Of a stretch of 60,598 nt of DNA, positions 1 through 60,598 are shown piece after piece (position 1 is the first letter of the stretch; every line of letters starts with the position of its first letter). The notes below the pieces were generated by a model. It had not been told where the DNA came from and did not search any database. It saw nothing but the letters and a program-made list of their open reading frames with translations. The stretch spans positions 16,625-77,222 of the forward strand of contig JAVHYA010000014.1 in the NCBI GenBank assembly GCA_031119395.1, given 5' to 3'. The stretch comes from Pseudomonadota bacterium (GTDB lineage Bacteria; Pseudomonadota; Gammaproteobacteria; Burkholderiales; Burkholderiaceae_C). A program made the position numbers and the translations under genes.

Positions 1-222
1 GGACGGCGAAGAACGCCTCGACCCTCATCTCGCGACGCGCTATGACGCAGTGACGGCTCTTCGGCATTCCTGCTCTGACGAACACGGCTTGGCGATGGAA
101 GTTGTGGCTCAGGGGGTCTGGCCGTCCACGGGAGCCGCGTCAAACACCTCCGCTGGGATGTTGCCTCCATGTCGATCCGGCCGGCTCGGGCCTGCAACGC
201 GTGCAGGGCGTAGCATGCGCGG
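1..222. other. Left-edge region without a supported gene
   Basis: No convincing complete gene lies here. The short open frames overlap one another on both strands and lack family resemblance. A minus-strand ATG whose first base is position 28 could begin a gene that leaves the window after nine codons (reading MRVEAFFAV), but no clear ribosome binding site precedes it. The stretch from about 30 to 222 would then hold the divergent promoters of that gene and of the AraC-type gene that follows. Confidence 0.3.
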
Positions 223-1056
223 ATGACTTCGACCGTTGGACCTGCGACGCCCGCGCTTCGCCCGTTGGTCTCGCAGGTCTGGTCGCACGAGGCGGCCCCG
301 CAGGTCCCGGGCGCATCTGCGTCGAGGGAGCACGTGATCCCGACCGGTTTGACCCACTTAGTGCTGCGCATCGGCGGGCCGCCGATCAGGACCTATGACG
401 GCGCGACCGACCTCCGCGGGCATCGGCTGGGCCACGCGGTCGTCGGCGGCGCACGCGCGGCCTACCACGTGCGTGAGCCGTCCGGGGTCGCGGCCTCGGT
501 CGGCGTCGTGTTGAGGCCGGGTGCGAGCGAGGTGTTGCTCGGCGTTCCGGAAAGTGCCCTGGCAGGACATCACACCCCGCTCGAGCTGCTGGTGGGCCAG
601 GGCGCGGTCGATGCGCTGCTGTGCCGCCTGCACGCCTGCACCGGCGCGACGCGGCGGCTGGCGCTGGTGGAGCAATGGCTCGTCGCGCGCTCGCTGGGCC
701 GTGAGCCTGCGCTGCACCCCGTGCTGGCCGATGCGTTGTCGGTCTCCAAGCACCGGGTCGAACGCGTGCGCGGCATGGTGGAGGCCAGCGGCCTGAGTCA
801 CCGGCACTGGATCGCGCTGTTTCGCCATTCGACCGGCCTGCTGCCCCGCGAGTGGCTGCGCCTGCGCCGTGTCGCGCATGCGATCGAGCTGGCGTCACAG
901 CCGTCGCTGGGCTGGGCGGACGTGGCCGCTGCGAGTGGATTCGCGGACCAGGCGCATCTCGCGAACACGTTCCGTGCCGTCGCGGGCGTGGCGCCGTCCG
1001 AGTGGCGAAGACGCGCCGATCCGGCCACGCCGAACCATGTGCCGATCCTCGGCTGA
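223..1056 (+). CDS. AraC-family transcriptional regulator
   Basis: This 277-residue protein has the architecture of an AraC/XylS-type DNA-binding regulator: an N-terminal sensing domain of about 150 residues and a C-terminal double helix-turn-helix of about 90 residues. The second recognition region, around residues 233-268, has the family pattern of an alanine-rich helix, then SGFADQAHLANTFR, then GVAPSEWRR. The N-terminal half, with HVIPTGLTHLVLRIGG near residue 30, resembles regulators whose ligand is unknown. The ATG at 223 gives the expected N-terminus. A VOC-family gene follows on the same strand 79 bases downstream and is a candidate target or partner. The effector cannot be predicted. 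Confidence 0.85.
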   Translation: MTSTVGPATPALRPLVSQVWSHEAAPQVPGASASREHVIPTGLTHLVLRIGGPPIRTYDGATDLRGHRLGHAVVGGARAAYHVREPSGVAASVGVVLRPGASEVLLGVPESALAGHHTPLELLVGQGAVDALLCRLHACTGATRRLALVEQWLVARSLGREPALHPVLADALSVSKHRVERVRGMVEASGLSHRHWIALFRHSTGLLPREWLRLRRVAHAIELASQPSLGWADVAAASGFADQAHLANTFRAVAGVAPSEWRRRADPATPNHVPILG

Positions 1057-1135
1057 AGCAGGTCAAATTCCTTCAAGACGCCGTCGGCGCGGCGGCCCAG
1101 AATGCGGCCATCGCCCACCCACCCATGGAGTTTGC

Positions 1136-1573
1136 ATGGCCGTCCACGCCCTTTATGCCTACCTGTGCGTGCGCGACGCGCGCGCAGCGATGGACTTCTA
1201 CACCCGTGCCTTCGGCGCGTCCGAACTGTTCCGGCTGACGGAGCCCGACGGGCGCGTCGGCCATGCCGAGATGGACCTGGACGGCCACACGCTGATGCTG
1301 TCGGAGGAGTACCCCGAGATGGGCGTGCGCAGTCCGCAGGGCCTGGGCGCGACGCCGGTGACGCTGCACCTGCATGTCGACGATGCCGATGCGCTGGTGG
1401 CCCGGGCCGTGGCCGCGGGCGGTACGCTGGAGCGGGCGCCGGAAGATCATTTCTACGGCGAGCGCTCGGGCACCGTGCGCGATCCCTTCGGGCACCGCTG
1501 GCTGATCGGGCACGAGATCGAGAAGGTCAGCCCGCAGGAGATGCAGCGGCGCTACACCGCGTTGTTCGCCTAG
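1136..1573 (+). CDS. VOC (glyoxalase/bleomycin resistance-like) family protein
   Basis: This 145-residue protein belongs to the vicinal oxygen chelate superfamily. It shows the paired repeat of the fold: YLCVRDARAAMDFYTRAFGA near residue 6, then LHVDDADALVARAVAAGG near residue 80 and RDPFGHRWLI near residue 115. The shape is closest to PhnB/YdhR-like VOC proteins of unknown activity, which bind a metal or a small hydrophobic ligand. The open frame runs upstream into the AraC-type gene, but the ATG at 1136 begins exactly where the family begins (MAVHALYAYL), so I chose it. It probably forms a small unit with the upstream regulator. Substrate unknown. Confidence 0.85.
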   Translation: MAVHALYAYLCVRDARAAMDFYTRAFGASELFRLTEPDGRVGHAEMDLDGHTLMLSEEYPEMGVRSPQGLGATPVTLHLHVDDADALVARAVAAGGTLERAPEDHFYGERSGTVRDPFGHRWLIGHEIEKVSPQEMQRRYTALFA

Positions 1574-1600
1574 GCCTGGGGCGCGCGCCGGCCGCCGGGC

Positions 1601-1837
1601 TCAGCGGACCAGGTCGTCGCGCGTGCCGGCGCCGGCCTCGCGTGCACCTGCGGACACCGACGCGACCAGCCCGTGCGCGTGCGCGCGCAGCAGCTCTTCA
1701 CGCAGCGCAGCCTCCAGCTGCATGCGCGCAGCCTGCGGCTTGTCATGCTGGTACTCGTCGTCGAGTTCGCAGTGCAGGTAGTAATCGACCCAGTTCATGA
1801 GCCGTTCCACCGACGCTGCCAGTTCTGCGTTGTTCAT
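1601..1837 (-). CDS. Small conserved hypothetical protein
   Basis: A 78-residue acidic, helical protein of unknown function. It starts MNNAELAASVERLMNWV and contains the stretch YYLHCELDDEYQHDKPQ. The open frame extends 37 codons upstream, but the ATG at 1837 is preceded by a good ribosome binding site (GGAGAAACGAAGC before the ATG), so the shorter form is preferred. No signal peptide or membrane segment is visible. It runs convergent with the VOC gene. I do not recognise the family. Confidence 0.55.
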   Translation of the reverse strand: MNNAELAASVERLMNWVDYYLHCELDDEYQHDKPQAARMQLEAALREELLRAHAHGLVASVSAGAREAGAGTRDDLVR

Positions 1838-2073
1838 GCTTCGTTTCTCCCGGATTCCGAAGCGGAAGCCCTGCGCTTTGCTGTTCCTTCCACCCTGCAC
1901 GTCGGCGTGCCGGTGGCGGGCGCTGTTGGTGTCAATCCCCTGAAACACACTATGCCACGCGATGCGCGGGAACTTGAGGCCGATGTCATTCCGTCATGTG
2001 AAAGTATGTGACAGCTCGACGCCGTGTTCGCGCCGGTCGCCGGGGCATCCTGGGCGATCATGATCGGCGGCGC

Positions 2074-2646
2074 TCAGCGTGCGCCCAGCCGGCGCCAGAA
2101 GGGGGGCCGGGCGCCGGGGGGCAGGGCAGTCGCCGCCTGCTCGAGCGGCGCCGCGGCGGGGCCGGGCAGCACCAGTTGCGCCGCCCGCGCGACCCGCACG
2201 CAGTCCTTGATGTGCTGTTCGCCCATGGCGCGCAGCGCCGCATAGCCCAGCGCAGCCGACACGACCTGGCCCGCCAGCGGCACGAAGCGCGCGGCCTGCT
2301 TGGCGCTGAGCTTCATGCCGGCGTGCCGAGCCAGCGTCATGAGCAGGTCGCGCGTGACGAGCTTGCCCACCAGCACCGTGCCCAGGCTGCCGGCCATCTG
2401 CATGACCCGCTCGCGCTGCTGCGGCGACAGGTGCGCGATCTGCGGGGCCGCCAGGCCGAATTCGGCACTGATCTGCGGCACCAGGCGCGCCAGCAGCGCG
2501 GCGTCGGCGGCGAAGTCGATGCCCGGCACCGGCACGGCGCTGGCGGCCGCGGCCATCAGCGCCTTGCGGCCCAGCAGTCGCCTGCTGCGGCGGATGGCGG
2601 CGAGGAGGGCGGGGTCGCCCTGGGCGAGCTCGGTGGCGGACGGCAT
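2074..2646 (-). CDS. Conserved hypothetical protein with hydrophobic helices (DUF697-like)
   Basis: A 190-residue protein of unknown function. Residues 30-60 (ALMAAAASAVPVPGIDFAAD) and 125-150 are hydrophobic and rich in Ala, Val and Gly, separated by an amphipathic charged middle. The pattern of a proline-glycine-aspartate turn after the first hydrophobic stretch vaguely recalls DUF697/YcjF-type membrane-associated domains, but I cannot confirm that. The gene starts 12 bases after the stop of the ABC-F gene and is probably co-transcribed with it. The last 25 residues are proline- and arginine-rich. Confidence 0.6.
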   Translation of the reverse strand: MPSATELAQGDPALLAAIRRSRRLLGRKALMAAAASAVPVPGIDFAADAALLARLVPQISAEFGLAAPQIAHLSPQQRERVMQMAGSLGTVLVGKLVTRDLLMTLARHAGMKLSAKQAARFVPLAGQVVSAALGYAALRAMGEQHIKDCVRVARAAQLVLPGPAAAPLEQAATALPPGARPPFWRRLGAR

Positions 2647-2658
2647 GGGATCGGTCGA

Positions 2659-4686
<2,028 letters not shown>

Positions 4687-4754
4687 GGACTGGGTCCGAT
4701 TATCCCGGCGCGGCCTTGTCCGGGCGCGCGGCAGGGCCCTGCGCGCCGCGCAGG

Positions 4755-4819
4755 AATTGCAAGGGAAAAGTGGCTGCAGCGCCCGCCCGGCGGGCGCGAG
4801 CAGCTATGAATTCGATAGC
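4755..4819 (-). repeat. Family A two-hairpin interspersed repeat, copy A1
   Basis: Read on the minus strand this has the two-part structure shared by the family: a small hairpin GCTAT-CGAATTC-ATAGC, then a GC hairpin GCGCCCG-CC-GGGCGGGCGC, then a tail ending CTTTTCCCTTGCAA. It sits between the prmB stop (4834) and the ABC-F start (4686) and is transcribed in its own orientation if these two genes share a transcript. Confidence 0.8.
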
Positions 4820-4833
4820 GTTCCGGCGGGCCC

Positions 4834-5712
4834 TCAGGGCGGTGCCATGGCGGCCAGCGCCTCGCGCGTGACCAGCAGCACCTGCTCGTCGCCCGCGCTG
4901 GTCTCGAGCCAGACGACCTCGAGGGCGGGAAAGGCGGCCTCGAAATGCGCGCGCTCGTTGCCGATCTCCAGCACCAGCACGGCCTCGCTGCGCATGCGCG
5001 CCGGTGCGTCGGCAAGGAGGCGGCGCACGAAGTCCATGCCGTCCTCGCCGCCGGCCAGCGCGAGTTCGGGCTCGGCCCGGTACTCCGCCGGCAGCGCCGC
5101 CATGCTCTGCGCATTGACGTAGGGCGGGTTGCACAGGATGAGGTCGTAGGGGCCGGGCAGGGCGGCCAGGCCGTCGCTCTCGCGCAGGGTGATGCGTGCA
5201 TCGAGCGCATGACGCGCGATGTTGATGGCCGCGACTTCCAGCGCGGGCGGCGAGATGTCCGCGGCATCGACCCGCACCTCCGGCCACGCCATGGCGGCGA
5301 GCACGGCCAGGCTGCCGTTGCCGGTGCACAGGTCCAGCACCGCCTGGGTGCGCTCGCTCAACCATGGGTCGATGCTGCCGTCGGCGATCAGTTCGGCGAT
5401 GAAGCTGCGCGGCACGATGGCGCGCTCGTCCACGTAGAAGGACACGCCCTGCAGCCAGGCCTCCCGGGTGAGGTAGGCCGCGGGCTTGCGCGTCGCGATG
5501 CGTTCGCCGACCAGGGCCTCCACCTGCGCCTGCGCGCCGGCCGACACCTCGCGCTCGGCCACCGCATCCAGGTCGTCCAGCGGCAGCCGCAGCCGCCACA
5601 GCACCAGCCAGGCCGCCTCGTCGAAGCCGTTGGTCGTGCCGTGGCCGTAGCCCACGCCGGCCGCATCGAGGCGGGCGGCGGATTGTTCGATCAGGTTCAG
5701 GACGGTGGGCAT
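4834..5712 (-). CDS. prmB: 50S ribosomal protein L3 N5-glutamine methyltransferase
   Basis: This 292-residue SAM-dependent methyltransferase modifies a glutamine of ribosomal protein L3. It carries the SAM-binding motif DLCTGNGSLAV (residues 127-137) and the glutamine-methylating signature NPPY (195-198), followed by VNAQSMAALPAEYRAEPELA. The N-terminal helical domain ending LTREAWLQGVSFYVDERAIV at about 81-100, and the phrase PRSFIAEL, separate PrmB from the release-factor enzyme PrmC. Length fits the family (about 300 residues). It lies downstream of dapE on the same strand, separated by a family B palindrome that fills the whole junction. Confidence 0.93.
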   Translation of the reverse strand: MPTVLNLIEQSAARLDAAGVGYGHGTTNGFDEAAWLVLWRLRLPLDDLDAVAEREVSAGAQAQVEALVGERIATRKPAAYLTREAWLQGVSFYVDERAIVPRSFIAELIADGSIDPWLSERTQAVLDLCTGNGSLAVLAAMAWPEVRVDAADISPPALEVAAINIARHALDARITLRESDGLAALPGPYDLILCNPPYVNAQSMAALPAEYRAEPELALAGGEDGMDFVRRLLADAPARMRSEAVLVLEIGNERAHFEAAFPALEVVWLETSAGDEQVLLVTREALAAMAPP

Positions 5713-5722
5713 GGAAGGAAAC

Positions 5723-5902
5723 CGGACAGCCGTACGCGAAGGACGCGAAGGTTTCGCGAAGGACGCGAAAAAGTATCTGAAAAGGAAGAAAGCGGGGTGG
5801 CGAAGCAGGGTGCGCCCGGATCATTCGCCGGGCGCTGGCCCATCAAGAAAATATCGCGCCTTTCGCGAAACCTTCGCGCCCTTCGCGTAAGGATGCCCGC
5901 AT
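5723..5902 (+). repeat. Family B long imperfect palindrome, copy B1
   Basis: The left arm holds repeated ACGCGAAGG-like units after CCGTACGCGAAGG. The right arm holds their reverse complements (CCTTCGCG units) and ends GGATGCCCGCATTC. The arms could pair into one long hairpin. The loop is longer than in copies B2 and B3 and holds its own hairpin, GCGCCCGG-ATCATTCG-CCGGGCGC. The element fills the junction between dapE and prmB and ends at the base before the dapE stop codon. Confidence 0.85.
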
Positions 5903-7147
5903 TCAGCGCCCCAACGTCCCCTCCAGCGCCTCGATCGTCCGCCGGTAGATGTTCTTGAGCGTGTCGATCGCGTCCACGTCGATGTGCTCGTCGATCTTGT
6001 GGATGCTGGCGTTCACCGGCCCGAGCTCGACCACCTGCTCGCACACCTTGGCGATGAAGCGCGCATCGCTGGTGCCGCCGCTCGTGGACAGCTCGGTCTC
6101 GATGCCGGTTTCGCTGCGGATGGCGCCCTGCACGGCAGCCACCAGGGCGCCGGGCTGGGTCAGGAAAGGCAGGCCGCCGATGGTCCACGTCAGCTCGTGG
6201 TCCACGCCGTGGCGGTCCAGCACCTCCTTCACGCGCGCCTGCAGCGAGTCGGGCGTGGACTCGGTCGAGAAGCGGAAGTTGAAGTCGATCACCGCGCTGC
6301 CGGGGATGACGTTGCTCGCGCCCGTGCCCGCGTGGAAATTGCTGATCTGCCAGCTGGTGGGCTGGAAGTACCGGTTGCCGGCGTCCCAGCCGCCGGCGGT
6401 GTTGATGGCCACCAGCTCGGCCAGTGCGGGCGCGACGGCATGCACCGGGTTCCTGGCCAGGTGCGGGTAGGCGATGTGGCCCTGCACGCCGTGCACCGTG
6501 AGCTTGCCGCTCATCGTGCCGCGGCGGCCGTTCTTGATCATGTCGCCGCAGCGCTCGACCGAGGTCGGCTCGCCGACGATGCACCAGTCGAGCACCTCGC
6601 CGCGTGCGGCCAGCGCGTTGCACACGACGACCGTGCCGTCGACGCCGGGGCCTTCCTCGTCGCTGGTGAGCAGCAGGGCCAGGGTGATGGCCGGGTCGGG
6701 GTTCGCGGCCAGGAACTCCTCGATCGCCACCACGAAAGCCGCCAGCGAGGTCTTCATGTCGCAGGCGCCGCGGCCGTACAGGCGCCCGTCGCGGTGCGTC
6801 GGCGTGAAGGGGTGGCTGGTCCACTGGTCCAGCGGGCCGGTGGGCACCACGTCCGTGTGGCCGGCAAAGACCAGCGTGCGGGTCTTCGGCGCGGCATTTG
6901 CTATTTTTTCGATAGCGCCTTGCGCAAGCGGGGCGGGCGCTGCAGCCCGATTCGACTCGTAAGCTGCAGGGCGCCGCACGGCCCAGAGGTTGGTCACGCG
7001 GAAGCTCTCCGGCCCGCTCTCGATGGTTTCGAGCGCGAAGCCGAGCTTCGCGAGGCGCTCGCCGAGGATCCGCTGGCAGCCGGCGTCCTCCGGCGTGACC
7101 GAGGGGCGGGAAATGAGTTGTTCGGCGAGCTGGAGCGTGCGGGACAT
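5903..7147 (-). CDS. dapE: Succinyl-diaminopimelate desuccinylase
   Basis: This 414-residue M20-family zinc hydrolase removes succinate from N-succinyl-LL-diaminopimelate in the lysine and cell-wall precursor pathway. Visible signatures are [12 protein letters not shown] (metal ligand H97 and D99), RGACDMKTS with the bridging aspartate, [11 protein letters not shown] with the catalytic glutamate, and [12 protein letters not shown]. The start at 7147 gives [19 protein letters not shown], matching the family; the frame extends further upstream into the pilU end. It is about 30 residues longer than usual. The extra segment, about residues 59-88, is encoded by a family A repeat and lies just before the metal-binding strand. 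It follows pilU by 26 bases. Confidence 0.95.
6897..6962 (+). repeat. Family A repeat A2 inside dapE
   Basis: The plus strand reads GCTAT-TTTTTCG-ATAGC, then a GC-rich stem region GCGCAAGCGGGGCGGGCGC, then TGCAGCCCGATTCGACT. This is the family A plan with a degenerate second stem. It lies antisense within dapE and is translated in frame as an alanine-rich segment (residues about 60-88). Confidence 0.8.
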
Positions 7148-7173
7148 GCTGGGCGTGGTGGCTGGATCGGCGC

Positions 7174-8325
7174 TCAGTGGTGCACGTCCAGCGTGATCTC
7201 GGTGAAGGTGGGCGCCTCGACCTGGTCCATCAGCGCGCGGTCGGCGTCGGGCCGGGCGGGGGCGGCGTTGTGGTTCTGCAGGCGCCACATCAGGTTGGTG
7301 GGCGAGTCGGCATGGGCCAGGCCTTCCTCGCGGCCGATGCGGCCGTCCAGGATGAGCTTGGCGATCGCTTCCTCGAAGGTCTGCGAGCCTTCGGCCATGG
7401 AGTTGTTCATCGCTTCCTTGATGCCCGAGAAGTCACCCTTCTCGATCAGGTCGGCGACGAGGGCCGTGTTCAGCATCACCTCGACGGCCGGCAGGCGCGA
7501 GCCGCGCGGCGTGCGCAGCAGGCGCTGCGCCACCACCGCGCGCAGCGCGCCGGCCAGGTCGCCCAGCAGGGTGGGGCGCACCTCGACCGGATAGAAGCTC
7601 AGGATGCGGTTGAGCGCGCGGTAGGCGTTGTTGGCGTGCAGCGTGGCCAGGCACAGGTGGCCCGACTGTGCGTAGGCGATGGCGGCGGTCATCGTCTCGC
7701 GGTCGCGGATCTCCCCGATCTGGATCACGTCCGGCGCCTGGCGCAGCGCGTTCTTCAAAGCCACCGACAGGGACTGGGTGTCGCTGCCCACGTCGCGCTG
7801 GTTGATGAGCGACATCTTGTTCACGTAGGTGAACTCGATCGGCTCCTCCACCGTCAGGATGTGGCCGGAGGCGTGCTCGTTGCGGTAGTCGATCATCGAC
7901 GCCAGCGTGGTCGTCTTGCCGGCGCCGGTGGCGCCCACCATCAGGATCAGCCCGCGCTTGTCCATGATGAGCGACTTGAGCACCTCGGGCAGGTTGAGCT
8001 CGTCCAGGGCCGGGATGATGTTGGCGATGTAGCGCACCACCACCGCGTAGGTGCCGCGCTGGCGCATGGCGCTGATGCGGAAGTTGCCCACGCCCTCGAG
8101 GGCCACGGCCATGTTCAGCTCGCCGGTGCGTTCCAGCTCACCGATGCGCAGCGGGTCCACCACCTCGCGCAGCAGCTCCAGGGGCGCATCGGGCGGCAGG
8201 ATCTGCGAGTTGATCGGCACGCAGGCGCCGTTGATGCGGATCTGCGCCGGCGCGTGGGCCGACAGGTACACGTCCGAAGCCTTGCGCTCGGCCATCAGCC
8301 GAAGAATGCGGTCCATCGTTCCCAT
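7174..8325 (-). CDS. pilU: Type IV pilus retraction ATPase, PilT/PilU family
   Basis: This 383-residue hexameric secretion ATPase powers type IV pilus retraction together with PilT. It has Walker [11 protein letters not shown] at residues 131-140, the Asp-box region [13 protein letters not shown], the Walker B segment [13 protein letters not shown], and the His-box [12 protein letters not shown]. The C-terminal stretch beyond residue 340 and the replacement of the canonical PilT AIRNLI motif favour PilU over PilT. The start at 8325 gives [11 protein letters not shown]. It lies between dapD and dapE in one same-strand run with short gaps, so it is probably co-transcribed with lysine genes. No pilT is present in the window. 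Confidence 0.9.
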
Positions 8326-8386
8326 CGTGCCCTCCAGGTGGTTGGTGCGTTCAAGCAGGAAGGCCGCTCTGCAGCGACCTTCTCGT

Positions 8387-9220
<834 letters not shown>

Positions 9221-9251
9221 GGCAAACGGGTCGGAGGAACAAGGAGGAGCT

Positions 9252-10463
9252 TCACGCGCCGGGGTTCGACTGGCAGAAGCGGACGATGCGCTGGGCGGCT
9301 TCGGTGCACTCGGCGGTGTCGGCCACCAGGGCCATCCGGATGCGGCCGCGGCCGGGGTTCTGGCCCTGCCACTCGCGGGCAAGGTAGCTGCCCGGCAGCA
9401 CCGTCACATTGTATTGAGCGTACAGCGCGCGGGCGAAGGCGGCGTCGTCGCCGCGCCACCCCGGCGGCACGCCGGCCCAGAGGTAGAAGCTGGCGTCGGG
9501 CAGGCGGACGTCGAGCACCGCCTCGAGCAGCGGCGTGACGGCGGCGAACTTGGCGCGGTATTGGGCGCGGTTGTCGACCACGTGCGTCTCGTCGCCCCAG
9601 GCGGCGATGCTGGCGGCCGCCACGGCGCCGCTCATGGCGCTGCCGTGGTAGGTGCGATACAGCAGGAAGTTCTTGATGATGGACGCGTCGCCGGCCACGA
9701 AACCGCTGCGAAGGCCCGGCACGTTGCTGCGCTTGGACAGGGAGGTGAGTGCGATCAGCCGGCGGAAATCGCCGCGGCCCAGCTTCGCCGCGGCCTCCAG
9801 CCCGCCCAGCGGCGGTTCGTCGCGAAAGTAGATCTCGCTGTAGCACTCGTCCGAGGCGATCACGAAGCCGTGCCGGTCCGACAGGGCGAAGAGCTTTTTC
9901 CACTCGTCCAGCGGCATGACGGCACCGGTCGGGTTGCCGGGCGAGCACACGTAGACCAGCTGGGTGCGCGCCCAGACGTCCTCGGGCACGCTGTCCCAGT
10001 CGACGGCGAAATTGCGTGCCGGGTCGCTCGGCGCGTACCAGGTGTCGGCGCCCGCGAGCAGGGCCGCGCCTTCGTAGATCTGATAGAACGGATTGGGCGA
10101 CACCACGACGGGTGCCGGGCTCGCGCTGGCGTCGACCACCGTCTGCGCCAGCGCGAACAGCGCCTCGCGCGAGCCGTTGACCGGCAGCACCTGGGTGGCC
10201 GGGTCGAGCTCGAGGCCGTAGCGCGTTGCGAGCCAGCCGGTGAAGGCGGCGCGCAGCGCCGGCTCGCCGGCCGTGGCCGGGTAGCCGGCCAGCGCACCGA
10301 GGCCCTGCACGAGGGCATCCTTGATGAAGGGGGGCGTGGGGTGCTTGGGTTCGCCGATGCCCAGGCTGATGGGACGGTGCGCGGCATCGGGCGTCACGCC
10401 GGCGAAGAGCTGCCGCAGCCGTTCGAAGGGGTAGGGCTGCAGCTTGGCGAGCAGGGGATTCAT
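9252..10463 (-). CDS. dapC: Succinyldiaminopimelate transaminase
   Basis: This 403-residue fold-type I PLP aminotransferase converts N-succinyl-2-amino-6-ketopimelate to N-succinyl-LL-diaminopimelate. It shows the class I/II signatures [34 protein letters not shown], and the PLP lysine in [17 protein letters not shown]. The start [16 protein letters not shown] is canonical. With dapD and dapE it provides three consecutive steps of the succinylase branch. No Shine-Dalgarno sequence precedes the ATG, while a GATAAT hexamer lies only eight bases upstream, which suggests a leaderless or nearly leaderless transcript. Confidence 0.93.
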
Positions 10464-10471
10464 GGGGGCGA

Positions 10472-10477
10472 ATTATC
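10472..10477 (-). promoter_or_regulatory. Candidate -10 element of the dapC-dapD-pilU-dapE run
   Basis: The minus strand reads GATAAT here, eight bases before the dapC ATG. A transcript starting the usual six to eight bases downstream would begin at or next to the ATG. No clear -35 box was identified, so this rests on the hexamer and its spacing only. Confidence 0.4.
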
Positions 10478-10629
10478 CGCGCGCCGGCGTGCGCACGCCG
10501 GCCGTCGGCGCCCGGCCGGCGCCGGCCGGCCCAGCGGCGCAGTCGGCCTCCGCCCGTGTCCGGGGCGCCGTTGGCACGACCGCGGCACAATTTTCGATCC
10601 CCACCGACATCGACGCATCAGGAACACAC

Positions 10630-12105
10630 ATGACATTGGCAATGAGCTGGGACGAATGGGCCGCGCAGGACGCGACGGCCCTGGCCGAGAAGGTGCGCCG
10701 CGGCGAGCTGAGCGCCGCCGAGCTCGCCCGGCAGGCCGCCGCCGGCATCGCGAAGACCAACCCGACCCTGTCGGCCGTGGTCGAGGTCTTCGAGGACGTG
10801 GTGGCCGACCCGCTCAAGGACGGAATGAATCCCCAGGGGACCTTCGCCGGCGTGCCCTTCCTCATGAAGGACCTGGGCCCCACGCTCAAGGGCCGGCTGC
10901 AGGAGCAGGGCTCGCTCTTCATGCGCGGCAATCGCCCGACCGAGGACGCCTGGCTGACCCGGCAGATGCGCAAGGCGGGCCTCAACCTCATGGGCCGCAC
11001 CACGACGCCGGAGTTCGGTGTCTGCAGCTCGGCGGAGAACCCGGCGGTCTACGTCACGCGCAACCCCTGGAACACCGAGTTCACCACCTGCGGCTCCTCC
11101 GCCGGCACCTCGGCCATGGTGGCGGCGGGCGTGGTGCCCATGTCGCACGCGACCGATGGCGGCGGCTCGATCCGCATTCCGGCGGGCTTCAACGGCAACA
11201 TCGGCCTCAAGCCCTCGCGCGGCGTGTTCAGCATCGGTCCCCACCTGTCGGACATCACGGGCTACGTCTCCATCCAGGGCTGCCACAGCCGCACGGTGCG
11301 CGACACGGCGGCCTTCGTCGATGCCTGCCGCGGCGGCGCGCCCGGCGAGTTCATGCCCTACTGGACGGCGCCGGAGCCCTACACCGAGCTGATCCGGAAG
11401 GACCCGGGCCGGCTGCGCATCGCGCTGTCGCACGAATGGGGCGACTACCGCGCCACGCCCGAGATCGTGGCCGAACTGGAAAAGGCCGCGCGCTTCCTCG
11501 AAGGCCTGGGCCACCATGTCGAATGGGCGCTGCCGCAGGCCGACCTGCGCGAGGCCTTCCGCGCGCAGACCACCTGCTACATCAGCAACTTCGCCCAGGT
11601 CATCAACGGCCTGCTGGCCCGGGCCGGGCTGGAGCGTCCGCCGGCCGACCTGATCGAGCCGATCAACATCCGCATCTGGGAAGCCGGCAAGGACCTGCCG
11701 TACGCCGAGCGCTACCGGATGCAGGCCGTGTTCAACAGCACGGCGCGCGCCTTCGGGGCCTTCTTCGAAGACTGGGACATCATCCTCACGCCCATCACCG
11801 CGCTGCCCACGCCCCGCATCGGCACCACCGAGTACCTGACGACCAGCGAGAACCCGGACGTGCTCGACTGGTTCGACACGCTCTGGAAATTCTTCTCGTA
11901 CACGCCGCTGTCCAACCTGTGCGGCATCCCGGCCATCTCGCTGCCGATGGCGCGGCAGGCCAACGGGCTGCCCTTCGGCATCCACGCCCAGGCGCGCCAG
12001 GCCAACGACGGCCTGCTGCTGCAGCTGGCAGCGCAGATCGAGCGCGCCCTGGACGGCCGCTGGAACGACGGCCGCCGTCCGGCGGTGCACGTCGCCGGCG
12101 CCTGA
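10630..12105 (+). CDS. Amidase signature family hydrolase
   Basis: This 491-residue protein is an amidase-signature enzyme. The Ser-cisSer-Lys triad is visible: K80 in VPFLMKDLGP, S156 in CGSSAGTSAMVAAG and S180 in TDGGGSIRIPAGFNG, with the family spacing of about 76 and 24 residues. The C-terminal half has DIILTPITALPTPRIG and ends in a typical NLCGIPAISLPMA segment. The pattern resembles cyclic-dimer or aryl-amide amidases of the NylA branch rather than GatA, but the substrate is not predictable. The frame opens upstream at 10444, but the ATG at 10630 begins the family-like MTLAMSWDEWAAQDATALAE. It is divergent from dapC and lies 106 bases before a dehydrogenase. Confidence 0.9.
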   Translation: MTLAMSWDEWAAQDATALAEKVRRGELSAAELARQAAAGIAKTNPTLSAVVEVFEDVVADPLKDGMNPQGTFAGVPFLMKDLGPTLKGRLQEQGSLFMRGNRPTEDAWLTRQMRKAGLNLMGRTTTPEFGVCSSAENPAVYVTRNPWNTEFTTCGSSAGTSAMVAAGVVPMSHATDGGGSIRIPAGFNGNIGLKPSRGVFSIGPHLSDITGYVSIQGCHSRTVRDTAAFVDACRGGAPGEFMPYWTAPEPYTELIRKDPGRLRIALSHEWGDYRATPEIVAELEKAARFLEGLGHHVEWALPQADLREAFRAQTTCYISNFAQVINGLLARAGLERPPADLIEPINIRIWEAGKDLPYAERYRMQAVFNSTARAFGAFFEDWDIILTPITALPTPRIGTTEYLTTSENPDVLDWFDTLWKFFSYTPLSNLCGIPAISLPMARQANGLPFGIHAQARQANDGLLLQLAAQIERALDGRWNDGRRPAVHVAGA

Positions 12106-12211
12106 GTCCTGCAGGGGCGCCAGCGGCGGCGCGGATGCGTGGGCGCCGCGGGACGGCGCGATGCGCAGTTTTCCGACGCGGCGAGCCGGCCGTGCGTGCG
12201 TTCATGGGGCC

Positions 12212-13009
12212 ATGACTTCCGCACTCCAACTCTCTGCCTCCCAGGGTCGCGACCGTTTCCATGGCCGCGTCGTCATCGTCACCGGCGCCGGATCGGGCAT
12301 CGGCGAAGCCATCGCGCGCCGCTTCTCGGCCGAAGGCGCGCACGTCGTGCTGGCCGGCGACCATGCCGACAAGCTCGGGAAGGTGGCGGCCGACCTGCCG
12401 TCCGAACGAACGCTGGTGCACCAGGCCGACGTGGCGGACCTGGCGCAGGTCGAGGCCCTGGTCGAGGCCACGGTCCAGCGCTTCGGCGGCCTGCATGTGC
12501 TGGTCAACAACGCCGGCATCGCGCCCGAGGGCGACGCCACCAAGGCGTCGGTCGAGGATTTCCAGCGCACGCTCGCGGTCAATGCCGGCGGCGTCTTCAA
12601 CGGTGCCAAGGCGGCGATGCCGCACCTGGAGCGCAGCCGCGGCTGCATCGTCAACACGGCCTCCGTGTCGGGGCTCGGCGGCGACTGGGGACTGGTGGCC
12701 TACAACGCGTCCAAGGGCGCGGTCGTCAACCTGACCCGCGCGATGGCGCTGGACCATGGCGGCCAGGGCGTGCGGGTGAACGCGGTCTGCCCCAGCCTGA
12801 CCTTCACCCCGATGACGGCCGACATGAAGGACGACCCGGACACCATGGCACGCTTCAAGGACCGCATCCCGCTGGGCCGCGGTGCCGACCCGGCCGAGGT
12901 GGCCTCGGTGGTCGCCTTCCTGGCCAGCGACGACGCCAGCTTCGTCAACGGCGCGCTGGTGCCCGTGGACGGCGGTCTGACGGCGTCGAACGGCCAGCCG
13001 CGGATGTGA
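12212..13009 (+). CDS. SDR family NAD(P)-dependent oxidoreductase
   Basis: This 265-residue classical short-chain dehydrogenase has the cofactor motif TGAGSGIG (residues 24-31), NNAG (99-102), and the catalytic tetrad parts S151/S153, Y164 and K168 in YNASK. The C-terminal VDGG motif is present (VPVDGGLTASNGQPRM). An acidic or small residue after the second strand would decide NAD versus NADP; here the context AGDHADK suggests NAD. The frame opens earlier, but the ATG at 12212 gives the natural start. It lies downstream of the amidase on the same strand and may act on the amidase product, which is a guess from position only. Confidence 0.9.
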   Translation: MTSALQLSASQGRDRFHGRVVIVTGAGSGIGEAIARRFSAEGAHVVLAGDHADKLGKVAADLPSERTLVHQADVADLAQVEALVEATVQRFGGLHVLVNNAGIAPEGDATKASVEDFQRTLAVNAGGVFNGAKAAMPHLERSRGCIVNTASVSGLGGDWGLVAYNASKGAVVNLTRAMALDHGGQGVRVNAVCPSLTFTPMTADMKDDPDTMARFKDRIPLGRGADPAEVASVVAFLASDDASFVNGALVPVDGGLTASNGQPRM

Positions 13010-13030
13010 CAGGGCGCTGGCGCACCGCCG

Positions 13031-13390
13031 TCATGGCGCGGCCGGTGGGGTCGGGAGGCGGCGCCGGGCCGTCCGCTCGTCCGCAGCCTGCGGCTTGATG
13101 CTCTCGACCCATTGCGCCACCTCGCGCAGCCGGGCCACGGCGTCGCGCGCCCGTTTCCTTTCCGCCGCGCTGGCGTCCTCTTGGAGGCCGATCAGCGCAT
13201 CGGTCAGCCAGCCGATCTGCCGACCGTAGCTGTAGCGTTCGACGGCCCGGCACTCCACCTCGACGTTCGAGGAGCCCGGTCCGGCAAGGGCCTTGACGAT
13301 GGTGCGCGTGTCGACCACCTGGTGCCAGTCGCCGCCGCCGGGCCAACGGTAGACCGGGGCATAGGACACATTCCAGAACAAGGGAAACAT
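13031..13390 (-). CDS. Hypothetical protein
   Basis: A 119-residue protein of unknown function starting MFPLFWNVSYAPVYRWPGGG, with an aromatic N-terminus and a basic, helical C-terminal half (residues 65-110) containing AAERKRARDAVARLREVAQW. No clear signal peptide is seen. The ATG at 13390 is preceded by AGGAGCG at proper distance, which argues against the longer frame starting at 13459. It is convergent with the dehydrogenase. Not recognised. Confidence 0.5.
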   Translation of the reverse strand: MFPLFWNVSYAPVYRWPGGGDWHQVVDTRTIVKALAGPGSSNVEVECRAVERYSYGRQIGWLTDALIGLQEDASAAERKRARDAVARLREVAQWVESIKPQAADERTARRRLPTPPAAP

Positions 13391-13489
13391 CGGACGCTCC
13401 TGTCGCGTGGGTCGGGAGTCCGATGGTGGCGTGCGGCACGCCATCGTGCCATCCGCCATTCGATGGATCGCTGCGCGGCGCGCGGGGCC

Positions 13490-14839
13490 TCAGCGCAGCT
13501 TCTTGACCAGCACCTGGCTCTTGCGGTCCCAGTTGTATTTCTTCTTGCGCGCCTCGGGCAGCCAGTCGGGATTGACCTGCTGGAAGCCACGCTTGATGAA
13601 CCAGTGCATGGTGCGGGTGGTCAGCACGAAGATGCTGTCCAGGCCCGCCGCGCGGGCGCGGTGCTCGATGCGCTTGAGCAGCTTCTCGCCGTCGCCCTGG
13701 CCCTGCGACTGGGGCGACACCGTGAGCGCCGCCATCTCCGCCGTCTTCGCCTCGGGGTAGGGGTAGAGCGCGGCGCAGCCGAAGATCACGCCGTCGTGTT
13801 CCACCACCGTGTACTGGTGGATGTCGCGCTCGATCTCGGTGCGGCTGCGCTTGACCAGCGTGCCGTCGCGCTCGAAGGGCTCGATCAGCTGCAGGATGCC
13901 GCCGATGTCGTCGACCTCGGCCTCGCGCACCGATTCCAGCTTCTCGTCGATCACCATGGTGCCGATGCCGTCGTGCACATAGATCTCGAGCAGCAGTGCG
14001 CCGTCGACGGCGAAGGGCAGGATGTGGTTGCGCTCCACGCCGGCCTCGCAGGCCTTGACGCAGTGCTGCAGGTAGAAGGCCGTGTCCGTGGGGCGCTGGG
14101 CGGGTGCCAGCGTGGTCAGCAGCTGGCGGGCGGTGTCCAGCGGCAGCTCGGTGTCGATGGGGTTGTCCTCGCTCACCGGCTGGTTCACGTCCAGCGGGAT
14201 GCCGGGAATCTCGGTCAGGAAGATCAGCTTGTCGGCCTGGATGGAGATGGCCACGCTGGTGGCGACTTCCTCCATCGTGAGGTTGAAGGCCTCCCCGGTC
14301 GGCGAGAAGCCGAAGGGCGACATCAGCACCATCGCACCGAAGTCCAGCGTGCGCCGGATGCCCGCCACGTCGACCTTGCGCACCAGGCCCGAATGCTGGA
14401 AGTCCACGCCGTCGACCACGCCCACCGGGCGTGCGGTGATGAAGTTGCCCGAGATCATGCGCACCGTCGAACCCGCCATCGGCGTGTTGGGCAGGCCCTG
14501 GCTGAAGGCGGCCTCGATCTCGTAGCGCAGCTGGCCGGCGGCTTCCTGCGCGCAATCCAGTGCCACCTCGTCGGTGATGCGGATGCCGTGCGAGTACTTC
14601 GCCTCGTGGCCCTTGGCGCGCAGCTGCTCGTTCACCTGCGGGCGGAAGCCGTGCACCAGCACGATCTTCACGCCCATCGACTGGATCAGCGCCAGGTCCT
14701 GCGCGATCGACGGCAGCTTGCCCGCCGCGATGGCCTCGCCCGCCACCGCCACCACGAAGGTCTTGCCCCGGTGCGTGTGGATGTAGGGCGCCACCGAGCG
14801 GAACCAGGGGACGAAGGTGAAATTGAAGACGGCGGACAT
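13490..14839 (-). CDS. argA: Amino-acid N-acetyltransferase (N-acetylglutamate synthase)
   Basis: This 449-residue enzyme acetylates glutamate to start arginine synthesis. Residues about 20-290 form an amino acid kinase-like domain (VLVHGFRPQVNEQL near 62, the HGIRITDE segment and GIPLDVN), which in ArgA binds arginine for feedback control. Residues 305-449 form a GNAT acetyltransferase domain with the acetyl-CoA loop QSQGQGDGEKLLKRIE. The frame is open for more than 1000 codons upstream because of base composition, but the ATG at 14839 gives the canonical start MSAVFNFTFVPWFRSVAPYI. It is divergent from hrpA. Confidence 0.95.
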   Translation of the reverse strand: MSAVFNFTFVPWFRSVAPYIHTHRGKTFVVAVAGEAIAAGKLPSIAQDLALIQSMGVKIVLVHGFRPQVNEQLRAKGHEAKYSHGIRITDEVALDCAQEAAGQLRYEIEAAFSQGLPNTPMAGSTVRMISGNFITARPVGVVDGVDFQHSGLVRKVDVAGIRRTLDFGAMVLMSPFGFSPTGEAFNLTMEEVATSVAISIQADKLIFLTEIPGIPLDVNQPVSEDNPIDTELPLDTARQLLTTLAPAQRPTDTAFYLQHCVKACEAGVERNHILPFAVDGALLLEIYVHDGIGTMVIDEKLESVREAEVDDIGGILQLIEPFERDGTLVKRSRTEIERDIHQYTVVEHDGVIFGCAALYPYPEAKTAEMAALTVSPQSQGQGDGEKLLKRIEHRARAAGLDSIFVLTTRTMHWFIKRGFQQVNPDWLPEARKKKYNWDRKSQVLVKKLR

Positions 14840-15202
14840 GAGGGCGAGCGGGGCTGGCGGGGGCGGGGACGGCGAGACGAAGCGCGGATTGTCCATGAAG
14901 CGCCCGGCGGGCGTGGGCAGGCGCTCTGCGCCGATCGGGCCGCCCGGCCATGCGGCGCGGCGCGGGCGCGCTTGCCCGCAGGGCATCGTAACGTCTGTTA
15001 CGAGTTTGCCGCCGATGCCCGCCGGGCGTGCGCTGCGGGCCGATCGCACTCGGGTGCCGGCCTGCCTGCCGTGCCTTGGCTGCGGGCCAGGCGGCCCGGC
15101 CGCGTCGCACGGGCGCCACGCAGCCGGCCCGGATGTCCGGCCAAAGATAATCGCCGGCTCGCTTGCGGCCACGCCTGCCGCCCCCACCTGATCCCTTCCC
15201 GA
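14840..15202. other. argA-hrpA divergent intergenic region
   Basis: This 363-base region has no supported gene. It must hold the promoters of both neighbours. A GATAAT hexamer at 15146-15151 on the plus strand is a candidate -10 for hrpA, 51 bases before its ATG. A variant family A repeat lies at 14988-15053, and a weaker partial resemblance to the same GC stem lies at about 14898-14942. Confidence 0.5.
14988..15053 (+). repeat. Family A repeat, variant copy A3
   Basis: The first hairpin reads GTAAC-GTCT-GTTAC instead of the usual GCTAT/ATAGC, followed by a GC stem around GCCCGCCGGGCG, then GCGCTGCGGGCCGATCGCACT. Copy A5 has the same overall plan and tail but yet another first stem, so the two form a variant subgroup. 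Confidence 0.6.
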
Positions 15203-18200
15203 ATGCCCGCGCTCGACATCCAGTTCCCCGAATCGCTTCCCGTCAGCGCCAAGCGCGACGACATCGCGGCCGCCATCGCGGCCCACCAGGTGGTGATCGT
15301 GTGCGGCGAGACCGGCTCGGGCAAGACCACCCAACTGCCGAAGATCGCCCTGGCGCTGGGCCGCGGCAAGCTCAATGCGCCACCCGGCCGCGGCCGCCTC
15401 ATCGGCCACACCCAGCCGCGGCGCATCGCCGCCAGCTCGGTGGCCAAGCGCATCGCCGAGGAGCTGAAGACGCCGCTGGGCGACGTGGTGGGCTACAAGG
15501 TCCGCTTCCAGGACCGCCTGTCGCGGGACGCGTCGGTGAAGCTGATGACCGACGGCATCCTGCTGGCCGAGACGCAGACCGACCCGCTGCTCAAGGCCTA
15601 CGACACGCTGATCATCGACGAGGCGCACGAACGCTCGCTGAACATCGACTTCCTGCTGGGCTACCTGAAGGAAATCCTGCCGCGGCGGCCGGACCTGAAG
15701 CTGATCGTGACTTCGGCGACCATCGATGCGGACCGCTTCGCCGAGCACTTCGCGTCGGCGAAGGGCAAGGCACCGGTCATCTACGTCTCGGGCCGCACCT
15801 TCCCGGTGGAGATGCGCTGGCGGCCCTTCGAGGAGTCGCGCGACTTCGACCTCAACGACGCGATCGCCGACGGCGTGGACGAACTGTGGGCCGGCGGCGT
15901 GGGCGGCGACATCCTGGTCTTCCTGCCGGGCGAGCGGGAGATCCGCGAGGCGGCCGATCACCTGCGCAAGCACCTGGCGCACAGCCCGGTGCTGCGCAAC
16001 GCGGAGGTGCTGCCCTTGTTCGCCCGGCTGAGCCAGGCCGAGCAGGACCGCATCTTCGACGGCCACACGGGCCGGCGCATCGTCCTGGCGACCAACGTGG
16101 CCGAGACCTCGCTGACGGTGCCGGGCATCCGCTACGTGATCGACGCCGGCACGGCACGGGTGAAGCGCTACGCCTTCCGCAGCAAGGTCGAGCAGCTGAT
16201 GGTCGAGCCCGTCAGCCAGGCGGCGGCCAACCAGCGCGCGGGCCGCTGCGGCCGGGTGGCCAACGGCATCTGCATCCGCCTCTACGACGAGAAGGACTTC
16301 AACAGCCGGCCGCGCTTCACCGACCCGGAAATCCTTCGCTCGTCGCTGGCGGGCGTGATCCTGCGCATGAAGTCGCTGCACCTGGGCGACGTGGGGCGCT
16401 TTCCCTTCCTGGAGGCGCCGTCGGGGCGGGCGATCGCCGACGGCTACCAGCTGCTCAACGAGCTGGGCGCGGTGGACGAGGCCAACGAGCTCACGCCCAT
16501 CGGCGCCGAACTGGCCAAGCTGCCGCTCGACCCGCGCGTGGGCCGCATGATCCTGGAGGCGCGCAGCCGCGGCGCGCTGCAGGAAGTGCTGGTGATCGCC
16601 GCCGCGATGAGCGTGCAGGACGTGCGCGACCGCCCGCTCGAGGCCCAGCAGCAGGCCGACCAGGCCCATGCCAAGTTCGACGACGAGCGAAGCGAGTTCA
16701 GCGGCTACCTGACGCTGTGGAAGTGGCTGCACGATGCGCGCGGCGGCGCGCCCGTGGCGCAGACGCGGCGCGAGATGCAGGCGCGGGTGCAGGGACCGAA
16801 GAAGGCGAGTGCGGCGGTGCTGCCCGTGGCGCAACGGATGGCCGCGGCCGCGCCGGCGCCGGCACCCGACCCGGCCACGCCCACCCACAAGCTCAGCAAC
16901 CGCCAGTACGAACAGCTGCTGCGCCAGAACTTCATCAGCGTGCGGCGCGTGCGCGAGTGGCGCGACATCCATTCGCAGCTGCTCACGGTCGTCACCGAGC
17001 ACAAGTGGAAGCTGAACACCGCGCCTGCCGGGTACGAGGCGGTGCACAAGTCCATGCTCGCCGGCCTGCTGGGCAACATCGGCTGGAAGATGGACGAGGA
17101 GGCGGGCTCGTCCTCCGGCGAATACCTGGGCGCACGCGGCATCAAGTTCCACCGCCATCCCGGCGCCCACCTGCGCAAGCGGCCGGGCCGCTGGATCGTG
17201 TGCGCCGAGCTGGTCGAGACCACGCGCCTCTTCGGCCGCGGCATCGCCAACATCGAGCCGCAGTGGATCGAGGAGGTCGCGGGCCACCTGCTCAAGAAGC
17301 AGCTGCTCGACCCCCACTGGGAGAAGAAGGACGCGCGCGTGGCCGCCTTCGAGCGCGCCACGCTGTACGGCCTGGTGGTCTACAGCGGCCGGCGCGTGGA
17401 CTTCGCCAAGGTCGACCTGCCGGCGGCGCGCGAGATCTTCCTGCGCGAGGCGCTGGTGGCGGGCGACTGGGAGACGAAGCTGCCCTTCCTCACCGCCAAC
17501 CGCAAGCTGGTGCGCGAGGTCGAAGGCCTGGAGCACAAGTCGCGCCGGCAGGACGTGCTGGTGGACGACGCGCTGATCTACGCCTTCTACGACGCACACG
17601 TGCCGGCCGAGCTCGCCAACGGCCAGGCCTTCGAGCAGTGGTACCGCGACGCCGCGAAGGCCCAGCCGCGCCTGCTGTTCCTCACGCGCGAGGAGCTGAT
17701 GCGCCATCAGGCGGCCGGCATCACGACGCAGGCCTTCCCGCCCACCGTCAAGCTGGGCGGCGTGGACTGCGCGGCCAGCTACCTGCACGAGCCCGGCGAT
17801 CCGAAGGACGGGCTGACGGTGACGGTGCCGCTGTTCGTGCTCAACCAGGTGAGCGAGGAGCGCTGCGAATGGCTGGTGCCCGGCATGCTCAAGGACAAGA
17901 TCCAGGCGCTGCTCAAGAGCCTGCCGCAGCGTCCGCGTTCGCGCTTCGTGCCGCTGCCGGAGTCGGCCGCGCGGCTGAACGACGCGCTCTCGGCGCCGGA
18001 AGCCTTCGGCCGCGGCGCGCTGACGGACGCGCTGCTCAAGCGGGTGCGCGACGAGACCAGCCTGGACGTCAAGCGGGCCGACTTCAAGCTCGACATGCTG
18101 GCGCCGCACCTGTTCATGAACCTGCGCGTGGTCGACGAGCATGGCCGGCAGCTGGGCATGGGGCGCAACCTCGGCGCGCTGAAGGGCGAGCTGGGCGCCC

Positions 18201-19219
18201 AGGCGCGCGGCGCCTTCCAGGCGCTGGCAGGCCTGCGGGCGCGGCCGTCCGCGAGTTCAGAGGAAAAACTGCCTGAAACGCCCGTGGGACGGGCGCAGCC
18301 AGCTATCAAAAACGTAGCAGACCAGGCGACTGCACCGGCGACCACCCAGCGCCACACGGCCTGGACCTTCGGCGAACTGCCCGAGTTGATGGAGGTGCGG
18401 CGCGGCCCGCAGACGCTGATCGGCTTCCCGGCGCTGATCGACGGCGGCGACGCCGTGACCATCGAGGTGTTCGACGAGCCGGAGGTTGCCGCGGCGAAGC
18501 ACCGGGCCGGCCTGCGCCGGCTGGTGGCGCTGCAGCTCAAGGACGCCCTGAAGTACCTGGAGAAGAACATTCCCGACCTGCAGAAGATGGCGGTGGCCTA
18601 CCTGCAGGTCGGCAAGGCGCCCGACGGGTCGGGCGGCGGCACGCTGGAAGAACTGCGCGCGCAGATCATCGACGTCGCGCTGGACCGCGCCTTCCTGCAG
18701 GACCCGCTGCCCGCGGACGCGGCCGCCTTCCAGCGCCGCGTGGACGAGGGGCGAGGGCGCCTGACGCTGATCGCCAACGAGGTGGCGCGGCTGGCAGGCA
18801 CGATCCTGGCGGAGCATGCGGCGGCGGCGCGCAAGATCAAGGACACCAAGGTCCATCCCGAGGCGGTGAAGGACGCGGCCGAGCAATTGCAGCGGCTCGT
18901 CGGCAAGCGCTTCCTGGCCGACACGCCGTGGGCGCAGTTGCAGCACTTCGCGCGCTACCTGAAGGCCATCGTGCTGCGGCTGGACAAGCTGCGCGCCGAT
19001 CCGGCGCGCGACGCCTCGCGCCTGGCCGAGCTCAAGCCGCAGGAGCAGCGCTACTGGCGCCTCGTGGCCGAGCGCAAGGGCGCGACCGACGAGCGCATGC
19101 TGGAGTTCCGCTGGCTGCTGGAAGAGCTGCGCGTGAGCTTCTTCGCGCAGGAACTGCGCACGCCGCAGCCGGTCAGCCTCAAGCGCCTGGACAAGGCCTG
19201 GCTGCAGATCGCGCACTGA
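15203..19219 (+). CDS. hrpA: ATP-dependent RNA helicase HrpA
   Basis: This 1338-residue DEAH-box helicase matches HrpA in length and order of domains. Walker A GETGSGKTTQ is at residues 35-44, the DEAH box at about 139-142 (IIDEAHERSLNIDF), motif III TSATIDADRF, motif V ATNVAETSLTVPG, and motif VI QRAGRCGR. A helicase-associated and OB region follows, then the long HrpA-specific C-terminus. HrpA is known in E. coli for work on stalled ribosomes and mRNA processing. The frame is open far upstream, but the ATG at 15203 starts MPALDIQFPESLPVSAK as in relatives. Residues about 1019-1040 are encoded by a family A repeat. Confidence 0.94.
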   Translation: MPALDIQFPESLPVSAKRDDIAAAIAAHQVVIVCGETGSGKTTQLPKIALALGRGKLNAPPGRGRLIGHTQPRRIAASSVAKRIAEELKTPLGDVVGYKVRFQDRLSRDASVKLMTDGILLAETQTDPLLKAYDTLIIDEAHERSLNIDFLLGYLKEILPRRPDLKLIVTSATIDADRFAEHFASAKGKAPVIYVSGRTFPVEMRWRPFEESRDFDLNDAIADGVDELWAGGVGGDILVFLPGEREIREAADHLRKHLAHSPVLRNAEVLPLFARLSQAEQDRIFDGHTGRRIVLATNVAETSLTVPGIRYVIDAGTARVKRYAFRSKVEQLMVEPVSQAAANQRAGRCGRVANGICIRLYDEKDFNSRPRFTDPEILRSSLAGVILRMKSLHLGDVGRFPFLEAPSGRAIADGYQLLNELGAVDEANELTPIGAELAKLPLDPRVGRMILEARSRGALQEVLVIAAAMSVQDVRDRPLEAQQQADQAHAKFDDERSEFSGYLTLWKWLHDARGGAPVAQTRREMQARVQGPKKASAAVLPVAQRMAAAAPAPAPDPATPTHKLSNRQYEQLLRQNFISVRRVREWRDIHSQLLTVVTEHKWKLNTAPAGYEAVHKSMLAGLLGNIGWKMDEEAGSSSGEYLGARGIKFHRHPGAHLRKRPGRWIVCAELVETTRLFGRGIANIEPQWIEEVAGHLLKKQLLDPHWEKKDARVAAFERATLYGLVVYSGRRVDFAKVDLPAAREIFLREALVAGDWETKLPFLTANRKLVREVEGLEHKSRRQDVLVDDALIYAFYDAHVPAELANGQAFEQWYRDAAKAQPRLLFLTREELMRHQAAGITTQAFPPTVKLGGVDCAASYLHEPGDPKDGLTVTVPLFVLNQVSEERCEWLVPGMLKDKIQALLKSLPQRPRSRFVPLPESAARLNDALSAPEAFGRGALTDALLKRVRDETSLDVKRADFKLDMLAPHLFMNLRVVDEHGRQLGMGRNLGALKGELGAQARGAFQALAGLRARPSASSEEKLPETPVGRAQPAIKNVADQATAPATTQRHTAWTFGELPELMEVRRGPQTLIGFPALIDGGDAVTIEVFDEPEVAAAKHRAGLRRLVALQLKDALKYLEKNIPDLQKMAVAYLQVGKAPDGSGGGTLEELRAQIIDVALDRAFLQDPLPADAAAFQRRVDEGRGRLTLIANEVARLAGTILAEHAAAARKIKDTKVHPEAVKDAAEQLQRLVGKRFLADTPWAQLQHFARYLKAIVLRLDKLRADPARDASRLAELKPQEQRYWRLVAERKGATDERMLEFRWLLEELRVSFFAQELRTPQPVSLKRLDKAWLQIAH
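18258..18321 (-). repeat. Family A repeat A4 inside hrpA
   Basis: On the minus strand the element reads GCTA-CGTTTTTGA-TAGC, then GCGCCCG-TCCCA-CGGGCG, then TTTCAGGCAGTTTTTCCTC. It is antisense to hrpA and is translated in frame as a short linker (SSEEKLPETPVGRAQPAIKN) between the helicase core and the following domain. Confidence 0.85.
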
Positions 19220-19240
19220 GCGCGGCGGGGCCTGGAGCTT

Positions 19241-19741
19241 TCAGCGCGCGGTGCACTGCAGCGCGCTGCATTCGGCGCGCAGCGTTTCCACCCGGTCGGC
19301 CAGTTCGCGGCCCTGGCGATCGCAGCGTGCCTGGACGGTCGCCAGTTCGTCGTCGAGCGTCTGCTGCTGACCCGGAAAGCGCCCGCTGGTGCCTTCGCGC
19401 CGCGTGCGCAGGCTCGACAACTCCTGTTCGCAAGCCTGGCGGTGCGCGGCCAGCGCGGACTGGGCCGCAGGCAGCAGCGCGCTTTCCAGCTGCGTCTTGC
19501 GCAGCGCGCGGGTGCTGGCTTCCTGGTTGCGTTGGATCTGTTGCGCCCGCTGGCCATCGTCGGGGCCGTTGACCAGGGGCGGCGGGGCGGTGGTGCCGAT
19601 CGACTGTTCCTTGCTGCCCTCGGGACAGCGCTTGTCCTGGAAGCTGATCGTGCCGTTGGGCGCCTCGCAGCGGTACATGGCGAAGGCAGGGCCGGCGAGG
19701 GCGACGCCGAGGCACAGGCAGATCAGGGGAGCGGACTTCAT
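19241..19741 (-). CDS. DUF4124-like secreted protein
   Basis: A 166-residue exported protein. A signal peptide is clear: MKSAPLICLCLGVALAGPAFA, then the mature start MYRCEAPNG. The motif YRCEAPNGTISFQDKRCPEG, with two cysteines, is the DUF4124 pattern found in many betaproteobacterial envelope proteins of unknown role. The rest (residues 70-160) is charged and helical with regularly spaced Arg, Gln and Glu, a likely coiled coil, plus three more cysteines. The frame opens upstream at 19807, but the ATG at 19741 gives the signal peptide. It is convergent with hrpA, whose stop lies 21 bases away. Confidence 0.75.
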   Translation of the reverse strand: MKSAPLICLCLGVALAGPAFAMYRCEAPNGTISFQDKRCPEGSKEQSIGTTAPPPLVNGPDDGQRAQQIQRNQEASTRALRKTQLESALLPAAQSALAAHRQACEQELSSLRTRREGTSGRFPGQQQTLDDELATVQARCDRQGRELADRVETLRAECSALQCTAR

Positions 19742-19807
19742 CGGAACGGGACGGGCGAAGACGGCAACCCTAACCGATGTCGGGCGGCACCGGCGCCGGG
19801 CCGGCAT

Positions 19808-19833
19808 AAAAAAAGCCCGCCGGGTGGCGGGCT
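19808..19833 (-). terminator. Intrinsic terminator after the DUF3309 gene
   Basis: On the minus strand an 8-bp stem AGCCCGCC/GGCGGGCT with a four-base loop is followed by seven T residues. It lies 18 bases beyond the DUF3309 stop codon and would end that transcript. Confidence 0.85.
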
Positions 19834-19851
19834 CGTGGCATGGGATGGCGC

Positions 19852-20007
19852 TTATATGCGGCCCATGAGGAGCAGCACGATCACGATGATGACCACCAGG
19901 CCCAGGCCGCCGCTCGGGCCATAGCCCCAGCTCTTGCTGTAGCCCCAGCTCGGCAGGGCGCCGATCAGCAGAAGGATCAACACGATCAGCAGGACAGTCG
20001 ACAACAT
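19852..20007 (-). CDS. DUF3309 family small membrane protein
   Basis: A 51-residue protein with two hydrophobic segments: residues 2-18 (LSTVLLIVLILLLIGAL) and 35-49 (GLGLVVIIVIVLLLMGR), joined by a glycine- and tryptophan-rich loop (PSWGYSKSWGYGPSGG). This is the DUF3309 pattern, a widespread tiny inner-membrane protein of unknown function. The ATG at 20007 has GGAGAAGC upstream, a good ribosome binding site. It is a stand-alone gene closed by an intrinsic terminator. Confidence 0.8.
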   Translation of the reverse strand: MLSTVLLIVLILLLIGALPSWGYSKSWGYGPSGGLGLVVIIVIVLLLMGRI

Positions 20008-20156
20008 TTTGCTTCTCCAGCAGTTCGAAGAGGCTTCATGTTGCGGCACCCTCGGCGCCCGGTCGGCCGGTGCGCGACGACTCCGCGTGTCAGGGCGGTC
20101 CTGCGACCGTGTCAGCGCGCCCGCTGGCCGATGCAGGAGCGCAGGCGGCGCGCGGC

Positions 20157-21317
20157 TCAGAGCCGTGCCAGGCGATCGAGCGCGGTCTGCAGCGTCTCGT
20201 CCTTCTTCGCGAAGCAGAAGCGCACCACCCGCTGGTCGAAGCCGTCCCCATAGAAGGCCGACAGCGGGATGGCGGCCACGCCGATCTCCGTCGTGAGCCA
20301 CTGGCAGAAGTCGGCCTCGCCCAGGTCGCTCACCGCGGAGATGTCGACGCACTGGAAGTAGCTGCCCTCGCTGCGCAGCAGCTTGAAGCGGGTCTTCGCC
20401 AGGCCGGCCGCGAAGAGGTCGCGCTTGCGCTGGTAGAAGGCGGGCAGCTGCAGGTACGGCGCCGGGTCGGCCATGTAGGCGGCCAGGGCGTGCTGCATCG
20501 GCGTGTTCACGGTGAACACGTTGAACTGGTGCACCTTGCGGAACTCGGCCATCAGCGGCGCCGGCGCGGCGACGTAGCCGACCTTCCAGCCCGTGACGTG
20601 GTAGGTCTTGCCGAAGCTGCTGACGATGAAGCTGCGCGCCGCGAGACCCGGGAAGCGCGCCACGCTCTCGTGCTGCGCGCCGTCGTAGACCATGTGCTCG
20701 TAGACCTCGTCGGCAATGACGAAGATGTCGGTGGGGGCGAGCAGCGCTTCCAGCTGGCGCATCTCGGCCGCCGTCCAGACCGTGGCGCTGGGGTTGTGCG
20801 GCGTGTTGACGATGATGGCGCGGGTCTTCGGCGTGATGGCGGCGGCGATGCGGTCGAAGTCGGGGCGGAAGCTGCCGGGCACCAGCGGCACGCGCACCAC
20901 GGTGCCGCCGGCCAGCTCGATGTTGGGCACGTAGCTGTCGTAGCACGGCTCGAGCACGATCACCTCGTCGCCGGGCCGCACGATGGCGAGGATGGCCGTG
21001 ATGATCGCCTGCGTGGCGCCGGCGGTCACGGTGACCTCGGTCGCCGGGTCGTAGCGGCGGCCGTACATCGCCTCGAGCTTGCCGGCGATCGCGTCGCGCA
21101 GCGCCGGGATGCCGGGCATCGGCGGGTACTGGTTGTGGCCGGCGGCCATGGCGGCGGTCACGTCGTCGAGCAGCCTGGGATCGCAGCCGAAGTCGGGGAA
21201 GCCCTGGCCGAGGTTGACGGCGTTCTTCTCGGCGGCGAGCGCCGACATGACGGTGAAGATGGTGGTGCCGACGGCAGGCAGCTTGGTGCCGGGCAAGGGG
21301 GTGCGGGGAGCGGTCAT
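20157..21317 (-). CDS. PLP-dependent aminotransferase (methionine aminotransferase-like)
   Basis: This 386-residue fold-type I aminotransferase resembles YbdL-type methionine aminotransferases. Signatures are NLGQGFPDF near residue 34, VTAGATQAI near 100, NTPHNPSATVW near 170, IADEVYEHMVYDG near 201 and the PLP lysine in SSFGKTYHVTGWKVGY. The ending LRFCFAKKDETL-like segment (VVRFCFAKKDETLQTALDRL) is also typical. Such enzymes transaminate methionine or its keto acid in methionine salvage, but kynurenine or glutamine activity is possible. It precedes the cysB-like gene in chromosome order; both are on the minus strand and only 25 bases apart, which ties it loosely to sulfur metabolism. Confidence 0.85.
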   Translation of the reverse strand: MTAPRTPLPGTKLPAVGTTIFTVMSALAAEKNAVNLGQGFPDFGCDPRLLDDVTAAMAAGHNQYPPMPGIPALRDAIAGKLEAMYGRRYDPATEVTVTAGATQAIITAILAIVRPGDEVIVLEPCYDSYVPNIELAGGTVVRVPLVPGSFRPDFDRIAAAITPKTRAIIVNTPHNPSATVWTAAEMRQLEALLAPTDIFVIADEVYEHMVYDGAQHESVARFPGLAARSFIVSSFGKTYHVTGWKVGYVAAPAPLMAEFRKVHQFNVFTVNTPMQHALAAYMADPAPYLQLPAFYQRKRDLFAAGLAKTRFKLLRSEGSYFQCVDISAVSDLGEADFCQWLTTEIGVAAIPLSAFYGDGFDQRVVRFCFAKKDETLQTALDRLARL

Positions 21318-21342
21318 GGGACGCAGCAGCGGTGGGGAGGAA

Positions 21343-22284
21343 TCACAGGTCGTAGTCGTTCGCGTGGCCGGCCAGGGCCTTGGCGATCAGGTTGCGGTCC
21401 AGGCGGTCGGAGAGCAGCTCGGCGAACTTGAACACGAAATTGCGCAGGTAGGCGCTGCGCTTGAAGGCCACGCGCGCGATGTTCTGGCCGAACAGGTGGC
21501 CCATCGGGCGCACGACCAGGTCGGCGTTCGAATCGTCGCGCACCGCCATCTCGGCCACGATGCCCACGCCCAGGCCCAGGCGCACGTAGGTCTTGATCAC
21601 GTCGGAATCGATGGCCTCCAGCGCGATGCGCGGCGTCAGCTTCTTCTGCGCGAAGGCATGGTCGATGCGCGTGCGGCCGGTGAACGAGGGGTGGTAGGTG
21701 ATGATGGGCTCGTGCGCCAGGTCGTCGAGCGACACGCGCTCCTTGGCCGCCAGCGGGTGGTCCTTGGGCAGCACCAGCACGTGCTGCCATTCGTAGCAGG
21801 GCAGCGTCACGAGGTCGGCGTAGTCGGCCAGCGATTCGGTCGCGATGCCGATCTCGGCGATCTCGTCGAGCACCATGCGCGCCACCTGGTCGGGGGAGCC
21901 CTGGTGCAGGCTCACGTTGACCTTGGGGTAGGCCTCGCGCAGCTTGGCCACGGGCACCGGCAGCACATAGCGCGCCTGGGTGTGGGTGGTGGCGATGGAG
22001 AGGGTGCCGCTGTCCTGGGCGCTGAACTGCTCGCCGATGCGCTTGAGGTTGCCCACCTCGCGCATGATGAGTTCGATGCTGGCGATGACGTGCTGGCCGG
22101 GTTCGGTGACGCGCTTCAGGCGCTTGCCGTGGCGGGCGAAGATCTCGACGCCCAGTTCCTCTTCCAGTTCGATGATGGCCTTGGACACGCCGGGCTGCGA
22201 GGTGTGCAGCGCCTTGGCCGCTTCGGTGAGGTTCAGGTTGCGACGGACGGCTTCCTGAACGAACTTGAACTGGTGAAGATTCAT
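21343..22284 (-). CDS. cysB: CysB-type LysR family transcriptional regulator
   Basis: This 313-residue LysR-type regulator has an N-terminal winged helix (residues 1-60) with LTEAAKALHTSQPGVSKAI, the exact style of CysB/Cbl helix-turn-helix sequences, and a periplasmic-binding-protein-like effector domain with TTHTQARYVLP near residue 99 and SPDQVARMV. CysB proteins sense N-acetylserine or sulfate status and activate sulfur assimilation; the T-H-T-Q motif forms part of the known anion site. The start MNLHQFKFVQEAVRRNLN is canonical. It is followed on the same strand by the aminotransferase, and a CbiX-type chelatase lies 43 bases upstream. CysB versus Cbl cannot be settled from one copy. Confidence 0.9.
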   Translation of the reverse strand: MNLHQFKFVQEAVRRNLNLTEAAKALHTSQPGVSKAIIELEEELGVEIFARHGKRLKRVTEPGQHVIASIELIMREVGNLKRIGEQFSAQDSGTLSIATTHTQARYVLPVPVAKLREAYPKVNVSLHQGSPDQVARMVLDEIAEIGIATESLADYADLVTLPCYEWQHVLVLPKDHPLAAKERVSLDDLAHEPIITYHPSFTGRTRIDHAFAQKKLTPRIALEAIDSDVIKTYVRLGLGVGIVAEMAVRDDSNADLVVRPMGHLFGQNIARVAFKRSAYLRNFVFKFAELLSDRLDRNLIAKALAGHANDYDL

Positions 22285-22327
22285 AACAAATTCCGTCTTA
22301 TTCAGGAATTCATTATGCCTTCAATGT

Positions 22328-22711
22328 CTAAGGGTTGTTCGGCTGCGCCGTGGGGCGAAGCGCCAGTTCGGCGAGGAGGCCGATGACCTCGGGCATTTCG
22401 CCGACCGCGCCGGCCACTTCGATGTGCAGGTCGGGGTGCCGCAGGCGCGCGGCGTCCACGAGCTTCGGCAGGTCCTCGCGGGCGTGCTTGCCCATGCCCA
22501 GGAACATCGGCACGACGCGCAGGTGCCGCACGCCGACCACGGCGAGATCGCGCACCGCGCTGGCGAAGTCGGGTTCGGCCAGTTCGAGGTAGGCGCATCG
22601 CACGGCCGTCTGCGGCGCCCGGCCTTCCATGGCCCGCGCCACGGCCTCGATGGGCTCGCGCCAGCGCGGGTCCCTCGACCCGTGCGCGAACAGGAGGACG
22701 CCCGGCTTCAC
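22328..22711 (-). CDS. CbiX/SirB-type sirohydrochlorin chelatase-like protein
   Basis: A 127-residue single-domain class II chelatase. The N-terminal LLFAHGSRDPRW holds the metal-binding histidine (H10), and LELAEPDFASAV, VVPMFLGMGKHAREDLP and DLHIEVAGAVGE match the short CbiX family, which inserts Co or Fe into sirohydrochlorin. Siroheme is the cofactor of sulfite reductase, so its place next to a CysB regulator makes sense. The gene starts one base after the lptG stop, so it is probably the last gene of an lptF-lptG-cbiX transcript. Confidence 0.85.
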   Translation of the reverse strand: MKPGVLLFAHGSRDPRWREPIEAVARAMEGRAPQTAVRCAYLELAEPDFASAVRDLAVVGVRHLRVVPMFLGMGKHAREDLPKLVDAARLRHPDLHIEVAGAVGEMPEVIGLLAELALRPTAQPNNP

Positions 22712-22712
22712 G

Positions 22713-23822
22713 TCAACGCCGCAGCACCAGCCACCCGAACGCGCCGAGCGAGAGCAGCGAATAGATCATTCCCGGCGCCGCGGCCGTGATCCAGGGCCAC
22801 CAGTCGCGCAGGTTGCCGATGTAGCCGAACACGTTGTTCAGCAGGAAGAAACTGATGCCGATCATCACGCCGCCGAACACATAGCTGGTGATGCCGCTCT
22901 GGCGGAAATGCAGGTAGGCGAAGGGCAGGGCCAGCACCACCATGACCAGGCACGACAGCGGGTAGAAGACCTTGCGCCAGAACTCGATCTCGTAGCGCTG
23001 CGATTGCTGGCCGTTCGCGTCCAGGTGCCGCGTGTACTCGAACAGGTCCATGGTCCGCATCTTGTCGGGCTTGAGCAACGCGACCGACACCATGTCGGCC
23101 GTGAGCGTGGACGGCCAGGGCAGCAGGGGCTGGTGCGTGGTCGTGACCTTGGCCGTGCCGTCCGCCTTGCGCGTGTCGAACTCCTGCTTCTCCGCGTTCT
23201 GCAGCACCCAGACGCCATTGGCGATGCGGGCGGACTCCGCGGTGGTCTGCGAGACGAGGAAGCCGCGGTCGTCGAACTCGAAGATTCGCGGCTGCTTGAG
23301 CACGCCGTCCTTGTCGATCGACAGCACGTTGGCGGCATAGGAGTGGTCGTCGCGCTTTTCCTTCAGCCAGCCGCCGGTCAGGCCCGCGGTGGCGAGGTAG
23401 CCCTGGTAGCGGGACTTGAGCAACTGGGCGGCGCGGTCCGAGGCCGGCGCGATGTAGTCGCCGATGGCGAAGGTCAGCATCACGAAGGCCAGGCCGAGCA
23501 TCAGCAGCGTGCGCAGCGCGCGCCAGGGCCCGAGGCCGCTGGTGCGCAGGATGGTGTACTCCGACGTGCGGGCCAGGTTGGCCATGACGAAGATGGTGCC
23601 GATCAGCACCGTGATCGGCAGCAGCTCGTAGAGGTGGCTGGGCACCAGCAGGGCCACGTAGAGCAGGGCCTGCGGCAGGCCGTAGCCCAGTGCGTTGGCC
23701 TTGCCGACCGACTGCAGCTCGTCGACGAAATCGAAGAAGAAGAACAGGCACAGGAAGCCGAAGGTGACGAAGCCGACGGCCTTGAGCACTTCCAGGTAGA
23801 TGAGACGGCGGATCGTTTTCAC
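22713..23822 (-). CDS. lptG: LPS export ABC transporter permease LptG
   Basis: This 369-residue inner-membrane protein is one of the two permeases of the LptB2FG complex, which extracts lipopolysaccharide from the inner membrane. It has the YjgP/YjgQ plan: three N-terminal membrane segments (residues 15-35, 60-80 and 100-120), a periplasmic beta-jellyroll domain (about 130-260) and three C-terminal segments. The region YELLPITVLIGTIFVMANLARTSE with the coupling helix is highly typical. The start MKTIRRLIYLEVLKAVG is canonical. It begins three bases after the lptF stop. Confidence 0.95.
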   Translation of the reverse strand: MKTIRRLIYLEVLKAVGFVTFGFLCLFFFFDFVDELQSVGKANALGYGLPQALLYVALLVPSHLYELLPITVLIGTIFVMANLARTSEYTILRTSGLGPWRALRTLLMLGLAFVMLTFAIGDYIAPASDRAAQLLKSRYQGYLATAGLTGGWLKEKRDDHSYAANVLSIDKDGVLKQPRIFEFDDRGFLVSQTTAESARIANGVWVLQNAEKQEFDTRKADGTAKVTTTHQPLLPWPSTLTADMVSVALLKPDKMRTMDLFEYTRHLDANGQQSQRYEIEFWRKVFYPLSCLVMVVLALPFAYLHFRQSGITSYVFGGVMIGISFFLLNNVFGYIGNLRDWWPWITAAAPGMIYSLLSLGAFGWLVLRR

Positions 23823-23825
23823 GGT

Positions 23826-24917
23826 TCAGGCGGCGGCGGGACGCAGGGCGCGTCGCAGCGTCCAATGGGTGTGGCGCTTGGCCAGCCAGGCCAGCACGAG
23901 GAGGAAGACGCCGCCGTGCAGCGCGACCAGGAAGGCGCCGACGTTGAAGCGGCCCGAGCCCACCCAGTTCTGCCCCAGGTTGAGCAGGTTGTAGTAGAGG
24001 ACGAAGCAGAAGAGCGCGAACAGCAGGTTGCCGCTGCGCCCGACGCGCGGATTGACGCCGGAGACCACCAGGGCGAGCAGCACGAAGTTGATCGCGGCGA
24101 GCACCATGCCCAGGCGCCAGCCGAACTCGCCGAGTGCCGGCGGCGACGGAGCGGCGAGCAGCTGCAGCGTGGAAAGCGCCCGCGGCGGCGGGCCGTCGCC
24201 CAGCAGCGCGCTGCTTCCGCCCACGCGCGCGCCGTAGGTATCGAACTCGCTGATCTTCAGGCCGGACTTGTCGAACGGGCTCTCCAGGCGCTGGCCGTGG
24301 CGCAGCACCAGGTAGCGGGAGCCGTACATCGGCTCGACCGTGCCGCTCTTGGCGGAGGTCACGATCTGCATGTTGCGCTCGAGCGAGGAGATGAAGACGT
24401 TGGAGGCCGTGGTGGTGTCGGCCGAATCCTTGTCGATGTAGAAGACGCGGTTGCGCGCGGCCGATTCCTGGAACTGGCCGGGCGCGACGCGGTCGATGTC
24501 GCTGCGCCGCTCGTACTGGTCGCGCATGCCCTGGGTCTGCGAATTGGCCCAGGGCCAGCCGACGAAGGCCAGCGCGCCGATGAGGATCAACACCGGCCAC
24601 GCGAACTGGAACAGCGGCCGCACCAGGTCGGCCAGGCCCCGGCCGGCGGAGAACCAGATCACCATCTCGCTGTCGCGGTACATGCGAGAAAGCGTGCCGA
24701 CGATGGCGATGAACAGGCTCAGGCTGAGGATGGTCGGCATGTAGCCGATCACCGTGTAGGCCATCACCAGGAAGACGTCGGACGGATTGACGCTGCCCTT
24801 GGACGCCAGGCCCAGCGTGCGGATCAGGATGATCGTCATGACGATCGTGACCAGCACCACCAGGGTCGCCCCGAAGCTGCGCGACAGCTCCTTGCGTAGA
24901 GAGGAATGGAATAACAT
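23826..24917 (-). CDS. lptF: LPS export ABC transporter permease LptF
   Basis: A 363-residue partner of LptG with the same six-segment plan and periplasmic domain. The N-terminus [20 protein letters not shown] is the standard LptF start; the frame opens 11 codons upstream, but the ATG at 24917 is the family start. Typical stretches are [20 protein letters not shown] and [14 protein letters not shown], the coupling helix that meets LptB. The gene is divergent from pepA with only 21 bases between start codons, so the two promoters must overlap each other and the start regions. A CATAAT hexamer at 24931-24936 on the minus strand is a candidate -10. Confidence 0.95.
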
Positions 24918-24938
24918 CGTCGCGGAAAAAAGCGGATT

Positions 24939-26426
24939 ATGGACTTTCAACTCAAGACCCTCGGCCTCGCGCAGGCCGCCACCGAAAAGGCCGATGCACT
25001 GGTCGTGCTGGTGCCAGCCACCGGCGCGAACGGCAAGGACCGCATTGCCTCCCTCGTCGCCGCCGCCCGCAAGTCGGGCGACCTCGGCGACAAGGCGGGC
25101 AAGCAGATCGCCACCTACCGGCCCGAGGGCATCGCGGCCACACGCCTCGTGCTGGCAGCGGTGGGGCAGGGCGATGCCGCCGCGGTGCGCAGCGCCGTCC
25201 TGGCGGCGGTTCAGGCGCTCAAGTCAGCGTCGCCCAAGCGCGTCGTCGTCCTCTTCGCCGGGGCGGCGGATGCTGCGGGCGTCTCCGCGGCCGTGTCGGC
25301 GGCGGCCGATGCCAGCTATGTCTACACCACCACCAAGTCCAAGCCGGAGCCGCGCACCCTTCGCTCGTGCGTGATCGGGGTCGACAAGCCGGCACCGCTG
25401 AAGCCGGCCTTCGACACGGCCGTCGCGCTCGTGCAAGGCGTCGAGTTCGCCAAGGAGTGGGGCAATCGCCCGGGCAACCATTGCACGCCCACGCAACTGG
25501 CCGAGGCGGCGCGGTCGCTGGCCAAGCTGCCGCGCCTCAAGTGCGAGGTGCTGGGGCCGAAGGAGGTCGCCGCGCTCGGCATGGGCGCCTTCATGGCGGT
25601 GGCGCAGGGGTCGGCCGAGCCGCTGCGCTTCGTCGTGCTGCGCTACCAGGGCGCCGCGAAGGGCGTGGCGCCGCAAGTGCTCGTCGGCAAGGGCATCACC
25701 TTCGACACCGGCGGCGTGTCGCTCAAGCCCGCAGCCGAGATGGACGAGATGAAGTTCGACATGTGCGGCGCGGCCAGCGTGCTGGGCGTGTTCCGCGCGC
25801 TGGGAGAACTGCAGCCCGCGATCAATGTGGTCGGCCTGATCCCCACCTGCGAGAACATGAACGACGGACGTGCGATCAAGCCGGGCGACGTCGTGACGAG
25901 CATGAGCGGCCAGACCATCGAGATCCTGAACACCGACGCCGAGGGCCGCCTCATCCTGTGCGACGCGTTGACCTACGCCAAACGCTTCGAGCCCGAGGTC
26001 GTCATCGACATCGCCACGCTCACCGGTGCCTGCGTTGTGGCCCTGGGCGGCGTGCGCAGCGGTCTCTTCTCGACCGACGACGCCTTGGCCGAGGCCTTGC
26101 ACGCGGCCGGCGAAGCGTCGCAGGACCGCTGCTGGCGGCTTCCGCTGGACGACGAATACGCCGAGGGCCTGAAGACGCAGTTCGCCGACGTGGCCAACGT
26201 GGCCGGTCGCGCGGGTGGGGCCATCACGGCGGCCAAGTTCCTCCAGCGCTTCACGTCCGACTTTCCGTGGGCGCACCTGGACATCGCCGGAACGGCCTGG
26301 AAGAGCGGCGCCGCCAAGGGCGCGACCGGCCGGCCCGTGCCGCTGCTCATGACCTACCTGCTGGGACGGCAGGACGCGGCCAAGGCCGCGAGCCCGTCGG
26401 GCAAGAGCGCCCGCAAGCCGGCGTGA
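24939..26426 (+). CDS. pepA: Leucyl aminopeptidase (cytosol aminopeptidase, M17)
   Basis: This 495-residue dizinc aminopeptidase has an N-terminal macro-like domain (residues 1-165) and a C-terminal catalytic domain with [16 protein letters not shown] (metal lysine and aspartate), [13 protein letters not shown], and the family signature [23 protein letters not shown] and [11 protein letters not shown] near the end complete the active site. It trims N-terminal residues from peptides; in E. coli PepA is also a DNA-binding factor for recombination and repression. The start [10 protein letters not shown] is typical. The last codons overlap the holC start. Confidence 0.96.
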
Positions 26427-26860
26427 CGGAGATCGACGTCCACTTCAACGCACCGGACAAGGTGCACCATGCCTGCCGGCTGCTGCGCAAGGCGGTGGTG
26501 ACTGCGGGCGCGAAGGTCGCCGTGGCCGGCGACCGGGCCACTCTGGACAGCCTCGACGCGTCGCTCTGGCAGTTCTCGGCCACCGACTTCATTGCGCACT
26601 GTCGCGGCGATGCGGATGCGCAGCTCCTGGCTCGTTCGCCGGTCGTGCTGCTCGACCAGCCGATACAGGGTGCGCAGGCGCATCGTCAGGTGCTGGTCAA
26701 TCTCGGCTGCGACCTGCCGGTGGGCTTCGAGCGCTTCGAGCGATTGATCGACGTGGTCGGCACCGACGAGGCGGAGCGGCAGTCCGGGCGCCAGCGCTGG
26801 CGGCACTATGCCGAGCGCGGCTACGCCATCACGCGGCATGACGTCGGTGGCGGGCGCTGA
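26423..26860 (+). CDS. holC: DNA polymerase III subunit chi
   Basis: A 145-residue protein with the chi fold: [20 protein letters not shown] at the N-terminus, [13 protein letters not shown]-like aromatic motif ([19 protein letters not shown]), LLDQPIQ near residue 75 and [12 protein letters not shown]-like core, ending in a tyrosine-rich [14 protein letters not shown]. Chi links the clamp loader to SSB. It has no ATG: the GTG at 26423 overlaps the pepA stop codon in a GTGA arrangement, implying translational coupling. pepA-holC is a common gene pair in beta- and gammaproteobacteria. Confidence 0.92.
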
Positions 26861-26893
26861 AGCAGCCCTGCTGATGTGCACGCGTCGCTCCTG

Positions 26894-27370
26894 ATGAACT
26901 CCGGCCCCCGCACACCGCCGCGCTTCGTCCCGACGCTGACGACGGTGGTGGACATGTCGGCGCCGCGGCCGGAGCCGGCCTCCGAGCCCTCGTCTGCGCC
27001 GGTGGAGGCGACACCCCCTGCGAACAGCGCCGCATCCTCGCCTGCCGCAACCCCCGGCCTCGCGACGCCGGCGCCGGACGCGCCCGAACCGCCGGCACCG
27101 CCTGCCTTCTCCGCGCTCACCGATGCGGACGCGTTCCGGATCGAAGAGGAACTGCTGCACCGCGTGTTGCAGCGCGTGGACCTGTCCCTGGAAGAGCGTT
27201 TGACGGAGGCGGTCTCTGCCGCCGTGCAGCAGCAGCTCGATGCCATGGTGCCCCGATTGCGCAGCGAAATCGAGACCGTTTTGCGCTCTCTCGTGGTCGA
27301 GGCGCTGGCCCGTGAACTTTCGGAAAACCCAGGGTCTGCGCCGGGTTCCGGTGCACCAGCCTTGGGCTAA
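26894..27370 (+). CDS. Proline/alanine-rich hypothetical protein (DUF2486-like)
   Basis: A 158-residue protein in two parts. Residues 15-75 are low complexity, rich in Pro, Ala, Ser and Glu. Residues 80-145 form a predicted amphipathic helix with regularly spaced leucines and acidic residues (IEEELLHRVLQRVDLSLEER, then LTEAVSAAVQQQLDAMVPR). This layout recalls DUF2486-type proteins encoded after holC in Burkholderiales, whose function is unknown. A GTG at 26876 would add six residues; the ATG at 26894 is my choice, though neither has a strong ribosome binding site. It follows holC by 33 bases. Confidence 0.65.
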   Translation: MNSGPRTPPRFVPTLTTVVDMSAPRPEPASEPSSAPVEATPPANSAASSPAATPGLATPAPDAPEPPAPPAFSALTDADAFRIEEELLHRVLQRVDLSLEERLTEAVSAAVQQQLDAMVPRLRSEIETVLRSLVVEALARELSENPGSAPGSGAPALG

Positions 27371-27411
27371 ACTGCGCCGCGGGTCGATGGCGCGAGGGTG
27401 CTGCGATTCAT

Positions 27412-27445
27412 GGTGCCGGCGCGGTTTTTGCTGCATGCCGGCACC
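27412..27445 (+). promoter_or_regulatory. Hairpin in the leader of the branched-chain amino acid binding protein gene
   Basis: A perfect 9-bp inverted repeat GGTGCCGGC/GCCGGCACC encloses a 16-base loop rich in T. It lies 55 bases upstream of the binding-protein start and has no T tract after the stem, so it is not a standard terminator. It may affect mRNA stability or act as an operator; the sequence does not say which. Confidence 0.4.
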
Positions 27446-27500
27446 CCGGATCGAACGACCGGTTTATCAACTTCTATTCCTCATGTTCTGGAGGTTTCCC

Positions 27501-28712
27501 ATGCAATTGAAATGGACTGCGGTCGCACTGGCTGCTCTCTCGGTGGTGGCTTGCGGCAAGAAAGAAGAAGCCGCCGCTCCTGCTGCGGCTCCCGCGCCCA
27601 CCGCCGCAGCACCCGCCCCTGCAGCACCTCCTGCCGCGGATACCCTCGTCGTGAAGATCGGCCACGTCGGCCCGACCAGCGGCGCGATCGCCCACCTCGG
27701 CAAGGACAACGAGCTCGGCGCCAAGATGGCCATCGAGGACCTCAATGCCAAGCAGCTGAAGATCGGTGACAAGGTCGCCAAGTTCGAGCTGGTGGCGGAA
27801 GACGATGCCGGCGATCCGAAGCAGGGCACCGCCGTTGCGCAGAAGCTGGTCGACGAAAAGGTCAACGGCGTGGTCGGCCACCTGAACTCGGGCACCACGA
27901 TCCCGGCATCGAAGCTGTACAGCGATGCGGGCATTCCCCAGGTCTCGCCGTCGGCCACCAACCCCAAGTACACGCGCCAGGGCTTCAAGACCGCCTTCCG
28001 CGTGGTGGCTGACGACACCCAGCTGGGCGGCACGCTCGGCAAGTACGCCGTCGAGACCCTCAAGGGCAAGAACATCGCCGTGATCGACGACCGCACGGCC
28101 TACGGCCAGGGCGTCGCCGAGGAATTCGAGAAGGCCGCCAAGGCCGCCGGCGGCACGATCGTCGGCCACGAATTCACGACCGACAAGTCGACCGACTTCA
28201 ACGCCATCCTGACCAAGCTCAAGGGTGCCAAGCCCGACATCCTGTTCTTCGGCGGCATGGACGCGGTCGGCGGCCCGATGCTCAAGCAGGTCAAGCAGCT
28301 GGGCCTGAACGTCAAGTTCATGGGCGGCGACGGCCTGTGCACCGGCGAACTGGCCAAGCTGGCTGGCGACGCCATCGGCGAAGACATGGTGGTGTGTGCC
28401 GAAGCCGGCGGCGTGGACGGCGACTTCAAGGCGCCGCTCGACAAGTTCAAGGCCGACTTCAAGGCCAAGAACGGCGTCGACGTCCAGATCTATGCGCCGT
28501 ACGTCTACGACGCGGTGAATGTCCTGGCCGACTCGATGGTGCGTGCCGGTTCGTCCGACCCGGCCAAGTACCTGCCGGAAGTGGGCAAGACCAACTACAA
28601 GGGCGTGACCGGCCCCATCGCCTTCGACGAGAAGGGCGACATCAAGAACGGTGCCCTGACGCTGTACACCTACAAGGGCGGCCAGCGCACGCAGATCGCC
28701 GTCGTTCGCTGA
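27501..28712 (+). CDS. Branched-chain amino acid ABC transporter substrate-binding lipoprotein
   Basis: A 403-residue LivJ/LivK-type periplasmic binding protein. The N-terminus MQLKWTAVALAALSVVAC is a lipoprotein signal with the lipobox cysteine at residue 18, followed by a charged KKEE patch and an Ala-Pro-rich tether (residues 24-46). The binding domain begins VVKIGHVGPTSGAIAHLGKD and contains the typical GVVGHLNSGTTIPASKLY and VIDDRTAYGQGVAEEF. The start ATG at 27501 has GGAGG six bases upstream. Most LivJ proteins are soluble, so the lipid anchor and tether are mildly unusual. No permease or ATPase genes adjoin it. A strong terminator follows. Confidence 0.93.
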   Translation: MQLKWTAVALAALSVVACGKKEEAAAPAAAPAPTAAAPAPAAPPAADTLVVKIGHVGPTSGAIAHLGKDNELGAKMAIEDLNAKQLKIGDKVAKFELVAEDDAGDPKQGTAVAQKLVDEKVNGVVGHLNSGTTIPASKLYSDAGIPQVSPSATNPKYTRQGFKTAFRVVADDTQLGGTLGKYAVETLKGKNIAVIDDRTAYGQGVAEEFEKAAKAAGGTIVGHEFTTDKSTDFNAILTKLKGAKPDILFFGGMDAVGGPMLKQVKQLGLNVKFMGGDGLCTGELAKLAGDAIGEDMVVCAEAGGVDGDFKAPLDKFKADFKAKNGVDVQIYAPYVYDAVNVLADSMVRAGSSDPAKYLPEVGKTNYKGVTGPIAFDEKGDIKNGALTLYTYKGGQRTQIAVVR

Positions 28713-28734
28713 GCGACAGCACCCAGGCCTGCAA

Positions 28735-28758
28735 GGGGACCCTCCGGGTCCCCTTTTT
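28735..28758 (+). terminator. Intrinsic terminator after the binding-protein gene
   Basis: An 8-bp stem GGGGACCC/GGGTCCCC with a three-base loop is followed by five T residues, 22 bases beyond the stop codon. Confidence 0.9.
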
Positions 28759-28874
28759 CGTGGGCGGTTGCGAGAGGCGCCGGTGTGGGAATACCCGTGG
28801 AGGGAAAACCCGCTGAATACTTTCGATGAATTGCGCGGTACCGGGCACCTTCCTATGCTGGTCGCAAGATCAAC

Positions 28875-29078
28875 ATGCCCGCTGTACCCATGAGAACCGT
28901 TCTGTTGCTGTCCAGTGCCCTTTTGTCCCTCGGAATCCTGCTGAGTGTGGGTCCGCTGGGTCTGGTTGCCTGCTTCGCCTTGTGCCTGCTGAGCCTGCTG
29001 GTGTCCGTCGAGGGGCCGGCCGTTGCCCGGCACGAGGGGCCGCTGCGCCCCGCCGTGGGGGCGGAGACGCTGTACTGA
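28875..29078 (+). CDS. Small hydrophobic hypothetical protein
   Basis: A 67-residue protein, probably a membrane protein. Residues 7-47 form one long or two adjacent hydrophobic helices (VLLLSSALLSLGILLSVGPL and ACFALCLLSLLVSVEG), followed by a short polar tail ending in GAETLY. Two starts are possible: ATG at 28875 and ATG at 28890; no strong ribosome binding site decides. The gene stands alone between two terminators, which supports an independent transcript. Not recognised. Confidence 0.5.
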   Translation: MPAVPMRTVLLLSSALLSLGILLSVGPLGLVACFALCLLSLLVSVEGPAVARHEGPLRPAVGAETLY

Positions 29079-29111
29079 GGCACTCGGTCGCCCTTGCGGC
29101 GCGATCGCCAA

Positions 29112-29138
29112 AAAAAACGGGCCAGAGGCCCGTTTTTT
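29112..29138. terminator. Bidirectional intrinsic terminator
   Basis: A near-perfect palindrome AAAAAACGGGCC-AGA-GGCCCGTTTTTT. It has a T tract on both strands, so it can end the small hydrophobic-protein transcript on the plus strand and the tRNA-Ser transcript on the minus strand. Confidence 0.9.
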
Positions 29139-29149
29139 CATGTGTGTCC

Positions 29150-29240
29150 TGGCGGAGCAGGCGGGATTCGAACCCGCGGTGGGCTGTTAACCCACACACG
29201 CTTTCCAGGCGTGCGACTTAAACCACTCATCCACCGCTCC
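29150..29240 (-). tRNA. tRNA-Ser (anticodon GGA)
   Basis: The minus strand folds as a class II tRNA of 91 bases including an encoded CCA. The acceptor stem GGAGCGG pairs with CTGCTCC (one G-U), the discriminator is G, the anticodon stem is CACGC/GCGTG with loop CTGGAAA (anticodon GGA, reading UCC and UCU), a long variable arm is present, and the T loop holds GGTTCGAATCC. It lies 16 bases after the stop codon of the SPFH gene. A TAGAAT hexamer overlapping that stop codon (29254-29259) could be its -10. A bidirectional terminator follows. Confidence 0.97.
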
Positions 29241-29256
29241 AGGTGAGCCCGCTATT

Positions 29257-30183
29257 CTAGCCTGCCGAAGGGCCGGTCTTGCCGGCCTGCACCATGCGCA
29301 TGGCCGAGGCGATGAGCGAGGCCGTCTCCGTCATGGTGCTGGGCACGATGAGGGTGGTGGTGGCGTCGGCCGCCACCTTGCCGTAGGCGTCCACGGCCCG
29401 TTCGGCGACCTTGAGCTGGACCGCCTGTTCGCCGCCCGGCTGGCGGATGGCTGCCGCGACGCGCTCGATGGCGCCGGCCGTTGCCTCGGCCACGGCCGTG
29501 ATGGCTGCCGCCTCGCCCTGCGCGTTGTTGATGGCGGCCTGCTTCTCGCCCTCGGAGCGCGCAATGAAGGCCTCGCGCTCACCGGTGGCGATGTTGATCT
29601 GCTCCTGGCGGCGCCCTTCGGAGGCTGCGATCAGGGCGCGCTTCTCCCGCTCGGCCGTGATCTGGCGCTGCATGGCCTGGAGGATCTCCTTGGGCGGCGT
29701 CAGGTCCTTGATCTCGTAGCGCAGCACCTTCACGCCCCAGTTGAGCGCCGCCTCGTCGATGGCCGCGACCACCTGGGCATTGATGATGTCGCGCTCTTCG
29801 AAGGTCTTGTCCAGCTCCAGCTTGCCGATCACGCTGCGCAGCGAGGTCTGCGCCAGCTGCGTCACGGCCACGATGTAGTTGGACGAGCCGTAGCTGGCCC
29901 GCATGGGGTCGGTCACCTGGAAGTACAGGATGCCGTCGACCTGCAGCTGCGTGTTGTCGCGCGTGATGCAGATCTGGCTGGGCACATCGAGCGGGATTTC
30001 CTTGAGGCTGTGCTTGTAGGCCACCTTGTCGATGAAGGGGATGAGGAAGTTGGGGCCCGGCGTCATGGTGCCGTGGTACTTGCCCAGGCGCTCGCGCACC
30101 CAGGCGTTCTGCTGCGGCACGAACTTGATCGACTGCCAGATGAAGATCACCGCGATGACGAGGATGACGGCTGCAACTTCCAT
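29257..30183 (-). CDS. SPFH/Band 7 (stomatin-like, QmcA-type) membrane protein
   Basis: This 308-residue protein has one N-terminal membrane segment (residues 3-20) followed by the SPFH domain (about 25-190) with SIKFVPQQNAWVRERLGKY, TPGPNFLIPFIDKVAY and LDVPSQICITRDNTQLQVDG, and then a long alanine- and glutamate-rich coiled coil (190-270), as in QmcA and stomatin. Such proteins form ring-like oligomers in the membrane and are often paired with NfeD partners or membrane proteases. Here an NfeD gene lies 23 bases upstream on the same strand. The ATG at 30183 gives the canonical start; the frame is open further upstream. Confidence 0.93.
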   Translation of the reverse strand: MEVAAVILVIAVIFIWQSIKFVPQQNAWVRERLGKYHGTMTPGPNFLIPFIDKVAYKHSLKEIPLDVPSQICITRDNTQLQVDGILYFQVTDPMRASYGSSNYIVAVTQLAQTSLRSVIGKLELDKTFEERDIINAQVVAAIDEAALNWGVKVLRYEIKDLTPPKEILQAMQRQITAEREKRALIAASEGRRQEQINIATGEREAFIARSEGEKQAAINNAQGEAAAITAVAEATAGAIERVAAAIRQPGGEQAVQLKVAERAVDAYGKVAADATTTLIVPSTMTETASLIASAMRMVQAGKTGPSAG

Positions 30184-30206
30184 GACTCTTCCTTTGCTTT
30201 GTTGAT

Positions 30207-30629
30207 TCAGATCTTCTCGACGACGAGGCGGTTGCCCACCACTTCGACGATCCGGTTCAGGCCGGCCACCGGCATGGCGCCGGGCCGGACGACCACGGTC
30301 CATTGGGCACCCCGATGCCGCACCGTGGCCGTGCCGTCCGGGTTCCAGGCCTCCACGTGCACGCTTTCGCCCACATCCAGGTTGAGGTCGCGGCTGGCCT
30401 CGCTGGGCACGACGGGCGCACCGCGGTGGGTGAGGTACCACGCCACCACGGCACCCACGCCGACGACGGCCGCCACCACGAGCTGTACCGTGATCTCGAA
30501 GCCCAGGTGGGCCGACAGCGCGGCGGCCGCGAAGGCGATGCCGATCAGCAGCAGGTAGACGGTGCCCGACAGCAGTTCGAGCGCCACGGCCGCACCGGCG
30601 AGCAGCCACCACAGTGTTGAATTTGCCAT
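30207..30629 (-). CDS. NfeD family membrane protein
   Basis: A 140-residue protein of the short NfeD type without the protease domain. Residues 5-72 hold three hydrophobic helices (LWWLLAGAAVALELLSGTVY, then LLLIGIAFAAAALSAHLG, then VQLVVAAVVGVGAVVAWYL). The C-terminal OB-fold domain (residues 80-140) includes DLNLDVGESVHVEAW and GNRLVVEKI. NfeD proteins partner with SPFH proteins in membrane microdomain complexes, and the SPFH gene follows directly, consistent with an operon. Confidence 0.9.
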   Translation of the reverse strand: MANSTLWWLLAGAAVALELLSGTVYLLLIGIAFAAAALSAHLGFEITVQLVVAAVVGVGAVVAWYLTHRGAPVVPSEASRDLNLDVGESVHVEAWNPDGTATVRHRGAQWTVVVRPGAMPVAGLNRIVEVVGNRLVVEKI

Positions 30630-30690
30630 CTCATCTCCTCTCTCGCGGACGGGCCCCGATTCTGGGGCATCGGCACCAAGCCCCGTTCAT

Positions 30691-30719
30691 TTGAATTCCT
30701 TACACTTCGCGCCTTTATT
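30691..30719 (+). promoter_or_regulatory. Candidate promoter of the basic amino acid decarboxylase gene
   Basis: TTGAAT at 30691-30696 and TTTATT at 30714-30719 are separated by 17 bases, the ideal sigma-70 spacing. The -10 is a weak match. It lies 26 bases before the ATG at 30746. Confidence 0.4.
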
Positions 30720-30745
30720 CGCACGCCCGACCGGAGCCAGCGCCC

Positions 30746-33100
30746 ATGAAATTCCGCTTCCCCATCGTCATCATCGACGAGGACTTCCGCTCCGAGAACA
30801 CCTCGGGCCTGGGCATCCGTGCCCTGGCGCAGGCCATCGAGTCGGAAGGGTTCGAGGTCCTGGGCGTGACCAGCTACGGCGACCTGTCGCAGTTCGCCCA
30901 GCAGCAGAGCCGGGCCAGCGCCTTCATCCTGTCGATCGACGACGAGGAGTTCAGCGGCGGTCCCGACATGGACCCGGCCGTGCTCAACCTGCGCACCTTC
31001 ATCGACGAGGTGCGCCGCAAGAACACCGACGTCCCGATCTACATCTACGGCGAGACGAAGACCTCGCGCCATCTGCCCAACGACATCCTGCGCGAACTGC
31101 ACGGCTTCATCCACATGTTCGAGGACACGCCGGAATTCGTCGCCCGCCACATCATCCGCGAGGCCAAGAGCTATCTCGAGGGCGTGCAGCCGCCGTTCTT
31201 CAAGGCGCTGCTCGACTACGCGGAGGACGGCTCCTATTCCTGGCATTGCCCAGGCCATTCGGGCGGCGTGGCGTTCCTGAAAAGCCCCGTCGGCCAGATG
31301 TTCCACCAGTTCTTCGGCGAGAACATGCTTCGCGCCGACGTGTGCAATGCGGTGGAGGAGCTCGGGCAACTGCTCGACCACACCGGCCCGGTGGCCGAGA
31401 GCGAGCGCAACGCCGCGCGCATCTTCAATGCCGACCACTGCTTCTTCGTCACCAACGGCACCAGCACCAGCAACAAGATGGTCTGGCACCACACGGTGGC
31501 ACCGGGCGACGTGGTGGTCGTGGACCGCAACTGCCACAAGTCCAACCTGCACGCCATCATCATGACCGGGGCGATCCCGGTCTTCCTCAAGCCCACGCGC
31601 AACCACTTCGGCATCATCGGGCCCATCCCGAGACAGGAGTTCGACGTGGAGTCGATCAAGGCGAAGATCCGCGCCAACCCCTTGCTCAAGGGCGTCGACG
31701 CCGACACGGTCAAGCCGCGCATCCTCACGCTCACGCAGTCGACCTACGACGGCGTGGTCTACAACACCGAGACGATCAAGAAGGCGGTGGACGGCTACGT
31801 CGACACGCTGCACTTCGACGAGGCCTGGCTGCCGCACGCGGCCTTCCATCCCTTCTACGGCCCCTACCATGCCATGGGCAAGAAGCGGGCACGGCCGCAG
31901 GAAACGCTGGTGTTCTCGACCCAGTCCACGCACAAGCTGCTGGCGGGCATCAGCCAGGCCAGCCATGTGCTGGTCCAGGATTCGCAGCACCGCAAGCTGG
32001 ACCGGCACCTCTTCAACGAGGCCTTCCTGATGCACACCAGCACCTCGCCGCAGTACGCGATCATCGCCAGCTGCGACGTGGCGGCGGCCATGATGGAGCC
32101 GCCCGGCGGCACGGCCCTGGTGGAGGAAAGCATCCTGGAGGCGCTCGACTTCCGTCGGGCGATGCGCCAGGTCGAGGCCGAGTTCGGCGAGAACGACTGG
32201 TGGTTCAAGGTCTGGGGGCCGGACAAGCTCGCCGAGGAGGGCATCGGCCGGGCCGACGACTGGGTCATCAAGGGCGACGACCGCGACGCCAAGTGGCATG
32301 GCTTCGGCGTGCTGGCCGACGGCTTCAACATGCTCGACCCGATCAAGTCGACCATCGTGACGCCCGGGCTGGACATGGATGGCAACTTCGCCGAGAGCGG
32401 CATCCCTGCCAGCATCGTCACCAAGTTCCTGGCCGAGCACGGCGTGATCGTGGAGAAGACCGGCCTCTACAGCTTCTTCATCATGTTCACCATCGGCATC
32501 ACCAAGGGCCGCTGGAACACGCTGCTCACGGCCCTGCAGCAGTTCAAGGACGACTACGAGCGCAACCAGCCCATGTGGCGCATCCTTCCGGAGTTCTGCC
32601 AGCAGCACAAGCGCTACGAACGCATGGGCCTGCGCGACCTGTGCCAGCACGTGCACAAGATGTACGCCGAATACGACATCGCCCGGCTGACCACGGAGAT
32701 GTACCTGTCGGACCTCACGCCCGCGATGAAGCCGAGTGACGCCTACGCCCACATCGCGCACCGCAAGACGGAGCGCGTCGAGATCGACCACCTCGAGGGC
32801 CGCATCACCACCAGCCTCATCACGCCGTACCCGCCGGGCATCCCGCTGCTGATCCCGGGCGAGGTCTTCAACAAGAAGATCGTCGACTACCTCAAGTTCT
32901 CGCGCGAGTTCAACACCAAGTGCCCGGGCTTCGAAACCGACATCCATGGCCTGGTCGAGCTCGAGGACGAGGAGGGCAACGTGCGCTACTACGCCGACTG
33001 CGTGGCCAACGGCAACGGCGAACAGGCGCCCCAGCCATTGGCGAGCGAGGACAACCTGGTGCAGGTCGGGGCCGACGGCCCCTTCGGCCGGACGGTCTGA
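30746..33100 (+). CDS. Orn/Lys/Arg decarboxylase (arginine/lysine type)
   Basis: This 784-residue fold-type I PLP decarboxylase has the large bacterial three-part layout: an N-terminal wing domain (residues 1-140, starting FPIVIIDEDFRSENTSGLGI), a PLP domain with HCPGHSGGVAFLKSP, and a C-terminal domain. The PLP lysine is K397 in STQSTHKLLAGISQASH. It removes CO2 from arginine, lysine or ornithine, giving agmatine, cadaverine or putrescine. Overall it is closest to the biodegradative arginine and constitutive lysine decarboxylases; the exact substrate is not resolved. No antiporter gene adjoins it, so a role in polyamine synthesis is as likely as acid resistance. It is convergent with the EamA gene. 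Confidence 0.92.
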   Translation: MKFRFPIVIIDEDFRSENTSGLGIRALAQAIESEGFEVLGVTSYGDLSQFAQQQSRASAFILSIDDEEFSGGPDMDPAVLNLRTFIDEVRRKNTDVPIYIYGETKTSRHLPNDILRELHGFIHMFEDTPEFVARHIIREAKSYLEGVQPPFFKALLDYAEDGSYSWHCPGHSGGVAFLKSPVGQMFHQFFGENMLRADVCNAVEELGQLLDHTGPVAESERNAARIFNADHCFFVTNGTSTSNKMVWHHTVAPGDVVVVDRNCHKSNLHAIIMTGAIPVFLKPTRNHFGIIGPIPRQEFDVESIKAKIRANPLLKGVDADTVKPRILTLTQSTYDGVVYNTETIKKAVDGYVDTLHFDEAWLPHAAFHPFYGPYHAMGKKRARPQETLVFSTQSTHKLLAGISQASHVLVQDSQHRKLDRHLFNEAFLMHTSTSPQYAIIASCDVAAAMMEPPGGTALVEESILEALDFRRAMRQVEAEFGENDWWFKVWGPDKLAEEGIGRADDWVIKGDDRDAKWHGFGVLADGFNMLDPIKSTIVTPGLDMDGNFAESGIPASIVTKFLAEHGVIVEKTGLYSFFIMFTIGITKGRWNTLLTALQQFKDDYERNQPMWRILPEFCQQHKRYERMGLRDLCQHVHKMYAEYDIARLTTEMYLSDLTPAMKPSDAYAHIAHRKTERVEIDHLEGRITTSLITPYPPGIPLLIPGEVFNKKIVDYLKFSREFNTKCPGFETDIHGLVELEDEEGNVRYYADCVANGNGEQAPQPLASEDNLVQVGADGPFGRTV

Positions 33101-33109
33101 GCGCCGGCC

Positions 33110-33979
33110 TCAGCCGAAGCGCAGCGCCATGACCCCGGCGACCACCACGCCGGTGCCCAATGCGCGCTGCATGCCGAAGCGTTCCTTGAGCCACAGCGTG
33201 CCGATGAGCGCCGCGAAGAGCACCGAGGTCTCGCGCAGTGCGGCCACCACCGCCACCGGCGCTCGCGTCATGGCCCACAGCGCGATGCCGTAGCTGCCCA
33301 GCGAAGCGATCGTGCCGAGGCACGCGATGCGCCAGCGCCCCGCCATGTAGCGCCACGCGGCGGGGCGCCCCGCCGGCCCGCGGCGCCACAGCACCAGCAG
33401 CAGGTAAGGCACGCCGTCGAACAGGAAGAGCGCCGCGACGTACGCCGCCGCATCGCCCGAGGCGCGCACGCCGAGGCCATCGACGATGGTGTAGATGGCG
33501 ATGATGGCCGCATTGCACAGCGCGAAGCGCAGCGCCTTGCCGCGGTGCCCGTCGGCGGCATGCAGACTGGCGGGCGACAGCCCCAGCAGCACCACACCGG
33601 CGCACACGGCGGCCACGCCCGCCCAGGCGGTCGGCGAAATGGATTCGCCGATCAGCGCATGGCTGCTCAACGCGACCAGCAGGGGCGCGCAGCCGCGCAT
33701 CACCGGGTAGGTCAGCCCGAGCTCGCCGTGCCGGTAGGCGCCGGCCAGCGCCACGTAGTAGCCGATGTGCACCAGCATGGAGGCCAGCAGGTAGGGCCAG
33801 GACGCCGCCGCCGGCAGCCCGGTGAACAGCAGCAGCGGCAAGGCCAGGAAGAAGCCGATGCTGTGGATCAGCGCCGTGTCCAGCTCCTTGTCCGCAGCCG
33901 ACTTGATGAGCGCGTTCCAGCTGGCGTGCAGCAGCGCGCCGAAGAGCACCGCAAGCGCGACCGGGCCGGTCAGCGTCAC
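33110..33979 (-). CDS. EamA/DMT family transporter in the phosphonate locus
   Basis: A 289-residue inner-membrane protein with about ten hydrophobic segments arranged as two EamA repeats. The second repeat ends with LRETSVLFAALIGTLWLKER, a hallmark of the family. The start is a GTG at 33979, overlapping the stop of the HD-domain gene in a GTGA arrangement; the frame is open further upstream, but this start gives VTLTGPVALAVLFGALLHAS and fits the family. The coupling suggests translation together with the PhnZ-like enzyme. It could move an aminophosphonate, glycine or a related metabolite; the substrate is not predictable. Confidence 0.8.
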   Translation of the reverse strand: MTLTGPVALAVLFGALLHASWNALIKSAADKELDTALIHSIGFFLALPLLLFTGLPAAASWPYLLASMLVHIGYYVALAGAYRHGELGLTYPVMRGCAPLLVALSSHALIGESISPTAWAGVAAVCAGVVLLGLSPASLHAADGHRGKALRFALCNAAIIAIYTIVDGLGVRASGDAAAYVAALFLFDGVPYLLLVLWRRGPAGRPAAWRYMAGRWRIACLGTIASLGSYGIALWAMTRAPVAVVAALRETSVLFAALIGTLWLKERFGMQRALGTGVVVAGVMALRFG

Positions 33980-34533
33980 GCCGAGGCGCCCGTGCTGCAG
34001 CGTCGGGCGCGCGACAGGTAGTGGGCCAGCGGTGGCGTCGGCAGTCCGGCCTGCTTGGCCGCGTCGTCCCACAGCCGCACGCGCACGGCATCGTGCGCGT
34101 GGGGCCGCTCGAGGAAGGCGCGCGCATCCGCCGTGGAAAAGATGCCCCCCTGCAACGCCAGGCTGCGCTTCGAATCGTCGGAGAGCGAGGCCTCATAGTC
34201 CGGCCGCGACGCGCAGAGATAGCGCTTGGCATCGACATGCCATCGGATGGCATCGAGCACCCGGTCGGAGAACAGTCCGCGCAGGAAGGGCAGGGCGTAG
34301 AACTGGTGCAGGTCGTCGATGCCGCGCAGCGTCGGCGATTCGCCCTGGTCGTTGAGCAGGTGGCCGAGGTCGTGCAGCAGGGCGGCCGTGACCAGCTCGT
34401 CGTCCGCACCGGCCTGCTCGGCGTGCAGGGCGCACTGGAGCGCGTGGTCGAGTTGGGTGACCGGCTCGCCGCTGTACTGCGCCGCACCCTTGCGCCCGAA
34501 GAGGGCGGCGATGTCGTCCAGGGTCAGGGCCAT
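33976..34533 (-). CDS. PhnZ-like HD-domain phosphonate oxygenase
   Basis: A 185-residue HD-domain protein of the phosphonate-associated type, related to PhnZ, a mixed-valence diiron oxygenase that splits 1-hydroxy-2-aminoethylphosphonate to glycine and phosphate. Metal-binding motifs are QLDHALQCALHAE, ALLHDLGHLL and AIRWHVDAKRYLC. The pair Y20 and E23 in QYSGEPV matches the Tyr and Glu that close over substrate in PhnZ (YxGE). Relatives such as TmpB act on the trimethylated substrate, so the exact substrate is open. The ATG at 34533 gives MALTLDDIAALFGRKGA. The 2-oxoglutarate partner PhnY is not in the window. It follows the GntR gene by 13 bases. Confidence 0.85.
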   Translation of the reverse strand: MALTLDDIAALFGRKGAAQYSGEPVTQLDHALQCALHAEQAGADDELVTAALLHDLGHLLNDQGESPTLRGIDDLHQFYALPFLRGLFSDRVLDAIRWHVDAKRYLCASRPDYEASLSDDSKRSLALQGGIFSTADARAFLERPHAHDAVRVRLWDDAAKQAGLPTPPLAHYLSRARRCSTGASA

Positions 34534-34546
34534 GGCACGGTTTCCG

Positions 34547-35281
34547 TCAGGCCGCCACCGCATGCGGTGCGGCGCCGGTGGCCGGCGCCGTATCCGCCTG
34601 CCGCGCGGCGTGGTTGCGAAGGGTGCGCTCCCGGCTGTTCATCACATGCTGGTACATCGCCTGGCCGGCCGCCTCGGCGTCGCCGGCCGCAATGGCCTTC
34701 ACGATCTGCCGGTGTTCACGCGAGTACACCGCCATCGATTCGCCGGTGAGGTTCTGGCGCCGGAACAGCGACAGTTCGTTGACCAGCTTGCGGTAGGTGG
34801 CCAGCAGCTTGGCATTGCCGGCCAGTTCGAGCAGCCGGTCGTGGAATGACAGGTTGAAGCGGTGGTAGTCGCGGGCGTTGCCGGCCTTGACGGCCTGGTC
34901 CATCGCATCGACCAGCTGGCGCAGTTCGCGCACCTGGGCCGCCGATGCGCACTGCGCCACCTTGCGGCCGACATACAGGTCCATCGCTGCGCGCACCTCG
35001 AAGATCTCGAGCGCTTCCTCGATCGGCACGTCGCGCACGAACACGCCCCGGTTCTTCTCGGTGCGCACCAGGCCGGCCTCCTCGAGCATGCGGAAGGCCT
35101 CGCGCACCGGGCCCCGCGACACGCCCAACTGGTCGGCCAGGGTGGACTCGGTGAGCTTGGCGCCCGAGGCCAGCTCACCGTCCAGGATCATGCGCTCTAT
35201 CTCGCTCTGCACCACATTCGCCAGCGAATTGCACTGAAGCTGTGCGATGACGGGGTGGGGCGAGATCTTCTTGGCGGGCAT
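34547..35281 (-). CDS. GntR/FCD family regulator of phosphonate utilisation
   Basis: A 244-residue FadR-type regulator: N-terminal winged helix (about residues 20-85, with TESTLADQLGVSRGPVREAF and the wing TEKNRGVFVRD) and a C-terminal helical FCD ligand-binding domain (about 95-225) with the metal histidine pattern NLSFHDRLLE. It heads the minus-strand arm and is divergent from the transporter arm, the usual position for a pathway-specific repressor or activator. The ligand is probably an aminophosphonate or a catabolic intermediate, which is inference from the neighbours. A candidate operator lies 27 bases upstream of its start. Confidence 0.88.
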   Translation of the reverse strand: MPAKKISPHPVIAQLQCNSLANVVQSEIERMILDGELASGAKLTESTLADQLGVSRGPVREAFRMLEEAGLVRTEKNRGVFVRDVPIEEALEIFEVRAAMDLYVGRKVAQCASAAQVRELRQLVDAMDQAVKAGNARDYHRFNLSFHDRLLELAGNAKLLATYRKLVNELSLFRRQNLTGESMAVYSREHRQIVKAIAAGDAEAAGQAMYQHVMNSRERTLRNHAARQADTAPATGAAPHAVAA

Positions 35282-35308
35282 GGTCGGATGCTAAGCGGCA
35301 TGGCCCAG

Positions 35309-35334
35309 ATTGTCTACGATCTGCAAAAGACAAT
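35309..35334. promoter_or_regulatory. Candidate GntR operator in the divergent phosphonate promoter region
   Basis: A perfect inverted repeat ATTGTCT-N12-AGACAAT lies between the regulator start (35281) and the binding-protein start (35440). Its position would let the regulator control both arms. ACGATC also occurs twice nearby (35316 and 35337). Confidence 0.5.
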
Positions 35335-35439
35335 TGACGATCGGCGCGAGCGGGCCCCGATTTTGCTTGGCGCATGTGTCACGAGGATGTCTTGTCCCGC
35401 CGGCACATTCGCCATTCATTTTTCGATGAGGAGTTGCTC

Positions 35440-36474
35440 ATGCAGTACGCAAAACACATCCTGGCCGCATTCGTCGGCCTGGCTTGCGCAACGTCGGCGC
35501 TGGCGCAGAAGACGCAGCTGACGGTCTATACCGCGCTGGAGACCGACCAGCTCAAGGCCTACCAGGAAGCCTTCAACAAGGTGAACCCCACGATCGACAT
35601 CAAGTGGGTGCGCGACTCCACGGGCGTCATCACTGCCAAGCTGCTGGCCGAAAAGGCGAACCCGCAGGCCGATGTGATCTGGGGCGTGGCCGCCTCGAGC
35701 CTGGCCCTGTTCGACAAGAACGGCATGCTCGAACCCTATGCGCCGTTGAACCTCGACGCGATCATGCCGCAGTACCGCGACAAGAAATCGCCGCCGGCCT
35801 GGTTCGGCATGGACGTGTTCGGCGCGGTGGTGTGCTTCAACACGGTCGAGGCCAAGAAGAAGAACATTCCCCTGCCCACCACCTGGAAGGACCTGCTCAA
35901 GCCCGAGTTCAAGGGCCAGGTCGTGATGCCGAACCCGGCCTCCTCGGGCACCGGCTATTTCGACGTGGCTGCCTGGCTGCAGCTCTGGGGCGACGACAAC
36001 GGCAAGGGCGGCGGATGGAAGTACATGGACGCGCTGCACGAGAACATCGGGCAGTACACGCACTCCGGCTCCAAGCCCTGCAACATGGCGGCGGCCGGCG
36101 AGTACGTGGCCGGCATTTCCTTCGAATACCGCGGCCACACCAACAAGGCCAAGGGCGCGCCCATCGACCTGGTCTTCCCCAAGGAAGGCCTGGGCTGGGA
36201 CCTGGAAGGCTTCGCCATCTACAAGGGCACCAAGAAGCTGGACGCGGCGAAGAAGCTGGCCGACTGGGCCTCGTCCAAGGACGCCATGCTGCTCTACGGC
36301 AAGAACTTCGCCATCACCGCGCAGCCGGGCGTCGCGCCGAAGCTGGCGAACATCCCGGCCGACTACGAGTCGCGCCTGATCAAGATGAACTTCGAGCAGT
36401 CGGCCGTGAACCGCGAGCGCATCCTCGCCGAGTGGTCGAAGCGCTACGACGCCAAGAGCGAGGCCAGGAAGTAA
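35440..36474 (+). CDS. phnS: 2-aminoethylphosphonate ABC transporter substrate-binding protein
   Basis: A 344-residue periplasmic binding protein. The signal peptide MQYAKHILAAFVGLACATSALA is followed by QKTQLTVYTALETDQLKAYQ, the iron/thiamine-type binding-protein start seen in the PhnS family. Mid-protein motifs are KWVRDSTGVITAKLLAEKANPQ-like at residues 55-75 (written here only in part) and EYVAGISFEYRG near 225. It would capture aminoethylphosphonate in the periplasm. The ATG at 35440 has GAGGAG upstream; the frame extends 22 codons further. It leads a tightly packed operon. Confidence 0.9.
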   Translation: MQYAKHILAAFVGLACATSALAQKTQLTVYTALETDQLKAYQEAFNKVNPTIDIKWVRDSTGVITAKLLAEKANPQADVIWGVAASSLALFDKNGMLEPYAPLNLDAIMPQYRDKKSPPAWFGMDVFGAVVCFNTVEAKKKNIPLPTTWKDLLKPEFKGQVVMPNPASSGTGYFDVAAWLQLWGDDNGKGGGWKYMDALHENIGQYTHSGSKPCNMAAAGEYVAGISFEYRGHTNKAKGAPIDLVFPKEGLGWDLEGFAIYKGTKKLDAAKKLADWASSKDAMLLYGKNFAITAQPGVAPKLANIPADYESRLIKMNFEQSAVNRERILAEWSKRYDAKSEARK

Positions 36475-37628
36475 TGTGGGCCCGGCGCGGCCACGATGCG
36501 ATGGACGCCGCTGTCTCCCCGCCCACCGGCCTTGCGGCGCAGGATGAGAGCTACCTGCGCCTGCTGGGCGTGAGCAAGCGCTTCGGCAGCTTCACCGCGC
36601 TCTCGCAGATCGACCTCGCCATCGCGCGCGGGGAGTTCGTGTGCTTCCTCGGCCCCTCGGGTTGCGGCAAGACCACCTTGCTGCGGATCATCGCGGGCCT
36701 GGAGACGCAGACGGCCGGGCGCATCGTGCAGGCCGGGCGCGACGTGTCGGTGCTGCCGCCCGCGCAGCGCGACTACGGCATCGTGTTCCAGTCCTACGCG
36801 CTGTTCCCCAACCTGAGCATCGCCGACAACGTGGCCTACGGGCTGGTCAACCGCAGGCAGCCGCGCGCACAGGTGGCTGCCCGGGTCGACCAACTGCTGG
36901 CGCTCGTGGGCCTGCCGGGCAGCGGCGCCAAGTACCCGGCGCAGATGTCGGGCGGCCAGCAGCAGCGCGTCGCACTGGCGCGTGCCCTGGCCACTTCGCC
37001 GGGCCTGCTGCTGCTGGACGAGCCGCTGTCGGCCCTCGACGCCATCGTGCGCGTGCACCTGCGCAACGAGATCCGCGCGCTGCAGCGTCAGCTGGGCGTG
37101 ACCACCATCATGGTCACGCACGACCAGGAAGAGGCCCTCTGCGTGGCCGACCGCATCGTGGTCATGAACCACGGCGTGATCGAGCAGGTCGGCACGCCGC
37201 GCGAGGTGTACCGGGCGCCGGCCTCGCCCTTCGTGGCCGATTTCGTCGGCAAGGTGAACCGCCTGCAGGCCGTGGCCGAGGGCGGGCACTGGTTCCGCTG
37301 CGGCGAACTGCGGCTGCGCTGCGAGGAGGGGCAGGGCGCCGACTTCCGGCCCGGGCGTGCCGTCATGCTCTACCTGCGGCCGGAGGACCGGCTGATGATC
37401 GACGTGCCGGAAGACCATCCCGGCCGCTGCGAGGGCGTGGTGAGCCACATCGAGTTCCTCGGCGGCAACTGCCTGGCGCAGGTGGAAGTCGAGGCACTGG
37501 GCGGCCAGTCGCTGCAGTTGCAGTTCTCGCTCAATCAGATGGACGAGTTCTCGGTGCGCGAGGGCGGGCGCGTGCGCTTCGCGCTGCGCACGGACCGGCT
37601 GCGCGTCTTCCCGGCGGGCCAGGAATGA
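36474..37628 (+). CDS. phnT: 2-aminoethylphosphonate ABC transporter ATP-binding protein
   Basis: A 384-residue importer ATPase. The N-terminal ABC domain has Walker A GPSGCGKTTLL near residue 60, signature MSGGQQQRVALARAL near 158, Walker B LLLLDEPLSALD near 179 and the H-loop MVTHDQEEAL near 213. The C-terminal third is a TOBE-like regulatory domain (VVSHIEFLGGNCLAQVEVE). The ATG at 36474 overlaps the phnS stop in a TAATG arrangement; a second ATG at 36501 would remove nine residues. The spacing implies translational coupling to phnS and, through an ATGA overlap, to the permease. Confidence 0.92.
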   Translation: MWARRGHDAMDAAVSPPTGLAAQDESYLRLLGVSKRFGSFTALSQIDLAIARGEFVCFLGPSGCGKTTLLRIIAGLETQTAGRIVQAGRDVSVLPPAQRDYGIVFQSYALFPNLSIADNVAYGLVNRRQPRAQVAARVDQLLALVGLPGSGAKYPAQMSGGQQQRVALARALATSPGLLLLDEPLSALDAIVRVHLRNEIRALQRQLGVTTIMVTHDQEEALCVADRIVVMNHGVIEQVGTPREVYRAPASPFVADFVGKVNRLQAVAEGGHWFRCGELRLRCEEGQGADFRPGRAVMLYLRPEDRLMIDVPEDHPGRCEGVVSHIEFLGGNCLAQVEVEALGGQSLQLQFSLNQMDEFSVREGGRVRFALRTDRLRVFPAGQE

Positions 37629-39331
37629 GCGCCACCGCCGTCCTGCTGCCACCGCCCCTGCGGCAGCGCGTGCCCTGGAGCGACCGCGTCGCGCATGTGG
37701 CGCTGCTCGGCATCCTGCTGCTGCTGCTGGTCGGCCTGGCCTTGCCCCTGGCCGCGATCTTGTCCCAGGCCCTGCGCAGCGCGGAGCAGGGCAGCGGCTG
37801 GGCCGCCTTCGCCGCCTACCTGCGCTCGCCGGCGCTGCTGCAGAGCCTGTGGAACAGCGTCTGGGTGTCGCTGCTGGTCACCGCCCTCGTCATTCCGCTG
37901 GCCTTCACCTTCGCCTACGCGCTCACGCGCAGCTGCATGCCCGCCAAGGGCGTCTTTCGCAGCATCACGCTGCTGCCGCTGCTGGCACCCTCGCTGCTGT
38001 CGGCCATATCGCTGATCTACTGGTTCGGCAACCAGGGCGTGGCCAAGGAGTTCTGGCTGGCGCTGGGCTTCCAGAGCATCTACGGCGCACCGGGCATCGT
38101 GCTGGCCGAATGCTTCGCCACCTTTCCGCATGCGCTGATGATCCTGGTCACCGCGCTGACCCTGGCCGACGCGCGGCTGTACGAAGCGGCCGACGCCTTG
38201 GGCACCCGGCGCCTGCGCCGCTTCTTCACCATCACGCTGCCGGGCGCCAAGTACGGGCTGATCTCGGCCGCGCTGGTGACCTTCACGCTGGTCATCACCG
38301 ATTTCGGCATTCCCAAGGTGGTTGGCGGCAACTTCAACGTGCTGGCGACCGACGTCTTCAAGCTGGTCATCGGGCAGCAGGACTTCCAGCGCGGCGCGGT
38401 GGTGGCGCTGCTGCTGCTCACACCGGCGGCGCTGACCTTCGCCATCGACCACGTCGTGCAGCGCCGGCAGACCGCCATGCTCACCGCGCGCGCCGTCGCG
38501 CTGGTGCCGCAGCCCTCGCGGGGCTTCGATGCGGCGATGAGCGCGTACTGCGCCGTGATCGTGGCGCTGATGCTGGCCATGTTCGGCATGGCGGTGTTCG
38601 CCTCCTTCGCCACGCTGTGGCCCTACAACCTCGCGCCGAGCCTGAACCACTACGTGGCCGGGCTGGTCGATGCCGAGCTGGGCGACGCGCTCGTCAACAG
38701 CCTGAAGCTGGCCGCCGGCACCGCGGTGTTCGGTACGGCGGTGGTCTTCATCGGCGCCTATCTGCTGGAGAAGACGCGCGGGCTCGCCTGGGCGCGGCCG
38801 CTGGTGCGGCTGATGGCGATGCTGCCCATGGCGGTGCCCGGGCTGGTGCTGGGCCTGGGCTACATCTTCTTCTTCAACGCGCCGGGCAATCCGCTCAACC
38901 TGCTCTACCAGAGCATGGCGCTGCTGGTGCTGTGCACGGTGGTGCACTTCTACACCACGGGGCACCTGACGATGGTCACGGCGCTCAAGGCCATCGATGC
39001 CGAGTTCGAGTCCGTTTCCGCCTCGCTCAAGGTGCCGTTCTACAAGACCTTCTGGCGCGTCACGCTGCCCATCTGCCTGCCCACGCTGGTCGACGTGTCG
39101 CGCTACTTCTTCATCAACGCCATGACCACCATCTCGGCGGTGGTGTTCCTGTATTCGCCCGACACCAAGCTCGCCTCCGTCGCCATCCTCAACCTCGACG
39201 AGGCCGGCGAGACCGGCGCCGCCGCGGCGATGGCCGTGCTCATCGCCGGCATCTCGGCCGTGGTCACCGTGTTCTACCTGCTGCTGGGCCGCGTGGTCGA
39301 GCGGCGCACGCAGGCATGGCGGCGGCGATGA
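37625..39331 (+). CDS. 2-aminoethylphosphonate ABC transporter permease, two-domain fusion
   Basis: A 568-residue inner-membrane protein with about twelve hydrophobic segments. It holds two binding-protein-dependent permease domains, each with an EAA loop: ALTLADARLYEAADALGTRR near residue 180 and ALKAIDAEFESVSASLKVPF near 455. It thus replaces the separate PhnU and PhnV subunits; fused permeases of this kind are a known phosphonate-import family. The ATG at 37625 overlaps the phnT stop (ATGA). A family B palindrome begins at the base right after its stop codon. Confidence 0.92.
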   Translation: MSATAVLLPPPLRQRVPWSDRVAHVALLGILLLLLVGLALPLAAILSQALRSAEQGSGWAAFAAYLRSPALLQSLWNSVWVSLLVTALVIPLAFTFAYALTRSCMPAKGVFRSITLLPLLAPSLLSAISLIYWFGNQGVAKEFWLALGFQSIYGAPGIVLAECFATFPHALMILVTALTLADARLYEAADALGTRRLRRFFTITLPGAKYGLISAALVTFTLVITDFGIPKVVGGNFNVLATDVFKLVIGQQDFQRGAVVALLLLTPAALTFAIDHVVQRRQTAMLTARAVALVPQPSRGFDAAMSAYCAVIVALMLAMFGMAVFASFATLWPYNLAPSLNHYVAGLVDAELGDALVNSLKLAAGTAVFGTAVVFIGAYLLEKTRGLAWARPLVRLMAMLPMAVPGLVLGLGYIFFFNAPGNPLNLLYQSMALLVLCTVVHFYTTGHLTMVTALKAIDAEFESVSASLKVPFYKTFWRVTLPICLPTLVDVSRYFFINAMTTISAVVFLYSPDTKLASVAILNLDEAGETGAAAAMAVLIAGISAVVTVFYLLLGRVVERRTQAWRRR

Positions 39332-39467
39332 ATGCGGACCACCGTACGCGAAGGGCGCAAAGGTTTCGCGAAGGACGCGAAGGGGTCCATGAATGACTTG
39401 GATGTTCTTCGCGACCTTCGCGTGACCTTGGTTCTCTTTTCGCGTACGGATGTCCGCTCCCGTATTC
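39332..39467 (+). repeat. Family B long imperfect palindrome, copy B2
   Basis: The left end reads GCGGACCACCGTACGCGAAGG and the right end reads CGCGTACGGATGTCCGC, inverted copies of each other apart from few mismatches. Between them lie ACGCGAAGG-like units on the left and CTTCGCG units on the right. It starts immediately after the permease stop codon and ends 24 bases before the flavin oxidoreductase start, so it would be transcribed inside the operon. Confidence 0.88.
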
Positions 39468-39491
39468 AATTCGCGCTCCCACTTGGTACCC

Positions 39492-40628
39492 ATGACCCCC
39501 AACGACCACTTTGATCTCATCGTCGTCGGCGCCGGCATCGTCGGCCTGGCGCATGCCTACACGGCGGCGCGGCGCGGGCTGCGGGTGTGCGTGGTCGAGA
39601 AGGACGCAGCCTGCGTGGGCGCGTCGATCCGCAACTTCGGCTTCATCACCGTCACCGGCCAGGGCGCCGGCGACACCTGGCGGCGGGCACGGCGCGCGCG
39701 CGAGGTCTGGGGCACGGTGGCGCCGCAGGCCGGCATCCCGGCCGTGCACCACGGGCTGTACCTCACCGCCTTCCGCGCGCAGTCGCTGAAGGTGCTCGAG
39801 GAATTCATGGCCACCGAGATGGCCGCCGGCTGCGAACTGCTGCCCGCGGGCGAGGCCGCGCGCCGTGCACCCGCGCTGCGCCTCGAAGGGCCGCACGGCC
39901 CGGCCCAGGGCGTGCTGTACAGCCCGCACGAGATGCGCGTCGAATCGCGCACCGCCATCGGCCAGCTCGCGCGCTGGCTGTCGGATGCGCTGGGCGTGCA
40001 CTTTCGCTTCGGCGAGGCGGTGCTGGAGGTGGCGACGCCGCGCGTGCGCACCGCGCGCGCCGTGCTGCATGCCGACCGGGTGGCCGTGTGCACGAACAGC
40101 GAGCTCAACGGCCTGTTCGCCGAGCGCCTGTCGCCGCACGGCCTGCGGCTGTGCCAGCTGCACATGATGCGGGTGCGGCCGCAGCCGGGCTTCCGGCTGC
40201 CCGGCTCGGTCATGGCCGACCTCAGCCTGGTGCGCTACCACGGCTACAGCGAGCTGCCGGCGGCGCAGGTGCTGCGCACGCAGATCGAGGCGGAGGAGGG
40301 CGAGTCCCTGGCGCATGGCATCCACCTGATCGTGGTGCAGAGTGCCGACGGCACGCTGGTCGTGGGCGATTCGCACCACTACGGCCCGGTGCTCGAACCC
40401 TTCGCCGACCAGCGGGTGGACGCGCTGATCCTGCGCCATCTGCACGAGACCCTGCAGCTCACCGAGGCCACGGTGACCGAGCGCTGGGTCGGCACCTATC
40501 CCTCGTCGCCGGTCACCGACTGCCTGATCGACGCGCCGGACGACGCCACCCGCCTGGTGCTGGTCACCAGCGGCACCGGCGCGAGCACCGCCTTCGGCAT
40601 CGCCGAAGACGTCTTCGCGGGCTGGTGA
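39492..40628 (+). CDS. FAD-dependent oxidoreductase of phosphonate loci (TIGR03364 type)
   Basis: A 378-residue DAO-type flavoenzyme related to glycine oxidase. The FAD-binding motif VVGAGIVGLAHAYTA starts at residue 11, VVEKDAACVGASIRNFGFI follows near 36, and the C-terminal LVTSGTGASTAFGIAED fits the family. Flavin oxidases found in such loci have been reported to oxidise aminoethylphosphonate or its N-methyl form to phosphonoacetaldehyde. That fits here: phnX follows by 28 bases and no phnW aminotransferase is present. The frame opens at 39450 inside the palindrome; the ATG at 39492 gives MTPNDHFDLIVVGAG and is preferred. Confidence 0.88.
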   Translation: MTPNDHFDLIVVGAGIVGLAHAYTAARRGLRVCVVEKDAACVGASIRNFGFITVTGQGAGDTWRRARRAREVWGTVAPQAGIPAVHHGLYLTAFRAQSLKVLEEFMATEMAAGCELLPAGEAARRAPALRLEGPHGPAQGVLYSPHEMRVESRTAIGQLARWLSDALGVHFRFGEAVLEVATPRVRTARAVLHADRVAVCTNSELNGLFAERLSPHGLRLCQLHMMRVRPQPGFRLPGSVMADLSLVRYHGYSELPAAQVLRTQIEAEEGESLAHGIHLIVVQSADGTLVVGDSHHYGPVLEPFADQRVDALILRHLHETLQLTEATVTERWVGTYPSSPVTDCLIDAPDDATRLVLVTSGTGASTAFGIAEDVFAGW

Positions 40629-40656
40629 GCGACATCCCCCGTACCCAGGTCTTTCC

Positions 40657-41475
40657 ATGAACACTCCCCCTACGCTCCAGGCCGTCGTCTTCGACTGGGC
40701 CGGCACCATCATCGACTTCGGCTCCTGTGCGCCGATGGGCGCCTTCGTGCGCCTGTTCGAGGACTTCGGCATCGATCTCTCGATCGCCGAGGCGCGCGGC
40801 CCCATGGGCATGGCCAAGTGGGACCACATCCAGGCCCTGAGCCGGCTGCCGCGCATCGCGGCGCAGTGGGAGGCGAAACACGGCCGCCCGTTCACCGATG
40901 CCGACATCGACCACCTCTACGAGGTCTTCACGCCCATGAACGCGGCGGTGGTGCCCGACTTTGCCGACTTCATCCCCGGTGCGCTCGACACGGTGGCCGC
41001 CGTGCGTGCGCGCGGGCTCAAGGTCGGATCCACCACGGGCTACAACCGGCCGATCATGGAGGTCGTCACGGCCATCGCGGCCCAGGGCGGCTACGTGCCC
41101 GACAACCTCGTGTGCGCGGGCGACCTGGCGGCCGGGCGCCCGTCGCCGCTCATGATGTACCGCACCTTCGCCGACCTCGGCGTCTGGCCGGCGGGCACGG
41201 TGGTGAAGGTGGACGACACCGGCGTCGGCGTGCAGGAAGGCCTGGCCGCCGGCACCTGGGCGGTCGGCCTGGCCATCAGCGGCAACGCCGCCGGCCTGAC
41301 GCTGGCCGAGTGGCAGGCGCTGGGTGCCGATGCGCAGGAGGCCGTGCGCCAGCGCGCCACGGCCGAACTGAAGGCGGCCGGTGCGCACTACGTGATCGAC
41401 AGCGTGGCCGACCTGCTGCCGGTGCTGGACGCGATCGACGCCCGGCTGGCGGCCGGCGAATCGCCTCCTTGCTGA
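40657..41475 (+). CDS. phnX: Phosphonoacetaldehyde hydrolase (phosphonatase)
   Basis: A 272-residue HAD-superfamily enzyme that cleaves phosphonoacetaldehyde to acetaldehyde and phosphate. The nucleophile motif is DWAGT (D13, with F12 before it), and the Schiff-base lysine is K54 in RGPMGMAKWDHI, the feature that separates phosphonatases from other HAD enzymes. Further signatures are GSTTGYNRPIM near residue 125 and VKVDDTGVGVQEG near 185 with the acidic HAD motif. It is the last gene of the transporter arm and makes the locus able to release phosphate from aminoethylphosphonate-type substrates. Confidence 0.95.
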   Translation: MNTPPTLQAVVFDWAGTIIDFGSCAPMGAFVRLFEDFGIDLSIAEARGPMGMAKWDHIQALSRLPRIAAQWEAKHGRPFTDADIDHLYEVFTPMNAAVVPDFADFIPGALDTVAAVRARGLKVGSTTGYNRPIMEVVTAIAAQGGYVPDNLVCAGDLAAGRPSPLMMYRTFADLGVWPAGTVVKVDDTGVGVQEGLAAGTWAVGLAISGNAAGLTLAEWQALGADAQEAVRQRATAELKAAGAHYVIDSVADLLPVLDAIDARLAAGESPPC

Positions 41476-41479
41476 GATC

Positions 41480-41546
41480 GTCACGTTCGTGACGAATTCG
41501 GCGGCAGCGCCCGGCGGGCGGGCGCTGCAGGCCGATTGCACTTCGC
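41480..41546 (+). repeat. Family A repeat, variant copy A5
   Basis: The first hairpin is GTCACG-TT-CGTGAC, then GCGCCCG-GCGGG-CGGGCGC with the trailing TGCAGGCCGATTGCACT. It lies four bases after the phnX stop codon and before the DUF454 stop, in the convergent junction, where it could act as a terminator-like structure even though no T tract follows. Confidence 0.75.
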
Positions 41547-41560
41547 AGAAACGGCGCCTT

Positions 41561-41899
41561 TCAGGGCTCGGGCCGCCGCCACAGCCACACGAGCACCGCG
41601 GCCATGACCACGATGCCGCCGGCCGCGGCAGCGCGCGGCCGCACCAGCCACAGCAGCATGCCGGCGCACACGGCCATCGCGAACGCGGCGCTCCATTTGG
41701 CGCGCCGGCTCACGCGGCCGCCGGCGCGCCAGTCGCGGATCAGCGGGCCGAAGAGGCGATGCGATTCCAGCCAGGCCGCCAGGCGCGGCGAACTGCGCGC
41801 CGCCGCCCAGGCTGCCAGCAGCACGAAGGGGGTGGTCGGCAGGCCCGGCAGCAGCACGCCGAGCACCGCGAGGGCGAGGCTCAGGATGGCCAGCGCCAT
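41561..41899 (-). CDS. DUF454 (YbaN-like) membrane protein
   Basis: A 112-residue inner-membrane protein with the DUF454 core: LGVLLPGLPTTPFVLLAAWA near residue 13, RSSPRLAAWLESHRLFGPLI near 35, then WRAGGRVSRRAKW and a C-terminal helix. Function unknown. The ATG at 41899 begins in the middle of the conserved first helix; the preceding in-frame codons read TARGPLRWAF, which looks like family sequence. No ATG, GTG or TTG exists further up, but a CTG at 41986 overlaps the ligase stop codon (CTGA) and would give MSTPDTPDPQRQDDPPPPST as N-terminus. That start may be the real one. Confidence 0.75.
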   Translation of the reverse strand: MALAILSLALAVLGVLLPGLPTTPFVLLAAWAAARSSPRLAAWLESHRLFGPLIRDWRAGGRVSRRAKWSAAFAMAVCAGMLLWLVRPRAAAAGGIVVMAAVLVWLWRRPEP

Positions 41900-41982
41900 G
41901 AAGGCCCAGCGCAGCGGACCGCGTGCGGTCGAGGGCGGGGGCGGATCGTCCTGCCGCTGCGGGTCGGGCGTGTCCGGCGTGC

Positions 41983-42825
41983 TCAGCCGTCGTCCCGCAC
42001 GCGCACGAAGCGCGCAAAGCGCGGCACGCCGGCCGCGCTGGTGCCGTTGAAGCGGTAGGTCACGGTGCTGCCGATGGGCGGCGGGTCGGCGCGCTGCGCG
42101 TCGGTGAAGCCGCCGCCGAGGCGGAAGGTCACGCCCTCGGGCGTGCGCACCAGCAGGGCGCCCATGCGGCCCGCATGGCGGCCCTGGCCGGGCAGGTGGG
42201 CGACGACCCGCGCCTCGGCATCGTCATGCGGCTTGACCTTGAGCAGGTCGCCACTGCGTTCGCCGCGGTAGAGCGAAGCGCCCCGGTGCAGCATCAGGCC
42301 TTCCCCGCCCAGGCGGATCGTCTTGTCGAGCAGCGCCATGAGCTCGGCATGCGTGGTGGCGCGCGCCTGCGCCACGGGCACCACCCAGGGCGCCTCGGTG
42401 ATGGGCAGCAGCTTGCGCAGCGCTGCGAGGCGGGCGTCGAAGTCGCCAGGCTGCGCGGGCAGGTCGAAGACCATGAAGCGGATCTCACGCCAGGCCTTGT
42501 CGTCCGGCGTGCGGTTGCGCACCGTGGACACGGCCTGCTCGAAGCGCCCCCGGCCGGCCCACAGTTCGCCATCCATCGGCGTGGCCGGCAGCGGCGCGGT
42601 GAACCATGCCGGCGCGGCGATCGGCTCGCCGCCGCGCGTCCACAGGCGCTTGCCGTCCCAGTAGCCGCGCAGGCCGTCGTACTTCTCGCTGACCCACCAG
42701 CCGGCCAGCGGCATGCCGGCGCGGTAGCGCTCGGCCAGCATGAGGGCCGGGGCCGCCCAGCCCGCGGCGGGCCATGCCAGCAGGGCGGCGGGAGCGATCA
42801 GCAGGGCACGGCGCGCGATCGTCAT
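41983..42825 (-). CDS. Periplasmic ATP-dependent DNA ligase (LigE type)
   Basis: A 280-residue minimal ATP-dependent DNA ligase with a signal peptide (MTIARRALLIAPAALLAWPA to about residue 24). The adenylated lysine is K48 in EKYDGLRGYWDG, motif III-like FMVFDLPA near 117, motif IV GGEGLMLHRG near 173, and motif V LLKVKP near 194. An OB-fold domain follows (about residues 200-280). This matches LigE, known from several proteobacteria as an exported nick-sealing ligase, perhaps acting on extracellular or incoming DNA. It lies downstream of fabI; the whole junction is a family A repeat that abuts the ATG, so no ordinary ribosome binding site is seen. Confidence 0.88.
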   Translation of the reverse strand: MTIARRALLIAPAALLAWPAAGWAAPALMLAERYRAGMPLAGWWVSEKYDGLRGYWDGKRLWTRGGEPIAAPAWFTAPLPATPMDGELWAGRGRFEQAVSTVRNRTPDDKAWREIRFMVFDLPAQPGDFDARLAALRKLLPITEAPWVVPVAQARATTHAELMALLDKTIRLGGEGLMLHRGASLYRGERSGDLLKVKPHDDAEARVVAHLPGQGRHAGRMGALLVRTPEGVTFRLGGGFTDAQRADPPPIGSTVTYRFNGTSAAGVPRFARFVRVRDDG

Positions 42826-42890
42826 GCTATGGAATCGATAGCTGGTGGCGCCCGCTGGACGGGCGCTGTGGGCACTTTCGGCTTGGAAGA
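42826..42890 (+). repeat. Family A repeat A6 filling the fabI-ligase junction
   Basis: The plus strand reads GCTAT-GGAATCG-ATAGC, then GCGCCCG-CTGGA-CGGGCGC, then TGTGGGCACTTTCGGCTTGG. The first base is next to the ligase ATG (first base of the start codon at 42825), and the element runs almost to the fabI stop codon at 42898-42900. It is the clearest copy of the consensus. Confidence 0.9.
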
Positions 42891-42897
42891 TTGCAGC

Positions 42898-43689
42898 TCA
42901 GGCGGCCGGCTCGTCGATGCCGCCCACGACGTTGCTGAAGCCGCCGTCGACATAGGTGATCTCGGCCGTCACGCCTGCCGCCAGGTCCGACAGCAGGAAG
43001 GCGGCGACGTTGCCCACGTCCTCGATCGTGATGTTGCGGCGGATGGGCGACACCTCGGCCACCGTCGAGAGGATCTTGCCGAAGCCCTTGATGCCGCTGG
43101 CGGCCAGCGTCTTCACCGGGCCGGCGCTGATGCCGTTGACGCGCATGCCGCGCGGGCCGAGCGAGCCGGCCAGGTAGCGCACCGAGGCCTCGAGGCTGGC
43201 CTTGGCCAGGCCCATGGTGTTGTAGTTGGGCAGCGCGCGCACGGCGCCCAGGTAGGTCAGCGTGAGCAGGGCCGACTTGTCGTTGAGGTAGGGCAGGGCC
43301 GCCTTGGCCATGGCCGGGAAGCTGTAGGCGCTGATGTCGTGCGCGATCTTGAAGCCTTCGCGCGAGAGGCCGTCGAGGAAGTCGCCCGCGATCGCCTCGC
43401 GCGGCGCGAAGCCGATGCTGTGCACGAAGCCGTCGAACTTCGGCCAGGTCTGCGACAGGTCGGCGAAGAGCTTGTCGATCTGCGCATCGTCGGCCACGTC
43501 GCAATCGAACACCAGCTTGGAGCCGAACTCGGCGGCGAACTCCGTGATGCGGTCCTTGAAGCGCTCCCCCACGTAGCTGAAGGCCAGCTCGGCGCCTTGC
43601 TGGTGGCAGGCCTTGGCGATGCCGTAGGCGATGGAGCGGTTGCTCAGCACACCGGTGATCAGGAGCTTTTTGCCGGCGAGAAAACCCAT
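42898..43689 (-). CDS. fabI: Enoyl-[acyl-carrier-protein] reductase (NADH) FabI
   Basis: A 263-residue FabI, which reduces enoyl-ACP in the last step of each fatty acid elongation cycle. It starts [20 protein letters not shown], with the non-classical cofactor loop of FabI, has [11 protein letters not shown] near residue 90, and the catalytic Tyr-x6-Lys region [12 protein letters not shown] near 155. The ending [11 protein letters not shown] is a little different from typical but consistent. AAGGACAT upstream of the ATG at 43689 is a strong ribosome binding site; the frame is open further upstream and was rejected there. It is divergent from yejA, 50 bases apart. Confidence 0.95.
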
Positions 43690-43739
43690 GGGAATGTCCT
43701 TCAACGTGTCTCGTGAAAAGTCTGGGGCAGAATTCTCGC

Positions 43740-45626
43740 ATGCGTGTATTGACGGCCCCCAGGGCGGGGCAGAGCCCAGCCCTTTCCCCGAGGGGAGCAA
43801 GAGAACTTGGGGCGGCCCGGCGTTCTCTTGGGCTGCTTTCGGTGCTGGCGCTCTGCGCGGTCCCCTCGGGCGGCGCATGGGCGGCGCACGCCTACGCGCA
43901 GTTCGGCGACATCAAATACCCGCCGGGCTTCACGCATTTCGACTACGTGAACCCCGATGCGCCCAAGGGCGGCGAGATCCGCCTCGTGCCGCCCACGCGC
44001 CCCACCAATTTCGACAAGTTCAATCCCTTCACGCTCAAGGGCACCGCGCCGGCGGGCCTGGGCACGCTGATGTTCGAGAGCCTGCTCACCGGCAACAACG
44101 AGGAGCCGACCACCGCCTATGGCCTGCTGGCCGAGGATGTGGAAGCGGCGCCCGACGGTCTCTCGGCGACCTTCCGGCTCAATCCCAAGGCCCGTTTCAA
44201 CGACGGCACGCCGGTGCTCGCGGCCGATGTGGTGCATTCCTTCGACACGCTGATGAGCAAGGAGGCGGCGCCGCAGTTCCGCACCATCTATGGCGAGGTG
44301 AAGAAGGCCACCGCCACCGCCGAGCGCACGGTGCGCTTCGACTTCGCGACGCCCAACCCCGAGTTGCCCCTGGTGGTGGGCGGCATGCCGGTGTTCAGCC
44401 GCGCGTGGGGCAAGGGCAAGCCCTTCGACCAGGTGACGACCGAACTGCCCATCGCCTCGGGCCCGTACAAGCTGCCGAGCAGCCGGCTCGGGCGCGACAT
44501 CACCTACGTGCGCGATCCGAACTACTGGGGCGCCGATCTGCCCGTGCGCAAGGGCCAGTTCAACTTCGACCGGGTGAGCTACAAGATCTACCTCGACGAG
44601 ACCAGCCGCTTCGAGGGCCTGAAGGCCGGCGAATACGACTTCATGCGCGAGTTCATCTCGCGCAACTGGGCCCGGCAGTACACGGGCCGCGTGTTCGATC
44701 GCGGCGAGGTGGTCAAGCGTGCCTTTCCCAACGGCAACCCGGGCGACTACCAGGGCTGGGTCTTCAACCTGCGCAAGGACAAGTTCAAGGACGTGCGGGT
44801 GCGGCAGGCGATCGGCCTGGCCTTCGACTTCGAATGGCTCAACCGGCAGATGTTCTACGGCCTGTACAAGCGGGTCGAGGGCTGGTTCCCGAACAGCGAG
44901 TTCCACGCGGAAGGCCTGCCCGGCCCCGACGAACTGGCGCTGATGGAGCCGCTGCGCGACAAGCTGCGGCCCGAGGTCTTCGGCCCGGCCGTCGTCTCGC
45001 CCGTGACCACGCCGCCGCACAGCCTGCGCGAGAACCTGCGCCAGGCGCAGAAGCTCCTGGCCGAGGCAGGCTGGACCTACCGCGACGGCGCGCTGCGCAA
45101 CGCCAACGGCGATCCCTTCACCATCGAGGTGCTCAACGACCAGCCGTCCAGCCTGCGCGTGATGGCGCCGATGCAGGGGGCGCTGCGCAAGCTGGGCATC
45201 GACATGAGCTTTCGCAGCGTGGACTTCTCGCTCGCGCAGCAGCGCATGGACAACTTCGACTTCGAGATGACCACGGTGCGGCTGCCCGGCAGCACGGCGC
45301 CGGGCAGCGAGCTCTTCGAGCGCTTCGGCTCCAAGGCCGCCGGGACCACCGGCTCGTCCAACATCTGGGGCATCGCCGATCCGGCCGTGGACGCGATCGT
45401 CGGCAAGGTGGTGTCGGCCCGCACCCGGCCCGAGCTGGTGACGGCGATGCGCGTGCTCGATCGCCTGCTCTCGCACGGCTACTACGGCGTGCCCCAGTAC
45501 TACGGCGATGCCTTCCTGATCGGCTACCGGCCCGCGCCCTTCGTGCTGCCCAGGACCATCCCGCCGTACTACGACGCGCACGCCTGGGCCATCTCCACCT
45601 GGTGGGCATCGCCCGCGAACAAGTAG
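43740..45626 (+). CDS. yejA: Peptide/microcin C-type ABC transporter substrate-binding protein
   Basis: A 628-residue family 5 extracellular solute-binding protein of the YejA type, which takes up oligopeptides and, in E. coli, microcin C. The start [20 protein letters not shown] after the signal, [15 protein letters not shown] near residue 100, and [18 protein letters not shown] near 160 are typical. The signal core [19 protein letters not shown] ends near residue 52, preceded by an unusually long arginine- and proline-rich leader (residues 4-32) encoded by a family C repeat. ATG at 43740 or GTG at 43713 are both possible; the ATG is preferred. It heads the yejABEF operon. Confidence 0.9.
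43751..43836 (+). repeat. Family C palindrome within the yejA leader
   Basis: The segment holds an inverted repeat AAGAGAAC (43799-43806) / GTTCTCTT (43822-43829), extended by CAGCCC (43777) / GGGCTG (43830), and a CCCC-GA-GGGG mini-hairpin. It begins GACGGCCCCCAGGGC. Only one copy is seen here; I believe similar elements occur in other Comamonadaceae genomes, which I cannot check. It is translated as the leader part [20 protein letters not shown] of YejA. Confidence 0.6.
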
Positions 45627-45633
45627 CCGCACC

Positions 45634-46668
45634 ATGGCCAGCTACATCCTCAAGCGCCTGCTGCTGATGGTCCCGACCTTGCTCGGGGTTCTGCTCGTGA
45701 CCTTCACCGTCATCCAGTTCGTCCCCGGCGGACCGGTCGAGCAGATGGTGGCCCAGTTGCAGGGCCGCGATTCGGGCGGGGAGGGCGCGGCCTCGCACGG
45801 CTCGGGCTACCGCGGCCGCCAGGGCCTGGACCCGAAGCGCATCGAGGAGATCAAGGCCTTCTACGGCTTCGACAAACCGGCGCACGAGCGCTTCTGGCAG
45901 ATGCTCAAGTCCTTCGCGAAGCTCGACCTGGGGCAGAGCTTCTACCAGCGCAAGGGCGTGTGGGAGCTGGTCAAGGAGAAGCTGCCGGTCTCCATCAGCC
46001 TGGGGCTGTGGACCTTCTTCATCAGCTACCTCATCGCTGTGCCGCTGGGCGTGGCCAAGGCGGTGCGGGCCGGCACGCGCTTCGACTTCGTCACCACGCT
46101 GTTCGTGCTGGTGGGCTATGCGATCCCAGGTTTCGTGCTGGGCGTGGCGCTGCTGGTCATCTTCGGCGGGCAGCTGCAGTGGTTCCCGCTGCGCGGGCTC
46201 ACGTCGTCCAATTGGGAGCAGCTGTCGTGGGGCGCGCGCATCGTCGACTACCTCTGGCACATCGCGCTGCCGGTCACGGCGATGGTGCTGGGCAGCTTCG
46301 CCGTGACGGCCATGCTGACCAAGAACGCCTTCCTCGAGGAGATCCGCAAGCAGTACGTCCTGACGGCGCGCGCCAAGGGCCTGAAGGAGAAGCAGGTGCT
46401 GTGGAAGCACGTGTTCCGCAACGCGCTCATCCCCATCATCACGGGCTTCCCGGCCGCCTTCATCGGCGCCTTCTTCACCGGCTCGCTGCTGATCGAGACG
46501 CTGTTCTCGCTCGACGGCCTGGGCCTGCTGAGCTACGAGAGCGTGATCCGGCGCGACTACCCGGTGGTGCTGGGCACGCTCTACCTGTTCACGCTGATCG
46601 GGCTGGTGACCAAGCTGATTTCCGATCTCTGCTACGTCTGGGTGGACCCGAGGGTGAAGTTTGACTGA
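45634..46668 (+). CDS. yejB: Peptide/microcin C-type ABC transporter permease YejB
   Basis: A 344-residue permease of the oligopeptide DppB/OppB type. It starts MASYILKRLLLMVPTLLGVL, has the long periplasmic insert typical of YejB (residues 45-90, with GSGYRGRQGLDPKRIEEIKA), and the EAA loop region VLTARAKGLKEKQVLWKHVF near residue 250. The C-terminal DLCYVWVDPRVKFD is standard. It follows yejA by seven bases and its last eight bases overlap the yejE start. Confidence 0.94.
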   Translation: MASYILKRLLLMVPTLLGVLLVTFTVIQFVPGGPVEQMVAQLQGRDSGGEGAASHGSGYRGRQGLDPKRIEEIKAFYGFDKPAHERFWQMLKSFAKLDLGQSFYQRKGVWELVKEKLPVSISLGLWTFFISYLIAVPLGVAKAVRAGTRFDFVTTLFVLVGYAIPGFVLGVALLVIFGGQLQWFPLRGLTSSNWEQLSWGARIVDYLWHIALPVTAMVLGSFAVTAMLTKNAFLEEIRKQYVLTARAKGLKEKQVLWKHVFRNALIPIITGFPAAFIGAFFTGSLLIETLFSLDGLGLLSYESVIRRDYPVVLGTLYLFTLIGLVTKLISDLCYVWVDPRVKFD

Positions 46669-47725
46669 GCCTGTCCATACGCTGCCCGCGGCTTCGCCGG
46701 CCCGCCTGTCGCCCGGACGCCGCGCCTGGCGGCGCTTCCGCCGCAACCGGCTGGGCTTCTACAGCCTGGTGCTCTTCGTCGTCATGGTGGTGCTGAGCCT
46801 CTTCGCCGAGGTGTTGTCCACCGACAAGCCGCTGGTCGTGCGCTACGAGGGCCGGACCTACTTCCCGGTCTTCAAGGACTATTCCGAGAAGGCCTTCGGC
46901 GGCGACTTCGAGACGCCGGCCGACTACCTGGACCCCTTCATCCGCCAGCGCATCACCGAAGGCGCCAACTGGGCCGTCTATGCGCCCAACCCGTACGGCC
47001 CGCGCACGCTGAACTACTTCGCCAGCCAGCCCAATCCGGCGGCGCCCTCGCGCGAGAACCTCTTCGGCACCGACGACCGGGGCCGCGACCTGCTGGCGCA
47101 GCTCATCTACGGCTTCCGGGTGAGCGTGCTGTTCGCCCTGGCCCTCACGGCCATCGGCGTGGTGCTGGGCGTGATCACCGGCGCGATCCAAGGCTACTTC
47201 GGCGGCAAGACGGACCTCGCCTTCCAGCGTTTCATCGAGATCTGGGGATCGATGCCCGAGCTGTACCTGCTGATCATCTTCAGCGCCATCTTCGCGCCCA
47301 GCGTGGCGCTGCTGCTGGTGCTGCTGTCGCTCTTCGGCTGGATGGGCCTGTCGGACTACGTGCGCGCCGAGTTCCTGCGCAACCGGCAGATGGACTACGT
47401 GCGCGCCGCCCGCGCGCTGGGCGTGGGCAACCTGCAGATCATGTGGCGCCACATCCTGCCCAACAGCATGGTGCCGGTCGTGACGTTCCTGCCCTTTCGC
47501 ATGAGCGCGGCCATCCTGGCCCTGACCTCGCTCGACTTCCTGGGCCTGGGCGTGCCGCCCGGCACGCCGTCGCTGGGCGAATTGCTCAACCAGGGCAAGG
47601 CCAACATCGACGCCTGGTGGATCTCCATGTCCACCTTCGGCGTGCTGGTCGTCACGCTGATGCTGCTGACCTTCATGGGCGACGCGCTGCGCGATGCCAT
47701 GGACCCGAGAAAGGCGGACCGATGA
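46661..47725 (+). CDS. yejE: Peptide/microcin C-type ABC transporter permease YejE
   Basis: A 354-residue permease partner of YejB. After a cytoplasmic N-terminus (LSPGRRAWRRFRRNRLGFYS) and the first membrane segment comes the YejE-specific periplasmic region (residues 45-140) with YFPVFKDYSEKAFGGDFETP; the family motif FGTDDRGRDLLAQLIYGFR marks the start of the transmembrane core. The EAA loop YVRAARALGVGNLQIMWRHI is near residue 250. The start is a TTG at 46661, overlapping the yejB end; no ATG or GTG fits the conserved N-terminus. It ends overlapping the yejF ATG (ATGA). Confidence 0.93.
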   Translation: MTEPVHTLPAASPARLSPGRRAWRRFRRNRLGFYSLVLFVVMVVLSLFAEVLSTDKPLVVRYEGRTYFPVFKDYSEKAFGGDFETPADYLDPFIRQRITEGANWAVYAPNPYGPRTLNYFASQPNPAAPSRENLFGTDDRGRDLLAQLIYGFRVSVLFALALTAIGVVLGVITGAIQGYFGGKTDLAFQRFIEIWGSMPELYLLIIFSAIFAPSVALLLVLLSLFGWMGLSDYVRAEFLRNRQMDYVRAARALGVGNLQIMWRHILPNSMVPVVTFLPFRMSAAILALTSLDFLGLGVPPGTPSLGELLNQGKANIDAWWISMSTFGVLVVTLMLLTFMGDALRDAMDPRKADR

Positions 47726-49341
47726 CCCCGCTCCTGCAGGTCCGCAACCTGCGCATCGCCTTCGACGGCAAGGACGTGGTGCACGGCCTCGACCTCGACA
47801 TCGCGGCCGGCGAGAAGCTTGCGCTGGTGGGCGAATCCGGGTCGGGCAAGACGATCACGGCATTGAGCCTGCTGCGGCTGGTGCCCAACGCCGAGCTGTC
47901 GGGCGTTGCAAAGCTTTTCGGCCCGGAAGGCCCACCAGGCGGGCGTGACCTGCTATCGATTTCGGAGCGCGAGCTGCGCGGCGTGCGCGGCCGGGAGATC
48001 GCGATGATCTTCCAGGAGCCGATGACGGCCCTCAACCCGCTGTACCCGGTCGGCGACCAGATCGCCGAGGTGCTCGAACTGCACGAGGGCCTGGGCAGGC
48101 GCGAGGCCCAGGCCGCGGCCGTGCAGCTGCTGGCCGACACCGGCGTGCCCGAGCCGGCCCGGCGGGCGCGGTCCTTCCCGCATCAGCTCTCGGGTGGGCA
48201 ACGGCAGCGCGCCATGATCGCCATGGCCCTGGCCTGCAAGCCGCGCCTGCTGCTGGCCGACGAGCCCACCACCGCCCTGGACGTGACGCTGCGGGTGCAG
48301 ATCCTCGATCTGCTCGACAAGCTGCAGCAGCAGCACGGCATGGCGGTGCTGCTCATCACCCACGACCTCAACCTGGTGCGCCGCTTCGCCGACCGCGTGG
48401 CGGTGATGGAGCAGGGGCGCCTGGTGGAGGAGGGGGCCGTTGCCACGGTCTTCGACGCGCCCCGGCACCCCTACACCCGCAAGCTGATCGACAGCCGGCC
48501 GGCACGCGACGTCGTCGCCGTGCCGGACGCGGACGCCGGACGCCCGCCGGTGCTGACCGCCCGTGGCCTGCGCGTGAGCTATCCCGTGCCGCGCCCCGGC
48601 ATCCGCGGCTGGTTCGGCCGCGACGCCTTCGTGGCGGTGCAGGGTGCCGACCTGGCCATCGCGCGCGGCGAGACGCTCGGCGTGGTCGGCGAATCGGGCT
48701 CGGGCAAGTCCACCCTGGCCCTGGCCGCGCTGGGCCTGCTGCCGGCGCAGGGTGAACTGCGCATCGACGGGCGCGGCTGGACGCGCCGCACCGCCACCGA
48801 CCGGCCGTTGCGGCGGGTGGTGCAGGTGGTGTTCCAGGACCCCTTCTCGTCGCTCTCCCCGCGCCTGACGGTGGAGGAGATCGTCGGGGAGGGCCTGGCC
48901 GTGCACGGCGAAGCGGCCCAGGCCCCCCAGCGGCGCCAGCGCGTCCTGGAGGCGCTGGCCGACGTCGGGCTCACCGAGGCGCAGTTCCCGTCGCTGCTGC
49001 AGCGCTACCCCCACGAGTTCTCGGGCGGGCAGCGGCAGCGCCTGGCCATCGCCCGGGCGCTGATCGTCGATCCGGCGCTGCTGGTGCTCGACGAGCCCAC
49101 CAGCGCGCTCGACGTGACGATCCAGAAGCAGGTGCTGGGCCTCCTGCAGCGCCTGCAGCGCGAGCGCGGCCTGAGCTACCTGCTGATCACGCACGACGTG
49201 GAAGTCATCCGCGCCATGGCGCACCGGGTGCTGGTGATGAAGGACGGCGCCGTCGTGGAGCAGGGGGGCGTCGACCAGGTGCTCGATGCGCCGCAGCACC
49301 CCTACACCCGCCAGCTGGTCGCCGCGGCCTTGGCCGATTAG
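47722..49341 (+). CDS. yejF: Peptide/microcin C-type ABC transporter ATP-binding protein YejF
   Basis: A 539-residue double ABC ATPase that powers YejB-YejE. The first half has [15 protein letters not shown] near residue 38, [15 protein letters not shown] near 160 and [13 protein letters not shown] near 180; the second half repeats this with [30 protein letters not shown] and [14 protein letters not shown]. Both halves carry the oligopeptide-type signature HPYTR(K/Q)L near their ends. Residues about 62-82 ([20 protein letters not shown]) are encoded by a family A repeat copy and lengthen a surface loop by a few residues. ATG at 47722; the frame is open upstream. Confidence 0.93.
47905..47963 (-). 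repeat. Family A repeat A7 inside yejF
   Basis: On the minus strand it reads AATCGATAGC, then CACGCCCGCCTGGTGGGC, then CTTCCGGGCCGAAAAGCTTTGCAA. The start of the first hairpin is degraded and the second stem is imperfect, so it is the least certain in-gene copy. It is antisense to yejF and translated in frame. Confidence 0.6.
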
Positions 49342-49360
49342 AAGGACCACGAGCTCGCGA

Positions 49361-50554
49361 ATGTCGGATACCGGATACGAGCCGCGCGGCGGCTGGCGGG
49401 CCGCGCTGGCCTGCATGGTGGCCCTGGCGGTGGCGATGGGCCTCGGGCGCTTCGCCTTCACGCCCATGCTTCCCGTCATGCTGCACGAGGGCAGGCTGAG
49501 CCTGGAAGGCGGCGGCCTGCTGGCCTCGCTCAACTACCTCGGCTACTTCGTCGGTGCACTGTCGTGCGCGGCGATCCGCGTGGCCGCGCCGCGCATGGTC
49601 CGGGGCGGGCTGGTCGCCACGGCCCTGCTGCTCCTGGGCATGGGCCTGCTGCACGGCTTCACGGCCTGGGGCGTGCTGCGCACCGCGGCGGGCGTCATGA
49701 GCGCCTGGACCTTCGTCTTCGCGTCGGGCTGGGGCCTGCGGCGCCTGGCCGAGACCGGCACGCCCGCGTTGGGCGGGGTGATCTACACGGGGCCAGGCAT
49801 CGGCATCGTGGCGACCGGGCTGCTCGGGGGGCTGGCGGGACGCTGGGGGTCGGATGCTGCCTGGATCGGCTTCGGCCTCGTGGCGCTGCTGCTCATCGCG
49901 GTGATCTGGCGCATCTTCGACGACGGCGCCCATGCGGGTGCGCCGGGCAGCCCGCCGCCGGCGGCCGCGCGCCTCCCGGCGCCGTCGGCGCACGATCGCA
50001 GCGACGCACGCTGGCTGGTGCTCCTCTACGGCCTGGCGGGCTTCGGCTACATCATCACGGCGACCTTCCTGCCGGTCATTGCGCGCCAGGCGCTGCCGGG
50101 TTCGCCCTGGCCGGACCTGTTCTGGCCGCTGTTCGGGCTGGCGGTGATCCCCGGCGCGCTCATCGGGGCGCGCGCGCCCACGCACTGGGACAACCGGCTG
50201 CTGCTGGCCGCGGCCTACGCCCTGCAGGCCTTGGGGGTGCTGCTGTCGGTCGCCTGGCCGACGATCGGCGGCTTCGCGCTCGGCAGCCTGCTGCTGGGCA
50301 TGCCGTTCACGGCGATCACGCTGTTCGCGGTGCGCGATGCGCGACGGCTGCGCGGCAACGCGGCGGCCGGGCTGATCGGCTACGCCACGGCGTCGTACGG
50401 GATCGGCCAGATCGTGGGCCCGCTGTTCGCGGCACCGCTGGCGCACCGCACGGGCTCCTTTTCGGTGCCCTTGCTGGTCGCAGCGGGTGCGCTGGCCCTG
50501 GGCGCAGTGCTTTTTCTGCTCGTCTGGCGGGCGGCGGGGCGCCGCGCACCCTGA
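49361..50554 (+). CDS. MFS transporter, YbfB/YjiJ family
   Basis: A 397-residue inner-membrane protein with about twelve hydrophobic segments. The N-terminus [20 protein letters not shown] and the following [10 protein letters not shown] are diagnostic for the YbfB/YjiJ group of major facilitators. [15 protein letters not shown]-like sequence (here [15 protein letters not shown]) in the second half also fits. The substrate is unknown. The ATG at 49361 is preceded by GAAGGA at suitable distance; the frame opens upstream at 49286. It starts 19 bases after yejF and may be co-transcribed with the importer. Confidence 0.88.
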
Positions 50555-50572
50555 TTTTGTCGCTCCGCCTGC

Positions 50573-50609
50573 TTGACGACGGGACAAATTCCGCGCAGCC
50601 CGCTATAAT
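50573..50609 (+). promoter_or_regulatory. Promoter region of rimP-nusA-infB
   Basis: A perfect consensus -10, TATAAT, lies at 50604-50609. The -35 is unclear: TTGACG at 50573 is 25 bases away, too far, and GACAAA at 50583 is 15 bases away. Transcription would begin near 50616, immediately before the terminator-like hairpin. Confidence 0.6.
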
Positions 50610-50620
50610 CTGAGGCTCAC

Positions 50621-50660
50621 GACCAAACGGGCGGGTACCAACCGCCCGTTTTTTTTGGTC
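50621..50660 (+). terminator. Intrinsic terminator/attenuator in the rimP leader
   Basis: An 8-bp stem ACGGGCGG/CCGCCCGT with a seven-base loop is followed by seven T residues and then GG. An outer GACCAA/TTGGTC pair (50621-50626 and 50655-50660) could extend the stem around a T bulge. It lies about 12 bases after the -10 box and 130 bases before the rimP start. It could end the MFS transcript, but also any transcript started at the TATAAT box, so it may act as an attenuator. Confidence 0.75.
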
Positions 50661-50791
50661 GATCATTTTCCCACCGCCTCGACCTCTTTGATCTTGTGCC
50701 GGGTGCAGTCGTTCAGGGCCTCGCGGTCCGTTCGGCGGCGCCGGGTGCGGCTCAGGGCTTGGCGGCTACCCGCAAGGACGCGCGCACACCG

Positions 50792-51400
50792 GTGGCATTG
50801 CAGCAGACAGTCGAAACAACCGTGGCCGGACTGGGCTACGACCTGATCGAGATCGAACGCTCGGCCGGGGGACTGCTGCGCGTCACCATTGATCTGCCGT
50901 GGTCCGGCCCCACCTCCGAAGCAGCGCCCGGTGCGCCCGAACCCTTCGTGACGGTCGAGGACTGCGAGAAGGTCACGCGCCAGCTGCAGTATGCGCTGGA
51001 AGTCGACAACGTCGACTACAAGCGGCTCGAGGTCTCCTCGCCCGGCATCGACCGGCCGCTGCGCAACGAACAGGATTTCGAACGCTTTGCCGGCGAGGTG
51101 ATCGACATCACGCTCAAGGCGCCGATCGGCGATGCGGCAGCGGGCCAGGTCAGTGCCAGCCGCAAGAAGTTCCGCGGCACGCTGGAGCGCACCGAAGGCT
51201 CCGCCGGCGAGCGGGGCTGGCAGATCGTGTGGAGCGACGAACCTGCGGCCAAGCCGGGCCAGAAGATCAGCAAGAAGCGCGCGCCGGCCCCGGTCCAGGC
51301 GCTCGGCTTCACCCTGGACGAGCTGCGCGAGGCGCGGCTCGCCCCCATCGTGGATTTCAAGGGGCGCAAGCCCAAGACCGGCGCGCCCTCGGCGGAATAA
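50792..51400 (+). CDS. rimP: Ribosome maturation factor RimP
   Basis: A 202-residue RimP, needed for 30S subunit maturation. The N-terminal alpha/beta domain has LQQTVETTVAGLGYDLIEIE and LQYALEVDNVDYKRLEVSSP leading to GIDRPLRNEQDFERFAGE, the most conserved stretch. The C-terminal SH3-like domain follows, here enlarged by charged loops (residues 120-170), and ends with EARLAPIVDFKGRK. The start is uncertain: GTG at 50792 gives VALQQTVE, the family start; a GTG at 50696 would add 32 residues without family resemblance. It is the first gene of rimP-nusA-infB. Confidence 0.9.
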   Translation: MALQQTVETTVAGLGYDLIEIERSAGGLLRVTIDLPWSGPTSEAAPGAPEPFVTVEDCEKVTRQLQYALEVDNVDYKRLEVSSPGIDRPLRNEQDFERFAGEVIDITLKAPIGDAAAGQVSASRKKFRGTLERTEGSAGERGWQIVWSDEPAAKPGQKISKKRAPAPVQALGFTLDELREARLAPIVDFKGRKPKTGAPSAE

Positions 51401-51430
51401 GGCCGGAGTCATCGGAAGGAGCCAAGTGGC

Positions 51431-52918
51431 ATGAATCGCGAAATGTTGATGTTGGTGGATGCGATCTCGCGCGAGAAGAACGTCGAACGCGACGTCGTCT
51501 TCGGTGCCGTGGAGTCGGCATTGGCGCAGGCCACCAAGAAGCTGTACGCCGGCGACGTGGACATCCGCGTCGCGATCGATCGCGACAGCGGTGCCTACGA
51601 GACCTTCCGCCGCTGGCACGTCGTGCCCGACGAGGCCGGCCTGCAGTTGCCCGACCAGGAAATCCTGCTGTTCGAAGCCAAGGAAGAGGTGCCGGACATC
51701 GAGGTGGACGAGTACATCGAGGAGCCCGTCGAGTCGCTGCCCATCGGCCGCATCGGCGCCATGGCCGCCAAGCAGGTGATCCTGCAGAAGATCCGCGACG
51801 CCGAGCGCGAGATGCTGCTCAACGACTTCATGTCGCGCGGCGAGAGGATCTTCACCGGCACCGTCAAGCGCCTGGACAAGGGCGACATCATCGTGGAGGC
51901 GGGTCGCGTCGAAGGGCGTCTGCGCCGCAGCGAGATGATCCCCAAGGAGAACCTGCGCAACGGGGACCGCGTCCGCGCCATGATCATGGAAGTGGACCTG
52001 ACGCTGCGCGGCGCGCCGATCATCCTCTCGCGCTCGGCGCCGGAGTTCATGATCGAGCTGTTCCGCAACGAGGTGCCCGAGATCGAGCAGGGCCTGCTCG
52101 AGATCAAGAGCTGCGCGCGCGACCCCGGTTCGCGCGCCAAGATCGCCGTGCTCAGCCACGACAAGCGTGTCGACCCGATCGGCACCTGCGTCGGCGTGCG
52201 CGGCACCCGCGTCAATGCCGTGACCAACGAGCTGGCCGGCGAGCGCGTCGACATCGTGCTGTGGTCCGACGACCCGGCGCAGTTCGTGATCGGCGCCCTG
52301 GCGCCGGCCAACGTCAGCTCCATCGTGGTGGACGAGGAAAAGCATGCCATGGACGTGGTCGTGGACGAGGAGAACCTCGCCATCGCCATCGGCCGCGGCG
52401 GCCAGAACGTGCGCCTGGCTTCCGACCTCACCGGCTGGAAGATCAACATCATGGACGCGAACGAATCGGCCCAGAAGCAGGCCGAGGAGACCAGCGTCAC
52501 CCGCCAGCTCTTCATGGAGAAGCTGGACGTCGACGAGGAGATCGCCGACATCCTCATCCACGAAGGCTTCACCAGCCTGGAAGAGGTGGCCTACGTGCCG
52601 ATCGCCGAAATGCTCGAAATCGAGTCCTTCGACGAAGACACGGTCAACGAGCTGCGCGCCCGTGCCAAGGACGCGCTGCTGACCATGGAAATCGCCAAGG
52701 AAGAGAGCGTCGAAAGCGTCTCGCAGGACTTGCGCGATCTCGAGGGGCTGACCCCCGACCTCATTGCCAAGCTGGCCGGCGCGGGTGTGAACACCCGCGA
52801 CGACCTGGCCGACCTGGCTGTCGACGAACTCACCGAAATCACCGGCCAGAGCGCCGATGAAGCCAAGGCCCTGATCCTCAAGGCACGCGAACATTGGTTC
52901 GCGGGCTCGCAAGAGTGA
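51431..52918 (+). CDS. nusA: Transcription termination/antitermination protein NusA
   Basis: A 495-residue NusA. The N-terminal RNA polymerase-binding domain starts [20 protein letters not shown], the S1 domain is near residues 137-200 ([20 protein letters not shown]), two KH domains cover about 230-370 ([19 protein letters not shown] and [19 protein letters not shown]), and two C-terminal acidic repeats with helix-hairpin-helix motifs fill residues 375-495. It modulates pausing, termination and antitermination. It follows rimP by 30 bases. NusA regulates its own operon in E. coli, which gives meaning to the terminator in the rimP leader. Confidence 0.97.
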
Positions 52919-52942
52919 TCGCCATGGAGGCACGAACCAGAT

Positions 52943-55840
52943 ATGTCCAGCACCACCGTTGCAGAGTTCGCTCAAGAACTCAAGAAGACACCCGAAACGC
53001 TGCTTGACCAGCTGCGCAGCGCGGGCGTGACCAAATCGGCTGCGTCCGATGCCCTGACCGAGGGCGACAAGCAGGCCCTGCTCGGCCATCTCAAGGCGAG
53101 CCACGGCACGGCTGCGCCCGAGCGCAAGAAGATCACGCTGACCAAGAAATCCACCAGCGAGATCAAGCAGGCGGACGCGATGGGGCGCGCGCGCACGATC
53201 CAGGTGGAAGTGCGCAAGAAGCGCACCTTCATCCAGCGCGACGATGCGCCCGCCGAGGCGCCCGCACCGGCCCCCGCGCCCGCGGTGCCCCAGATCGACG
53301 AGGCCGAACTGGCACGTCGCGAGGAAGAGGCACGCCGCAACGCCGAGCTGCTGCGCCGCCAGGAAGAGGAACTCGCCGCCAAGCGCAAGGAGCGCGAGGA
53401 GGCCGAGGCACGCGAGCGCGAAGTCGCCGAGCGCGAGGAGCAGGCCGACAAGGCGCGTGAAGCGCAGGTCGAGAGGGCCCGTGCCGAAGCCGCGATGCTG
53501 AACGCCGCCGCCGAGAAGGCCCGCAATACCTCGCCGGGTGCCGAGGCTGCTGCGGCTGCGGCCGCCGCCCAGGCCGCGGCAGACAAGGCTGCTGCCGAGA
53601 AGGCCGCCGCCGAGAAGGCCAAGGAAGAAGCCAAGGCGAAGGCTGCCGCCGAATCGAAGGCGCGCGCCGACGAAGAGGCGGCCCGGGCCAAGGACCTGGA
53701 CGAGCGCCGCCGCAAGGCGCTGGCCGAGGCCGAGGCCATCCGCGAGATGATGAACGCGCCCAAGCGCGTGCTCGTGGCCAAGAAGGAAGAGCCCAAGCCC
53801 GCCGAGGTGAAGCCTGCCGTCAAGGGCACGCTGCACAAGCCGGCCGCCGGCGCACGCCCCGCGGCGGGCGCGCCCGCGGCGCCGGGTTCGGGCAAGGAGA
53901 TCAAGTCCGCCAAGACCTCTTCCGCCTGGGCCGGCGATCCGGCCAAGAAGAAGGAAATCAAGACCCGCGGCGACGCCAGCGGCGGCGTGGGCCGTGGCAA
54001 CTGGCGCGGGGGCCCGCGCGGCCGCCGCGGCAACGACCGCGACCGCGACGATTCGCACCAGCAGGCCGCACCGGTCGAGCAGCGCGTGATCGAGGTGCAC
54101 GTGCCGGAAACCATCACGGTGTCCGAACTCGCGCACAAGATGTCGATCAAGGCCTCCGAGGTGATCAAGCAGCTGATGAAGCTGGGCCAGATGGCGACCA
54201 TCAACCAGTCGCTGGACCAGGACACGGCCATGATCCTGGTGGAGGAACTGGGCCACACCGCCGTCGTGGCGGCGCTGGACGACCCGGAAGCCTTCACCGA
54301 GGAAGAGGTGCAACAGGCACAGGCCGAGGCCCTGCCGCGTGCGCCGGTCGTGACCGTCATGGGCCACGTCGACCACGGCAAGACCTCGCTGCTGGACTAC
54401 ATCCGCCGCGCCAAGGTGGCGGCGGGCGAAGCGGGCGGCATCACGCAGCACATCGGCGCCTACCACGTCGAGACGCCGCGCGGCATGATCACCTTCCTCG
54501 ACACCCCGGGCCACGAGGCGTTCACCGCCATGCGTGCCCGCGGTGCCCAGGCCACCGACATCGTCATCCTCGTGGTGGCGGCCGACGACGGCGTGATGCC
54601 GCAGACCAAGGAAGCCGTCAAGCACGCCAAGGCGGCCGGCGTTCCGATCGTGGTCGCGGTCAACAAGATCGACAAGCCCGACGCCAACCCCGAGCGCGTG
54701 AAGAGCGAGCTGGTGGCCGAGGAGGTCGTGCCCGAGGAGTTCGGTGGCGATTCGCCCTTCGTCGAGGTCTCGGCCAAGACGGGCAAGGGCATCGACGACC
54801 TGCTCGAGCAGGTGCTGCTGCAGGCCGAAGTGCTGGAACTGAAGGCGCCGGTCGAAGCCGCCGCCAAGGGCCTGGTCATCGAAGCGCAGCTGGACAAGGG
54901 CCGCGGCCCCGTGGCCACGGTGCTGGTGCAGTCGGGCACGCTCAAGGTGGGCGACGTGGTGCTGGCCGGTTCGACCTATGGCCGCGTGCGCGCCATGATC
55001 GACGAGGACGGCAAGACCACCAAGTCGGCCGGCCCCTCGATCCCGGTCGAGATCCAGGGCCTGACCGAAGTGCCGCAGGCGGGCGACGAGTTCATGGTGA
55101 TGGCCGACGAGCGCCGTGCGCGCGAGATCGCCACCTACCGTGCCGGCAAGTTCCGCAACACCAAGCTGGCCAAGCAGCAGGCCGCCAAGCTCCAGAACAT
55201 GTTCTCGGACATGACGGCCGGCGAGGTCAAGACCCTGCCGATCATCATCAAGGCGGACGTCCAAGGCTCGCAGGAAGCGCTGTCGCAGTCGCTGCTCAAG
55301 CTCTCGACCGACGAGGTCAAGGTGCAGGTGGTGTATGCGGGCGTGGGCGGCATCAGCGAATCCGACGTGAACCTGGCGATCGCCGCCAAGGGCATCGTGA
55401 TCGGCTTCAACGTGCGTGCCGATGCCGGTGCGCGCAAGCTGGCCGAGGGCAACGACGTCGAGATCAAGTACTACAGCATCATCTACGACGCCGTGGACGA
55501 GCTGAAGACCGCGATGGCCGGCATGCTGGCGCCCGAGAAGCGCGAAGAGATCATCGGCCACGCCGAGATCCGCACGGTGTTCGTGGCGACGAAGATCGGC
55601 ACGATTGCCGGTTCGTACGTGCTCGACGGCGTGGTCACGCGCAACGCGCACTTCCGCCTGCTGCGCGACAACATCGTCGTCTACACGGGCGAGATCGAGT
55701 CGGTCAAGCGCATGAAGGATGACGTGAAGGAAGTCCGCGAGGGCTTCGAGTGCGGTATCAAGCTGCGCAACTACAACGACATCAAGGAAGGCGACCAGCT
55801 CGAGATCTTCGAGATCAAGGAGATCGCGCGGACGCTGTAA
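52943..55840 (+). CDS. infB: Translation initiation factor IF-2
   Basis: A 965-residue IF-2, which places initiator tRNA on the 30S subunit. The N-terminal domain (residues 1-60) starts [20 protein letters not shown], followed by a long charged, alanine-rich helical linker (residues 100-290) and a basic glycine/arginine patch (about 345-370). The GTPase core has [12 protein letters not shown] near residue 472, [15 protein letters not shown] near 518 and [13 protein letters not shown] near 572, then domains II-IV. Start and length fit a betaproteobacterial IF-2. It follows nusA by 24 bases. Confidence 0.97.
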
Positions 55841-55842
55841 AA

Positions 55843-55980
55843 CGGATACGGACAGCCGTACGCGAAGGACGCGAAGATCACGCGAAGTACGCGAAAGAGA
55901 AAGTCATCTTCTTTCGAGTTCTTCGCGGTCTTCGCGAGACCTTCGCGTATTTCGCGTTCGGTTCCCGCTCCCGCATTTCG
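55843..55980 (+). repeat. Family B long imperfect palindrome, copy B3
   Basis: The left end reads CGGACAGCCGTACGCGAAGG followed by ACGCGAAG units; the right arm carries CTTCGCG units and ends GGTTCCCGCTCCCGCATTTC. It fills the infB-rbfA junction, starting two bases after the infB stop codon and ending two bases before the rbfA start. rbfA therefore lacks a normal purine-rich ribosome binding site outside the element. Confidence 0.85.
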
Positions 55981-55982
55981 CC

Positions 55983-56363
55983 ATGCCCAAGCGCAAGTCC
56001 ACTGCCCCCAACCGCGGCTTCAAGGTCGCCGATCAGATCCAGCGCGATCTGACGGAGCTGATCGCGCGCGAACTGAAGGATCCGCGGGTGGGCATGGTCA
56101 CGCTGCAGGCCGTGGAGGTCACGCCCGACTACGCGCACGCCAAGGTGTTCTTCAGCGTGCTCGTGGGCGATCCGATGGAAACCCAGGAGGCCTTGAACCA
56201 GGCCGCCGGCTTCCTGCGCAACGGCCTGTTCAAGCGCCTGCACATCCACACCGTGCCCACGCTGCACTTCGTGTTCGACCGCACCACCGAGCGTGCGGCC
56301 GACATGAACGCCTTGATCGCCAAGGCGGTTTCCTCGCGTTCAAAAGACGACGACACCCCATGA
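55983..56363 (+). CDS. rbfA: Ribosome-binding factor A
   Basis: A 126-residue single KH-domain protein that helps mature the 16S rRNA 5' end. [20 protein letters not shown] at residue 13 and [20 protein letters not shown] near 35 are characteristic, as is [20 protein letters not shown] at the end. The last codon overlaps the truB ATG (ATGA), so the two are translationally coupled. The start at 55983 gives [12 protein letters not shown] and lies two bases beyond the B3 palindrome. Confidence 0.95.
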
Positions 56364-57340
56364 GCCCGCCATCCCGTGTCAGGGTGCAGCGGCGCCCTGT
56401 GCATGGGGTGTTGCTGCTCGACAAGCCGCTGGGTCTGTCCAGCAACCAGGCCTTGCAGAAGGCCAAGTGGTTGCTGCGCGCCGAAAAGGCCGGCCACACC
56501 GGCACGCTCGATCCGCTCGCGACCGGCGTGCTGCCGCTGTGCTTCGGTGCGGCGACCAAGTTCAGCCAGCTGCACCTCGACGCCGACAAGACCTATCGCG
56601 CCATCGCGCGCCTCGGCGTGCGCACCGCCACGGGCGACGCGGAAGGCCAGGTGATCGCCGAACGCCCGGTCGGGGTGACGGCGGAGGACCTGGCGCGCGT
56701 GCAGGCGCAATTCACCGGCCGCATCACGCAGGTGCCGCCGATGCACAGCGCGCTCAAGAAGGACGGCAAGGCGCTGTACGAGTACGCCCGCGAGGGCGTC
56801 GAGGTGGAGCGCGCGCCGCGCGAGGTCGAAATTTACGAGCTGAAAGTGGCTGCAGCGCCCGCCAGTCCTGTGCAGCCAGCTATCGAAATCGTAGCAACCG
56901 TCAGCAAGGGCACGTACATCCGCACGCTCGGCGAGGACATCGGCGAGGCGCTGGGCTGCGGCGCGCACCTCACGGCGCTGCGCCGCGTTGCCACCGGCGG
57001 CTTCGACGTCTCGCAGTGCGTCACGCTCGAAGCCCTCGAGGCGCTGGCGCCGGACGAGCGCCTGGCGCTGCTGCAGCCCGTCGAATGCCTGGTGGCCGGC
57101 CACACGCGCGTCACGCTCGGCGCCGAGGATGCGGGGCGTTTTCTCTCCGGCGTGCGCCGCCGCGGCGCCTGGCCCGATGCGCACGCGGTGGCCGTGTTCG
57201 GCGAGTCGCCGGCGGCCTTCCTGGGCACGGCCCACGTCAAGGCCGGTGAACTGATCCCGGGGCGCTTGCTGAGCCCCCTCGAAATCCAGCAAACCCTTCT
57301 TTCGAATCCAGCGCCTCGCGAAGAGGCCCTCACACCATGA
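56360..57340 (+). CDS. truB: tRNA pseudouridine(55) synthase TruB
   Basis: A 326-residue TruB, which makes pseudouridine 55 in the T loop of tRNAs. The catalytic aspartate is D51 in [16 protein letters not shown]; other signatures are [19 protein letters not shown] and [20 protein letters not shown]. The strand before [20 protein letters not shown] (about residues 160-179, sequence [20 protein letters not shown]) is encoded by a family A repeat, which lengthens or replaces a loop in the middle of the catalytic domain. A PUA-like C-terminal domain is present. The stop overlaps the typA ATG (ATGA). Confidence 0.94.
56836..56897 (-). repeat. Family A repeat A8 inside truB
   Basis: On the minus strand it reads GCTA-CGATTTCGA-TAGC, then the GC stem region GCACAGGACTGGCGGGCGC with one arm degraded, then TGCAGCCACTTTCAGCTCG. 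It is antisense to truB and in frame. Confidence 0.85.
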
Positions 57341-59169
57341 CTGCAGCCAAGCAAATCCGAAACATCGCCATCATTGCGCACGTCGACCATGGCAAGACCA
57401 CGATGGTCGACCAGTTGCTGCGCCAGTCCGGCACCTTCGCCGACCACGAGAAGGTGGTCGACACGGTGATGGACAACAACGCCATCGAAAAGGAACGTGG
57501 CATCACGATCCTGGCCAAGAACTGCGCCGTGACCTGGCAGGGCACGCACATCAACATCGTCGACACCCCCGGCCACGCGGACTTCGGTGGCGAGGTGGAA
57601 CGCGCGCTGTCGATGGTCGACGGCGTGGTGCTGCTGATCGACGCGCAGGAAGGCCCGATGCCGCAGACGCGCTTCGTGACCAAGAAGGCGCTGGCCCTGG
57701 GCCTGAAGCCGATCCTGGTGGTCAACAAGGTCGACAAGCCGGGCGCCAACCCCGACAAGGTCGTGAACGCGGCCTTCGACCTGTTCGACAAGCTCGGCGC
57801 GACCGACGAACAGCTCGACTTCCCGGTGGTGTACGCCTCGGGCATCAACGGCTGGTCCTCGCTCGAAGAGGGCGCGCCCGGTGAGCAGTGGGGCCCCGAC
57901 ATGTCGGCCCTGTTCGACACCATCCTCAAGCACGTCCCCTCGCAGAAGGGCGACCCGACGGCGCCGCTGCAGCTGCAGATCTCGGCCCTCGACTTCTCCA
58001 CCTTCGTGGGTCGCATCGGCGTGGGCCGCATCAGCCAGGGCACCATCAAGCCGATGATGGACGTCATGGTCATGGAAGGCCCGGACGGCAAGGCGTTCAA
58101 GGGCCGCGTGAACCAGGTGCTGACCTTCCAGGGCCTGGACCGCGTGCAGGCCACCGAGGCCGGCCCCGGCGAGATCGTGCTGATCAACGGCATCGCGGAC
58201 ATCGGCATCGGCGTGACGGTGACCGACGTCGCCAAGCCGGCGCCCCTGCCCATGCTCAAGGTCGACGAGCCGACGCTGACGATGAACTTCTGCGTCAACA
58301 CCAGCCCGCTGGCCGGTCGCGAGGGCAAGTTCGTCACCAGCCGCCAGATCTGGGACCGCCTGCAGAAGGAGCTCCAGCACAACGTCGCGCTGCGCGTGAA
58401 CGAGACCGACGAGGAAGGCGTGTTCGAAGTGATGGGCCGCGGTGAACTGCACCTCACCATCCTGCTGGAGAACATGCGTCGCGAAGGCTACGAGATGGCC
58501 GTGTCCAAGCCGCGCGTGGTGTTCCGCACCATCGATGGCGAGAAGCACGAGCCCATCGAGCTGGTGACGGCCGACATCGAGGAAGGCCACCAGGGCGGCG
58601 TGATGCAGGCCCTGGGCGAGCGCAAGGGCGAACTGGTGAACATGGAGCCGGACGGCCGCGGCCGCGTGCGCCTGGAATACCGCATCCCGGCGCGCGGCCT
58701 CATCGGCTTCACCAACGAGTTCCTGAACCTCACGCGCGGCTCGGGCCTGATCAGCAACATCTTCGACTCGTACGAGCCGCACAAGGGCGACATCGGCGGG
58801 CGCAAGAACGGCGTGCTGATCTCGATGGACGACGGTGAGATCTTCACCTACGCCCTGGGCAAGCTGGACGACCGCGGCCGCATGTTCGTGCGCGCCAACG
58901 ACCCGGTGTACGAAGGCATGATCGTCGGCATCCACAGCCGCGACAACGACCTGGTGGTCAACGCCACCCGCACCAAGCAGCTGACCAACTTCCGCGTCAG
59001 CGGCAAGGAAGACGCGATCAAGATCACGCCGCCGATCGACCTCACGCTGGAATACGGCGTCGAGTTCATCGAGGACGACGAGCTGGTCGAGATCACGCCC
59101 AAGAGCGTGCGCCTGCGCAAGCGCTTCCTGAAGGAGCACGAGCGCAAGCGGGCCAGCCGCGAGGCCTGA
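57337..59169 (+). CDS. typA: Ribosome-associated GTPase TypA/BipA
   Basis: A 610-residue translational GTPase of the elongation-factor family that helps ribosome assembly and stress adaptation. The G domain has AHVDHGKTTMVDQLLRQSGT near residue 14, the switch motif ERGITILAKN near 50, DTPGHADFGGEVERALSMVD near 73 and NKVDKPGANPDKV near 129. Domain C-terminal signatures RGLIGFTNEFL and the TypA-specific ending (PKSVRLRKRFLKEHERKRAS) are present. The start overlaps truB. A palindromic element begins at the base right after its stop codon. Confidence 0.97.
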   Translation: MTAAKQIRNIAIIAHVDHGKTTMVDQLLRQSGTFADHEKVVDTVMDNNAIEKERGITILAKNCAVTWQGTHINIVDTPGHADFGGEVERALSMVDGVVLLIDAQEGPMPQTRFVTKKALALGLKPILVVNKVDKPGANPDKVVNAAFDLFDKLGATDEQLDFPVVYASGINGWSSLEEGAPGEQWGPDMSALFDTILKHVPSQKGDPTAPLQLQISALDFSTFVGRIGVGRISQGTIKPMMDVMVMEGPDGKAFKGRVNQVLTFQGLDRVQATEAGPGEIVLINGIADIGIGVTVTDVAKPAPLPMLKVDEPTLTMNFCVNTSPLAGREGKFVTSRQIWDRLQKELQHNVALRVNETDEEGVFEVMGRGELHLTILLENMRREGYEMAVSKPRVVFRTIDGEKHEPIELVTADIEEGHQGGVMQALGERKGELVNMEPDGRGRVRLEYRIPARGLIGFTNEFLNLTRGSGLISNIFDSYEPHKGDIGGRKNGVLISMDDGEIFTYALGKLDDRGRMFVRANDPVYEGMIVGIHSRDNDLVVNATRTKQLTNFRVSGKEDAIKITPPIDLTLEYGVEFIEDDELVEITPKSVRLRKRFLKEHERKRASREA

Positions 59170-59328
59170 GAAGGTGTGAACGAACCCGACATGGCCGCTC
59201 GTTCCGCCCAAACACGCCCGCTCGGCGTTGCAGACGCTCGCCATAGCCCGAGCCATGGCTGCGCTTTGCGCCTTGATCGGGCGTGTTTTCGCGGCCTGCT
59301 CGGCCACGCCGGATTCATTCGCACCTTC
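59170..59328 (+). repeat. Family D palindromic element with terminal inverted repeats
   Basis: The left end GAAGGTGTGAACGAACCCG and the reverse complement of the right end (GAAGGTGCGAATGAATCCG) match at 16 of 19 positions. Inside, AAACACGCCCG (left) pairs with CGGGCGTGTTT (right), and a CCATAGCCCGAGCCATGG-like centre closes the structure. It begins at the base following the typA stop. Only one copy is seen in this window; I recall similar sequences from other Comamonadaceae, which I cannot check here. Confidence 0.75.
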
Positions 59329-59341
59329 TTCTGACCGGCCG

Positions 59342-60121
59342 ATGCGCGGCAGCACCCTGACTCGGTGGGCGGCGGCGTTCTGCGTCGTCCTTGCGGGCGC
59401 GCTGCCGCTGGCGGCGCCCGCGCAGGACATGGCGGCGCACGTGGCGGCCGGCCAGGCCTTCGACGCACTGCGTGCGGCGCATCCGGAGCGCCTGCCGCGG
59501 CTGGCGGAGCCCGAGGCGGCCGAAGCGCTGCGCACCCTGGCCGACGCGGCGACCTTCCTGCCGGCGCAGTCCGGCGTCGACCTGCCGACCCTCTCCGATG
59601 CGTGCGACCGTGCGCAGGCCGCCGTCGTGGCCTACCAGACCTTCGGCGCACTGCAGAACGGCCAGCTGGTCGCTTCCGTCGTGGTTGACAACGCGGCCAC
59701 CTACCAGGACGAACTGGCGCTGCTGCAGCCTTTCGTGGCGCGATGCATCGCCCGGCAGGTGCCGCTGGCCGAAGCCACCCTGCGCCAGATGGACCCGCGC
59801 ACCGTGGCGCAGCTGCGCCTGGGCGGCCTGCGGCGCGGGCAGGCCACCATCCTGCAGCTCTATGCGAGCCTGGCCACCGCGCTGCCGGACGCACGCATCC
59901 GCCCGGCCAACATCGATGCGCTGCTGGGTGCACTGGCAGACACCGTCTCCGTGCATGTGCGGGCCCTGGCGGTCGCCGCACGGGCCGCGCCGCGCGACCT
60001 GGCCGGCGCCCAAGGCCGGGAGGGCGGGCCGAGACAGCCGAAATGGCAGCGCATCGCCGCCACCATGGCCGACACGCGTTGCGACGCGCTGTGTGATCTG
60101 GCGGCGCGCAACGGGCGTTGA
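59342..60121 (+). CDS. Exported hypothetical protein
   Basis: A 259-residue protein of unknown function. The ATG at 59342 gives a good signal peptide (LTRWAAAFCVVLAGALPLAA, cleavage after APA-Q), while the frame start at 59228 lies inside the family D element and is rejected. The mature part is almost all helical and alanine- and leucine-rich, with four cysteines in two pairs (CDRAQ and FVARC near residues 84 and 130; CDALC near 250) that could form disulfides in the periplasm. No membrane segment follows the signal. Not recognised. Confidence 0.65.
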   Translation: MRGSTLTRWAAAFCVVLAGALPLAAPAQDMAAHVAAGQAFDALRAAHPERLPRLAEPEAAEALRTLADAATFLPAQSGVDLPTLSDACDRAQAAVVAYQTFGALQNGQLVASVVVDNAATYQDELALLQPFVARCIARQVPLAEATLRQMDPRTVAQLRLGGLRRGQATILQLYASLATALPDARIRPANIDALLGALADTVSVHVRALAVAARAAPRDLAGAQGREGGPRQPKWQRIAATMADTRCDALCDLAARNGR

Positions 60122-60254
60122 GTGCGGCCCTCCGGTGCCGACACACCGCGTCGATGCGCAGTTCTTCACCAAGACCACGCCGATGCGTGCCCACCCGACA
60201 ACGCAGGCCCCGTGCGCCGCGTTGAGCAGCGTGCCCCAACAACAGGAATCCACG

Positions 60255-60598
60255 ATGACTCCCAAGCTGTCCATCTTCGTGCTGGCCCTGGCCGCCTCCG
60301 CCGCGCCGATCGGCGCCAGCGCCCAGGTGTCCGTCAACATCAACGTCCCCGGGCTGGTGACCGTGGCCCCGCCGCCGCCGCGCATGGAGCGCATGCCCGG
60401 GCCGCGCCCCGGGCAGGTCTGGGTGCCGGGCCACTGGCAATGGGCCGGCAATGCGTACGCTTGGCGCAGCGGCTATTGGCAGGCCGCCCGGCCCGACTAC
60501 GACTACGTGCCGGGCCGCTGGGTGCCGACCAACGGCGGATGGCGCTGGGTCGAGGCCGACTGGCGTCGCGGGCCCGGCGGCCACAAGGGCCACCACAA
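60255..60598 (+). CDS. YXWGXW/WXXGXW-repeat exported protein (3' end cut by window)
   Basis: The first 114 codons of an exported protein; the reading frame is still open at the window edge. A signal peptide is clear: MTPKLSIFVLALAASAAPIG then ASA-Q. The mature part has a proline stretch and then repeated aromatic motifs: VWVPGHWQWAGNAYAWRSGYW, YVPGRWVPTNGGWRW (each shown in part), the WxxGxW repeat pattern of small periplasmic or outer-membrane proteins of unknown function. CAGGAATCCACG upstream of the ATG is a moderate ribosome binding site. The protein is probably nearly complete, since such proteins end soon after the last repeat. Confidence 0.75.
   Translation, partial: MTPKLSIFVLALAASAAPIGASAQVSVNINVPGLVTVAPPPPRMERMPGPRPGQVWVPGHWQWAGNAYAWRSGYWQAARPDYDYVPGRWVPTNGGWRWVEADWRRGPGGHKGHH

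What the first reader, a model, noticed from the sequence alone, without database searches (positions are those of the whole stretch)
4755..56897. Family A: a two-hairpin interspersed element with eight copies in 52 kb
Copies at 4755-4819, 6897-6962, 14988-15053, 18258-18321, 41480-41546, 42826-42890, 47905-47963 and 56836-56897 share one plan. A small stem (GCTAT-N7-ATAGC or a variant) is followed by a GC stem (GCGCCCG/CGGGCGC) and a tail with AGGCC/CAGCC and then T-rich or GATT sequence. They occur in both orientations, both within and between genes. The density, about one per 7 kb, is high and suggests a mobilised palindrome comparable to REP elements, or a selected RNA or DNA structure. 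I recall similar repeats in other Comamonadaceae but know of no described mechanism.
Basis: partly seen in the sequence, partly recalled or inferred. Interest (0 to 1): 0.78.

Follow-up and report, generated by a model that had tools for sequence, protein, structure and literature searches.

The report
Hundreds of conserved 65-base chromosomal repeats
A sharply bounded 65-base DNA repeat occurs about once every 7 kb in this Comamonadaceae (probably Xenophilus) chromosome; it looks like a relative of the bacterial REP repeats, but its copies stay at the same places in sister species and mutations avoid its key positions, so it is probably kept for a use rather than being loose mobile junk.

Summary
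The repeat is real. Five of the eight listed copies are full-length members (59-78 bits), one (47905) is weak, and two (14988, 41480) belong to a sister variant with another 5' stem. The unit is 65 nt, sharply bounded. In 392 kb of unselected own-genome DNA there are 57 matches against 0 in reversed DNA, about 145 per Mb. It occurs in many Comamonadaceae genera; one query copy found one weak plasmid hit and no phage hit. Sequence is conserved more than structure: base pairs hardly covary and the 7-bp GC stem is whole in 34 of 152 copies. Between sister species 36 of 38 and 26 of 27 copies sit at the same place, and substitutions avoid consensus columns (0.085 against 0.191; 4-fold sites 0.183). 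In one sister species, G007, the same copies have decayed without that pattern. Neighbours under 1 kb are nearly absent (1 observed, 15 expected). Best reading: a REP-like, (A/G)TAG-tagged family, spread in the past by the REP-associated transposase beside a gltB-like gene, now fixed and under selection. The transposase link is correlative; the phylogeny-controlled test was inconclusive.

The parts
4757..4821 (-). Full copy, intergenic between a methyltransferase gene (PrmB-like by name recalled; 4834-5712 -) and an ABC-F type ATPase gene (2659-4686 -)
   Evidence: R1 78.5 bits; present in G013, G012, G009, G014, decayed in G007; Pfam domains
6898..6962 (+). Full copy inside an M20 peptidase (DapE-like) gene (5903-7147 -), in frame; a net gain of about 66 nt against G003 by hand count
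   Evidence: R1 63 bits
14988..15055 (+). Sister-variant copy (5' stem GTAACG/CGTTAC), intergenic
   Evidence: R1 27.2 bits for 15006-15055; pattern
18256..18320 (-). Full copy inside a DEAH helicase gene (HrpA-like, DUF3418; 15203-19219 +), in frame
   Evidence: R1 68.6 bits
41480..41547 (+). Sister-variant copy (5' stem GTCACG/CGTGAC), intergenic between convergent genes
   Evidence: R1 34.5 bits for 41487-41547; shared with G013, G012, G009, G014
42824..42888 (+). Full copy between a DNA-ligase-like gene (41983-42825 -, start codon at its edge) and an SDR gene (42898-43689 -)
   Evidence: R1 71.8 bits; shared with G013, G012, G009, G014; G001, G004, G005 have 45-49 nt less between alignment anchors, G003 25 and G002 8 less
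47906..47970 (-). Weak or degenerate copy inside an oligopeptide-type ABC ATPase gene (47722-49341 +)
   Evidence: R1 32.7 bits; no fold
56833..56897 (-). Copy inside a truB-like gene (56408-57340 +), in frame; element-free orthologs in G007 and G001-G005 have the same length of ordinary coding sequence here
   Evidence: R1 59.1 bits; Pfam TruB_N

Best explanation
The repeat is a Comamonadaceae family of REP-like elements: a 65-nt unit T-T-GCTAY-N7-RTAG-C-TGC-NN-GCGC-N11-GCGC-T-GCAG-N4-ATTT-N6-GAAA (loose consensus). An (A/G)TAG tag lies just 5' of a GC hairpin, with an inverted copy of the tag upstream and a conserved AT-bearing tail downstream. Inferred: copies were scattered in the past as single units by the Y1 (HUH) REP-associated transposase, usually single-copy, that sits beside a gltB-like gene in the relatives looked at. 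Shown: in the clade with intact copies they are shared at the same places between species, and changes avoid the consensus columns. Inferred from this: a DNA-level function of the sequence, as a site bound by the transposase or by a nucleoid or topology protein, keeps them. Shown: copies closer than about 1 kb are avoided; why is not known.
For: Sharp borders at positions 1-2 and 65-66 in 152 unselected copies, next to no information in the flanks. 57 matches to 0 in reversed DNA. Tag RTAG in 137 of 152. Orthologous pairs G000/G009 (36, placed by best matrix score): 0.087 substitutions per site in the 30 most informative columns, 0.220 in the other 35; Spearman -0.62. Placed by flanks alone (20 of 38): 0.085 and 0.191, rho -0.49. 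4-fold sites 0.183. Intergenic pairs alone (16): 0.092 and 0.221, permutation p 5e-5. G007 (11 flank-placed pairs of 37): 0.394 and 0.364; without the truB site (10) 0.363 and 0.340. Spacing: 1 neighbour under 1 kb against 15 expected. Transposase residues (HUH, N59, Tyr) intact in 26 of 28 copy-rich genomes and 29 of 59 others; GCTA beside its 3' box in 16 of 28 copy-rich and 2 of 54 copy-poor genomes (2 of 5 between).
Against: With relatedness controlled on the transposase tree only 3 supported independent pairs remain: no evidence either way. G050 (58 copies, the cap) and G098 (17) are copy-rich with degenerate motifs; G070 has 31 copies and no transposase match, though it is only 74% complete. 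25 of 54 copy-poor genomes have intact motifs. The transposase of G007 has intact motifs although its copies decay. Copies next to the transposase in G000 and G013 match poorly (9.9 and 14.8 bits); the best, in G012, has 31.1. Other alignable intergenic DNA changed at 0.128 between G000 and G009, so whole copies (0.142-0.159) are not more conserved than that; only the consensus columns are. No clean recent insertion was seen (7 sites). Stems hardly covary. Dimers and clusters, typical of REPs, are absent.
Confidence: 0.55

Rival explanations
1. DNA uptake (self-recognition) sequence: the repeat marks own DNA for natural transformation; uptake bias plus recombination keeps the consensus.
For: Individually kept copies shared between species, no strand preference in tandem gaps (12 same, 14 opposite, counted by hand), a preferred reading frame inside genes (8 of 12), near absence from plasmids and phages with one query copy, decay in a single lineage (G007).
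Against: The unit is 65 nt with sharp borders and looks gained as a block against outgroups at 42824 and in the dapE-like gene. Passages read in PMC1939737 say that uptake sequences evolve by accumulating point mutations and are not palindromes. Density is far lower than that of known uptake sequences (recalled).
Confidence: 0.12
2. Fixed remnants of a selfish REP-like element with no host function; what looks like constraint is an alignment or ascertainment effect.
For: Origin as a bounded dispersed unit; decay in G007; whole copies are no more conserved than other alignable intergenic DNA (0.128).
Against: Choosing copies in G000 cannot make G009 substitutions avoid consensus columns, and the same choice shows no avoidance in G007. 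Placing by flanks alone gives the same result. In G007 152 of 294 A/T letters of the copies turned to G/C.
Confidence: 0.2
3. A transcribed RNA hairpin acting as terminator or mRNA stabiliser at gene ends.
For: 52 of 64 copies lie between genes or at gene ends; five of eight copies folded beat shuffled sequence as single-stranded DNA.
Against: No strand preference, presence also in divergent gaps and inside genes; the full 7-bp stem is whole in only 34 of 152; hardly any covariation; no Rfam match.
Confidence: 0.13

Closest known systems
GTAG-tagged REP elements with RAYT transposases (REPtrons)
   Same: Short high-copy chromosomal unit, TAG-ending tag 5' of a GC hairpin, mostly intergenic with some intragenic copies, a Y1 transposase with a related degenerate sequence at its 3' end
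   Different: 65 nt, not 20-40; tag mostly ATAG; upstream inverted tag and conserved 3' tail; no dimers or clusters; hardly any pair covariation; copies shared between species with column-specific constraint
REPIN (REP doublets)
   Same: Two short inverted parts around a spacer: GCTAY and RTAGC
   Different: Only one GC hairpin; the inverted part is 5 nt; copies stand alone, none within 400 nt of another among 146 on three contigs
Uptake signal sequences (Pasteurellaceae, Neisseriaceae)
   Same: Kept copies on both strands, some inside genes
   Different: Length, block-wise gain, hairpin character; competence not examined

Membership tests
GTAG REP / RAYT system | High copy number, dispersed, mainly extragenic | tested here: met
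   About 145 per Mb; 52 of 64 between genes or at gene ends
GTAG REP / RAYT system | GTAG tag at one end of a stem-loop | tested here: inconclusive
   RTAG just 5' of the hairpin in 137 of 152, but ATAG in 118 and GTAG in 19; [quoted passage not shown]
GTAG REP / RAYT system | Unit of 20-40 bp | tested here: not met
   65-66 nt conserved; the 20-40 bp from the start of the abstract of PMC3733652 (listing)
GTAG REP / RAYT system | Palindromic stem kept through compensatory change | tested here: not met
   Of 16 pairs only 5-17 clearly exceeds shuffling (145 against 142.3 of 152 paired); 7-bp stem whole in 34 of 152
GTAG REP / RAYT system | Cognate REP flanking the transposase gene | tested here: inconclusive
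   Degenerate copies 3' of the gene in G012, G013, G000 (31.1, 14.8, 9.9 bits) and one 5' of it in G040 (27.4 bits), of 43 loci searched; GCTA beside it in 16 of 28 copy-rich genomes
GTAG REP / RAYT system | Transposase of the REP-associated family with HUH and Tyr | tested here: inconclusive
   Best NCBIfam hit NF047646 at 70.7 bits, under the cut-off of 80; PF01797 over cut-off; residues present, their roles recalled
GTAG REP / RAYT system | Transposase binds and cleaves the element | not testable with these tools
   Needs biochemistry
REPIN / BIME | Close pairs or clusters in alternating orientation | tested here: not met
   No pair under 400 nt among 146 copies on three contigs; 1 neighbour distance under 1 kb among 160 copies
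DNA uptake sequence | Biased uptake by competent cells | not testable with these tools
   None

The most novel reading that the evidence does not exclude
Probability: 0.3. Interest if true: 0.82.

Novelty: new variant of a known kind. Interest (0 to 1): 0.6.

Why it matters
Whether REP-type repeats are selfish passengers or useful sites has long been open (recalled). Here several hundred copies at shared places can be compared across closely related species, with a sister species in which the same copies are drifting as a natural control. That gives a direct test of function and a way to look for the protein that reads them. The family spans many Comamonadaceae genera, and I found no description of it in the library searched.

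Tried and rejected
1. 'Replacement without insertion': at the truB copy the element-free orthologs have the same length, which suggested a length-preserving exchange. Other sites show net gain (about 59 nt between the genes at 42824 against G004, about 66 nt in the dapE-like gene against G003, both counted by hand), so I dropped this as a general rule. The truB flanks of G007 are also unusually divergent (73% and 80%), so that allele may be imported.

2. Transposase presence as the explanation: it matches in 87 of 90 family genomes whether copies are many or absent, so presence alone explains nothing; catalytic integrity correlates, but that test is not decisive on the tree.

3. Known RNA families: only one tRNA in the window at the gathering score, none up to E 1 in eight element loci.

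4. Literature: searches. Seen: search listings for all; passages only of PMC2817692, PMC3733652 (no occurrence of the Comamonadaceae names), PMC3116915, PMC2755013, PMC1939737; finds with no occurrence in PMC6006769 and PMC12306157. None of what I saw describes this repeat.

5. Overall regular spacing: not supported for G009 C11 (CV 0.99, random 0.98) or C32 (p 0.3); only C8 is more even than random (p 0.0015). The deficit is at short range.

6. Limits of counts: score at most 150, 131 and 58 candidates per genome, so high counts are lower bounds. R1 is trained on copies of this one genome and may miss diverged variants in other genera. Of the 62 matches I classified 56 (with the 8 window copies, 64); the six left out are four overlapping or other-strand readings, one with an insertion (L201) and one at 21.8 bits (L205).
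Full report
Observation. The eight listed stretches were read and aligned in one orientation. A covariance model (R1) was built from 32 copies, 5 of them from the window. In the window it gives five strong matches and three weak ones; the rest of its 51 matches are other-strand readings of these places or lie at 15 bits or less. Two of the weak ones (14988, 41480) are a sister variant with another 5' stem, found in 4 pattern hits in 452,751 nt of the own genome (one of them the same palindrome read on the other strand), 4 in 800 kb of G009 (one of which looks like chance) and none in 800 kb of G007.

The window lies in a 5.1-Mb draft genome, G000. Two relatives of the same genus (G009, G014) have contigs of exactly the lengths of Xenophilus contigs found by name (QAIB01000003.1 with 587,559 bases, NZ_QPIB01000007.1 with 586,080). 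The genus is therefore most likely Xenophilus; this is an inference from contig lengths.

Abundance. With one mismatch allowed, a pattern for the first half has 226 matches and the reversed pattern none. R1 scored 150 candidates in the genome and all passed with 56 bits or more, so the list is cut off by its cap. In 392,153 nt taken without regard to the repeat a position matrix at score 20 finds 57, and 0 in the reversed sequence: about 145 per Mb, some 700 in the genome by extrapolation. G009 has 89 in 800 kb and G007 11 in 800 kb.

Anatomy. 152 copies from these stretches and the window show information from position 1-2 to 65-66 and next to none outside. GCTAY, RTAGC, GCGC, GCGC, and the tail ATTT and GAAA carry most of it. 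Among the 152 the tag is ATAG or GTAG in 137; the first stem is fully paired in 86, the 7-bp second stem in 34 and its outer four pairs in 98. Of 16 pairs only one (5-17) clearly exceeds shuffling, 145 paired against 142.3; others lie within about 2.5 standard deviations on either side. Of eight copies folded as single DNA strands, five fold clearly better than shuffled sequence and three do not.

Place. Of 64 copies in 452 kb (56 of the 62 matches, plus the 8 of the window), 38 are intergenic, 14 overlap a predicted gene end and 12 lie inside a predicted gene; of the 12, 8 are in one orientation and frame. In gaps between genes of one direction 12 copies point with the genes and 14 against (counted by hand). 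The 160 copies at score 15 in G000 and G009 stretches have 1 neighbour distance under 1 kb and 10 under 2 kb, where random placement among gene junctions gives 15 and 33 (13 and 32 when weighted by gap length); none of 5000 placements of either kind was as low. Overall evenness is not general.

Distribution. Of 40 genomes (G000 and relatives) 15 have matches at E 0.001: 10 of 15 of the own genus but in very unequal numbers, five of 9 other genomes of the family (G016, G017, G018, G020, G023), and 0 of 16 from other families. In 90 family genomes 40 have matches (stricter filters, cap 58). The 119 matches found again in these stretches give the same unit length and tail outside the searched half. 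One query copy found one weak partial match in 72,556 plasmid records and none in 50,697 phage records.

History of single copies. All five strong window copies are found at the same place in G013, G012, G009 and G014; at truB, G007 and the outgroups G001-G005 have ordinary coding sequence. Of 41 own-genome sites with an orthologous place in the G009 stretches I left out L054 (a repeat of the window copy 4757) and the two variants at 41483 and 14990; of the other 38, 36 have a copy in G009, and C32:143791 and L056 do not. In the other direction 26 of 27 are present in G000; 61 of the 88 G009 copies examined had no orthologous place in the G000 stretches. In the 36 pairs the 30 most informative columns changed at 0.087 and the other 35 at 0.220. 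There the G009 window was placed by best matrix score, a possible bias towards consensus; placed by flanks alone (20 of 38 pairs, those of equal length) the rates are 0.085 and 0.191. The 16 intergenic pairs give 0.092 and 0.221, and the 7 placed by flanks 0.062 and 0.171. Eight pairs each with G013 and G012 go the same way (0.050/0.129 and 0.042/0.175). For comparison, 4-fold degenerate sites of window genes changed at 0.183 and other alignable intergenic DNA of the window at 0.128. Whole copies (0.142-0.159) are therefore not more conserved than alignable intergenic DNA; it is the consensus columns that are.

G007 is about as distant (4-fold sites 0.194, other intergenic 0.171), yet its orthologous copies have changed at 0.378 overall with no preference for columns (0.394 high, 0.364 low; the 11 of 37 pairs of equal length). 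Without the truB site, where G007 probably never had the copy or lost it by import, it is 0.363 and 0.340 in 10 pairs. The change is mostly A/T to G/C: 152 of 294 A/T letters, against 303 of 4296 in the flanks. Reading: constraint on the copies was lost in G007.

Insertion. At 42824 the own sequence is longer than outgroups between alignment anchors by 45-49 nt (G001, G004, G005), 25 (G003) and 8 (G002); at 4757 by 156 (G001, G005) and 83 (G002) but shorter by 2 and 4 against G004 and G003; at 41480 by 45 (G005) and shorter by 3 (G001). By hand from the same output, the gap between the genes at 42824 is about 59 nt longer than in G004 and the dapE-like gene about 66 nt longer than in G003. At 18256 and 47906 the extrapolated gap differs by 0 to 12 nt, and at truB by 0. 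No clean empty site between close species was found among seven inspected.

Transposase. G000 has one Y1 transposase gene; the next gene downstream starts with a class-II glutamine amidotransferase domain and is taken as gltB by recall. The best NCBIfam hit of the transposase is the REP-associated tyrosine transposase model at 70.7 bits, under the model's cut-off of 80. It matches in 87 of 90 family genomes, in some more than once. In 87 genomes for which I read the gene (74 of these 90 plus 13 more of the own genus; of the other 16, three had no match and 13 I did not fetch), HUH, N59 and Tyr are intact in 26 of 28 with 16 or more copies and in 29 of 59 with fewer (Fisher p 4e-5 over all, 0.006 with one genome per genus). 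One of the unread, G070, has 31 copies and no transposase match, in a 74% complete genome. The residue roles are recalled from IS200/IS605 enzymes. On the transposase tree only three supported independent pairs differ in copy richness, so relatedness may explain the trend. A GCTA motif within 24 nt before the TGTCCC box 3' of the gene is present in 16 of 28 copy-rich, 2 of 5 intermediate and 2 of 54 copy-poor genomes. In G012, G013 and G000 the stretch between stop codon and box is recognisable as a degenerate copy (31.1, 14.8 and 9.9 bits), and G040 has a copy just 5' of the gene (27.4 bits).

Reading. The origin as a REP-like unit handled by this transposase fits the borders, the tag, the flank and the phyletic trend, but each of the transposase arguments is correlative. 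That the copies are now under selection rests on the column-specific conservation with G007 as a control and, less directly, on the short-range spacing. What they do is not shown. REP features that fail here are unit length, stem covariation and dimers or clusters.

Noticed in passing
window 5718-5773, 5854-5899 (-), 39335-39381, 55849-55899: A second dispersed repeat, about 50 nt with CGCGAAGGACGCGAA, at 80-94% identity in G000 and G009 stretches; many copies stand as inverted pairs tens of bases apart, as REP doublets do.
   Followed up: partly
window 59162-59334: A 165-nt imperfect palindrome with ends GAAGGTGTGAAC/ATTCATTCGCACCTTC; many rows of the capped listing are copies of it in congeners, including genomes poor in family A (G001, G003, G004, G005), but it is the only one in the 452 kb of G000 looked at.
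   Followed up: partly
L101, L110, L407, L414 and others (transposase genes): The REP-associated transposase gene is kept as an open frame in several Comamonadaceae although HUH and Tyr residues are lost (e.g. G004, G002, G055, G056), which suggests a non-catalytic role.
   Followed up: partly
L090-L112, 3' of the transposase gene: A stretch like TGTCCCC ... AATTGGAATCTGACCCCAATTAA separates the transposase gene from the next gene in most relatives printed, also in ones without family A.
   Followed up: no
L384 1413-1477 (-): In G040 a family-A copy (27.4 bits) lies just 5' of the transposase gene.
   Followed up: no
L014 from 1501: A match at the start of a gene, where it reads as a signal-peptide-like N terminus; chance or capture.
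   Followed up: no
window 56583-57147 (truB-like gene): In G007 the truB flanks are only 73-80% identical to G000 against 92% over the surrounding 15 kb, as if that allele were imported.
   Followed up: no
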